Source: Bacteroidaceae bacterium (GTDB lineage Bacteria; Bacteroidota; Bacteroidia; Bacteroidales; Bacteroidaceae). Taken from it: DNA of 39,265 bases. The notes under the pieces were generated by a model. It made no database searches. It worked only from the letters and a program-made list of their open reading frames with translations, and was not told where the DNA came from. The DNA lies in the NCBI GenBank assembly GCA_017524545.1, contig JAFXVN010000011.1:1-39265 (forward strand), given 5' to 3'. Positions 1 to 39,265 of the stretch are shown here, in pieces. Numbering within the stretch: position 1 is the stretch's first letter; every line of letters begins with the position of its first letter. The translations under genes and the position numbers were made by a program.

Positions 1-52
1 AAAGTGAAAAGTGAAGAATTATTTGCTTTATGTGTTTTTTTCCTTTCTTTTC

Positions 53-83
53 TTTGCTATGGTGCGAAAAAAGCATATCTTTG
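53..83 (+). promoter_or_regulatory. dnaN promoter
   Basis: A Bacteroidota-type promoter: TTTG at 53-56, then a 19-base spacer, then TATCTTTG at 76-83. It lies 45 bases upstream of the dnaN ATG. The leader between them carries a short repeat (98-116) that occurs again inside a coding sequence near 14.0 kb. Confidence 0.7.
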
Positions 84-97
84 TGGTGCGAAATAGT

Positions 98-116
98 AAA
101 TAGTAAATCGTCAAAT
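98..116 (+). repeat. 19-base repeat, copy 1 (dnaN leader)
   Basis: The 19-mer AAATAGTAAATCGTCAAAT occurs here and, identically, at 14006-14024 inside the endonuclease/phosphatase gene. Here it sits in the untranslated leader just before the dnaN start. Confidence 0.75.
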
Positions 117-128
117 ATAAATCTCTTT

Positions 129-1253
129 ATGAATTTCAAAGTATCAAGCACGGCTTTATATAGCCGTCTGACTGCTGCCAGCAAGGTGATGGCAAGCAAA
201 AACTCTATGCCTATCTTGGATTGTTTCCTGCTCGATGTCGCTAATGGCACGATTACCATCACTGCTTCCGACAGCGAGAAGTATTTCATCACATCGGTTC
301 CTGTTGTGGAGCAAAGCGGCGACGCTCGTTTCTGCATCACTGCCAAGACAATAATGGAGTCGATGAAGGAACTGCCTGAACAGCCTCTCAACATTGGCTA
401 CAATCCCGACACCCAGGAGGTGAAGGTGGTGCACAACTCTGGTTCGTTCGTTGTGATGGCTATGGATGCGGCACCTTATCCTATGGCAAAGACCGTGAGC
501 GAGGACGCTACGCGCATCGAGATGCCTGCCAGTGTGCTGCTCAACGGTATCAACCGCTGTCTGTTTGCTACGGCCAACGACGAGATTCGTCTGGTGATGA
601 ACGGCATTTATGTCGATATTAAGCCAGATTGCATTGTCTTCGCTGGTACCGATGGCCGCAAGTTGGTGCGCAACACGAACCGCACAGTGAAGAGCGGTCT
701 GACCGCTGGCTTCATCCTGCAGAAGAAAGTTTCTGCCATCCTGAAGGCTGTGCTTACGAAGGACGAGGAGAACATCACCATCGCTTTCGATTCAGAGAAG
801 GCGACCATCACCTCTGCCGACATGGTGATGCACTTCCGCCTCATCGAAGGCCGCTATCCCAACTACAATGCCGTTATTCCCGAGAACAATCCCTTCACCG
901 CCTGTGTTGATCGTCAGGCTCTGACCAGCGCTTTGAAGCGCGTCAGCGTGTTCTGCAACCAGAGCAGTGGCCTCGTCAAGCTCGAGATGGCTAACAACAA
1001 CATCAAGCTTACAGGTCAGGACAACGAATACGCCACACGTGCAGAGGAGTTCATTCTTTGCGAATATACGAGCAACCCCATCAGCATCGGCTTCAGCTGC
1101 ACCTTCCTGCTCGAGATTGCCGGTATCTTGGATAGCGAGATGCTCAGGATTGAGGTGGCAGACCCCAGCCGCCCGGGTGTGATACGTCCTGCCGACGACA
1201 ACCCCGAGGACGAGGTGCTCATGCTCCTCATGCCTATGCGCGTGGAAGAATAA
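129..1253 (+). CDS. dnaN: DNA polymerase III subunit beta (sliding clamp)
   Basis: Ring-shaped processivity clamp that tethers DNA polymerase III to DNA during replication. The 374-residue product has the usual length of bacterial beta clamps. It begins MNFKVSSTALYSRLTAASKV, the typical N-terminus of domain 1, and ends with the conserved LMPMR-type C-terminal strand, so it is complete. The ATG at 129 is preferred because the longer in-frame extension upstream runs back through the promoter and repeat. The DEDDh exonuclease gene follows 15 bases later on the same strand, then coaBC, so the three are probably co-transcribed. No anomaly in the protein itself. Confidence 0.97.
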   Translation: MNFKVSSTALYSRLTAASKVMASKNSMPILDCFLLDVANGTITITASDSEKYFITSVPVVEQSGDARFCITAKTIMESMKELPEQPLNIGYNPDTQEVKVVHNSGSFVVMAMDAAPYPMAKTVSEDATRIEMPASVLLNGINRCLFATANDEIRLVMNGIYVDIKPDCIVFAGTDGRKLVRNTNRTVKSGLTAGFILQKKVSAILKAVLTKDEENITIAFDSEKATITSADMVMHFRLIEGRYPNYNAVIPENNPFTACVDRQALTSALKRVSVFCNQSSGLVKLEMANNNIKLTGQDNEYATRAEEFILCEYTSNPISIGFSCTFLLEIAGILDSEMLRIEVADPSRPGVIRPADDNPEDEVLMLLMPMRVEE

Positions 1254-1268
1254 GGAAAAAAGGCAACG

Positions 1269-2039
1269 ATGAGACTCAAGCTCGAAAAGCCCATCATCTT
1301 CTTCGACCTCGAGACAACAGGTCTGACGATTGGCAAAGACCATATCGTTGAACTCTGCTATATCCGTCTGGAGCCCAATGGATGCGAGCGTGCCGAGACA
1401 TTGCGCTTCAACCCAGGCATACCTATCTCCAAGGAAGCCAGTGAAGTAAACGGCATCACGAATGCGGATGTCAAGGATTGTCCCACATTTGCAGAGAAGG
1501 CTCCAGAACTGGCAAAGGTCTTCGAGGGCTGCGACCTTGCAGGCTATAACAGCAACAAGTTTGATGTGCCGATGCTGACAGAGGAGTTTGCCCTCTGCGG
1601 CATCGACATCCATGTCAACGAGAAGAAGTTGGTGGATGTGCAGAACATCTTCCACAAGATGGAGCAGCGCACCCTTGTGGCTGCCTATAAGTTCTATTGC
1701 GGAAAAGACTTGCAGAATGCCCATAGTGCCTTGGCCGACACGCGGGCCACGCTTGAGGTGCTCGAAGCACAGCTCGACCGCTATCAGGACACCCTGAAGA
1801 ACGATGTGGCTTTCCTTGCCGATTTCACCCAGATACAAAAGGGCGTTGACCTTGCCTGCCGTTTCGTTTATGACGAGAAAGGCGTGGAGATAGTCAACTT
1901 CGGCAAATACAAAGGGCAGGCTGTCAAGGATGTCCTCAGGAAAGATCCGAACTATAAGGTGTGGATGCTGCAAGGCGACTTCACGATGAACACGAAACAA
2001 ACGCTCGAACGACTTGCATTGAAATATGCTGGAAAATAA
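1269..2039 (+). CDS. DnaQ-like DEDDh 3'-5' exonuclease
   Basis: Probable 3'-5' exonuclease of the DNA polymerase III epsilon superfamily (DEDDh type). The three exonuclease motifs are visible: Exo I FFDLETTGL with D13 and E15, Exo II NSNKFDVPML with D99, and Exo III AHSALADTRA with H152 and D157. These supply the residues that bind two metal ions. After residue about 205 there is a small C-terminal module (FGKYKGQAVKDVLRKDPNY) that I recall from other Bacteroidota exonucleases of this type. It lies between dnaN and coaBC, overlapping coaBC by 14 bases, which suggests translational coupling. Whether it proofreads for the replicase or acts in repair cannot be told from the sequence. Confidence 0.9.
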   Translation: MRLKLEKPIIFFDLETTGLTIGKDHIVELCYIRLEPNGCERAETLRFNPGIPISKEASEVNGITNADVKDCPTFAEKAPELAKVFEGCDLAGYNSNKFDVPMLTEEFALCGIDIHVNEKKLVDVQNIFHKMEQRTLVAAYKFYCGKDLQNAHSALADTRATLEVLEAQLDRYQDTLKNDVAFLADFTQIQKGVDLACRFVYDEKGVEIVNFGKYKGQAVKDVLRKDPNYKVWMLQGDFTMNTKQTLERLALKYAGK

Positions 2040-3225
2040 GAAGATAGTTCTTGGCGTTACAGGAAGCATCGCTGCCTATAAAGCCTGTCTTCTTGTTCGT
2101 CTCCTCATCAAGAAAGGTGCGGAGGTACAGGTCGTGATGACCCCTTCTGCAAAGGAGTTCATTACGCCCTTGACGCTTGCCACCTTGACGCAGAAGCCTG
2201 TCGTGAGCGAGTTCTTCGACCGCAGAGACGGCAGTTGGCATTCTCATGTCAGCCTTGGGCTTTGGGCAGATGCCATGCTCATTGCCCCGGCTACCGCAAG
2301 CACCATCGGGAAGATGGCAAACGGCATTGCAGACAACATGCTTGTCACGACCTATCTGAGCATAAAGGCACCTGTCTTCGTGGCACCGGCGATGGATCTT
2401 GACATGTATGCCCATCCTTCCACGCAGCAGAACCTCCAAAGGCTCGTCAGCTTCGGCAATCACATCATCGAGCCAGGCACAGGCTTCCTTGCTTCAAACC
2501 TCGAAGGCAAAGGACGCATGGAAGAACCTGAGCGCATTGTGGAAGCTTTGGAGCAGTACTTTGCCAAGCACCAAAAGTTATCGGGCAAAAAAGTGCTCAT
2601 CACAGCAGGCCCTACCTACGAGAAAATAGACCCCGTCCGCTTCATCGGCAACTACAGCAGCGGCAAGATGGGTTTCGCTCTTGCCGAGATCTGTGCCGAG
2701 CAAGGAGCAGATGTGACGCTCATCAGCGGCCCAGTCATGCTCAAGACCGTGCATCCTGCCATCCGCCGCATTGATGTGGAGAGTGCAGGCGAAATGTACG
2801 AGGCTGCGACGAAACTCTTTCCTAAGGCAGATATCACCATCCTCTGCGCTGCTGTTGCGGACTTCACTCCGAAGACGACAGCTGCACAGAAGATAAAGCG
2901 GAAAGGCGACAATCTGAAGCTCGAACTGCAACCGACCCAGGACATCGCCGCAGCTCTTGGCGCGGTCAAGAAGAAGAAACAAATTCTGGTGGGCTTTGCC
3001 TTAGAGACAAACGACGAGCTGAAGAATGCCAAGGACAAGATGGAGCGCAAGAACTTCGACCTCATTGTCCTGAACAGCCTTCAGGACAAGGGCGCGGGCT
3101 TCCGCCTTGACACCAACAAAGTGACCATCATCGACCGACATCAGGGTCTCACATCCTATGGCGTTAAGTCGAAGAAAGAAGTGGCAGAGGACATCATAGA
3201 AGAAATTGAAAAGTTAAAAGGTTAA
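2026..3225 (+). CDS. coaBC: Bifunctional CoaBC (PPC synthetase/decarboxylase)
   Basis: Coenzyme A biosynthesis: the C-terminal CoaB half joins cysteine to 4'-phosphopantothenate and the N-terminal CoaC flavoprotein half decarboxylates the product to 4'-phosphopantetheine. The CoaC half (about 1-180) shows the catalytic His74 in WHSHVSLGLWAD and the substrate-clamp motif PAMDLDM at 121-127. The CoaB half starts near residue 187 with KKVLITAGPTYEKIDPVR and FIGNYSSGKMG, and has AAVADFTPK with KIKRKGD downstream. At 399 residues it is full length. The last codons (EIEKLKG) are written in an AAAAGTTAAAAGGTT microrepeat that continues past the stop, so the very C-terminus may be repeat-derived. Confidence 0.96.
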   Translation: MLENKKIVLGVTGSIAAYKACLLVRLLIKKGAEVQVVMTPSAKEFITPLTLATLTQKPVVSEFFDRRDGSWHSHVSLGLWADAMLIAPATASTIGKMANGIADNMLVTTYLSIKAPVFVAPAMDLDMYAHPSTQQNLQRLVSFGNHIIEPGTGFLASNLEGKGRMEEPERIVEALEQYFAKHQKLSGKKVLITAGPTYEKIDPVRFIGNYSSGKMGFALAEICAEQGADVTLISGPVMLKTVHPAIRRIDVESAGEMYEAATKLFPKADITILCAAVADFTPKTTAAQKIKRKGDNLKLELQPTQDIAAALGAVKKKKQILVGFALETNDELKNAKDKMERKNFDLIVLNSLQDKGAGFRLDTNKVTIIDRHQGLTSYGVKSKKEVAEDIIEEIEKLKG

Positions 3226-3237
3226 AAAGTAAAAAAT
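3207..3237 (+). repeat. AAAGTTAAAAGG-type microrepeat at the coaBC stop
   Basis: A run of AAAAGTT/AAAAGGTT/AAAAAGT units spanning the last codons and stop of coaBC. The same family, on the other strand, fills the lspA-dksA gap at 24656-24690 (units of CTTTTTAACCTTTCAA). Confidence 0.6.
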
Positions 3238-3241
3238 AACT

Positions 3242-4156
3242 ATGAGACATCGTCTTATTCTTCTTGTTTTTATCGCATCCATCTTTTCACCTTTTCACCT
3301 TTTCACTTTTTCTCAAGAGCTGGATGCCCGTGTTACCATCAACCATGCACAGATTGAGAACACGAGGACAGAGGTGTTCGATGCCCTGCAGACGAAGCTG
3401 ACGGACTTCCTCAACAACCACAAGTGGACGGAGATTCCTTTCCGCGAGAATGAGAAGATTCAGTGCAACTTCAACATTACGGTCAACACCTACAAACAGG
3501 AAGAAAACTCCTTCGAGTGTTCGTTGCTTATGAGCAGCAGCCGTCCCGTCTATGGCAGCACCTACAACACTGTCACATACTCTGTGAACGATGGGGACTT
3601 CACTTTCGTCTTCGGCGAGTTCGACCAGCTGGAGTATCAGGAGAACCAGATAGACAACAACCTTGTCGCGCTACTTGCCTACTATGCCTATATGATTATC
3701 GGCATGGATCTTGATACGATGGCTCCTATGGGCGGCACCGACTGCTTCCATATTGCCGAGGACATCGCCACGGCTGGCGACAACCTCGGCTTCCCCGGCT
3801 GGAAACCTTTCGGCGACAGTGGCAACCGCTTCGGCTTGCTCAACGACTACATGGACGGTGCAATGGAAGGTATGCGCGAGTTCAACTACATCTACCATCG
3901 CAAAGGGCTCGACCGCATGGTCGAAGCGCCCGATAGTGCCCGGGCTGCCATTGCCGATGCCTTGGATTTGCTTCGGGAAGCAAACAGGGCAAAGAGCATG
4001 ACCAGAGTAGCACAGCTCTTCACCGAATACAAGCGCGACGAACTGGTCAGCATCTTCGCCAAGAAGGGCACAAAGGAAGAGAAGGAAAAGGCCTACGAAA
4101 CCTTCTTTGCCATCGATGCCTCGCAGAACAACACCTGGGAGAAGATTAAGAAATAG
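3242..4156 (+). CDS. porD: DUF4835 family protein (type IX secretion PorD-like)
   Basis: Secreted or periplasmic protein of the DUF4835 family, which current annotation links to the type IX secretion system as PorD. The 304-residue sequence has an N-terminal signal peptide (hydrophobic to about residue 24, then QELDARVTIN, the usual start of the mature protein). Family signatures seen are SSRPVYGSTYNT, LLAYYAYMIIGMDLDTMAPMGG and the C-terminal NNTWEKIKK. It follows coaBC after 16 bases; coaBC-DUF4835 adjacency is common in Bacteroidota. The signal-peptide segment SPFHLFTFS is encoded by three exact copies of an 8-base unit (CTTTTCAC, 3283-3306). The secretion role is inferred from family knowledge only. 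Confidence 0.85.
   Translation: MRHRLILLVFIASIFSPFHLFTFSQELDARVTINHAQIENTRTEVFDALQTKLTDFLNNHKWTEIPFRENEKIQCNFNITVNTYKQEENSFECSLLMSSSRPVYGSTYNTVTYSVNDGDFTFVFGEFDQLEYQENQIDNNLVALLAYYAYMIIGMDLDTMAPMGGTDCFHIAEDIATAGDNLGFPGWKPFGDSGNRFGLLNDYMDGAMEGMREFNYIYHRKGLDRMVEAPDSARAAIADALDLLREANRAKSMTRVAQLFTEYKRDELVSIFAKKGTKEEKEKAYETFFAIDASQNNTWEKIKK
3283..3306 (+). repeat. 3 x 8-base tandem repeat in the porD signal peptide
   Basis: Three exact copies of CTTTTCAC (3283-3290, 3291-3298, 3299-3306). The total of 24 bases keeps the frame, but gain or loss of one unit would shift it. Confidence 0.85.
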
Positions 4157-4208
4157 GCAGGTTGTGTTACTTAAACGGGGCTGTGCCATATTACAATCAA
4201 TAGCTTTT

Positions 4209-4294
4209 AACCACGAATTGCACGAATTACACGAATAGTTGTCAGTTGATAATCAGAGACGGGACAATTAGTGTAATTCGTGCAATTCGTGGTT
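4209..4294. repeat. CACGAATT inverted repeat between convergent genes
   Basis: A perfect 24-base inverted repeat (arms 4209-4232 and 4271-4294, 38-base loop) made of CACGAATT-type 8-9 base units. It lies between the 3' ends of porD (+) and uvrB (-), where a large stem could act as a bidirectional terminator. Related degenerate arrays occur at 12729-12763 (CGGATTGAG units) and 18846-18911. Confidence 0.75.
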
Positions 4295-4310
4295 TAATGA
4301 ACGCAGTACG

Positions 4311-6353
4311 TTATGTTTTGCATTGCTCCAGTTCTGCTTGCAGGCGGAGCATTTCGTCGCGGAGGAGGGCGGCTTCGACGAACTCCATCTTCTTGGCTGC
4401 TTCCTCCATCTTGCGCTTAAGGCTCGCTATGCGTTTCTTTTTTTCATCAATAGTAAGGGTACCCTCTCCCTGGCCTTCCGCCAAAGAGGATGGGGATTCG
4501 GCAACGGCGAGTACTCCCTCCCCAATGTCCCCATCGTAGAGCGTCTGTTCTCCCCTCTTTTGGAGGGGCTGGGGGAGGCTGTTTTTCCTTATCTGCGTGG
4601 GCGTGATGTGGTGTTCGGCATTGTAGCGGAGCTGCTTCTCGCGGCGGCGGTTGGTCTCGTTGATGGTCTTTGCCATGCTTTCAGTCATGCTGTCGGCATA
4701 CATGATGGCCTTGCCGTGTACATTGCGGGCGGCGCGGCCGATGGTTTGTGTCAGGCTCCGATGGTTGCGCAGGAAGCCCTCCTTGTCGGCATCGAGGATG
4801 GCAACCAAAGAGACTTCCGGCAGGTCGAGACCCTCGCGCAGGAGGTTCACGCCGACAAGCACGTCGTATTTGCCTGCCCGAAGTTCACCGATGATGCGCA
4901 CGCGATCCAATGTGTCAACGTCGCTATGGATGTAAGCTGTTTGGATGCCCATGCCAAGCAGGTATTCCGTCAGCTCTTCCGCCATGCGTTTCGTGAGCGT
5001 CACCACCAAAACGCGCTCTTTCCTTTCGACGCATTGCTGAATCTCTTCCATGAGGTCATCGACCTGGTTCTCTGTGGGGCGCACTTCAATGGGAGGGTCG
5101 AGAAGCCCTGTCGGACGGACGACTTGCTCCACCACAACACCTTCGCTCTCCGCAATCTCATAGTCGGCAGGCGTGGCGCTGACGTAGATGACCTGATGCG
5201 TCATCTCCTGGAACTCCTCGAACTTCAGCGGACGGTTGTCCTTGGCGGCAGGTAGGCGGAAACCATAGTCCACGAGCGCCGTCTTGCGGGCTTGGTCGCC
5301 GCCGTACATGGCATGAAGCTGCGGCACGGAGACATGGCTTTCGTCTATGACGAGCAGGAAGTCCTTTGGGAAGAAATCGAGCAAGCAATAGGGGCGAGTG
5401 CCGGGGGAGCGTCCGTCGAAGTAGCGGCTGTAGTTCTCGATGCCGGAGCAGTGTCCAAGCTCGCGAATCATCTCGATGTCGTAGGTGACGCGCTCGTGCA
5501 AGCGCTTTGCCTCAAGCTCTTTGCCCTGACGCTCGAAGAAGGCAACCTGCTCGCGTAGGTCGTCTTGAATCTGCACGATGGCACGCTCCTGGGCATCCTT
5601 CGAGGTCATAAAGAGGTTGGCAGGATATACCTTATAGCTGTCGTATGACTGTATGCGCACGAGACGCTCTGCATCAAGTTCTTCCAAACTCTCTATCTCG
5701 TCGCCCCAGAAGGTGACGCGCAGCAGGAAGTCGCTGTAGGCAAGGGCTATGTCAATGGTGTCGCCCTTGACGCGGTACTCACCCCGGGAGAGGGTAATGT
5801 CGTTGCGGACATATAGCAGTTCGTTGAGTCGGCGCAGCAGTTCGTTGCGGTCAAGCTCCTGCCCGACGTGCAGTTCCAGAAGGCTTTCATAGAAGGTGGA
5901 GGGGTTGCCCATGCCGTAGATGCACGACACGCTGCTCACGACGATGACATCCGACCTCCCCGATAGCAGGGCGCTTGTGGCAGCGAGCCTCATTCGGTCT
6001 ATCTCATCGTTGATGGCCAAGTCCTTCTCAATGTAAGTGTCTGTGGCAGGCATGTAGGCTTCGGGCTGGTAGTAGTCGTAGTAGCTGACATAGTACTCCA
6101 CCGCGTTGTGCGGGAAGAACTGCTTCATCTCGCCGTAGAGCTGTGCGGCAAGCGTCTTGTTGTGCGAGAGGATGAGCGTGGGTCGGCCGATGTCCCGGAT
6201 GACATTGGCGATGGTGAATGTCTTGCCGCTGCCAGTGACACCGAGCAGAGTCTGCGCCCTCACTCCTTGGCGGATGCCGTCGGTCAGCTGCCGGATGGCC
6301 TCGGGCTGGTCGCCTGTGGGCTGGTAATCTGATATAAGTTCAAACTGATTCAT
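4311..6353 (-). CDS. uvrB: Excinuclease ABC subunit UvrB
   Basis: DNA-damage recognition helicase of nucleotide excision repair. Visible features: Walker A GVTGSGKT (38-45), the damage-probing beta-hairpin region YYVSYYDYYQPEAYMPATDTY, the DEAD-like motif VIDESH, motif VI QTIGRAARN, and a C-terminal UVR motif for UvrA/UvrC contact (IASLKRKMEEAAKKMEFVEAA). At 680 residues it is complete. The linker between the helicase core and the UVR motif (about residues 590-635, SLPQPLQKRGEQ...SPSSLAEGQGEG) is written in G-rich palindromic repeat sequence, including a 31-base block matching the ssb leader at 27 of 31 positions. It has its own TAACTTTG box in the shared upstream promoter cassette. Confidence 0.97.
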   Translation of the reverse strand: MNQFELISDYQPTGDQPEAIRQLTDGIRQGVRAQTLLGVTGSGKTFTIANVIRDIGRPTLILSHNKTLAAQLYGEMKQFFPHNAVEYYVSYYDYYQPEAYMPATDTYIEKDLAINDEIDRMRLAATSALLSGRSDVIVVSSVSCIYGMGNPSTFYESLLELHVGQELDRNELLRRLNELLYVRNDITLSRGEYRVKGDTIDIALAYSDFLLRVTFWGDEIESLEELDAERLVRIQSYDSYKVYPANLFMTSKDAQERAIVQIQDDLREQVAFFERQGKELEAKRLHERVTYDIEMIRELGHCSGIENYSRYFDGRSPGTRPYCLLDFFPKDFLLVIDESHVSVPQLHAMYGGDQARKTALVDYGFRLPAAKDNRPLKFEEFQEMTHQVIYVSATPADYEIAESEGVVVEQVVRPTGLLDPPIEVRPTENQVDDLMEEIQQCVERKERVLVVTLTKRMAEELTEYLLGMGIQTAYIHSDVDTLDRVRIIGELRAGKYDVLVGVNLLREGLDLPEVSLVAILDADKEGFLRNHRSLTQTIGRAARNVHGKAIMYADSMTESMAKTINETNRRREKQLRYNAEHHITPTQIRKNSLPQPLQKRGEQTLYDGDIGEGVLAVAESPSSLAEGQGEGTLTIDEKKKRIASLKRKMEEAAKKMEFVEAALLRDEMLRLQAELEQCKT
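4552..4582. repeat. G-rich palindromic repeat inside uvrB
   Basis: A 31-base block with hairpin core CCCCTCTTTTGGAGGGG followed by CTGGGGGAGGCTGT. It differs at only four positions from the block in the ssb leader (13212-13242). It is read in frame as part of the UvrB linker. The neighbouring 4455-4500 stretch (CCCTCTCCCTGGCCTTCCGC) looks like a second element of the same kind. Confidence 0.75.
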
Positions 6354-6362
6354 ACTTCGATT

Positions 6363-6427
6363 TGCAAAGTTACGAAATAATTTTCAATTTTCAATTTTCA
6401 TCTTTCAATTAAATGTTGTATCTTTGC
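6363..6427. promoter_or_regulatory. Divergent promoter cassette, copy A
   Basis: A 65-base module between uvrB (-) and the charged unknown protein (+). Leftward -7 box TAACTTTG (read on the minus strand, 6365-6372) serves uvrB; rightward TATCTTTG (6419-6426) serves the plus-strand gene. The module matches copy B (8091-8155) at 60 of 65 positions. Confidence 0.75.
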
Positions 6428-6437
6428 AGCAAATTTA

Positions 6438-7274
6438 ATGAATCTTTATATGAAAGAAGAAAAGAAAGCCGCAAAGAAGAAGGTAGTGAAGAAAAGCACA
6501 GTGACGTTAGAGAGCATCCTCGACCTAAATGCCAGCAACATCTGGGATCTGGACGAGTACGCCATTGCTGAAGCATGGGAGAAGGAACGCGAGACGGAAG
6601 ATTTCAGCATCAGCGAGCCTAAACTCCTCAACACGATACGTCTGGCCTTCGAGGTGGTACATTATAATCCCGAAGACGAGCGCGATGTTGCCAAGTACGA
6701 GAACGGCGGTTGGGCGAAGGTGACGCATTGCCAGGAGGAAAAGGGCTGTGTGGCTATCCGCCGCAAGGCCATCGAGCGCATCACCGACCTCAGCTACGAG
6801 AACATCAGACACATCTCCACAGCTATGCTGCTGGAACTCATCAACCGCAACTTCGGCGGTGGCTGGGACTCGATAGCCTTAGCCATCCGCGACATCATCG
6901 AGTCCGGCTTCGAGATAAGCACGACGCAGCTGCCGGCAAGCCGCATCCATGCTCCGGGCGGCACGCTCGAGAAGAAGGTTGCGCAGGGCTTCGATGTCCT
7001 GGAGATTCCTAAGGGTACTTGGGTGGAGGCCATTTTTGCCAAAAAGAAAGACCCTGTCGAGAAGATTCGCATGGATATGCCAGAGAGGGAGTATGACGAG
7101 GACGGCAACCTCATTCCTCTCCGCGATGAACCAGAGGATGGTGAGGAGGTTGACGATGACAGCCTCGACAACGACGACACCTACTTCAGCAGTCTCACCC
7201 CTGAGGCCGATGTCAAGGACTTAGAGGAGGAGGGTCTCTCCATCGAGGATGTGGAGGAGAGCGAAGAAGATTAG
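6438..7274 (+). CDS. Conserved hypothetical protein, basic N-terminus and acidic tail
   Basis: A 278-residue protein that I do not recognise as a named family. Residues 5-20 are very lysine-rich (KKAAKKKVVKK), the middle (about 30-200) looks globular with NRNFGGGWDSIALAIRDIIESGF, and the last 60 residues are strongly acidic (EPEDGEEVDDDSLDNDD and so on). No signal peptide or membrane segment, so probably cytoplasmic. The basic/acidic layout could suit a nucleic-acid-associated protein, but that is a guess. The start could be ATG 6438 or ATG 6450; the -7 box ends 11 bases before the first. It converges with the TrmH gene, the two overlapping by 4 bases at their stops. Confidence 0.8.
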   Translation: MNLYMKEEKKAAKKKVVKKSTVTLESILDLNASNIWDLDEYAIAEAWEKERETEDFSISEPKLLNTIRLAFEVVHYNPEDERDVAKYENGGWAKVTHCQEEKGCVAIRRKAIERITDLSYENIRHISTAMLLELINRNFGGGWDSIALAIRDIIESGFEISTTQLPASRIHAPGGTLEKKVAQGFDVLEIPKGTWVEAIFAKKKDPVEKIRMDMPEREYDEDGNLIPLRDEPEDGEEVDDDSLDNDDTYFSSLTPEADVKDLEEEGLSIEDVEESEED

Positions 7275-8038
7275 CCCTGCCGCCGGCGGAACTCGGCACA
7301 GACAATGCCTGTAGCAACGGCTACGTTGAGGCTTTCGGTCGTAAGCGAGCCTTTCGGGAAGTTGGGGACATAAAGGCGGCGGCTGACATGCTTTGCCACT
7401 TCCGAGCTGATGCCGTTCCCTTCGTTGCCCATCACGATGATGCCCTCCGTGGAAAGCTCTTCTTTGTAGATGTCCGTGCCGTCGAGGAAGGTGCCGAAGA
7501 CAGGCATCTTCACTTTGGCGAGCACTTCCGGCAGGTCGCAGTAATGCACTTTCACCCTTGCCAAGGCTCCCATGCAGGATTGCACGCATTTGGGGTTATA
7601 GACATCTGCCGTCCCCTCCGAGCAGAGAACCTGACGGATGCCAAACCAGTCGGCAATGCGCAGGATGGTGCCCAAATTGCCAGGGTCCTGCACACCGTCG
7701 AGGGCAAGGAGCAACTGCCTTTCTTGTATTTCCAATTGATTGTCGGCCATCGACCATTGTGGGATGGGCATTACAGCCAAAACGCTTTGCGGTGTGCGCA
7801 GCAGGCTCGCCCTTTCCAGCTCTTCGCGGCTCACCTCGTCAATTGGACAATTTGACAATCGGACAATTTGACAATTTGTGTCTATCCATTCCTTTGTCGC
7901 TGCAATGTAGAGCGGAGTGGAGTAGGGCAGCAATTCGCCCACCAGCTTCGGCCCCTCTGCCACAAATGCTTTGTGCTGGAGCCGGTACTTGCGCATTTCA
8001 AGCGACTTAATCCATTTGATACGAGCCTTGCTTAACAT
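7271..8038 (-). CDS. TrmH/SpoU family RNA 2'-O-methyltransferase
   Basis: Likely S-adenosylmethionine-dependent 2'-O-ribose methyltransferase of the SPOUT class acting on rRNA or tRNA. The three SpoU motifs are present: NLGTILRIADWFGI, MGNEGNGIS and VPNFPKGSLTTESLNVAVA. The N-terminal 60 residues form the usual substrate-binding domain (FVAEGPKLVGELL). The 255 residues fit the family. Within the N-terminal half the segment TNCQIVRLSNCPI is encoded by four 8-base GACAATTT-type units, and PQWSMADNQLEI by a GGTCGATGG-type microrepeat, so two loops look repeat-derived. The target nucleotide cannot be told. Confidence 0.92.
   Translation of the reverse strand: MLSKARIKWIKSLEMRKYRLQHKAFVAEGPKLVGELLPYSTPLYIAATKEWIDTNCQIVRLSNCPIDEVSREELERASLLRTPQSVLAVMPIPQWSMADNQLEIQERQLLLALDGVQDPGNLGTILRIADWFGIRQVLCSEGTADVYNPKCVQSCMGALARVKVHYCDLPEVLAKVKMPVFGTFLDGTDIYKEELSTEGIIVMGNEGNGISSEVAKHVSRRLYVPNFPKGSLTTESLNVAVATGIVCAEFRRRQG
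7846..7877. repeat. 4 x 8-base GACAATTT repeat inside the TrmH gene
   Basis: Units at 7846, 7854, 7862 and 7870; three are GACAATTT and one is GACAATCG. A related array (ATTGTCAGATTGTACAATTG) lies between the P5-like and HU-like genes at 33100-33146. Confidence 0.8.
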
Positions 8039-8090
8039 GATTGAAAGTTGACAGTTGTCAATTGAAAGTTATAGGTTACGGCAAAGATGC

Positions 8091-8155
8091 TGCAAAGTTA
8101 CGAAATAAAATTCAATTTTCAGGTTTCAACTTTCAATTAAATGTTGTATCTTTGC
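8091..8155. promoter_or_regulatory. Divergent promoter cassette, copy B
   Basis: A 65-base module between the TrmH gene (-) and tamL (+), matching copy A at 60 of 65 positions. Leftward TAACTTTG (8093-8100) faces the TrmH gene; rightward TATCTTTG (8147-8154) faces tamL, only 4 bases before the GTG at 8159. Confidence 0.75.
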
Positions 8156-8158
8156 CGC

Positions 8159-10450
8159 GTGAAATCCGTCAAGCGACATATCAGACTCCTGTTTCTGCTG
8201 CAGTTCCTCATTTTGGTGAGCGGATGCCGCACGTCGCGTTTCATCCCTGAAAATGGTTATCTGCTTACTGGCGCCACCATCAGCAGCGAAGGAAAGCATA
8301 TCAGCACAGAGGAATTGCAGGCATATATGCCCCAGAGACCTAACAACAAGTGGTTTTCCATCTTCAATGTTCCTCTCGGACTCTACAGTCTTTCCGGCAG
8401 GGACAGCACAAAGCGCTTTAACCGCTTCCTGCGTCGCATGGGCGAAGCACCTGTCATCTACGACCGCGAGCGTGCTGTGCAGGCCTGCGGCAACATGCAG
8501 CTTTGCATCCGCAACATGGGCTACCTGAATGCCGAAGTCCGCTTGCAGGAGAGGCCAAAGCGGAATCATATCCAAATCAACTACCACATCATTCCCCACG
8601 AACGCTATTATGTCCGCAACTTCTCGCTGAATGTCTTGGACGACTCCCTTCGCCATACGCTCGACAGCCTGGGCTACCAGCCAGCTCTTAAAAAGGAGGT
8701 TGAAAGGAGATACCTCCTGCTCCTGAGTGGAACGAAGAGCACGCCCTACAGCATCAATTCCCTTGATGCGGAGCGCAGCAGGCTCTACGGACTTCTGGTG
8801 GAGAATGGCTACTATAAGTTCAACAAGGACTATGTCCATTTTCGCGTTGACACTACCATTGGCCGCCATTTGGCGGACGTGGAGATGATTGTCCGGCGTC
8901 CTCAAGCGACCGAGGACAGCATCGATAACTTGCATCATCGCTACTACATCGGCAACATCAGCTATGAGTTCCCATCTGGAAAACAGTTCCTCCGCCAGAA
9001 GGTTTTGCACAATGCCATGGCCGTCAACACCGGGCAGCTCTACAAGGAAAGCGATATGCACGAGACCTACGCTCGCATGGCACGCCTCAGTGCTGTTATG
9101 GCGACGAATGTCCGCATTAACCCGAGAACGGATGGCAGTAATGTTCTGGATGTCGGTGTCTCTCTGACCCCTCACAGACCCAATTCCTTCAGCGCGGAGT
9201 TGGAGGGAACAAACTCGGCAGGTGACTTCGGTGCGGCATTGGCCCTAACCTATCAGAACCGCAACCTGTTCCGTGGCTCGGAACTGCTCAACGTCAAGCT
9301 TCGCGGTGCATTCGAGGCGGTCAAGGGATTGAGTGGCTATGCCGACCAGAACTTCATTGAGTACAGTATTGAGACAGGTATCACTTTTCCCGATTTCAAG
9401 CTTCCTTTCCTCCGCTCTGCATTCCGTCGCAATTCACAGGCCACGACAGAGGTCAATCTTGCCTTCGACTCGCAGGATCGCCCTGAGTTTCACCGTCGCG
9501 TGCTGACCGGCGTGCTCCGTTATCGCTGGTCGCGCATGAACCGCCAGTTGCAGCACCGCTTCGACCTGTTTAACCTCGATTATGTCTTCATGCCTTGGAT
9601 TAGCGACACGTTCCGCGATTTGTATCTCAGTGACCCGCAGAACCGCAATGCTATCCTAAAGTATAACTACGAGAACCTGTTCATTATGAACTGGAGTTAC
9701 CACTTCGCATATACCTCCAGACCCCTTGGCGCATCGGCTTCCAACTATGGCACCAATGCCTATATATTGCGACTTGGCATTGAGACAGCCGGCAACTTGC
9801 TCTACGCGGTCAGCAACGCGACAGGAGCCCATCGGCATGAAGACGGGCAATTCCGATATTTCGACATCAGCTATGCCCAGTATGCCAAGTTCGACTTCAG
9901 CTTCTGCAAGAGTTTCCTCATCAACAAGAACAACTCGGTGGCGCTTCATGCAGCCCTGGGCATCGCATTCCCTTATGGCAATTCCGACATCCTGCCCTAC
10001 GAAAAGCGCTACTTCAGCGGCGGTGCAAACAGTGTCCGTGGCTGGAGTGTCCGCGAGCTTGGTCCTGGCAGCTTCCGAGGCTCGGACGGCCTTATCGACT
10101 TCATCAATCAGACGGGCGACATCAAGCTCGACCTGAATGTCGAATATCGCACCCATCTCTTCTGGAAGTTGGATGGCGCAGCTTTCATCGACGCTGGCAA
10201 CATCTGGACTATCAGGGACTATAAAGACCAGCCAGGCGGGCAGTTCCGTTTCAGTGACTTTTGGAGGGACATCGCCGTTTCATACGGCCTTGGCCTTCGC
10301 TTGAACTTCAATTACTTTATTCTGAGATTCGATGGTGGCATGAAAGCCATACACCCTGCCTACACCGACAGCCGCAGACATTTCCCCATTGCACATCCCA
10401 AATTCAAGCGCGACTTCACTTTCCACTTTGCCGTTGGTATGCCCTTCTAA
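8159..10450 (+). CDS. tamL: Translocation and assembly module lipoprotein TamL (BamA/TamA superfamily)
   Basis: Outer-membrane protein of the Omp85 superfamily, thought in Bacteroidota to partner TamB in outer-membrane protein or lipid transport. The N-terminus has a lipoprotein signal (RLLFLLQFLILVSGC) with the acylated Cys directly after. POTRA-like repeats fill residues about 30-320 and a C-terminal surface-antigen barrel follows, with the motif RYFSGGANSVRGW and a final aromatic residue (GMPF). I place the start at GTG 8159 because the ATG at 8141 lies within the TATCTTTG promoter box; this gives 763 residues and perhaps a leaderless mRNA. Divergent from the TrmH gene; overlaps the glycosyltransferase stop by 4 bases. 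Confidence 0.92.
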   Translation: MKSVKRHIRLLFLLQFLILVSGCRTSRFIPENGYLLTGATISSEGKHISTEELQAYMPQRPNNKWFSIFNVPLGLYSLSGRDSTKRFNRFLRRMGEAPVIYDRERAVQACGNMQLCIRNMGYLNAEVRLQERPKRNHIQINYHIIPHERYYVRNFSLNVLDDSLRHTLDSLGYQPALKKEVERRYLLLLSGTKSTPYSINSLDAERSRLYGLLVENGYYKFNKDYVHFRVDTTIGRHLADVEMIVRRPQATEDSIDNLHHRYYIGNISYEFPSGKQFLRQKVLHNAMAVNTGQLYKESDMHETYARMARLSAVMATNVRINPRTDGSNVLDVGVSLTPHRPNSFSAELEGTNSAGDFGAALALTYQNRNLFRGSELLNVKLRGAFEAVKGLSGYADQNFIEYSIETGITFPDFKLPFLRSAFRRNSQATTEVNLAFDSQDRPEFHRRVLTGVLRYRWSRMNRQLQHRFDLFNLDYVFMPWISDTFRDLYLSDPQNRNAILKYNYENLFIMNWSYHFAYTSRPLGASASNYGTNAYILRLGIETAGNLLYAVSNATGAHRHEDGQFRYFDISYAQYAKFDFSFCKSFLINKNNSVALHAALGIAFPYGNSDILPYEKRYFSGGANSVRGWSVRELGPGSFRGSDGLIDFINQTGDIKLDLNVEYRTHLFWKLDGAAFIDAGNIWTIRDYKDQPGGQFRFSDFWRDIAVSYGLGLRLNFNYFILRFDGGMKAIHPAYTDSRRHFPIAHPKFKRDFTFHFAVGMPF

Positions 10451-11385
10451 CGAATGGAGGCATAGTAGCCGAGCTTGTAGAGGGAAAAGAGCATTTGCCG
10501 GGGATGCCTTCCGAGCAGATTGGCTCGCAAGAGCGGCTTAAATATAATAAATAATGTACGCGCGAAGCCAAGCAGATGCCAACGCTTCAGGCGCAGAGCC
10601 AGTACAGAAATGCGGGCATTCTGTTGCAGTTCATAGTCCATTGAGGCAAGAGAGCGTAGGGCTGTCTCTGTCTTTTCCAAATACACATCGGCATCCTCAA
10701 GCCCGAGGTGCGTCAGTTTGTTTTCGATGTGAAGTATGGGGATGCCGCGCCGTTTAAGCTCCAAGCCGAAGAGCGTGTCCTCGTGACCATATTCATGCAG
10801 GTGTTCGTCGAAGCAGATGGAAAGAAATGTGTTGCGCAGGATGAGGAAATTGAAGGTGGTGAATTGTGCGTAAGCGAAGCGGCGGCGATGTTCGAGTGTC
10901 AGGCGTTTCTCAGCTGCCACCTCGTAGTCGTAGCGCAACCGGGCCTCTGGCCTGGGGCATTGAGGCAGATTGCCTGTGCCTCCGCAGATAACATTGACCA
11001 TTGACCATTGACCATTGACCATTATACCATCGCCATTATCGGCTATGCTATCAGAAGCGCTACAATGGTCTATGGCATCAAGATAATTCTTGATGAACGA
11101 CGGGCTGCACACTTCTGCGTCGGCATCAATGAAGAGCAGCCAGTCGCCTTTTGCTTCTCGGGCGAGGGCATTGCGGATGGCTGCCCGTCCCAGGTTGTGG
11201 TCGGGGCGGAAGATGCGGCATCCCGTTAGGCTGGTAATTTCGTTGTTCTTGCAGATGATGTCCACGTCCGTCGAGCAGTCGTCGCCCACGATGAGTTCGC
11301 CATCCTGTGGAAGCTGTTGCTGCAGCTGGCGCACAAGGCGGCTGCAGTCGTAGTTGAATGTCGGGACAAGGACGGAAAGTTTCAT
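10447..11385 (-). CDS. Family 2 glycosyltransferase
   Basis: Likely transfers a sugar from a nucleotide donor to a cell-surface glycan. It has a GT-A fold N-terminus (MKLSVLVPTFNYDCSRLV), the nucleotide-binding stretch GELIVGDDCSTD, the metal-binding DxD in LLFIDADAEV, and a later YGHEDTLFGLELKRRG, where the ED pair is the usual catalytic-base region. The C-terminal 60 residues are basic and hydrophobic, suggesting membrane association. ATG 11385 is preferred to the GTG six bases upstream. Last gene of a probable ssb-gldE-GT run (20-base gap to gldE). The middle contains four tandem copies of a 7-base unit (10993-11020) encoding MVNGQWSMVN, a frame-sensitive repeat. Confidence 0.9.
   Translation of the reverse strand: MKLSVLVPTFNYDCSRLVRQLQQQLPQDGELIVGDDCSTDVDIICKNNEITSLTGCRIFRPDHNLGRAAIRNALAREAKGDWLLFIDADAEVCSPSFIKNYLDAIDHCSASDSIADNGDGIMVNGQWSMVNVICGGTGNLPQCPRPEARLRYDYEVAAEKRLTLEHRRRFAYAQFTTFNFLILRNTFLSICFDEHLHEYGHEDTLFGLELKRRGIPILHIENKLTHLGLEDADVYLEKTETALRSLASMDYELQQNARISVLALRLKRWHLLGFARTLFIIFKPLLRANLLGRHPRQMLFSLYKLGYYASIR
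10993..11020. repeat. 4 x 7-base tandem repeat inside the glycosyltransferase
   Basis: Four exact copies of ATTGACC, continued by a partial copy. Because 7 is not a multiple of 3, one unit more or less would truncate the protein, as in phase-variable contingency loci. Confidence 0.9.
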
Positions 11386-11405
11386 GGACACTCGAATGTG
11401 GAAGG

Positions 11406-12713
11406 CTATTCTTCGTTGTGGACAATAACCTTTACTTTGACAATGCGGCGCTGGTCAACCTCCAGCACATCGAAGGTGAAGCGCTTGTACTCGATGCGCT
11501 CGCCTTGGATGGGGAACTCTCCCTTGATTTCGAGCAGCAATCCTGCCAGTGTTTCCGCTTCGCCCTCGACGGTCTCAAAGTACTCGTCGTCGAAGCCGAG
11601 TATCTTTGTGAAGTCCGACATAAGCGTCTTGGCTTCAAAGATGTAGGTGTTCTGGTTGAGGCGCTGGTAGGGCTTCTCCTCGTCGTCGTATTCATCGTTT
11701 ATCTCGCCCACGATTTCCTCCAGAATGTCCTCCATCGTCACGATGCCACTGGTGCCGCCGAACTCATCGACCACAATGGCAATGTGCACCTTGTTTGCCT
11801 GGAAGTCGCGCAGCAGGTCATCGACCATCTTTGTTTCTGGTACAAAATAAGCGGGGCGAATCAGGGTCTGCCAGCGGAAGCCTTGGGGCTTGCCGAGATG
11901 TGGCAGGAGGTCCTTGATGTAGAGCACGCCCTTGATGTTGTCCTGCGTGCCTTGATAGACGGGGATGCGGCTGTAGTTGTTGGCAACAATGCACGCGAGG
12001 ACATCGCTGAACGAAGCCTTGATGTCGAGGTCAACAATATCCACGCGACTTGTCATAATCTCTTTGGCCATCTCGCCGCCAAAGCGTATGATACCCTTCA
12101 GCATACCAGCCTCCTCGGCAATGTCCTTCTTGTCTGTCAGCTCCATAGCCTTTTCGAGGTCATCGACGGTCAGCATCTCTGCCTCGTGGTTTGCGAACCG
12201 CCTTGTGATGACGTTACTGCGGATGAGCAGCTTGCTCAACGGCCAAAACACTCTCCTGAGAACTTGGAGGGTTGGTGCGGCAAAACGGCAAAAGGCGAGT
12301 GCATGTTGGGCGCTGTATATCTTGGGAATCACCTCTCCGAAAAGCAGGAGCAGGAAGGTGAGCAGCACCGTCATAACGAGGAACTCCAGCCACTTGGCCT
12401 GACCGAAGTCGATGGTCTTGTCGAAGCAGAAATATAGGATAATGATGACAGCCACATTCACCAGATTGTTGCTGATGAGGATGGTGGCCAGCAACTGTTC
12501 GCTGTCGTCGAGCAGAGAGGCGACCTTTTCATCTCTGGGGTGCTTTGCTTCGTCTATGGCGTTTCTGTCTGTCGGTTTGAGGCTGAAGAAAGCAATCTCG
12601 CTGGCAGAGATGAAGCCCGAGCACAGCAGCAGAACAAGGACGATGCCGAAAGCTACCCATACGCCAATCGTCGGCATGTTGAGGCTAACCTCGGAAACTA
12701 TTTCATTAAACAT
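11406..12713 (-). CDS. gldE: GldE-like CNNM/CBS-domain membrane protein
   Basis: Integral membrane protein of the CNNM/HlyC-CorC family, named GldE in Bacteroidota where it was tied to gliding and type IX secretion. Order: hydrophobic DUF21/CNNM region (about residues 12-190) with FISASEIAFFSL and LLLFGEVIPKIY, a CBS pair (EIMTSRVDIVDLD and IAIVVDEFGGTSGIVTMEDILEEIVGEI), and a C-terminal transporter-associated CorC_HlyC domain. I chose ATG 12713 (MFNEIV...); a 7-residue upstream extension is possible. It follows ssb after 120 bases; the ssb-gldE pair is common in this phylum. The function could be divalent-cation transport instead. Confidence 0.9.
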   Translation of the reverse strand: MFNEIVSEVSLNMPTIGVWVAFGIVLVLLLCSGFISASEIAFFSLKPTDRNAIDEAKHPRDEKVASLLDDSEQLLATILISNNLVNVAVIIILYFCFDKTIDFGQAKWLEFLVMTVLLTFLLLLFGEVIPKIYSAQHALAFCRFAAPTLQVLRRVFWPLSKLLIRSNVITRRFANHEAEMLTVDDLEKAMELTDKKDIAEEAGMLKGIIRFGGEMAKEIMTSRVDIVDLDIKASFSDVLACIVANNYSRIPVYQGTQDNIKGVLYIKDLLPHLGKPQGFRWQTLIRPAYFVPETKMVDDLLRDFQANKVHIAIVVDEFGGTSGIVTMEDILEEIVGEINDEYDDEEKPYQRLNQNTYIFEAKTLMSDFTKILGFDDEYFETVEGEAETLAGLLLEIKGEFPIQGERIEYKRFTFDVLEVDQRRIVKVKVIVHNEE

Positions 12714-12728
12714 ATTATATATATATGA

Positions 12729-12763
12729 AACCACGGATTGAGCGGATTGAACGGATTAAGGTA
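12729..12763. repeat. Degenerate 9-10 base repeat array (CGGATTGAG units)
   Basis: ACCACGGATTGAGCGGATTG followed by AACGGATTAAG: three to four CGGATT units, a drifted relative of the CACGAATT array at 4209-4294. It lies in the ssb-gldE gap. Confidence 0.5.
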
Positions 12764-12833
12764 TCCTGAATTGCTTTCGGATTAAGCAGATTTTCGCTTG
12801 ATATCAATCCATGGTTGTATGTAAATCAAGGTT

Positions 12834-13178
12834 TCATTCTTCACTCTTTGTCTTTGGCGTGAGCATCTCCATCGACTCTGCCCAGATTTCGACGACGTTG
12901 TGCCTTATGCCGTTGCGGTCGTCGTAGCTGCGCGAGTGTATCTGCCCTTCTATGAAGAGCTTGTCGCCTTTGTGCACATAATTCTCTACTATCTCCGCAA
13001 GCCTGCGCCAAAGCACGACATTGTGCCATTCGGTGCGGTCAGGCACTTCTGTCCCGTTCTGTAGCTTGTAGCCGCGCTCTGTGGTGGCAAGCCTGAGACT
13101 TGCCACGCAGACACCTTGGTCAATGTACTTCACCTCTGGCTCCGCACCGACGTTGCCTATCAGCATCACTTTGTTCAT
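12834..13178 (-). CDS. ssb: Single-stranded DNA-binding protein
   Basis: Binds single-stranded DNA during replication and repair through one OB fold. The 114 residues start MNKVMLIGNVGAEPEVKY and contain the core strands VASLRLATTERG, DRTEWHNVVLWRRLAEIVENYV and KGDKLFIEGQIHSRSYDD, all typical of SSB. It is a short form: the fold is followed by only a few residues and lacks the usual acidic DDDIPF tip that recruits partner proteins (the end is TPKTKSEE). This may be a second, specialised SSB. The leader contains a G-rich hairpin repeat 36-66 bases upstream of the ATG. Confidence 0.95.
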   Translation of the reverse strand: MNKVMLIGNVGAEPEVKYIDQGVCVASLRLATTERGYKLQNGTEVPDRTEWHNVVLWRRLAEIVENYVHKGDKLFIEGQIHSRSYDDRNGIRHNVVEIWAESMEMLTPKTKSEE

Positions 13179-13211
13179 CTTTCATTTACCATTTAATCAT
13201 TTACCATTTCC

Positions 13212-13242
13212 CCCCTCCTTCGGAGGGGTTAGGGGAGGCTGT
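13212..13242. repeat. G-rich palindromic repeat in the ssb leader
   Basis: Hairpin core CCCCTCCTTCGGAGGGG plus TTAGGGGAGGCTGT; 27 of 31 bases match the copy inside uvrB. It lies between the probable ssb -7 box (TACATTTG on the minus strand, 13257-13264) and the ATG, so it would be transcribed in the 5' leader. Confidence 0.8.
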
Positions 13243-13308
13243 TACTATTTGTTGTGCAAATGTACAAAGAAAATAAGAAATGAGAAAGAAGAATTGAGAA
13301 TTATTTCG

Positions 13309-13316
13309 TAACTTTG
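13309..13316 (+). promoter_or_regulatory. -7 box of the endonuclease/phosphatase gene
   Basis: TAACTTTG preceded by TTATTTCG, the same extended context seen on the minus strand in the two divergent cassettes. It ends 21 bases before the ATG at 13338. Confidence 0.6.
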
Positions 13317-13337
13317 TGCTCATAAACTCATAAAACT

Positions 13338-14240
13338 ATGAAACATTTTATATTAGCACTTGCATTGCTTCTTCCTTGTTTGCTTTCAGGGAAGAAAGTC
13401 TCCCCTTTAATGGGAGATTTAGAAGGGTCCTGTCAAATCCGTTGGTGTACCTTCAACATCCGTCTGCAAAATGATGGTGATGAGAAAGCGGGTGTCGGCT
13501 GGAGCGTTCGCAAAGACCGAGTGGCGAATTATATCAAGGGAAAGCACATCGACATCATCGGTATGCAGGAAGTCTTGCACCAGCAGCTTCAGGATTTGCT
13601 CGAGCGTCTGCCAGAATATGATTACGTCGGAGTGGGGCGTACGGACGGCAAGACGAAGGGAGAGTACTCGCCAGTCTTCTTCCTCAAAGAGAAGTTCGAG
13701 GTTCTGGAGAAGGGCAATTTCTGGCTGAGTGAGACACCCGACGTGCCAGGCTCTGTCGGGTGGGACGCAGCATTGGAGCGTATCGCCAGCTATGCAAAGC
13801 TCCGTGATAAGGCCACGGGCAAGATATTCATGGCTGTCAACACGCACTTCGACCACGTTGGCGTAGTGGCTCGCCGCGAGAGTGCGAAGCTTATCATGCG
13901 GAAGATACAGGAGATTGTCGGCGATCGTCCTGCCGTCGTGACAGGCGACTTCAACGTCACCGAGGATGACGAAGCCTACGCCACAATGACTGCAAGCCAA
14001 ATTGTAAATAGTAAATCGTCAAATTGTAAATTCCTTGATGCTTACCACATGACGCCCAATCATACCGGCACCACCTATACTTTCCATAACTTCTGCCACA
14101 TCCCGCCGCTCAAGTGCGAGAAGATTGACTTCATCTTCATCACGCCAGGCATTAAGGTGAATCACTCTCATATTGAGGTTCCCAACCCCCAAGCTCTGCC
14201 CTCCGACCACAACCCCCATTGGGCGGACCTGGAGTTCTAA
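13338..14240 (+). CDS. Secreted endonuclease/exonuclease/phosphatase family protein
   Basis: Mg-dependent phosphodiesterase fold (DNase I/EEP family). Signal peptide MKHFILALALLLPCLLS is followed by CTFNIRLQND (motif I Asn), IIGMQEVLHQQL (catalytic Glu), NTHFDHVGVVARRESAKLI, VVTGDFNVTEDD (Asp/Asn) and LPSDHNPHWADLEF (catalytic His). All active-site motifs are intact, so it should be an active exported enzyme; Bacteroidales often carry such proteins, substrate unknown. Two segments look repeat-derived: SPLMGDLEG just after the signal peptide (G-rich hairpin TCTCCCCTTTAATGGGAGA) and IVNSKSSNCKF near residue 225, which contains the exact 19-mer also found in the dnaN leader. Confidence 0.9.
   Translation: MKHFILALALLLPCLLSGKKVSPLMGDLEGSCQIRWCTFNIRLQNDGDEKAGVGWSVRKDRVANYIKGKHIDIIGMQEVLHQQLQDLLERLPEYDYVGVGRTDGKTKGEYSPVFFLKEKFEVLEKGNFWLSETPDVPGSVGWDAALERIASYAKLRDKATGKIFMAVNTHFDHVGVVARRESAKLIMRKIQEIVGDRPAVVTGDFNVTEDDEAYATMTASQIVNSKSSNCKFLDAYHMTPNHTGTTYTFHNFCHIPPLKCEKIDFIFITPGIKVNHSHIEVPNPQALPSDHNPHWADLEF
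13397..13430. repeat. G-rich hairpin repeat inside the endonuclease gene
   Basis: TCTCCCCTTTAATGGGAGA followed by TTTAGAAGGG, read in frame as VSPLMGDLEG between the signal peptide and the catalytic domain. Same style as the uvrB and ssb copies. Confidence 0.55.
14006..14024 (+). repeat. 19-base repeat, copy 2 (inside coding sequence)
   Basis: Exact copy of the dnaN-leader 19-mer, read in frame here as part of IVNSKSSNCKF between the catalytic GDFN motif and the final H motif of the endonuclease/phosphatase. Confidence 0.8.
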
Positions 14241-14318
14241 GGCGCTTCCTCCTCGCCACTGGTGGGAATTCGCAACTAACTTTTCCACACATTAGCATTT
14301 AGTTTCACAAAAATGTTG

Positions 14319-14326
14319 TATCTTTG
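14319..14326 (+). promoter_or_regulatory. -7 box of the 48-aa/DUF6169 pair
   Basis: TATCTTTG within TGTTGTATCTTTGC, the same 14-mer found in both divergent cassettes. It lies 38 bases before the first ATG of the pair. Confidence 0.65.
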
Positions 14327-14364
14327 CAAGCAGAAATCATTTTAACACAAGAAAGGACACGATT

Positions 14365-14511
14365 ATGGTATCACCAGCTTACAAGAATCGGACACGCGAT
14401 GAAGTCATTGCTGCATTCCGTGAATCAATCCGCAAGAAACACGAGTGGCAGAAACAGGCAAGAGAAGACATCAGGAGAATTCGTGAAGAGCGCAGACAAT
14501 TAGCGTTGTAA
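14365..14511 (+). CDS. Small basic protein, partner of DUF6169
   Basis: A 48-residue ORF (MVSPAYKNRTRDEVIAAFRE...) rich in Arg, Lys and Glu and predicted almost wholly helical (ESIRKKHEWQKQAREDIRRI). It has its own -7 box upstream, and the next gene starts 3 bases after its stop, which strongly suggests a coupled two-gene unit. I recall similar small helical proteins before DUF6169 genes in other Bacteroidales, but the function is unknown. A toxin-antitoxin-like or regulatory pair is possible; nothing here proves it. Confidence 0.7.
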   Translation: MVSPAYKNRTRDEVIAAFRESIRKKHEWQKQAREDIRRIREERRQLAL

Positions 14512-14514
14512 CTT

Positions 14515-14979
14515 ATGAAATCGCTTGATTTGACCCGTATCAATCGCCTCGCACCCTATAAGGTTTGGACAGATGACGAGCGAAACTATTATGTTGAAAC
14601 CAGCAGAGGACAAATCTTCGTGATTGGTTTCATGGACGATTATTCCATTTGGGATAAAGGTGCATACCAATTTACTATCACCAATCGGAGTAAGCAACCC
14701 TCACCGCTCGATTTGAAACTCCGTGCGACGATTCTGTGCATCGTCGAGGCTTTCTTTACGGCCAACCCCGACATTCTGCTTTATATATGCGAGACGGGCG
14801 ACGGGAAGCAAGCTTTCCGCAGCCGTTTGTTTGTTCGCTGGTTCAATACTTACTCGGCTCGCGATACCTATGTCATGGAGACTGCCGAAGTGCCGGATGG
14901 ACATGGAGCGGCGACCTGCAAGGGCGGCGCGAGATGGCGACATAAGGCTTTCCCTGCCAGCGGTGCGGGGAGAGCTTGA
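14515..14979 (+). CDS. DUF6169 family protein
   Basis: A 154-residue protein whose residues 1-112 show the DUF6169 pattern: YKVWTDDERNYYVETSRGQ, VIGFMDDYS, AYQFTITNRSKQPSPLDLK, LLYICETGDGKQAFRSRLF and VRWFNTYS. The last 30 residues (DGHGAATCKGGARWRHKAFP) are low-complexity and unlike my memory of the family, whose C-terminus is more hydrophobic. A frameshift or replaced 3' end is therefore likely, although no other frame clearly restores it. No signal peptide or membrane segment. Function unknown; see the 48-aa gene directly upstream. Confidence 0.75.
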   Translation: MKSLDLTRINRLAPYKVWTDDERNYYVETSRGQIFVIGFMDDYSIWDKGAYQFTITNRSKQPSPLDLKLRATILCIVEAFFTANPDILLYICETGDGKQAFRSRLFVRWFNTYSARDTYVMETAEVPDGHGAATCKGGARWRHKAFPASGAGRA

Positions 14980-15084
14980 TTGTTTTTGTTCCTTATGAAG
15001 GAGTTTCCAAAGCAGACAGCAATATAAACTCATTAACCGGCAAACAAACCGCAGTCATTATAATTTGATTAAAATAAATTGAAC

Positions 15085-16592
15085 ATGAAAAACCCACTTC
15101 TTTTGCTTGCCGTCCTGCTGTGCATAAGCACGGTGGGCTGGGCGCAGGCCTCTGACCAGTTTGTGCCTGTCAGCGAGTCCTACAGCATTGCCGACAACGA
15201 GCCTGCACCTGTGCATCCTGTTCCGAGCGAACGCCAGCTGCTGTGGCAGGAGACGGAGTTCTATGCCTTCTTCCATTTCGGCATGAACACCTTCACCAAT
15301 TCCGAATGGGGGAATGGCGCAGAGGCCGAGTCGAAATTTGCTCCGAAGAAACTGCCCAACCCCAGGCAATGGCTCACAGCCGTAAAAGCGGCAGGCATGA
15401 AAGGCGGCATTGCGGTGGTCAAGCACCACGACGGCTTCTCCATCTTCTGCTGATAGCCCTCACCACACACAGCGTTGTGAATGCCGGTAATGAGTACGGA
15501 CGCAACACGAACATCCCAGCCGACTTTGCTGCTGCTGCCCGCGAACTTGACATGAAGTACGGTTTCTATGTATCGCCTTGGGATTTGAACAGCAAGTATT
15601 GGGGTGACGGCACGAGCGACTACGTCAACAAGGTATTCCTGCCACAGTGCCTTGAACTGGCACAATATGGAAGCGACCAGTTTGAGATGTGGTTTGATGG
15701 AGCAACGGGTGGCGACCACGCGGGCTACTACGGAGGCGCCAATACGACGCGCACCATCCCCAATGCCGCAACATACTACGACATCCCCAATCTGCGCGAC
15801 ACCGTGCACGCCATCGCTCCTAACTGCGTGATGTGGGGTGTGGGCGACGAAGCCCGCTGGATTGGAAACGAGGCTGGATGGGCTGGCGAAACAAACTGGT
15901 CTATGGGCTGGGGCGAAAGCGGAAACATGTACGCCTGGAAATGGAAAGCTGGCGAAAGCGATGCCAAAGCCACCGACAAAGGCTGGTTCTGGCATAGCGG
16001 CGAGAGTCCAAAGTCGGCAAGCGCACTCTTCAAGATATACCTTGAAACTGTAGGTCGCAACGCCACCCTCATCCTCAACTTCCCGCCCGACCAAAACGGC
16101 GAACTGCCCTCGGCTGACGTGACAGTTCTGAAACAACTCGGAACACTTATCAATAACCGTCTGACGAACGACAAAGCCAAGACAGCCACCCGCATCACGG
16201 CCTCGGCCACACGTGCGGCAGGAGCGGCACGCAGCTATGACATCAGCAACGTGACGGACGACGACAAGGACACCTATTGGGCTACCGATGATGGCGACCT
16301 CTCTGCCAGCATCACGCTGGAATGGGAAGAGGAGCAGTCGCTCTATTATGTCATGCTGATGGAATACATCAAATTGGGACAGCGCGTGAAAAGCTTCACC
16401 ATCGAAACCAGTCTGGACGGTCAGACCTGGACGAAGCGTGCCACTGGCTCGACGACGACAATCGGCTACAAGCGCATCGTTCCCCTTGGTGGAAGCACAT
16501 CTTCATATACGGCTGTGAAGGCAAAGTACCTGCGCATCACCATCGACGATGCAAGAGGCTGCCCCACGCTTCATACACTCTCAGTTTTCTAA
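15085..16592 (+). pseudogene. GH29 alpha-L-fucosidase, interrupted by a frameshift
   Basis: Exported fucosidase of glycoside hydrolase family 29 that would remove fucose from host or plant glycans. The first frame (15085-15453) gives a signal peptide and FYAFFHFGMNTFTNSEWG up to KHHDGFSIF, then stops. The second frame carries on from about 15450 with AGNEYGRNTNIPADFAAAAR, the nucleophile motif FEMWFDGA, and a C-terminal discoidin/CBM32-like domain (about 100 residues ending in LHTLSVF). The frames differ by one missing base around 15436-15455. The halves match one continuous protein, so this is either a recent inactivating frameshift or a sequence error. The large secreted protein follows 22 bases later. 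Confidence 0.88.
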
Positions 16593-16614
16593 CCCCATAA
16601 ATATCTTCTGAATC

Positions 16615-18678
16615 ATGAAAAGCTTAACAAAATATATGGCTATGGCAGCACTTGCCACCCAGCTGCCTGCATCAGCACAAACGATAGATTTTGAAACGGG
16701 CGAAGGATTTAGCCGTCTTGGGGTTTACGACACATGGGAGCAGTCGCCATTCCGTACAGGGGCAATCGCATCCCCCGAGCGCTATGTAGGCATCACGGGC
16801 AACCCCGACACATCCCTGAACGAGGAACTGGGCATCCAGCCCAATCCCAGCGCGAAGGTGCTTGCCGTGCAGCGTTCGCGCTTCGGCAGCAACACATTCG
16901 GCGCACGCATCGACCTCGCCGACACGCTGCACATGACCACTGCCACACGCTACGTCCACGTTATGGTACTGAAACCACAGGGCGAAACAGCAGATGTCAT
17001 GGTGATAGGTCTCGGCAAACGTCGCGACTGGAAAGAGCAGAGTCCCGAGACGGAGCAGTTCTGGGAGACATCCAGCACCACTCTGGGCGATGGGGCATGG
17101 ACTGACCTCGTGTTCCCCATCAGCACGAATGAATACGTGGACATTCACAGCCTCGTCCTCGTTCCCGACCTCGCTTCCCCGCACCTCCGCCAGGGCGACT
17201 TCGTGGCATACTTCGACGACATCGAAATCAACGACAATCCCAAGCCGCGCATTATGACATCGTTCTACCCTGTGAACTTCGATGCCGACCAGAAGCCCAC
17301 ACGCACAGACCGCGCACTCAACAGCGTCACCATTAAAGCTACAGGCGAAAAGACACAGACCGTTTCCATCGACAAGACAAAGGTCTATAACAATCAGGTT
17401 GAGACAAAGACCATCACGGCACGCCCAGGCAGTACCGTCAATGTCAAGATGTCGTACACGGGGAATTGGATGAGCGGCTATGCCTACGTCGATTGGGACA
17501 ACGACGGACAGTTCAAGCCCGTCATCGAAAATAACAAGCCTGCTACCGGCAGCGAACTGGTAAGCTACACTTACCTCGGAGGCTACAACAGCCTCGGAAA
17601 GAGCCAGTCAAGTGGCAACAGCGTATCGAACGGCTACATCACATGCCCGTCTTTCAAAATCCCGGAAGACACGCCCTTCGGCATCTACCGTATGCGTCTG
17701 AAAGTGGACTGGGACAGCGACGATGCAGGCGGCAACGCCGACCCCAACAACCTGATTGTAAGCAATGGCGGCGCAATACTTGATGTTCTTCTCAATGTTC
17801 ACGACGAGGAGGTGGACATCTCAGCCAACCAACTTAACGGCGACGTGCTTGCCGACGACGGCACCGTGCTCAGCGAAAAGCGCATCCCCTTCGGACAGAC
17901 ATTCAAGATAAAGATGGAGCCAGCTCCAGACTTTACCTACACGGGCGCAGTCATCACCCACGGCTACAACCTCGACGGCCCCGAATATGTGCGCGACAAC
18001 CGCCAGTACCGGTCCATCACGATTCCCGCATCTTCCTTCGACAGCGAAACACACGAGTACTCCATCCCCGCCTCATACATCGATGGCGAAGTGCGCATCG
18101 AAGGCCTTTTCACCCCTGGCGGGGACTCTGGCACCATGACAGAGAAAATCACAGTGACATACAAGAAGGATGCTGATGGTGCGTTTTACCAAAACGGGAG
18201 CGAAGTGGGAATAGGAAACGGATGGGCTGCATCAGAGTGGGTCTCCGCTGGGCAGGAGCCTGTCGTGACCATTAAATCCGACCGCAACAATGGTTTTAAC
18301 ACCACCAACTACAACCTGGGACGGGACTTCAAATTCACCATCAGCGTAGGAAGTGACTACTATATTACCGGTTATAAAATATCAACCTCTGACGGATGGG
18401 GCACAACGATAGTCACGGAAGACAACCAAACGGAAGTGTTCAGCGGCGCAAAGGAATTGACCGTTGCCGACCTGAGCACAAACTCCACATGGTTCACAAC
18501 AGCCGATGCCAACCTGAACAGCCCTATGATTGATGTTTACCTGATGGATGCAAACCCTGTCGGCATTATTCAACCCACCATAGACGATGCGTGCGATATC
18601 TACTCCCTTGACGGGTGCCGCGTGAGCCGCACGGGAAGGGGAATCTACATCATCGGAGGCAGAAAGATAGTGAAATAA
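16615..18678 (+). CDS. Large secreted protein with C-terminal sorting-like tail
   Basis: A 687-residue exported protein. Signal peptide ends near residue 21 (PASAQ). Residues about 25-215 form a beta-rich, possibly carbohydrate-binding module (FETGEGF...FVAYFDDIEIND). Residues about 265-400 resemble the GEVED-like module of Prevotella secreted proteins (GYAYVDWDNDGQFKP, GIYRMRLKVDWDSDD, NGGAILDVLLNV). The last 30 residues (CDIYSLDGCRVSRTGRGIYI...) are the Prevotella C-terminal tail, shared with the GH43 protein at 36 kb and similar to type IX secretion signals. It lies directly behind the fucosidase, so a role in glycan binding is likely, but no enzyme motif is seen. Confidence 0.8.
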   Translation: MKSLTKYMAMAALATQLPASAQTIDFETGEGFSRLGVYDTWEQSPFRTGAIASPERYVGITGNPDTSLNEELGIQPNPSAKVLAVQRSRFGSNTFGARIDLADTLHMTTATRYVHVMVLKPQGETADVMVIGLGKRRDWKEQSPETEQFWETSSTTLGDGAWTDLVFPISTNEYVDIHSLVLVPDLASPHLRQGDFVAYFDDIEINDNPKPRIMTSFYPVNFDADQKPTRTDRALNSVTIKATGEKTQTVSIDKTKVYNNQVETKTITARPGSTVNVKMSYTGNWMSGYAYVDWDNDGQFKPVIENNKPATGSELVSYTYLGGYNSLGKSQSSGNSVSNGYITCPSFKIPEDTPFGIYRMRLKVDWDSDDAGGNADPNNLIVSNGGAILDVLLNVHDEEVDISANQLNGDVLADDGTVLSEKRIPFGQTFKIKMEPAPDFTYTGAVITHGYNLDGPEYVRDNRQYRSITIPASSFDSETHEYSIPASYIDGEVRIEGLFTPGGDSGTMTEKITVTYKKDADGAFYQNGSEVGIGNGWAASEWVSAGQEPVVTIKSDRNNGFNTTNYNLGRDFKFTISVGSDYYITGYKISTSDGWGTTIVTEDNQTEVFSGAKELTVADLSTNSTWFTTADANLNSPMIDVYLMDANPVGIIQPTIDDACDIYSLDGCRVSRTGRGIYIIGGRKIVK

Positions 18679-18781
18679 AGCTCTGGCAGGCTTGCCGAGG
18701 CGTCGGTACGAAAGAACCTGAACGCTTTGGTTTTGTCATGACTCCAGAAACTTGAACTGCACTGAATGCAGAAAACAGAAA

Positions 18782-18816
18782 ATCCGAGCTGTCAGCACGA
18801 TGCTGTCAGCTCGGAT
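18782..18816. terminator. Hairpin after the large secreted protein
   Basis: A 16-base stem with one mismatch (arms 18782-18797 and 18801-18816, loop CGA), preceded by an A-rich stretch. It is the only strong structure in the 300-base gap and probably ends transcription of the secreted-protein gene. The rest of the gap holds a degenerate CACGAAT array (18846-18911) and the promoter of the next gene. Confidence 0.65.
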
Positions 18817-18941
18817 GCGTTATGGCTGTTGTTGTCATGAAAGAATCACGAATCATTCACGAATACAAAACTTCATGGGCAATTCATGGGTAATTGATGA
18901 TAATTCGTGTGAAAAAAGAAAGGATTCTCGGATATTAGTTG

Positions 18942-18949
18942 TATCTTTG
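18942..18949 (+). promoter_or_regulatory. -7 box of the HEPN-MNT gene
   Basis: TATCTTTG within TTGTATCTTTGCAGA, 29 bases before the ATG at 18979. Confidence 0.65.
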
Positions 18950-18978
18950 CAGACAGAATGCTCTAAACGACGAGAATT

Positions 18979-19668
18979 ATGGCAAATGAGAGTAGAATGC
19001 AGAAGTGGCTCGACATTGTCGATCGCGATATCGACGTAGCCGAATGGCTACAGGTGGGCGGGCGTTGGTTATACGTCGCCTTCGAGTGCCATCAGGCGCT
19101 GGAGAAGACCATCAAGGCCTACTGGTGCGGCACCCGTGACGACGACCCTCCCTACATCCACGACCACAACCGGCTGTTGGAGCTGTGCGGACTCGCAGAG
19201 AAGATGAGCGATGAGCAGAGGGATTTCATCGACATGATGAAACCGATGTATATCGCTGCCCGATACCCGGAGCATAAACAGCGCGTCGCAGCCACGCTGA
19301 ACGAGCATACATGTAAAGACATCGTAGAACAAACAAAAGTTCAGGCAATGGATACTCCAAGAATACTCAGCCGCGACGAAGCCATCCAGCTCGTCCGACG
19401 CTACAAGCAAGTGATAGCCCCGAGATTCAACGGACAAGTAAAGGTCGTCATGTACGGCTCCTACGCCAAGGGCAGCCCCAACCCGTGGAGCGATATCGAC
19501 GTGGCGGTCATCATTCCCAAGGTGAACAACGAGGAATGGTTGAAGCAGTCCACTGCACTCGTCCGCGACGGGCGGCAAGTAACAAGCCTCATAGAGCCTG
19601 TGCTCATGGAAGACCAGGAGGACAGCATACTTTACAATGACGTGATGCATACGGGTGTAGCCGTATAA
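18979..19668 (+). CDS. HEPN-MNT fusion protein (toxin-antitoxin-like)
   Basis: A 229-residue protein with two domains normally encoded by separate genes. Residues 1-115 are a HEPN helical bundle (AFECHQALEKTIKAYW; AARYPEHK with R95 and H99 as a short form of the HEPN Arg...His RNase motif). Residues 125-229 are a minimal nucleotidyltransferase (MNT): VVMYGSYAKGSPNPWSDIDV, with G160-S161 and the metal-binding D172 and D174. In separate-gene pairs the MNT protein AMPylates and silences the HEPN RNase (type VII toxin-antitoxin, HepT/MntA). The fusion may be self-regulating or a signalling enzyme. Domain calls are firm; the role is inferred. Tandem repeats begin at its stop codon. Confidence 0.85.
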   Translation: MANESRMQKWLDIVDRDIDVAEWLQVGGRWLYVAFECHQALEKTIKAYWCGTRDDDPPYIHDHNRLLELCGLAEKMSDEQRDFIDMMKPMYIAARYPEHKQRVAATLNEHTCKDIVEQTKVQAMDTPRILSRDEAIQLVRRYKQVIAPRFNGQVKVVMYGSYAKGSPNPWSDIDVAVIIPKVNNEEWLKQSTALVRDGRQVTSLIEPVLMEDQEDSILYNDVMHTGVAV

Positions 19669-19750
19669 ACCTCACAGAGCGTGCCACAAAACCTCACAGA
19701 GCGTGCCACAAAACCTCACAGAGCGTGCCACAAAACCTCACAGAGCGTGC
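19668..19750 (+). repeat. 22-base tandem repeat, 3.8 copies
   Basis: Three exact copies of AACCTCACAGAGCGTGCCAC+AA (19668-19689, 19690-19711, 19712-19733) and a 17-base partial copy. It begins at the HEPN-MNT stop codon. There are no spacers, so it is not a CRISPR array. Confidence 0.9.
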
Positions 19751-19800
19751 TTACAAACTATTTTCAAGGCTTGAAAATATATTATCAAGCTTTGAAAATA

Positions 19801-19842
19801 TATTATCAAGGCGTGAAAATATATTTTCACGCCTTGATAATA
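19801..19842. terminator. 42-base perfect palindrome between convergent genes
   Basis: TATTATCAAGGCGTGAAAATA and its exact complement with no loop, 21 bp per arm. Upstream, TTGAAAATATATTATCAAG occurs twice as imperfect direct copies (19752-19800). It lies between the HEPN-MNT gene and the convergent metalloprotease and is probably a bidirectional terminator, though far longer than usual. Confidence 0.65.
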
Positions 19843-19906
19843 ATTATATAACGAGCCTAAATGACTTTTATGCCGTTTTACGGGGAAGTTTATATCGTGC
19901 TGTTAT

Positions 19907-22732
19907 TTATTTCCAGCTGAGGAGGCGGCCTATTTGGTCGTAGAGGCTTGCCCAGTGGGCGCGGGATTCTGCGTCGGGGGCTGCCTGGGCAGCGGCTTTT
20001 GTCTTGCGCTCTAACTGTTGCAGGGTGTAGAGCACGGCTGGGCGGACGGCTTGGTTGCCGTTACCGTAGGCGCGGCTCAGGTGGAAGTACATCGTGTTCT
20101 GCAGGGCCATACGATACGGTGTCACCTTCTTGTTGCCGTCAAGTTCTGTGAAGACCAACTTCGTGAGGTCGGTCAGATAGGCTTGGGGCTTGTAGAGGTC
20201 GTTGAGGTAGTCCAGCCTGTTCATCAGGTTCGTCACAACCGTTTCTCCCACATAATCGGTCATGTTCTGCGGATTGGCATAGAAGCGGCGGGCGTAGCTG
20301 AGGTCGCGAAGCCACATGGGTTCGTTGAGCACCTGCTCGTTGATAAACTTGAGCGCGGCCTTTTGCTTGTCGAGAGGCTGAGGGGCATAGACATCTTCCA
20401 ACGAGCCTTTGGGTTGGAAGTTAATCTGGTAGCCGCCGATGTTGCGTGTGACGTGTCCCATGTAGCGGAGGAACTGGGTGCGGATGTTGCTGTACATCGT
20501 CCAGATGTCGTCCCAGTAGAGATCCTTGTCGTTGTCCATCGTCCACTCGGGCAGAGCCTTGATTTCGCGCTTCAGGTTGAGGATGCCGTAGTAGCTTGCC
20601 TTGACAGCATCGTCTCCCAGGTCTTCTGTCTGGCGGCGTGGGTCGGCGGATGTGCTCTCGCCGTCGCCCCACCAGAGCCGTTTGTTCTGCTGGGCTTTGG
20701 CGGTCATGGGTTCGAGCATCTTGTGGTCTTCGTCCTCGTCCTGTGCATCGAGCATCGGTGTGTAGCCCCATTGGATGGCCCACTTGTCGTAGTCGTTGAT
20801 GCGGGGGAAGATGCCGATGCGCGAGATGCCGTCCTCGGGCTGCGCCACATAGTTGAAGCGGGCATAGTCCATGATGCTGGGCGTGTGGCCGTGCGCTTCC
20901 ACCCAAGCCTTGTCGCGGAGGCTGTCAACAGGCACGGTGGAGCTGCTGCCGAAGTTGTGGCGCAGGCCAAGCGTGTGACCTACCTCGTGGCTCGACACGA
21001 AGCGGATGAGGTTGCCCATGAGTTCCTCGTCGTAGTTCATCTTCTGTGCCGCTTCGTCGATGCTGCTGCACTGCACCATGTACCAGTTGTGGACGAGGCT
21101 CATCACGTTGTGGTACCAGCAGATGTGGCTTTCCAGTATCTCGCCTGTTCGCGGGTCGTGTACGTTCGGCCCGTAAGCGTTCTCGATGGGGCTTGCCAGG
21201 TAGCGGATGCAGCTGAAGCGTGCGTCCTCCATGCTCATGGTGGAGTCGTTCTCGGGCCACTCCTCGGCGCGGATAGCGTTCTTGAAGCCAGCTTTCTCGA
21301 AGGCAGCCTGCCAGTCGTTGACACCCTGTATGAGATACTTGCGCCACTGCTTCGGCGTAGCCGGGTCGATGTAATAGACAATGGGCTTGACGGGCTCGAC
21401 AAGTTCGCCTTGGCGCATCTTCTCCACATCCTCTGGCTTTGGCTCCAAACGCCAGCGCGTGATGAAACGCTTCTCCTCCACGCGCTGCTGGTCGTCGCTG
21501 TAGCTGGTGTAGTCGTCGGTGAAGTAGCCGACGCGCGGGTCGAAGTAGCGGCGCATCATGGGCTTCTCTGGCAGGAGGACGAAGCTGATGTTCAGCCCGA
21601 ATGTTGCTTTGCCAGTACTCCTGATGGCAGGCATCCGGCTCGAATTATTGCCGTTGAAGGTCTTCACAATCCGAACCTCGGTGTTCGTCGGGAACGATTT
21701 GATGTCCTCTATGTAGCTTATATCCTGACCTTGCAGCGAGAACTGGTCTTTGACGTATCGGGGCAGTCCCAGCGCCGGGTTGTCCGAGTTGAAGAACCCG
21801 CCTACCTTTATCTTATAGTAGCCGTCCTTGTGACTCTCTATCTTGAAACCGGCAATGATGGGATTCTCGTTGCTGATGGTGATGGCGCGGTTGATTTTCT
21901 GCGTTGTGTCGGCATAGTTGATGAGCAGTTTGGCACGCAGGAGCAGCCCGTCGTCGGGTGCCACTTGGAAATAGACTGTCTGCTGGTTTACCTGTTCGCC
22001 GCCGAACTTGCCGATGTTGGAGGGTGTCGAGGTGTAGCGTGTGGTGGTCAGGAACTCTCGACCTATCAGGCTGTCGGGGATGTCGAAGTACCATTCGCCC
22101 TCCACCTTCGAGACGCGGAAAAGCCCCTTGCGGTCCACCTTCGCGCCGGCGGCGGGAGCGGGTGCTGCAGTTTCTGCTGTCTTCAGGGCTCCCTTCGGGT
22201 CAAACTTGCCTGCTTCCTTGATGATGAAGCGGTTGCCGTCGTCGGGGGTGAACCAGCTGTTGATGACGATTCTCCCCATGTCGTCCATGTTGAGATACCA
22301 TACCAGCCCGTTGGCGATTTCTGTTGAAAGCATGTATTTGTACTTGCCGTCCGCTTTTTCCTTGTCGAAGGTGACAGGGATACCCAGATGACCTGCGAAG
22401 GTGCCGTTCCTCTGCAAGAACTCGTTGGTCTTGGGGTTGCAGAGGTACTGCTTGTCGTTGTAGGTGATGATGGCAAAGCATTTGTCGTCCTTTGGCGCAT
22501 CTGCGCGGAGCTTGGCAGAGGAAAGGGCTTTCCCGTTCTCGCTAAGCACCAAGTCGCCTCTCTTGCAAGTAAATGTGTAGAGCTTCTTGTTGCTAAACTC
22601 GCTGGAGCTTTTGCTCTTCTTGTCCTTCTTCGTTTGCTCGGTTTTCGCCTTGTCCTTCTTTTCTTTCGCCAGGGAGGGGACTTGTCCCAGCAGTGCTGCC
22701 GCAAGCAGCAGACTCAGATACTTTGCTTTCAT
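19907..22732 (-). CDS. Secreted zinc-dependent metalloprotease (DUF5117/DUF5118 type)
   Basis: Large exported metzincin-type protease common in Bacteroidota. Signal peptide MKAKYLSLLLAAALLGQVPSLA, then a lysine-rich spacer. The zinc site HEVGHTLGLRHNF (HExxHxxGxxH, around residue 580) is intact and is followed by SIMDYARFNYV, the expected Met-turn. Residues about 40-200 and 200-560 match the N-terminal domains I recall as DUF5118 and DUF5117 (for example GREFLTTTRYTSTPSNIGKF and YFTDDYTSYSDDQQRVEEKRF). At 941 residues it is full length. The -7 box TATATTTG (minus strand, 22761-22768) lies 29 bases upstream. The substrate is unknown; such proteases are usually periplasmic or surface-exposed. 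Confidence 0.92.
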   Translation of the reverse strand: MKAKYLSLLLAAALLGQVPSLAKEKKDKAKTEQTKKDKKSKSSSEFSNKKLYTFTCKRGDLVLSENGKALSSAKLRADAPKDDKCFAIITYNDKQYLCNPKTNEFLQRNGTFAGHLGIPVTFDKEKADGKYKYMLSTEIANGLVWYLNMDDMGRIVINSWFTPDDGNRFIIKEAGKFDPKGALKTAETAAPAPAAGAKVDRKGLFRVSKVEGEWYFDIPDSLIGREFLTTTRYTSTPSNIGKFGGEQVNQQTVYFQVAPDDGLLLRAKLLINYADTTQKINRAITISNENPIIAGFKIESHKDGYYKIKVGGFFNSDNPALGLPRYVKDQFSLQGQDISYIEDIKSFPTNTEVRIVKTFNGNNSSRMPAIRSTGKATFGLNISFVLLPEKPMMRRYFDPRVGYFTDDYTSYSDDQQRVEEKRFITRWRLEPKPEDVEKMRQGELVEPVKPIVYYIDPATPKQWRKYLIQGVNDWQAAFEKAGFKNAIRAEEWPENDSTMSMEDARFSCIRYLASPIENAYGPNVHDPRTGEILESHICWYHNVMSLVHNWYMVQCSSIDEAAQKMNYDEELMGNLIRFVSSHEVGHTLGLRHNFGSSSTVPVDSLRDKAWVEAHGHTPSIMDYARFNYVAQPEDGISRIGIFPRINDYDKWAIQWGYTPMLDAQDEDEDHKMLEPMTAKAQQNKRLWWGDGESTSADPRRQTEDLGDDAVKASYYGILNLKREIKALPEWTMDNDKDLYWDDIWTMYSNIRTQFLRYMGHVTRNIGGYQINFQPKGSLEDVYAPQPLDKQKAALKFINEQVLNEPMWLRDLSYARRFYANPQNMTDYVGETVVTNLMNRLDYLNDLYKPQAYLTDLTKLVFTELDGNKKVTPYRMALQNTMYFHLSRAYGNGNQAVRPAVLYTLQQLERKTKAAAQAAPDAESRAHWASLYDQIGRLLSWK

Positions 22733-22790
22733 TTTGGGAGTGTATTAAGGTAATTTTGTGCAAATATACAAAGAATTTGGGAAATAGAAG

Positions 22791-22979
22791 TCAAGAACTG
22801 CTTTTTTCTGCATAGTTTCCCGGTACTTTTGCCGTGCCGCCGTGCCATTCGGTGAAAGCCTCTTCTTCCTGGAGTATATGCCAACCGAGAAAACGTCCTT
22901 CGGCAGTGGTTTCCACGACGACGGGACCCCGTTTCAGAGTGCCGTCCGCGAAGAGGATATCGTGATATGCGCGTTTCAT
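22791..22979 (-). CDS. Small conserved protein of the ileS-lspA operon
   Basis: A 62-residue protein beginning MKRAYHDILFADGTLKRGPV and containing GRFLGWHILQEEEAFTEWHGGT. I recall similar short proteins (HxILFADG...F.GWHPL..E.PFTEWxGGT) in Bacteroides, of unknown function; the pattern suggests a compact beta fold. Its ATG overlaps the stop of the DUF4296 gene by 4 bases (ATGA), so it is translationally coupled as the last gene of the operon. The much longer open frame that includes it upstream is out of phase with DUF4296 and not real. Confidence 0.8.
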   Translation of the reverse strand: MKRAYHDILFADGTLKRGPVVVETTAEGRFLGWHILQEEEAFTEWHGGTAKVPGNYAEKSSS

Positions 22980-24040
22980 TTGCGACGGCGGTTGGTGCGT
23001 TGCGGGATGCCGCGATCGGGATGTATGGGGTTCGGGTTCTCCTTCACGACTCTTATCTTGCGTTCCTTCGGCTGGCTTTCGCGCACCTGCAAGGGCGTTA
23101 GGCGTTCGCCTTTCTGCAACGGCATCGTGTCGAGAACAAGCGTGTCTGCCGCGAGAGAATCCGTCTGAGTGTCCGATGCAGGATTTGGAATCGGCTCCTG
23201 CTTGTGCATACGGATGAGTTTTATCTCGCTTGCCAAGAGAGGCTTGGGAGGGTCTGCGCTGTTGACGGGCGGAAGGTATATGAAGCCTGAGATGGAGCGC
23301 AGGTTCAACGAGTCGAGTTCTTTTGAGGGGGTATGGCGCAGTTCGTTTTTCGGACTGTTGCGGAGCAGTTCGCTTATGGTGGCAACCGTGTCCGTGTCGT
23401 AGTAGAAGTTGAGCAGTGCGATAGCTTCGTTGTTCATGCTGCGAGCCACGAATTGTGTCTTGAAGCGCCAGATGAAGCTGTCGCCGGGGCGGAAGGTGGA
23501 GTCTGCCTTCATTTGGAAGGAATACACGCACTGCACCTTGTTGGGGACAATGCAGGCGAAGTCCTTGCCAAGCCAGATGTTTGCCGTGTCGCCCTCGCTG
23601 GTCAGTGAGGCGAACTTGTCTTGTGCAGCGGCTTCGAGTCCCATGCGTTCTGCCTGTGCGCGCACGCGGGTGACTACATTGTCATATATTAGTTTGAAAT
23701 CCTCTGCCCGTCCGCTGTAATAGACCATCGAGGAGTCGAACTCCGCTTCGGTGATGCGGTGCTTTTTGAAAACAGCCTGAAGGTATTTGTAGCGTGTGGC
23801 ATCGATGTCTTCGCTTTTGGCTTCGGCCATTCCCTGTGCCAGGTGGATGTCAACGAGCACATCCGTCATTTTGTCCTCGTCCAATATGCCGCTGGGCAGG
23901 GGAGGGGCGCAGGAACCAAGAAGGATAAAAAAAAAGAAAAGCAGACCCCCTCTGACTTCTCCTCTAAGGGGAGAACTCTTAATTAAGCCCCTCCACATAG
24001 AGGTGAAGGGGTTTGGGATGAGGGTCTGCTTTTCTTTCAT
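22976..24040 (-). CDS. DUF4296 domain lipoprotein
   Basis: Predicted outer-membrane or periplasmic lipoprotein of 354 residues. After the start comes an unusually long n-region (MKEKQTLIPNPFTSMWRGLI...), then LLFFFFILLGSC, a clear lipobox with the acylated Cys. Residues about 50-135 form the DUF4296 domain (DEDKMTDVLVDIHLAQGMAE, YYSGRAEDFKLIYDNVVTRV). The C-terminal third is low-complexity and basic. ATG 24040 overlaps the lspA stop by 4 bases, so the start is secure. The n-region is encoded by a 99-bp element with 13-bp terminal inverted repeats, inserted in frame without destroying the signal peptide. Confidence 0.88.
   Translation of the reverse strand: MKEKQTLIPNPFTSMWRGLIKSSPLRGEVRGGLLFFFFILLGSCAPPLPSGILDEDKMTDVLVDIHLAQGMAEAKSEDIDATRYKYLQAVFKKHRITEAEFDSSMVYYSGRAEDFKLIYDNVVTRVRAQAERMGLEAAAQDKFASLTSEGDTANIWLGKDFACIVPNKVQCVYSFQMKADSTFRPGDSFIWRFKTQFVARSMNNEAIALLNFYYDTDTVATISELLRNSPKNELRHTPSKELDSLNLRSISGFIYLPPVNSADPPKPLLASEIKLIRMHKQEPIPNPASDTQTDSLAADTLVLDTMPLQKGERLTPLQVRESQPKERKIRVVKENPNPIHPDRGIPQRTNRRRK
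23936..24034. repeat. 99-bp palindromic element inside a lipoprotein signal peptide
   Basis: Terminal inverted repeats GAAAAGCAGACCC (23936-23948) and GGGTCTGCTTTTC (24022-24034), 13 of 13 bases. Internal hairpin-like blocks CTCCTCTAAGGGGAGA and CCCCTCCACATAGAGGTGAAG resemble the G-rich family elsewhere. Read in frame, it encodes most of the DUF4296 n-region. Confidence 0.8.
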
Positions 24041-24642
24041 CGGAACATTTTCTGGTTGAAAAAGAGGATGAGGGCGATGACACCGCACGAGATGCTGGCA
24101 TCGGCAAAGTTGAAGATGGGGCTGAAGAAGATGAAGTGTTCGCCGCCAATGAAGGGCAGCGAGGCAGGCCAGTCCCATTCGACGAGGGGGAAGTAGAACA
24201 TATCGACCACACGCCCCAGCATCAGCTGTCCGTAGCCTGTGCCCCAGGGGACAAGCTCTGCCGTCATGGGGGCGGGCGGGTTGTTGAAAATCATCCCGTA
24301 GAACATGCAGTCGAAGATGTTGCCTGCAGCTCCTGCAGTTATCATCGTCAGACAGACGAGATAGCCCCAGCCTATGCCTTTGCTTACACTTCGGCAGATA
24401 TACCAAATGAGCAAGGCGACAGCCCCTATGCGGAACGAGGTGAGAAACCACTTGTTGAACACTTCCATGCCGAAGGCCATCCCGTCGTTCTCGGTGAAGA
24501 GAATCTGGAACCAGTCGGTCACATGGATGCTTTGGTGCAGGTACATGCCGGTTTTGACCGCCACTTTGATGGCTTGGTCGATGACGACAATGCCGATTGC
24601 AAGACCGACAGAGGTCAGCATCTGTGCTTTCCTACGCTTCAT
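24037..24642 (-). CDS. lspA: Lipoprotein signal peptidase
   Basis: Inner-membrane aspartyl protease that removes signal peptides from prolipoproteins. The 201 residues hold four membrane segments and both catalytic Asp motifs: GNIFDCMFYG and FNFADASIS. The N-terminal VIDQAIKVAVKT and the loop TENDGMAFGM are also typical. Complete. It lies between the dksA-like gene and the DUF4296 lipoprotein, with which it shares an ATGA overlap; the juxtaposition of the peptidase with a lipoprotein gene fits a common conserved operon in Bacteroidales. Confidence 0.96.
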   Translation of the reverse strand: MKRRKAQMLTSVGLAIGIVVIDQAIKVAVKTGMYLHQSIHVTDWFQILFTENDGMAFGMEVFNKWFLTSFRIGAVALLIWYICRSVSKGIGWGYLVCLTMITAGAAGNIFDCMFYGMIFNNPPAPMTAELVPWGTGYGQLMLGRVVDMFYFPLVEWDWPASLPFIGGEHFIFFSPIFNFADASISCGVIALILFFNQKMFR

Positions 24643-24655
24643 CAGGCTTCCAAGC

Positions 24656-24690
24656 TTTTTAACCTTTCAACTTTTTAACCTTTCAACCTT
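24656..24690. repeat. CTTTTTAACCTTTCAA microrepeat in the lspA-dksA gap
   Basis: Alternating CTTTTTAAC and CTTTCAAC units fill the 48-base gap between the dksA-like stop and the lspA start. It is the same family as the array at the coaBC stop, on the opposite strand. Confidence 0.65.
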
Positions 24691-25077
24691 TCAGCGCTTC
24701 TTGTCTCTGGCTTGCTTGGCTTCGATGGAGAGTGTGGCATGGGGCACAGCGCGAAGTCGTTCCTTCGGTATCAGCTTGCCGGTCTCGCGGCAGATGCCGT
24801 AGGTCTTGTTCTGGATGCGGACAAGTGCAGCCTGAAGGCCGGTGATGAACTTCTGAGCGCGCTGGCACTCGTTCATGAGCGATTCCTTCGAGAGCGTTTC
24901 CGAGCCTTCCTCCAGCGTGTGGTAGGTGGAGTGGGGTGCTTCGTCGTCCTCGCCGTCCCCGTTGATTTTCTTCATGAGAATCTCGTAGTCGCTCTTGGCA
25001 ATAGCGAGCTTTTCGTTGATGAGCTGACGGAACTCCTCGAGCTCTTCGTCGGAGTACCTGACTTTGTTTTCTTCCAT
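24691..25077 (-). CDS. TraR/DksA family protein with degraded zinc finger
   Basis: A 128-residue DksA-like protein, probably binding RNA polymerase through the secondary channel. The N-terminal coiled coil (YSDEELEEFRQLINEKLAIA) and the C-terminal finger region are present, but the four-Cys zinc site is reduced to one Cys (YGICRETGKLIPKERLRAVPHA). Bacteroidota members of this family usually show the same loss. It sits between ileS (4-base gap) and lspA, as in other Bacteroidales. Whether it answers ppGpp cannot be judged from sequence. Confidence 0.9.
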   Translation of the reverse strand: MEENKVRYSDEELEEFRQLINEKLAIAKSDYEILMKKINGDGEDDEAPHSTYHTLEEGSETLSKESLMNECQRAQKFITGLQAALVRIQNKTYGICRETGKLIPKERLRAVPHATLSIEAKQARDKKR

Positions 25078-25081
25078 ATAT

Positions 25082-28000
25082 TTATTTTTTCTTATTTACT
25101 GTTAATTCGTTGCCGAGACTGATGCTGTCGGCAAGAACCTGTGATGCGATGTAGTCGCTGAACTTGCTGAGACAGGTGCGGTTGTCGTCTGTTTCGGGCA
25201 GAGTGACGTTGATGCGGTCGGTGATGTCGAAGCCGCTGTCCTTGCGGAGTGTCTGGATGCTGCGGATGAGTTCGCGGGCAATGCCTTCCAGTCGCAAGTC
25301 CTCGGTGATGGTGAGGTCGAGGGCGACGGTCAGTGTACCTTCGTTGGCAACGCTCCATCCCGGAATGTCCTGGCTGAAGATTTCGATGTCCTCAAGGTCA
25401 ACGGTCACTTGTTCGCCTGTGTCGAGTGTGAGGGGCAGATGCTCCTGGGCTTCCAGCTCTGCAATCTGCTCCTGGCTCATGGCAAGCACGGCGGCATTGA
25501 CGCTCTTCATCAGCTTGCCGAACTTCTTGCCCATCGTCCTGAAGTTACACTTCACTTGCTTGACGAGCATCCCCTGAGCCTCAACAAATTCCAGCTCCTT
25601 AACGTTCACCTCGTCGAGGATGAGCTGCTGCATGGCCGTGATGCGCTGCTGCTGCTCTGCGCTGGTGGCGGGGATGGCGATGCGCTGGAGGGGTTGCTTC
25701 ACGACAATCTGCTCCTTCTTGCGGAGCGAGAGTATCATGCTCGTCACCTGCTGGGCGAGAGCCATCCTTTGCTCCTGCTCGATATCTATCTTCGCATCAT
25801 CTGCTACGGGGAACTTGGCGAGGTGTACGCTCTTCGTCTCGCCCTTGCCTGTTGCCTCGTTGAGGTCTCGCCAGAGGCGGTCGGCATAGTAGGGGGCGAT
25901 GGGTGCCATCAGTCGGGCAACGGTTTCGAGGCAGGTGTAGAGCGTCTGGTAGGCACTCAGTTTGTCGAGGCTCATGGCCGAGCCCCAGAAGCGCTTCTTC
26001 GAGAGGCGCACGAACCAGTTGCTGACGTTATCGACCACGAAGGTTTGGATGAGTCGGCCTGCACGGGTCGGCTCGTAGTCCTCGTAACACTGGTTAACCT
26101 CGCGGACGAGGCTGTTCAGGCACGAGAGAATCCAGCGGTCCATCTCCGGGCGCTCGTTCATCGGCACGTCTGGCTCTTCGTAGCACCAGCCATCGACATT
26201 CGCGTACATCGTCAGGAAGGAATATGTCTGGAAGAGCTTGCCGAAGAATGTGCGGCTCACTTCCTGCACGCCCTCTTCGTCGAACTTCAGGTTGTCCCAC
26301 GGTGCGCTGTTCGTTATCATGTACCAGCGCACGGCATCGCTGCCGTACTTCTCGATGGCACCGAAGGGGTCAACGGCATTGCCCAGGCGCTTCGACATCT
26401 TCATGCCGTTCTTGTCGAGCACGAGGCCGTTGCTGATGACAGCCTTGTAGGAAACGCTGTCGAAGACCATCGTGGCGATGGCGTGAAGCGTATAGAACCA
26501 GCCGCGTGTCTGGTCAACGCCCTCTGCGATGAAGTCGGCGGGGAAAGCAATGGATGTGCCTTCAAACGGATAATGGAACTGAGCGTAAGGCATTGCGCCC
26601 GAGTCGAACCAAACGTCGATGAGGTCGAGCTCGCGCTTCAGCACAGCACCACTCTTGCCCACGAGCCAAATCTGATCAACGTAGGGGCGGTGCAGGTCGA
26701 TGCGGTCGTAGTTCTCCTGACTCATATCGCCTGGCACGAAGCCCTTTTCCTTCAGCGGGTTGCTGGGCATCACGCCTGCTGCAACGGCCTTCTCTATCTC
26801 ATTATATAATTCCTCGACGGAACCGATGCAAATCTCTTCGCGCGTCTCCTTGTTGCGCCAGATTGGGAGCGGCGTTCCCCAATAGCGGGAGCGCGAGAGG
26901 TTCCAGTCGTTGAGGTTCTCGAGCCACTTTCCGAAGCGGCCTGTGCCTGTGCTCTCGGGCTTCCACAGAATGGTGTTGTTGAGTTCCATCATGCGCTCCT
27001 TGACGGCCGACGAACGGATGAACCAGGAGTCGAGCGGGTAGTAGAGCACGGGCTTGTCTGTGCGCCAGCAATGCGGGTAGTTGTGGATGTGCTTCTCTAT
27101 CTTGAAGGCCGTGCCAGCCTGCTTCATCTCCATGCAAAGCACGATGTTCAGGTCTTCGGTCTTGGCAAGTGCCTTTTCGTCCAGTTCGGCATACTTCGGG
27201 TCGTAGGCGTTCTTGACGAAGTCACCGCTGTGCGCCCAGTAGCTGTCGTTGACGCAAGCCTCCACGAAGGCGGCGTCCATGTCTTCCTTCACGAAGTACT
27301 TGCCCGTGAAGTCAACCATCGGACGTGTGTCGCCTGCCTTGTCGATAATGAACAATGATGGGATGCCTGCGTCCTTGGCAACCTTCGCATCGTCGGCACC
27401 GAAGGTCGGGGCGATGTGTACGATGCCAGTACCGTCTTCCGTGGTAACATAGTCACCGGGAATGACACGGAAAGCTTCGTCATTTTTAATTGTTAATTCT
27501 CCATTGTTAATTTCACAAGGCTTCACCCACGGGAAGAGCTGCTCGTACTTCAGGCCTATGAGAGCCTCTCCCTTACCCCTCCAAAGGAGGGGAGCATCCT
27601 CTGGGAAATAAACATCTTTTCGTGCTTCAGCCAAGATGTAAATAGCTTCTTCTCCAGTATAAGGATTGTTGCCCTTTACGGCAACATAGTCAATCTTCGG
27701 CCCTACGCAAAGGGCGGTGTTGGAAGGCAAAGTCCACGGCGTGGTCGTCCAAGCCAAGATATACACAGAGGGCACAGAGGTCACGGAGGCTTTCAATGCC
27801 TGTAAGAATTTCTCTGTGTTCTCATTCTTCTCTGTGTTCTCTGTGACAATTCTGAATTGTGCCGTTACCGTCGTGTCTTTCACATCTCTGTAGCAGCCGG
27901 GCTGGTTCAGTTCGTGGCTGGAGAGGCCGGTGCCAGCGGCGGGAGAGTAGGGCTGGATGGTGTAGCCCTTGTATAGCAGGTCTTTCTGGTAGAGCTGCTT

Positions 28001-28495
28001 CAGGAGCCACCAAAGTGTTTCGATGTATTCGTTGTCGTAGGTGATGTAGGGGTGTTCCATATCGACCCAATAGCCCATCTTGTGGCTCAGGTCTGTCCAC
28101 TCGCTGGTGTACATCATCACGTTCTCGCGGCACTTGCGGTTGTACTCCTCGATGCTGATGGTTTTGCCGATGTCCTCCTTTGTGATGCCAAGCTCCTTCT
28201 CCACACCAAGCTCCACGGGCAGACCGTGCGTGTCCCAGCCGGCCTTGCGCTTCACCTGGTAGCCCTTCATCGTCTTGAAGCGGCAGAACGTGTCCTTGAT
28301 GCTGCGAGCCAGTACGTGGTGGATGCCCGGATGCCCGTTGGCGGATGGAGGCCCTTCGTAGAAGACGAACGAGGGACAGCCCTCCCGTTCGGACATGCTC
28401 CGGTGGAACACGTCCTCCTCGTCCCACTGCCGGAGCACTTCCTTGTTCACTTCGCTCAGATTGAGCTTGTTGCGCTCTGTGAATTTCTTGCCCAT
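25082..28495 (-). CDS. ileS: Isoleucyl-tRNA synthetase
   Basis: Class I synthetase charging tRNA-Ile. Motifs: HIGH-type site NGHPGIHHVLARSIKD, the editing-domain start LAWTTTPWTLPSNTALCV, the KMSKS loop NGMKMSKRLGNAVDP, and the anticodon-binding C-terminal half. At 1137 residues it is complete and of the long type usual in Bacteroidota. Three segments near or within the editing domain are written in repeat sequence: ENTEKNENTEKFLQALKAS (27763-27848), LLWRGKGEALIGLK (27563-27593) and INNGELTIKN (27482-27514). They leave the frame open and probably form surface loops. First gene of the dksA-lspA-DUF4296 operon. Confidence 0.97.
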   Translation of the reverse strand: MGKKFTERNKLNLSEVNKEVLRQWDEEDVFHRSMSEREGCPSFVFYEGPPSANGHPGIHHVLARSIKDTFCRFKTMKGYQVKRKAGWDTHGLPVELGVEKELGITKEDIGKTISIEEYNRKCRENVMMYTSEWTDLSHKMGYWVDMEHPYITYDNEYIETLWWLLKQLYQKDLLYKGYTIQPYSPAAGTGLSSHELNQPGCYRDVKDTTVTAQFRIVTENTEKNENTEKFLQALKASVTSVPSVYILAWTTTPWTLPSNTALCVGPKIDYVAVKGNNPYTGEEAIYILAEARKDVYFPEDAPLLWRGKGEALIGLKYEQLFPWVKPCEINNGELTIKNDEAFRVIPGDYVTTEDGTGIVHIAPTFGADDAKVAKDAGIPSLFIIDKAGDTRPMVDFTGKYFVKEDMDAAFVEACVNDSYWAHSGDFVKNAYDPKYAELDEKALAKTEDLNIVLCMEMKQAGTAFKIEKHIHNYPHCWRTDKPVLYYPLDSWFIRSSAVKERMMELNNTILWKPESTGTGRFGKWLENLNDWNLSRSRYWGTPLPIWRNKETREEICIGSVEELYNEIEKAVAAGVMPSNPLKEKGFVPGDMSQENYDRIDLHRPYVDQIWLVGKSGAVLKRELDLIDVWFDSGAMPYAQFHYPFEGTSIAFPADFIAEGVDQTRGWFYTLHAIATMVFDSVSYKAVISNGLVLDKNGMKMSKRLGNAVDPFGAIEKYGSDAVRWYMITNSAPWDNLKFDEEGVQEVSRTFFGKLFQTYSFLTMYANVDGWCYEEPDVPMNERPEMDRWILSCLNSLVREVNQCYEDYEPTRAGRLIQTFVVDNVSNWFVRLSKKRFWGSAMSLDKLSAYQTLYTCLETVARLMAPIAPYYADRLWRDLNEATGKGETKSVHLAKFPVADDAKIDIEQEQRMALAQQVTSMILSLRKKEQIVVKQPLQRIAIPATSAEQQQRITAMQQLILDEVNVKELEFVEAQGMLVKQVKCNFRTMGKKFGKLMKSVNAAVLAMSQEQIAELEAQEHLPLTLDTGEQVTVDLEDIEIFSQDIPGWSVANEGTLTVALDLTITEDLRLEGIARELIRSIQTLRKDSGFDITDRINVTLPETDDNRTCLSKFSDYIASQVLADSISLGNELTVNKKK
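27482..27514. repeat. TTAATTGTTAATTCTCCATTG microrepeat inside ileS
   Basis: Two near-copies of an AATTGTTAATT/CATTGTTAATTT unit, read as EINNGELTIKNDE. Such TTAAC-type arrays normally lie between genes in this window (compare 6381-6412). Confidence 0.6.
27563..27593. repeat. G-rich palindromic repeat inside ileS
   Basis: Reverse-orientation copy of the uvrB/ssb element: on the minus strand CCCCTCCTTTGGAGGGG followed by TAAGGGAGAGGCT, read in frame as APLLWRGKGEAL. Confidence 0.75.
27763..27848. repeat. CTCTGTGTTCTCTGTG inverted repeat inside ileS
   Basis: ACACAGAGGGCACAGAGGTC on one side and TTCTCTGTGTTCTCTGTGAC on the other form imperfect inverted arms built of 9-10 base units. Read in frame, it supplies the sequence between TVTAQFRIV and ILAWTTTPW of the synthetase. 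Confidence 0.7.
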
Positions 28496-28583
28496 ATAGC
28501 TATTTACCTTTTACTGATTGCCAATTTATCTTCTGCCCATTGCTTCCCACAGAGGGGATGGGGCTTTATTTCTTTTGAGGGTG

Positions 28584-28614
28584 CAAAGGTACGAAATTTA
28601 GTTGAGATAACAAA
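28584..28614 (-). promoter_or_regulatory. ileS promoter
   Basis: On the minus strand TTTG (28611-28614), 19-base spacer, TACCTTTG (28584-28591). It would give a leader of about 80 bases before the ileS ATG. Confidence 0.7.
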
Positions 28615-28632
28615 ATAAAGTTGCAAAAAAAA

Positions 28633-28660
28633 GAGGGTGTGTCAAAATAGGCACATCCTC
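28633..28660. terminator. Hairpin terminator / IS1182-type end
   Basis: Stem GAGGGTGTGTC / GGCACATCCTC (11 pairs, two of them G-T) with loop AAAATA, an A-run before and a T-run after, so it could work on both strands. The GGGTGTGTCAAAA core is what I recall at the ends of IS1182-type elements in this phylum, so it may be the old right end of the transposase remnant. Confidence 0.6.
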
Positions 28661-28806
28661 TTTTTCTGTCTCTTAATTGTCAGTTTGTACGCCCCGACAA
28701 TCCTTTCCTGCTGATTTTCTTTTTTCAGTTCTCAATTCACTTATATTGGGCTGAATGACCTCATACTGCCCCGTATATAGCGAAAAACTGCACTTCAAGA
28801 GGGCTC

Positions 28807-28989
28807 TTATGCCGCCCTTTTCTTCTTCGCAATCATTTTCTTGATGTTGAAAGCGGTGGCGAAGAAGGCAAAGTCCATAGTGACCTTGTCCGTGTCGAAG
28901 TTGAAGTCCTTACGGTAGATATGCCCGAAGATAGCTATGTTCTTCGCTTTGCTCAGGCGCAGGCGGAACTCAGGACATCCTTTTATAGG
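28807..28989 (-). pseudogene. IS1182-family transposase remnant (C-terminus)
   Basis: The minus strand reads CPEFRLRLSKAKNIAIFGHI, YRKDFNFDTDKVTMDFAFFA and TAFNIKKMIAKK to a TAA stop. The KVTMDFAFFATAFNIKKM ending is typical of IS1182-type transposases in Bacteroidales. Only about 60 residues remain; upstream the frame runs into unrelated sequence and the 46-base dispersed repeat. The rest of the 28496-29141 gap holds the ileS promoter, the hairpin at 28633 and no other gene that I can support. Confidence 0.75.
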
Positions 28990-29026
28990 AAAGGTAATAG
29001 AGAGCGTATAACTGTCAGCCCCCGTA

Positions 29027-29072
29027 AAGCTCCGCGACTACAATCGCGCCTTGGTGCTAAAGCATCCAAGAA
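29027..29072. repeat. 46-base dispersed repeat, copy 1
   Basis: Identical to 35760-35805 except for one base. It contains two adjacent hairpins: CGCGACTACAATCGCG (5-bp stem) and CTTGGTGCTAAAGCATCCAAG (9-bp stem with one bulge). It lies at the broken edge of the IS remnant. Confidence 0.85.
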
Positions 29073-29141
29073 GTTGTTCTCAGAAATGAAGTCAAAGGAC
29101 GTGCCTTTCTTCAGCACTGCTTTTTTCTTATTCCCTTATAA

Positions 29142-29294
29142 CTATTTTGTCAGAGTTGTTGTTGGTGTCGGGACTTCACGGCCATGAGTTCCCCCACCAT
29201 TCGATGAAGATGAAGACTGGTTGGGAGTTGACTTAGGAGTCACTACATTTGTTGGGGTCGAAACTTGACTACGATGATTGGGAGTCTTGTTCAT
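29142..29294 (-). CDS. Small Ser/Thr/Pro-rich ORF at the end of the R-M operon
   Basis: A 50-residue ORF (MNKTPNHRSQVSTPTNVVTP...) overlapping the last 26 bases of the two-helix membrane protein in another frame. It is very rich in Ser, Thr, Pro and Asn, with no hydrophobic core. It may be a genuine small coupled gene, or the frame-shifted tail of the membrane protein. The overlap and the long open frame in AT-rich DNA argue weakly for coding. Confidence 0.4.
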   Translation of the reverse strand: MNKTPNHRSQVSTPTNVVTPKSTPNQSSSSSNGGGTHGREVPTPTTTLTK

Positions 29295-29895
29295 ATTTAT
29301 ATGTGTATTGTTTGAACTGTTGTAATCTTGCGCTGGCTATCTCATGTGCCCTTGCATCCATGGCTTCATCAAGAGAACCATAAATACGGCTTAACTTATT
29401 TACATCGTCAGCTTGGTTACTCTTGGCTACAGCCAAAGATTTATCAATCTCACTTACCAATTTGTTCGCTTGCACAATATGACTATCTAAAGTTTTCATC
29501 CATTCGCCCAACTGATAGAGATATTTCTGCAAGTTGTTAAGAAGGACATCCAGTTCAACTATGTCAGCTTTGCTTAAGAGTTTGCTAATAGCCTTGCGGT
29601 GCGTATATAAAAAGAATATGTATGTTATTAATAATAAAAGCAGAACAACTAACATAAATGGCAGCCATTTGGTAAAAGTCTCTACAGAAATGATAGCAGT
29701 TATGATTGCAAAAATAGTGTCTAATAATGTTCCTGACAAACAACCGCTCTTCACATACGACATCCATTTGTATTTGTCTCTGATTGCTTTATCGCGGTCA
29801 AGAAATAGTCTGCCATATTCTAACATTACCTGATATTTGTCCAGTTCATAGGCAATGTCCAAATTTACCCTTTGCTGTTCGCTTCTTTTTTCCAT
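29269..29895 (-). CDS. Two-helix membrane protein of the R-M operon (SLATT-like)
   Basis: A 208-residue protein: helical N-terminus (about 1-45), two membrane segments (about 51-71, SGTLLDTIFAIITAIISV, and 77-97, WLPFMLVVLLLLLITYIFFL), then a long helical, coiled-coil-prone C-terminus with no signal peptide. The ATG lies 2 bases after the restriction-enzyme stop, so it belongs to the operon. The layout resembles SLATT-type two-TM effectors of defence systems, which are thought to make membrane pores, but I see no diagnostic motif. Strongly AT-rich like the two genes before it. Confidence 0.75.
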   Translation of the reverse strand: MEKRSEQQRVNLDIAYELDKYQVMLEYGRLFLDRDKAIRDKYKWMSYVKSGCLSGTLLDTIFAIITAIISVETFTKWLPFMLVVLLLLLITYIFFLYTHRKAISKLLSKADIVELDVLLNNLQKYLYQLGEWMKTLDSHIVQANKLVSEIDKSLAVAKSNQADDVNKLSRIYGSLDEAMDARAHEIASARLQQFKQYTYKYEQDSQSS

Positions 29896-29897
29896 TA

Positions 29898-30632
29898 CTA
29901 TTTTTTGTTCACATATTCGTCGGCGATGCTGCTCCAGCGTGGAATGTCGAGCTTGATACCATAATGCTTCTGATAACTCTTGGTGAACTTCGACAGCCAC
30001 TCACCGCTAAACTTGCGCGTGTCTGGGTTGCGATATACGGTTTCGTCGATGGCCGAAATGAAGTGTTCAAGCGAAACGAACTGACGGAACTTGGTTCGTT
30101 CACCGTCAGCATACCATTTGCCAGGTCGAATCTTGTGAACCACGTCTTTCTTGACCTGTAGGTTTAGCGGCCAGTTGTCCATTGGGCGGCACAACTCCCA
30201 AACATTCTTTAGCCACATCTTCTTGATGACAACGAATCCGTCTTCCTGCATTACATAGCCGAAAATGAGGTATTTCGTATGCACCATGTAAGGCTCGCGT
30301 ATAAGTTCCGTTTGGAAAGCGTTGAAGTCTGCAATGTCGAAGCCCGGAGATGCCTCGTAATTGAAGGCTTTGACCTCCAGTAAATCCACGGTCGTATCGT
30401 CTGGGTTAAGGAAAACATCGGGCGGCATCTGCGTGTTTTCGTTTGGTTTGTATTCGATGTCATTCTTTCGAAGCCAACCTTCGAGCCATTCCTGCATGAT
30501 ATTACCAACGACATCGCGAGCCTTGACAATGATGTCAACGTCGCCGAGATAAAACTTTATCTGCCCTGTCACTTCATAGATTTTGAAGTCTTCGAGCAAC
30601 TTCTGATAAACTTGTTCTGCTGTCAGTTTCAT
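29898..30632 (-). CDS. NgoBV/NlaIV-type restriction endonuclease
   Basis: Probable type II restriction enzyme of 244 residues. The PD-(D/E)xK core is visible as PPDVFLN (D72) and VDLLEVKAFN (E86, K88), followed by SPGFDIADFNAFQTEL, KYLIFGYVM, WPLNLQVKKD and KIRPGKWY, a pattern I recall from NgoBV and NlaIV, which cut GGNNCC. ATG 30632 is chosen since it sits one base after the methyltransferase stop. The recognition site here is inferred. The pairing with an m5C methyltransferase fits that family. Confidence 0.85.
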   Translation of the reverse strand: MKLTAEQVYQKLLEDFKIYEVTGQIKFYLGDVDIIVKARDVVGNIMQEWLEGWLRKNDIEYKPNENTQMPPDVFLNPDDTTVDLLEVKAFNYEASPGFDIADFNAFQTELIREPYMVHTKYLIFGYVMQEDGFVVIKKMWLKNVWELCRPMDNWPLNLQVKKDVVHKIRPGKWYADGERTKFRQFVSLEHFISAIDETVYRNPDTRKFSGEWLSKFTKSYQKHYGIKLDIPRWSSIADEYVNKK

Positions 30633-30633
30633 G

Positions 30634-32256
30634 TTATTTGTTATTAGTTTTTTGTTTGCTGATTTCATTGATAAGTCGCTCGGCCACGGCCTTTATTACA
30701 GGTACTACTACGGTGTTGCCCAATAGGTCGTAACCTTCCCTTTCGGACATTCCAAGCATATATTCCTCTGGATAACCGAATAGACGTAAGCCCTCGCGTA
30801 GCGTAAGCCGTCGCAGACCTCCGTTGTCACCCACATACAGCTTGTTCATATCCATAGCCACAAGTGTGGGAGCCACATCGTTCGGGTCGAGTATCTTGCT
30901 TATGTCAAAGCTCAGTTTACCTGCTACGATATTGTACCCCCGTGGCTTACTTTCATCCTCCTCTCTCACGTTGTAGCTTACACCGCCTTTATTTTTTTTA
31001 GTGACGCGCTTCTTGGGATGTTCATACACAAGATAGCGTTTTTTCACAAGGCTGTCAAGCAATTTATCAAGGTCTTTGCCTTGGTAGAACGATGCTATCA
31101 TTTCGCGCGAGAGGGGCATACCGTCCATCCATTCTATACCCCATAGCTCGGCCCACTTCTTCTTTCGTCTCTCGGTGAGCATCTTGTTAAGCAGGGCGCG
31201 TTCCGCCTTGGTGGTTTCACCTTTAATGCCAATCTCCCAGCTGTGAATGTTGTCACCACCGCCACGCTTGTCCTTTATTGATTTGCCATAGAGTTCATCC
31301 AAGGAGAACCTTTTGAGCAGCAATTTTGTGATGCGGTTATCTGAGAGTGGCTTGCCTTGCTCTAGCACGTCGCCCACTGTTGCTTTCCTCATGGGGAAAT
31401 CATCCAGCGACACCTCATTGTCAAATGTTCCTACAATATATATACGCCGTCTCGCTTGCGCCACACCGAAGTCCGATGCATCCAGCACCCTGTGGTTGAC
31501 TTTGTAGCCCAGACTTTTGAGCGTGTCGAGGATGATGCGCAAGGTGCGGCCTCCATCGTGGTTTACCAAGCCCTCCACATTTTCGAGGAAGAATCCTTTC
31601 GGACGTTTATCCTTCAATATCCGAGCCACTTCAAAAAAAAGCGTGCCGCGCGTCTCGTCGGCAAAGCCCTTCCTTGCACCCGCTGCCGAGAACGCCTGGC
31701 ACGGAAAGCCTGCGCAAAGAATATCAAAATGGTTGGGGATGTACCTTTTGGTCGATTCCTTCGTGATGTCACCAAAAGGCATTTCGCCGTAGTTCGCAAG
31801 GTAGGCTTGCTGTGCCGAAGCCTTGAACTCGGATGAATAGACACATTTGCCGCCAAGTCGCTGCATAGCAATTCGGAAGCCACCCATACCGGCGAAGAGG
31901 TCGATGAACGTGAAACGAGGATTCTCTGGAGCTGGGAACGGCACCTTGAAGAAATCTTCAAAAAGATTGTATTGCAAGGGCGATTCGGCTACCTTCAAAA
32001 CCTCTTCGTCGCTAAGCTCGTTTTTGTCAAAACCTTGAAGGAACTCTTTTCGAGAAAGGAATTCATGAACAGCCAAGATGATTTCCTCTTTCTGCTTCTT
32101 GTTCAACCGCTTTGGATGATTGTGCAAATAGTGACTAAGCACTGCCATCTGGTTCTCATACGACGTTTCACCATATATTTTAAGATTCTCCTCGGTTATT
32201 ATCTCTTCGGGGAAATCTGCAAGCTTTGTTTTTATCTTTTCTTCCTTCTTGGGCAT
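30634..32256 (-). CDS. DNA (cytosine-5) methyltransferase
   Basis: Protects host DNA from the adjacent restriction enzyme. Motifs in order: I FIDLFAGMGGFRIAM (117-131), IV AGFPCQAFSAAG with catalytic Cys186, VI FFLENVEGL, VIII QARRRIYIVG, then the target-recognition region, IX RRLTLREGLRLFGYP and X YDLLGNTVVVPV. The 540 residues include a 110-residue N-terminal extension with helical, charged sequence. ATG 32256 is chosen because the -7 box lies between it and the further upstream ATG. Clearly more AT-rich than ileS or tamL, suggesting horizontal acquisition. Confidence 0.95.
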   Translation of the reverse strand: MPKKEEKIKTKLADFPEEIITEENLKIYGETSYENQMAVLSHYLHNHPKRLNKKQKEEIILAVHEFLSRKEFLQGFDKNELSDEEVLKVAESPLQYNLFEDFFKVPFPAPENPRFTFIDLFAGMGGFRIAMQRLGGKCVYSSEFKASAQQAYLANYGEMPFGDITKESTKRYIPNHFDILCAGFPCQAFSAAGARKGFADETRGTLFFEVARILKDKRPKGFFLENVEGLVNHDGGRTLRIILDTLKSLGYKVNHRVLDASDFGVAQARRRIYIVGTFDNEVSLDDFPMRKATVGDVLEQGKPLSDNRITKLLLKRFSLDELYGKSIKDKRGGGDNIHSWEIGIKGETTKAERALLNKMLTERRKKKWAELWGIEWMDGMPLSREMIASFYQGKDLDKLLDSLVKKRYLVYEHPKKRVTKKNKGGVSYNVREEDESKPRGYNIVAGKLSFDISKILDPNDVAPTLVAMDMNKLYVGDNGGLRRLTLREGLRLFGYPEEYMLGMSEREGYDLLGNTVVVPVIKAVAERLINEISKQKTNNK

Positions 32257-32280
32257 CTGTTCTTTTTTTCTTTCGTTCTG

Positions 32281-32312
32281 CAAAGATACAAAAAAAGCGG
32301 GCAAACCGCAAA
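32281..32312 (-). promoter_or_regulatory. Promoter of the R-M operon
   Basis: On the minus strand TTTG (32309-32312), 20-base spacer, TATCTTTG (32281-32288), then ATG 24 bases later. It supports the shorter methyltransferase start. Confidence 0.7.
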
Positions 32313-32327
32313 AAAAGGAATCCTTTT

Positions 32328-32588
32328 TTACTCGTTTGCTCGCTTTATTAGGTCTTTGATGTAAATCTTAACGCCAAAGATGCTGCCCGAATAGACAAGA
32401 ATCTGTCCGAAAAGCATCAATACACTGCCGTCTATCTCACCTTCGGGCGGCATGAAGAGGCTGATGGTTGCCAAAATGCAACCAAAAGCCAAGAGGAAAG
32501 AGGCGGTAGCCCCCTCCAAACCTCCCCCTTTGGGTGAGGCTTTCCTTTCCGTCGAGGAGGTTGGAAGGGCTACTTTTTCCTTTTTCAT
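32328..32588 (-). CDS. Small two-helix membrane protein, holin-like layout
   Basis: An 86-residue protein with two hydrophobic segments (SFLLAFGCILATISLFM and VLMLFGQILVYSGSIFGV) and a short charged C-terminus. Its ATG overlaps the smalltalk stop by 4 bases. Size and topology fit a holin or a membrane anchor, but no family is recognised. The N-terminal segment LPTSSTERKASPKGGGLEG is encoded by a palindromic repeat (GTAGCCC ... GGGCTAC). Confidence 0.7.
   Translation of the reverse strand: MKKEKVALPTSSTERKASPKGGGLEGATASFLLAFGCILATISLFMPPEGEIDGSVLMLFGQILVYSGSIFGVKIYIKDLIKRANE
32506..32573. repeat. 68-bp palindromic element in the 86-aa gene
   Basis: Ends GTAGCCCCCTCCAAACCT and AGGTTGGAAGGGCTAC are imperfect inverted repeats, with CCCCCTTTGGGTGAGGC between. 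It is read in frame as the N-terminal loop of the membrane protein. Confidence 0.7.
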
Positions 32589-32677
32589 GCCAGCCCAAAG
32601 GCCGACAGGATGGCGGTAATGGTGGTGAGAACGATGTTAACTATTACCGACCACTTGTTTTTGGTTTCCTGTTTCAT
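32585..32677 (-). CDS. Smalltalk family peptide
   Basis: A 30-residue peptide, MKQETKNKWSVIVNIVLTTI plus TAILSAFGLA: a short basic head and one membrane helix. The length and pattern match the smalltalk family of Bacteroidales, normally found beside an HU-like gene and a cell-wall amidase. It overlaps the P5-like gene by 41 bases in another frame and the 86-aa gene by 4 bases, so the three are coupled. Function unknown; a membrane-acting peptide is likely. Confidence 0.75.
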   Translation of the reverse strand: MKQETKNKWSVIVNIVLTTITAILSAFGLA

Positions 32678-33077
32678 CTTTGATGTTTTTATAAAGTTTG
32701 TAACTTCGGTTAATAATTTCTTCGGAAAGGATTGCTCCGCATTCCTGCCGCGCCATTGCCTGCACGAGGCGAGGCCAGTCTTTTTCTGTCAGCCGTTGCA
32801 GGCCGCCAAAGCCAGTCCACTGGCAGACGTTCTTGATGTAACGGTCTGTGTCGTTTTCCGTTGGCGGCGACCATCGGCGGATGATGTCACGGATGCAGAC
32901 GGCTTTGTACTTCCGGGCATAGGTGCGTAGGATGCAGAAGGCGGCACGCAGGCCCCATTCCATTGTCTCGAACTGGACGAAGGCCTTGTCACTTTGAAAG
33001 ATAGCCTGTCCTTTCCATTGGGTACCTGCAACCCGCCGAATGTTCAGCGGGTTGCAGTTTCTTAGGCCCCTAGTCAT
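32637..33077 (-). CDS. Structural protein P5 family / lysozyme-like protein
   Basis: A 146-residue protein starting MTRGLRNCNPLNIRRVAGTQ, with FVQFETMEWGLRAAFCILRTY and RDIIRRWSPPTENDTDRYIK. The pattern R-G-(I/L)-R-N-x-N-P-x-N-I, then a gap and WxPPxENxTxxY, is that of phage-type lytic enzymes annotated as P5 or related to PRD1 lytic proteins. It is likely to act on peptidoglycan. ATG 33077 is chosen because the 7-residue extension upstream is microrepeat. Second gene after the HU-like one. Confidence 0.8.
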   Translation of the reverse strand: MTRGLRNCNPLNIRRVAGTQWKGQAIFQSDKAFVQFETMEWGLRAAFCILRTYARKYKAVCIRDIIRRWSPPTENDTDRYIKNVCQWTGFGGLQRLTEKDWPRLVQAMARQECGAILSEEIINRSYKLYKNIKDETGNQKQVVGNS

Positions 33078-33099
33078 TTCACAATTTAACGATTTCACA

Positions 33100-33146
33100 A
33101 TTTACAATTTAATTGTCAGATTGTACAATTGTCAGATTGTCAAATC
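33100..33146. repeat. ATTGTCAGATTGTACAATTG microrepeat before the P5-like gene
   Basis: Repeats of ATTGTCAGATTGT fill the short gap between the HU-like and P5-like genes; same style as the array inside the TrmH gene. Confidence 0.6.
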
Positions 33147-33606
33147 ATTCCAGTCCCTGAATGGTTTCCTCGTTCTTGATGACCTGGATTTGCTCTGCCT
33201 GTGCGGCGCGGCTGGGCACGAGCTGGAAGGTGGCTTCCTGACGGATGTTCTTGAAGTCCTTGCCAGGCTCCCAGCTGACATTGACCTCCTTGATGTTGCG
33301 GGCGCTGAAATCGTCGGTGGTTCGTGCGCCTTCGGACTTGAGGCGGGGCTGGAAGTCGCCGAGTGCGCCGAGCTTTACGCGCTTGCCGGCAAGCATCATC
33401 TCGCGCAGACAATCAACGGCGATGGTGAGCAGACCGACGATGTCGCCCTTACCATACACGCAGCCGTGATTGTGGATGTGATTGGCGAATTCGTTGATGT
33501 CGATGACCTCGGTGCACTGAGCAATGCCATAGGCCTTCGTTTCGGTGATTTGCGCCTTCTTGGTTCCGGGCTTCGTGCCCATGATTGCGATACTGTAATT
33601 GATCAT
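33145..33606 (-). CDS. HU-like DNA-binding protein (HU-HIG type)
   Basis: A 153-residue DNA-binding protein of the HU-related family found only in Bacteroidota. Seen: KPGTKKAQITETKAYGIAQ, DINEFANHIHNHG, GDIVGLLTIAVDCLREMMLAGKRV, and GALGDFQPRLKSEGARTTDDF, the HU beta-arm region. The C-terminal 30 residues are an added tail. Complete. Its 164-base leader holds four 22-base repeats. It heads a run with the P5-like, smalltalk and 86-aa membrane genes, the usual context for this family. Confidence 0.9.
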   Translation of the reverse strand: MINYSIAIMGTKPGTKKAQITETKAYGIAQCTEVIDINEFANHIHNHGCVYGKGDIVGLLTIAVDCLREMMLAGKRVKLGALGDFQPRLKSEGARTTDDFSARNIKEVNVSWEPGKDFKNIRQEATFQLVPSRAAQAEQIQVIKNEETIQGLE

Positions 33607-33672
33607 AGCAAAAGTGTTTTTTAGGATTAATTATTTAAGGTTAAATACTCTATTGTGGTCGGCTTGGAAACG

Positions 33673-33760
33673 CACCTGCATGTGTTGGGCATTGCACCTG
33701 CATGAGTTGGCCAACGCTCCTGCATTTGTTTGGCAACACAGCAGCATGTGTTTTTTGACT
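33673..33760. repeat. 4 x 22-base imperfect tandem repeats in the HU-like leader
   Basis: Units begin at 33673, 33695, 33717 and 33739, each close to CACCTGCATGAGTTGGCCAACG. On the transcribed strand each carries ATGCAGG or ATGCTGC preceded by AACxCA or a drifted form. They lie between the promoter (33771-33802) and the HU-like ATG. Confidence 0.8.
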
Positions 33761-33770
33761 TCCCACGGTG

Positions 33771-33802
33771 CAAAGGTACGGCAGCAAGTGTCAATAATCA
33801 AA
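33771..33802 (-). promoter_or_regulatory. HU-like gene promoter
   Basis: On the minus strand TTTG (33799-33802), 20-base spacer, TACCTTTG (33771-33778). It is followed by the repeat-bearing leader. Confidence 0.7.
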
Positions 33803-33807
33803 AGACA

Positions 33808-33848
33808 GAAAAAGCATGGCTTCCAGAGGTAGGAAACCATGCCTTTTC
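33808..33848. terminator. Hairpin GCATGG...CCATGC
   Basis: A 17-base imperfect stem (arms 33808-33824 and 33832-33848) with A-rich and T-rich flanks. It is placed to end the minus-strand ORF at 33946. The rest of 33849-33945 shows nothing I can name. Confidence 0.6.
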
Positions 33849-33945
33849 AGCAAGAATGTCATTATATATAGAGAAATATGAACAGACAGGATGAATAACA
33901 GGTGGACAAATATGCTATTCAGGTTGTGAAAAAAGTGAGTGCACC

Positions 33946-34182
33946 TTATTGGCGAAGCACGCGCATACCCGCCCATCGCAAGAGACATCTTGCTTTTACC
34001 TGCGTAATGGTGAAGCTGCCATTGAGAAGGCGAAACACATATCGCAGTTCTTTGTCTGGCAGTTGAGATTTCCTCTTCTTCCTTCGCGACTCGGCAGAGT
34101 TCAAGTCTACTTGACTCTGCACTCGCTGCTTCGTCAGTTCCTGCCAAGACTTAGGTACAGATAAATCGATGACTGTTTTCAT
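33946..34182 (-). CDS. Short hypothetical protein, probably a degraded gene
   Basis: A 78-residue ORF. The parts MKTVIDLSVPKSWQEL and DKELRYVFRLLNGSFTITQV with RCLLRWAGMRVL resemble the start of a Prevotella family that I cannot name. Between them, QRVQSQVDLNSAESRRKKRK is encoded by a palindrome (34086-34126). The protein stops soon after VLRQ, much shorter than I expect, so the 3' part is probably lost. The -7 box TACCTTTG (34187-34194, minus strand) lies 4 bases before the ATG. Confidence 0.5.
   Translation of the reverse strand: MKTVIDLSVPKSWQELTKQRVQSQVDLNSAESRRKKRKSQLPDKELRYVFRLLNGSFTITQVKARCLLRWAGMRVLRQ
34086..34126. repeat. 41-base palindromic repeat inside the 78-aa ORF
   Basis: Arms GCGACTCGGCAGAGTTCAAG and CTTGACTCTGCACTCGC pair with small bulges around a 2-4 base loop. 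It is read in frame as a charged insert in an otherwise conserved-looking N-terminus. Confidence 0.65.
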
Positions 34183-34310
34183 ACCGCAAAGGTACGGAAG
34201 CAGTCAAAAGTACGAAAAGACAAAAAGAGCGGCACGCTTAACAATATTCTTAAGGAATAAATTAACAGATAAAACTGTGTCTATTCGAGTTATTCTAATG
34301 AAAAAATCCG

Positions 34311-34318
34311 TATCTTTG
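34311..34318 (+). promoter_or_regulatory. -7 box of the metallophosphoesterase gene
   Basis: TATCTTTG, 33 bases before the ATG at 34352, which rules out the longer in-frame starts further upstream. Confidence 0.65.
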
Positions 34319-34351
34319 TCATCAGTTAACATAGCATTAGGAACTGATATT

Positions 34352-35449
34352 ATGAAAAACATACGTTTATCCTTGTCAAAACTCATTTGTGGATTGCTTT
34401 TCTTCACCACAGGAATCTGTACGGCGCAGACCGTGCCTGACTTCGTGATGCCCCAAGCAGAGGAAGCGTTTATTCGCTACCTCAACTGGAAAGGCGGTGA
34501 AGAGACACTTGTTTTCCCCATTCTCACGGATGTGCACACCGGATGGTATAGCGACAGAGGCGAAGCCTATAGACATCTCGGCTATATGGCTGCTACTGAC
34601 CGGCTCTTTGGGTACGACTTCATGGCCAATCTTGGAGACATCGGACTGAATGGAGGAGAAGCCCGCAACTCTTCAGAAGCTGCAGACAAGGTCGTCATGC
34701 AGACTCGCCAGCAGATGGAACTTTTCCACGGCGTATGGATTTATACACCAGGCAACCATGATTGGGACGGAGGAGCAGGACGCCACTACACCAGCCAGTT
34801 CCTTTCGGACGCTTTCCAGAAGCCAAGTGAGCAATATTCTGAAGGCAACCTGCATATTGCAGAAGGCAAGGCTTATGGCTACTACGACCTGCCAGAAATG
34901 CACGTCCGCATCATCTTCCTGAACAGTCAGGGGACAGAGACACTTGGCGAGAACTATTACACCTTCGACAACGAGCAATTGGAGTGGCTGATTGATGTAT
35001 TGAAGTGTACAAGCAAAGGTACAGATATCTTGACATTCTCCCACTACATGCCCCATCCTATAGGACGCTGGATGAGTGTGAAGGATGCCAAGCGTCCAAC
35101 CTGCGAAGTGCTTTGTCATCTGCTGGCCGACTTCGTGAATCGTCGGAAGGGCGGGGAGCTTGGATTGGAATGGAACTTCAAGCGAAGCAAAGGCCGACTG
35201 GTAGGCCTCCTATGTGGCGACACCCATTGCAATAGACACATCAAAGATGATGGCGTAAATTACTACATCACCCAGGGGCTGGGCTTTGTGGACCGCGGGC
35301 AGATGCTTCCCGGTCAGACACATGCCGACTATGACCTGAATGCATCCCTGTGTTTCGATGTGATAGCCTTGAAACTGAAGAGCAAGCAGGTACATTCCTT
35401 CCGAGTGGGAGCAGGAGGTAAGGATTACGATTTGGAGTTCTCGTACTAA
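34352..35449 (+). CDS. Secreted calcineurin-like metallophosphoesterase
   Basis: A 365-residue exported phosphoesterase. Signal peptide to about residue 25 (GICTAQ). Metal-site motifs: FPILTDVHTGW (D60, H62), MANLGDIGLNGG, TPGNHDWDGG, FSHYMPHP and LLCGDTHCNRH. All five calcineurin blocks are intact. Substrate unknown; related Bacteroides proteins act on nucleotides or sugar phosphates outside the cytoplasm. It is a single gene with its own promoter. Confidence 0.9.
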   Translation: MKNIRLSLSKLICGLLFFTTGICTAQTVPDFVMPQAEEAFIRYLNWKGGEETLVFPILTDVHTGWYSDRGEAYRHLGYMAATDRLFGYDFMANLGDIGLNGGEARNSSEAADKVVMQTRQQMELFHGVWIYTPGNHDWDGGAGRHYTSQFLSDAFQKPSEQYSEGNLHIAEGKAYGYYDLPEMHVRIIFLNSQGTETLGENYYTFDNEQLEWLIDVLKCTSKGTDILTFSHYMPHPIGRWMSVKDAKRPTCEVLCHLLADFVNRRKGGELGLEWNFKRSKGRLVGLLCGDTHCNRHIKDDGVNYYITQGLGFVDRGQMLPGQTHADYDLNASLCFDVIALKLKSKQVHSFRVGAGGKDYDLEFSY

Positions 35450-35455
35450 TTCTAT

Positions 35456-35740
35456 TCAGAACCAAAACCCTTTTGACTCTTTTTTGTTCTCAAAGATTGT
35501 CGGATTGTAAAGTTCAGCCACCTTCGAGCTGTGCCATTCAGGGAACTCCTCCGGATTATCCTTGATGGTATTCACGATGTCAAAGAGTGCATTGTGCTCG
35601 AAGTGCATCCAGGCAGTGGGGTCGGTGCTTTGCAACAGGCGAATCTCCACCGCCTGCAGCGTGTGACAAATCCTTTGATGAAGCATTGAGCGGTACTGTC
35701 CAGACTGTACCTCAGAGCGTAGCACGTCCATCAGTTCCAC
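35456..35740 (-). CDS. Hypothetical protein, 5' end possibly lost
   Basis: A 94-residue ORF (MELMDVLRSEVQSGQYRSML...), mostly helical, with LHQRICHTLQAVEIRLLQ and a C-terminal FPEWHSSKVAELYNPTIFEN. I do not recognise it. The reading frame stays open about 8 codons upstream (FAAQYLSV) before it meets the 46-base repeat at 35760, so the gene may be a 3' fragment of a longer one cut by that repeat. It converges with the metallophosphoesterase gene. Confidence 0.5.
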   Translation of the reverse strand: MELMDVLRSEVQSGQYRSMLHQRICHTLQAVEIRLLQSTDPTAWMHFEHNALFDIVNTIKDNPEEFPEWHSSKVAELYNPTIFENKKESKGFWF

Positions 35741-35759
35741 TGATAGGTACTGCGCAGCG

Positions 35760-35805
35760 AAGCTCCGCGACTACAATCGCGTCTTGGTGCTAAAGCATCC
35801 AAGAA
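35760..35805. repeat. 46-base dispersed repeat, copy 2
   Basis: Same sequence as 29027-29072 with one change (GCGTCT for GCGCCT), keeping both hairpins. It starts the mosaic that runs to 35.96 kb. Confidence 0.85.
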
Positions 35806-35827
35806 CTGCTCAATGCCGATATCTATT

Positions 35828-35989
35828 GCCCTCACAGACAAGTAAAGAAGGACAATGCGCCTAAATCATAGCGACATGAAAGAGGATGCAGCAAGACTAC
35901 TTCGCGATGGGCATCTTAGCGCGTTGCCAAGCCAAGATGCCGCCATCAAGATTGATGACTTCATCACCTAGCTTCAAAAGCTTGGCAAA
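35828..35989 (-). pseudogene. Rearranged copy of a rhodanese 3' end
   Basis: Two blocks copied from the end of the window: 35828-35862 equals 38996-39030 (35 of 35), and 35863-35959 equals 39111-39207 (96 of 97). The 80 bases between them in the original are missing. The minus strand reads LKLGDEVINLDGGILAWQRA and KMPIAK to a stop, the tail of a rhodanese domain without its active-site loop. It lies just downstream of the GH43 stop. Confidence 0.85.
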
Positions 35990-36008
35990 GTCAAGGTGTG
36001 AATAAGAA

Positions 36009-37805
36009 TCACTTGACTAAAACTTTGCGTCCGTTAACGATGTAAATACCCTTGCGCTTAGGCATATTGATACGATTCCCTTGAAGATTGTACCATAATT
36101 CGTTTCCTATGCTTGATTCTTCCTTAACCTGATTCAAAGCAGTGGGGTCTTCTCCTGTGCGATATCCCCATATTGTAACACCTGATTTGGCTAGTGCAGT
36201 GAAGGCTACTACTATTTTTGTCTGGTTTGGCTCCATTTTTTGCTCAACAATGACGCCCTTATACAGGATATTGCCTAATGTCAAGTTGACGTATGATGTT
36301 CCTTCCACCAGTTGCCATTTGCCGGTTTTCGCTCCGCTGATGGTTCCGTCTGCATGTAGTGTGATATCTACAGGGGTGGCCAGTTCCTTTTCGCGGTGAT
36401 CCAATCCGTACCGATGAATAAGCAATTGATATATGCCTGAAATTCGGTCTGTTGCCACATGCTGTGAAGATGCAATCTCGTCACTTTTTACTTTCTCTCC
36501 CGTATATTCAAATGGGGCAGCAATGAGCCATCCATCCTCATTTTGATACACTTGATGTACACGCACCTGGTGTGCCTCACCACTGTTCTGGAAACGACTA
36601 TGATAGACCAGATAGGTGCGGCCATCTGGCGCAGCGATGATGGAGTTGTGTCCCTGTGACCGCTCGCCGTCATTCTTCAGCATATTACCCCAATAGCCGT
36701 ATGCGCCAAAGATATTAACGCCACGGGTGCTGCTGTTCGGACCAAAGTTCAATTCGTAGTCACTCAAAACAGCTTTTTTGCCAGAAGCATCAACATAAGG
36801 TCCATTTGGATTGTTCGAGCGAAACACACGCATTTGATAGCCTCCATTGTTGTAGTCATCCGGGTTTCCACCTGCCGCCAGCCCTCCGTTGGAAACAAAA
36901 AGGAAATAATAGTCACCAATGTGTTCAATATAAGAGCCCTCGCCCGAAGAATAGAAACCTCCTGCTATCTTTTTGCCAAAGTATGGGTCGCTGGTTACGC
37001 CATCAGTATTGCCTCTTGTCGATGGATACTGCACGTCATAGTCGCGCAAGCCATTCTCCTCGTTCAATTCCAAAATCCAGATGCCACCACTCCATGAACC
37101 GTATGACATCCACAGTTTCCCATTTTCATCAAAGAATACGCACGGATCAATGCAATGTGGCCAACGACGTCCCCAATAGGTCGTATAGCGCGAAGGAATG
37201 GATTCCTGCGTACCTATTGCCAATTCCATGTCAGTGTTCTTATAGTCCAATGACGCTGGGCATCCGCTCACGTTGAATCCACTGACAATCACAGGGCCTT
37301 GGTAAACATACGGACCAGTAATCCTGTCGGCCGTGAGCAAAACGATGCTAGAGTTCCATTGTGGTCCATTTATGCTCATATACATGCACCACTTTTCCAT
37401 TGTGTCATTATAGATTACATCAGGAGCCCACATATTGCCACCAATAGAGTAATCGCCATAGGCGGCAGACCAGTCGTGGGCATCAAAGTTGGGAAACTCC
37501 ACCTCAACACCGTCCTTGATGACTGTTTTCGTAGCACAGTTTCTGAAAGCATTTTCGTTGCTGACTCCACCAACGATTCTTCCATTATCGTTCATGCGTC
37601 CCCAGGACCAGCTTGCCGATGTCCAGCTCATCAAGTCTTTTGTCTTTGCTACAGCATGATGACTGCCAAAGATATAATAATACCTGCTTGCCGGCTCCCA
37701 GACTACACTTGGGTCATGTACAGAAACGCGATCCAATTGATATGCGCTAACAATGAAAGAGTTTAAAAGAAGAACAGTGAAAAGGACAACTGATGTTTTC
37801 GTCAT
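36009..37805 (-). CDS. GH43 arabinan endo-1,5-alpha-L-arabinosidase
   Basis: Exported family 43 enzyme that cuts arabinan side chains of plant pectin. Signal peptide MTKTSVVLFTVLLLNSFIVS is followed by VSVHDPSVVW (general base D31) and the five-bladed propeller, with GNMWAPDVIYND, FDENGKLWMSYGSWSGGIW and SEGSYIEH/GEGSYIEHIGDYYFLF-type blocks. A C-terminal GH43_C beta domain (about 455-560) and the Prevotella tail (LWYNLQGNRINMPKRKGIYI...) close the 598 residues. ATG 37805 is chosen since the -7 box TACCTTTG (minus strand, 37861-37868) lies upstream of it. Plant-fibre use fits a gut or rumen Prevotella. Confidence 0.92.
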   Translation of the reverse strand: MTKTSVVLFTVLLLNSFIVSAYQLDRVSVHDPSVVWEPASRYYYIFGSHHAVAKTKDLMSWTSASWSWGRMNDNGRIVGGVSNENAFRNCATKTVIKDGVEVEFPNFDAHDWSAAYGDYSIGGNMWAPDVIYNDTMEKWCMYMSINGPQWNSSIVLLTADRITGPYVYQGPVIVSGFNVSGCPASLDYKNTDMELAIGTQESIPSRYTTYWGRRWPHCIDPCVFFDENGKLWMSYGSWSGGIWILELNEENGLRDYDVQYPSTRGNTDGVTSDPYFGKKIAGGFYSSGEGSYIEHIGDYYFLFVSNGGLAAGGNPDDYNNGGYQMRVFRSNNPNGPYVDASGKKAVLSDYELNFGPNSSTRGVNIFGAYGYWGNMLKNDGERSQGHNSIIAAPDGRTYLVYHSRFQNSGEAHQVRVHQVYQNEDGWLIAAPFEYTGEKVKSDEIASSQHVATDRISGIYQLLIHRYGLDHREKELATPVDITLHADGTISGAKTGKWQLVEGTSYVNLTLGNILYKGVIVEQKMEPNQTKIVVAFTALAKSGVTIWGYRTGEDPTALNQVKEESSIGNELWYNLQGNRINMPKRKGIYIVNGRKVLVK

Positions 37806-37906
37806 TATTTCTCTTGCTATTAAATGGTAAAAGGTCATCTGAAAAATATAAAAGACACTGCAAAGGTACGACAAAAATCCAAGACAACCATCATAAACAC
37901 AAAAAA

Positions 37907-37927
37907 ACTCACGGAAGAGCCGTGAGT
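37907..37927 (-). terminator. Rho-independent terminator after the MutS-I gene
   Basis: Stem ACTCACGG / CCGTGAGT with loop CTCTT on the minus strand, followed by seven T. It ends the gene at 37987, just before the GH43 promoter. Confidence 0.8.
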
Positions 37928-37986
37928 TCGTAATGAACAAGGAATTGTTCACGCTTCGGTGCTCCGGCTTTGCCGCCTGAGCACCT

Positions 37987-38592
37987 TTAGGAGCGCAAGA
38001 ACAACTCCTGCTGAACTGCATTGGCACTTTCATTGTGCTTTGCAGGCTTGCAGAAATCAGTGATGTCATCACAGATGGCAACGCGGATTCCGTGCCGAAT
38101 TAATTTTGGGAGAAAAGTATCTAAACAGTGGTGAGGGAAGCTTGCGATAGTGATTTTGTCCTCTTCGACGATGCTGGTAAGGCAAAGAACCTCAGCTGCT
38201 TTGACAGCATCTTCTTCGAAGCACCTGTAAACATCACCACTACGGAAGAGAAGCAACGCATCAGGATGTTTTTCCTTGAGGCTGGCAAATTGCTTGAAGA
38301 AAGGCGATTCAGCGACGGCTACCTCTTCGGGAGCCTCCGACTTTTCATCGGAAGGCTCACCCTGTTCTGCTTCAGCGGCCACTTCCTGCGCTACCTCTGT
38401 AGCAGCCTCTGCGACCTGTGCCTTAGCAGCTTCTTTAGCTTGCTGATAATCGAGGGAGAGAGCCGCAAGCTGAATTTCATTGATTTGGAGATTCAACTTC
38501 TTAGAGAGAAGGAAGCTGTAACGAATTGCTTTGAGTGCATCGCGGAAATTCATTTCACAGCGGAGCCTACCCTCCATGCCTTCGACTAACAC
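37987..38592 (-). CDS. MutS domain I-like protein
   Basis: A protein whose residues about 95-180 resemble the mismatch-recognition domain I of MutS: FFKQFASLKEKHPDALLLFR, SGDVYRCFEEDAVKAAEVL and FPHHCLDTFLPKLIRHGIRV, but without the rest of MutS. Such lone domains occur in Bacteroides mobile elements and polyvalent proteins. The N-terminal third is helical and Ala/Glu-rich. Start here is GTG 38592; ATG 38577 is also possible. A 30-codon frame from ATG 38688 reads straight into it but is broken by TAG at 38596-38598. Confidence 0.7.
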   Translation of the reverse strand: MLVEGMEGRLRCEMNFRDALKAIRYSFLLSKKLNLQINEIQLAALSLDYQQAKEAAKAQVAEAATEVAQEVAAEAEQGEPSDEKSEAPEEVAVAESPFFKQFASLKEKHPDALLLFRSGDVYRCFEEDAVKAAEVLCLTSIVEEDKITIASFPHHCLDTFLPKLIRHGIRVAICDDITDFCKPAKHNESANAVQQELFLRS

Positions 38593-38595
38593 CTG

Positions 38596-38688
38596 CTAGC
38601 CCTGCTGACCATTGGCTTTCCCTTCGGCCGCCGAGCCTTGCTTCTTGAACTCTTTCTTCACTGCGGAAATCTGAACATTTGCTTTCAT
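38596..38688 (-). other. 30-codon 5' piece of the MutS-I gene before an in-frame TAG
   Basis: MKANVQISAVKKEFKKQGSA plus AEGKANGQQG then TAG, continuing in the same frame as QVLVEGMEGRLRCEMNF. The even composition on both sides of the stop suggests it was once one protein. It could be a nonsense mutation, a sequence error or a readthrough site. Confidence 0.6.
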
Positions 38689-39144
38689 TGTTTTGTAATT
38701 TTGTAAGTGAAACATAAATCTTATTTATTTTTTACGAACAACGAAGAGCGACAGGGGGAAAGGCCCTGTTGTCAAGGGAGGATGTCCGTGTATTTTGCAA
38801 AGAAGGTGGCAGCTCCGACGCCGAAGGGAACGGACGGAGCAGTGAGAGACATCTGTGCTCAGCACAAAAATGTCCGAGTCGTGACGGACGAAGGCAAGGC
38901 CAAATGGCAGCACAGGAGCGGAACAGAGCATCGCGCCAAAGCAGGAAGTCCGAGCAGAAGAGGGATTAGAGGCGGAGCAGAAGTGAGCGCTACCAGCCCT
39001 CACAGACAAGTAAAGAAGGACAATGCGCCTTGGATTTCATCCGACCATTTCTCGCCATGACAAAGATTAAGCAAGCTTATCTTTGTTCATTTGGCTTATA
39101 GAAATGGTTCAAATCATAGCGACCTGAAAGAGGATGCAGCAAGA
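38689..39144. other. Stretch without a supported gene
   Basis: About 450 bases. 38700-38990 is purine-rich on the plus strand with an open frame of 117 codons (basic, low complexity) that matches nothing I know. 38996-39030 and 39111-39144 are the blocks copied to 35.8 kb. No clear promoter. Confidence 0.5.
39061..39085 (-). terminator. Hairpin downstream of the rhodanese gene
   Basis: CAAAGATTAAGCAAGCTTAT+CTTTG: arms CAAAGAT/ATCTTTG and AAGC/GCTT with a 1-base bulge. It lies inside the 80-base segment that is missing in the 35.8-kb copy. Confidence 0.6.
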
Positions 39145-39265
39145 CTACTTCGCGATGGGCATCTTAGCGCGTTGCCAAGCCAAGATGCCGCCATCAAGAT
39201 TGATGACCTCGTACCCCAGCTTCACCAACTTCTGAGCAGCCGACGCGCTGCGACGGCCACTGCGA
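39145..39265 (-). CDS. Rhodanese-like protein, C-terminus (partial)
   Basis: Only the last 39 codons lie in the window: RSGRRSASAAQKLVKLGYEV then INLDGGILAWQRAKMPIAK. The RSGRRS is the active-site loop, whose sulfur-carrying Cys would be the codon split by the window edge. The GGILAWQ ending is typical of single-domain rhodaneses that transfer sulfane sulfur. The gene continues beyond the window. Confidence 0.9.
   Translation of the reverse strand, partial: RSGRRSASAAQKLVKLGYEVINLDGGILAWQRAKMPIAK

Follow-up and report, generated by a model that had tools for sequence, protein, structure and literature searches.

The main known cases of repeats that invade protein-coding sequence come from Rickettsia, Wolbachia and some genomes with REPs. 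The palindromic elements of Rickettsia (RPE), which have been described in Wolbachia as well, form several palindromic families that lie in frame inside conserved proteins as well as between genes, with lengths of 105-146 bp or about 150 bp in the portions of the two reports drawn on here (PMC2229807, PMC10969869). REPs, BIMEs and REPINs are palindromes of 20-40 nt and their inverted dimers. According to the sections of the source used here, most REPs are intergenic, GTAG/CGTC REPs are also found within genes, and intragenic REP dimers or groups encode 20-30 amino acids in hosts that include uvrA, uvrB and tRNA synthetase genes (PMC3733652). In excerpts of its report, the BrickBuilt MITE of Porphyromonas gingivalis is described as always intergenic (PMC4596501).

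The window analysed here, a stretch of 39,265 nt, is contig 36 in a genome assembly of 3.6 Mb and 85 contigs. Repeats were counted in a sample of 1,151,321 nt, made up of the window and stretches L091-L150 and covering about 32% of the genome, in which a home-made gene caller places 955 genes (89% coding). The sample was scanned with 21 repeat words at 85% identity, and overlapping matches were merged into loci. The scan of these 1.15 Mb gave 485 merged loci, of which 228 are intergenic, 161 internal (at least 45 nt from both ends of a called gene), 72 partial and 24 at gene ends. A fifth-order Markov surrogate of the sample returned 0-1 match per family against up to 71 observed, so that the counts exceed chance. 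At least one internal repeat is carried by 119 of the 955 called genes, a density that is overestimated because the sample stretches were partly picked at GC1 matches and, although they make up 32% of the genome, contain 67 of its 115 exact GC1 heads; the division between genic and intergenic loci should be less distorted by this enrichment. In-gene repeats lengthen predicted proteins by up to about 30 amino acids.

The repeat families differ in where they lie. GC-rich hairpin families (135 loci) are mostly genic, with 93 internal, 15 end, 3 partial and 24 intergenic loci, whereas the other families are mostly not, with 68, 9, 69 and 204, respectively. The initial description of the families as normally lying between genes therefore fails for the GC-rich ones. 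In the relative G123 (0.71 Mb), GC matches are likewise divided into 16 internal and 4 intergenic. The nearest named records are MAGs or uncultured-bin assemblies, as would suit an assembly or binning artefact of metagenome genomes. Such an artefact is nevertheless highly improbable, given that coding signal flanks both sides of 150 of the 161 internal loci and that in the genomes of other species the same sites hold other repeats in open frames. The nearest named relatives of IleS are rumen or gut MAGs labelled Bacteroidaceae, Bacteroidales or Prevotellaceae, so that Prevotella, named earlier as the host, is near but unproven.

The repeats and candidate repeats of the window are listed in Table 1.

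Table 1. Positions of repeats and candidate repeats in the window
Feature	Positions	Strand	Remarks
dnaN leader, GTAAATAGTAAATCGTCAAAT repeat	88..116	+	exact 21-mer common to endonuclease
coaBC last codons, stop and repeat after	3207..3238	+	
PorD/DUF4835 signal peptide SPFHLFTFS, TTCACCTTT family (TTCACC)	3287..3313	+	library word, 21/21
Intergenic inverted pair CACGAATTGCACGAATTACACGAAT	4206..4297	.	34-nt arms, 91% complementary
UvrB linker, second segment SPSSLAEGQGEG	4461..4496	-	gap in orthologues; repeat-like by eye only
UvrB linker, GC1 hairpin arm coding NSLPQPLQKRGE	4548..4583	-	absent from 29 best genus orthologues aligned
TrmH segment CQIVRLSNCPIDE, TTGACAATT family	7835..7873	-	segment similar but diverged in G126; repeat lacking in G005
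Glycosyltransferase insert GIMVNGQWSMVN, GGTCAAT family	10993..11028	-	absent in three relatives shown
Intergenic GC1 arm upstream of ssb	13208..13243	-	ssb leader
Endonuclease N-terminal VSPLMGDLEGS, GC5 family	13398..13430	+	library match, 22/23
Endonuclease insert VNSKSSN, GTAAATAGTAAATCGTCAAAT family	14004..14024	+	absent in G130, diverged copy in G123
DUF4296 lipoprotein N-terminus	23942..24022	-	GC-rich hairpin-like DNA by eye
IleS site 3 segment INNGELTIKNDE, TTAACAATGGAG family	27476..27511	-	same-length replacement of ALEDGKVVDKSAE; G118 has EISNGKLTIKNDE
IleS site 2 segment APLLWRGKGEAL, GC1	27560..27595	-	common to G073; similar native LWRGKG in others
IleS site 1, hypervariable loop ENTEKNENTEK...TSVPSV, ACACAGAG family	27767..27847	-	
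86-aa ORF, weak GC4-like match (16/21) near start	32328..32588	-	gene reality unsupported

The block shared by uvrB and the ssb leader agrees at 31 of 36 positions over 4548-4583 and 13208-13243, and its best 31 positions reproduce the 27 of 31 given in the preliminary description. Where that description had an exact 19-mer common to the dnaN leader and the endonuclease gene, we find an exact 21-mer. It also listed at least ten reading frames with in-frame repeats. This is confirmed in part, and further cases occur beyond the window; the 86-aa and 78-aa ORFs are unsupported, and DUF4296 is unsupported by score. Neither of the two ORFs has a tblastn match at E 0.01 in 1.55 Mb of relatives' DNA, a Pfam match or a gene call. 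Library words were rechecked at thresholds of 70-80%, and none was found in the 78-aa ORF or in the second UvrB segment (4461-4496) at 70%. The DUF4296 N-terminus is a weaker case because it has no library word at 75% and is hairpin-like only by eye. Together with the second UvrB part, the ABC-F site of G027 and the L093/L193 site, which are also without a library word, it was dropped as a scored repeat. At the end of coaBC the repeat does reach the last codons and the stop, but these alone are affected and the C-termini differ among relatives anyway. The N-terminal repeat of the endonuclease was left out of the internal loci, since the called gene begins at 13410; G123, the only relative covering that part, has a gap and unrelated residues there.

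The AT-rich families could be local slippage products built from units of 7-9 nt rather than dispersed copies, and Tandem Repeats Finder does report periods of 7, 8, 9 and 16 nt at 3283, 6379, 7840, 10992, 24655 and 27810. The same 20-22 nt words recur, however, across the sample (0-1 in the surrogate) and in G123, and GC1 is not a slippage product. We consider slippage an unlikely source of these families.

Comparison with relatives was made at 23 of the 161 internal sites, namely those across which a relative aligns with at least 60% identity, and a repeat was scored absent when fewer than 60% of its residues are identical in the best relative. On this basis the repeat is absent at 21 of the 23 sites, with a mean identity to the relative of 21% for repeat residues and 78% for the flanks; the refuting outcome named in the preliminary description, orthologues with the same segments, did not appear. 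The endonuclease is one of these 21 sites, yet G123 has a diverged copy of its repeat. The two sites at which the repeat is present in a relative are TrmH (G126) and IleS site 2 (G073). Three inserts had been claimed for IleS, and repeats are indeed found at all three places, but site 2 is shared with G073 and site 3 is a replacement of the same length.

By library score, three sites hold different repeat families in different species. The first is the loop of IleS site 1, which carries a GC1-type repeat (18/21) in G073, a ACACAGAG repeat (17/20) in G001 and other sequence elsewhere; in Bacteroides and others this loop is short and plain. Since its family also occurs in G001, the repeat at this site may be older or may have arrived twice. 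The second is the PorD signal peptide, where G123 and G005 have a GGTCAAT-type repeat (19/21) and five other relatives have no library repeat. At the third, residue 118 of a gene in L099, GC4 is found here and GGTCAAT (20/21) in G090. Hairpin-like DNA, recognised by eye only, was also seen in the IleS loop of L065/L072, at the DUF4296 N-terminus of G114 and in the ABC-F-like linker of G027. In a predicted model of medium quality (mean pLDDT 73, with 202 residues under 50), which served solely to place the loop, the IleS loop is flanked by strands 208-216 and 244-250. Direct support for the proposal that insertions fall in loops is limited to some sites, IleS site 1 and the UvrB linker among them.

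Another conceivable route of spread is template switching or conversion at places with prior similarity to the repeat. IleS site 2 sits on the native LWRGKG, and the relative's sequence resembles the insert at the L132 and L120 sites (p 0.018 and 0.033). Against this, p falls below 0.1 at 6 of the 23 sites, which include two shared sites and one diverged repeat copy, and the median p over the 23 is 0.32. Similarity of the empty site to the insert was set aside as giving no general signal, and we regard this route as rather unlikely.

The principal element, a hairpin arm about 35 nt long, occurs singly or as a REPIN-like inverted pair. The consensus from 73 arms (62 genic, 11 intergenic) is (A)GCCTCCCC[C/T]NNC-CCCTCC-AAA-GGAGGG-GNGAA, with sharp ends. 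TAAC precedes the core in 4 of the 11 intergenic arms and in 1 of the 62 genic arms, and CGTC occurs inside the arm as one of the variants of the four bases that precede the core. Seventeen inverted pairs span 83-147 nt, and nine of them are exactly 83 nt long. These nine (GCC to GGC) all lie wholly within a called gene, whereas the eight pairs of other lengths are divided between inside a gene (4), across a gene edge (3) and intergenic (1) (Fisher p 0.03). Terminal inverted repeats are present in the paired arms. For a target-site duplication, the flanks match for 2 nt in 2 of the 17 pairs, show no match in the other 15 and never match for more than 2 nt.

REPIN mobilisation by RAYT-type (Y1) transposases is known from Pseudomonas. 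The same agents would be in keeping with one 85-nt pair that folds as a single long hairpin (-62.9 kcal/mol, z -7.9) and with four Y1_Tnp matches in the genome, three of them above the Pfam cut-off. Copy number and Y1_Tnp number are, however, uncorrelated over 139 genomes (rho 0.03, p 0.70), and on this ground RAYT was rejected as the driver. In addition, G020, G090, G081 and G088, which are incomplete genomes, carry 12-38 copies with no Y1 match, and a library repeat at 80% lies in the flanks of only one of the four Y1 loci. Mobilisation by RAYTs thus has a low probability here.

Lone genic GC1 arms use the six reading frames 16, 2, 0, 4, 6 and 4 times (n=32; chi-square against equal use, p about 2e-5), and the possibility raised earlier that frame use is no better than chance is not borne out. 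The favoured frame ranks first of six by codon frequency and second by a synonymous measure. All non-internal copies of the 21-nt GC1 core are open in five frames, and 71% of them in the sixth.

Ten hand-chosen genes bearing GC or AT repeats match Pfam families of enzymes or transporters, including AAA/ClpB_D2, ABC transporter with ABC_tran_Xtn, OPT, class II tRNA synthetase, RNB, PGM and others; the names ClpB, ABC-F and RNase R are our interpretation of these matches. The identity of the lysyl-tRNA synthetase (LysS) is confirmed by solved relatives, and a solved relative aligns to residues 8-104 and 140-534, skipping the insert. No solved relative was found for the phosphoglucomutase at 1e-30. 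When ten of the 66 remaining GC-bearing genes were drawn at random, all ten matched a Pfam family, and in five the insert lies within the matched domain (sulfatase, glycogen debranching enzyme, ETF, Na/Ca exchanger and DUF554). A YDLSGR-type C-terminal tail, which we take to be a sorting tail, directly follows 12 of the 68 AT-rich internal inserts and 1 of the 93 GC inserts. Inserts of the former kind, like the PorD signal peptide with its repeats in three species, might be kept because they benefit the protein as new linkers or signal peptides. The host proteins are unrelated, however, and the sites differ between species, which makes benefit an improbable explanation.

We consider it likely, with a probability of about 0.8, that dispersed repeats are copied with little regard for genes and are then filtered by selection for open, tolerant sites. 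Several short families would copy themselves, or be copied, to new places. Copies in an open frame at a tolerant place, such as a loop, a linker, a signal peptide or the stretch before a C-terminal tail, would survive as extra or replaced amino acids in the host protein, and the remaining copies would be removed by selection. The repeats are dispersed, positioned in genes, absent in relatives, patchily high in copy number and biased in frame; mobility would be the cause of this pattern and selection its filter. The earlier interpretation, in which selection would favour open insertions, is supported, with the amendment that several cases replace a variable stretch and are not pure insertions.

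Most of the difference between families, the polar bias of the frames used and the positions observed are accounted for by copying combined with selection for open frames at tolerant places, and over 18 families a larger number of open frames goes with a larger internal share (Spearman 0.57, p 0.014). Open frames alone are an insufficient explanation, since CCACGGATTACACGG (3 internal, 48 intergenic) and CACGAATTGCACG (1 and 8) have about 4.8 frames open yet are rarely genic. The frames used exceed the other open frames in polarity (mean -0.59 versus -0.29, p 0.019, with control windows reversed), but this bias is weak, the used frame being lower in 83 of 156 cases. Hydropathy as the sole cause of frame choice was rejected as weak, and it fails for the most polar GC1 frame, PPPSPPKEGRT, which is used in 0 of 62 genic arms. 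We tentatively raise a more specific possibility, that the 83-nt REPIN-like dimer is a coding-sequence specialist with one main frame (ASPxPSKGG...TPPLEGTGEA), distinct from an intergenic subtype and spreading from gene to gene without a RAYT, and that variable protein loops are landing sites in which unrelated repeat families take each other's place from species to species.

The exact GC1 head has 115 copies in its own genome, compared with 11 for a reversed control. It occurs in 41 of 139 genus genomes (own included), where the next highest copy number is 38, and has no copy in the close relative G118. Across the family it is found in 56 of 399 genomes and 11 of 30 genera; in genus g6 the reversed control is as high as the GC1 signal. 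The GC5 head has 16 copies here and occurs in 35 of the 139 genus genomes. The patchy distribution of these heads suggests a recent expansion of the repeats.

A literature search, with subscription papers mostly outside its coverage, returned no title or abstract describing protein-invading repeats in Bacteroidota. The kind is already known from Rickettsia and Wolbachia palindromic elements and intragenic REPs; the lineage, the families, the genic preference and the shared landing sites look new. In this rumen Bacteroidota lineage, in-protein repeats are numerous, belong to several families and lie in enzymes such as tRNA synthetases. The inserts amount to a natural insertion experiment, and with several families and more than 100 related species at hand, rate, tolerance and frame choice become measurable. 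The repeats also explain odd peptides in such proteins, and repeat-coded segments should not be trusted in annotation.

As with RPE, a palindromic element lies in frame inside conserved proteins. Compared by description, the elements here differ from RPE in size (about 35 nt for an arm and 83-147 nt for a pair, most often 83), in phylum, and in having 135 GC loci within the 1.15 Mb sampled, most of them genic. GC1 resembles REPs and REPINs in consisting of a head and a 20-40 nt hairpin and in forming inverted dimers. It was not filed as a REP because the arm starts with (A)GCCTCCCC and has no GTAG/CGTC tag there, no RAYT association was found for the repeats here, and the GC loci are mainly genic rather than extragenic. 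Like BrickBuilt and other Bacteroidota MITEs, these are short repeats without genes in the same phylum. The pairs share terminal inverted repeats with MITEs but show no target-site duplication in 17 pairs and, unlike BrickBuilt, the repeats are often inside genes. The leading family combines a REPIN-like form with an RPE-like effect on proteins.

Across the genome, the arms of GC1, the main GC-rich hairpin repeat family, are almost fixed except for three variable bases that separate the head from the hairpin. Variants of this three-base stretch include CGT, CAT, CGA, CAG, CTG and TAA, among others. The predicted fold of one inverted pair places the three bases in a 3x3 internal loop.

Other repeats are listed in the table. 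The word of the AT-rich palindromic array is among the commonest in the 1,151,321-nt genome sample, with its most frequent 14-mer occurring 34 times. The two repeats at 35828-35983 and 38996-39231 lie approximately 3.2 kb apart and flank the ORF at 36009-38081 on both sides, and the two 46-nt blocks are perhaps remnants of a single mobile element.

Repeats other than GC1 in the window and in L125, a stretch of the host's own genome
Location	Feature	Unit or match	Copies
19667-19750	perfect tandem array, at stop of 229-aa ORF	22 nt, AAACCTCACAGAGCGTGCCACA	3.8
19756-19847	AT-rich palindromic array	21/42 nt	
29027-29072; 35760-35805	46-nt block	98% identity	2
33669-33752	imperfect tandem array	22 nt, ~AACGCACCTGCATGTGTTGGGC	3.8
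35828-35983; 38996-39231	repeat	35 nt at 100% + 121 nt at 93%	2
L125:17061 onwards (G000:C43, ~57,060)	array	word beginning GTTGTGGTTTGATGATG	17

The first five copies in the L125 array are spaced at 65-66 nt, and this array is CRISPR-like.
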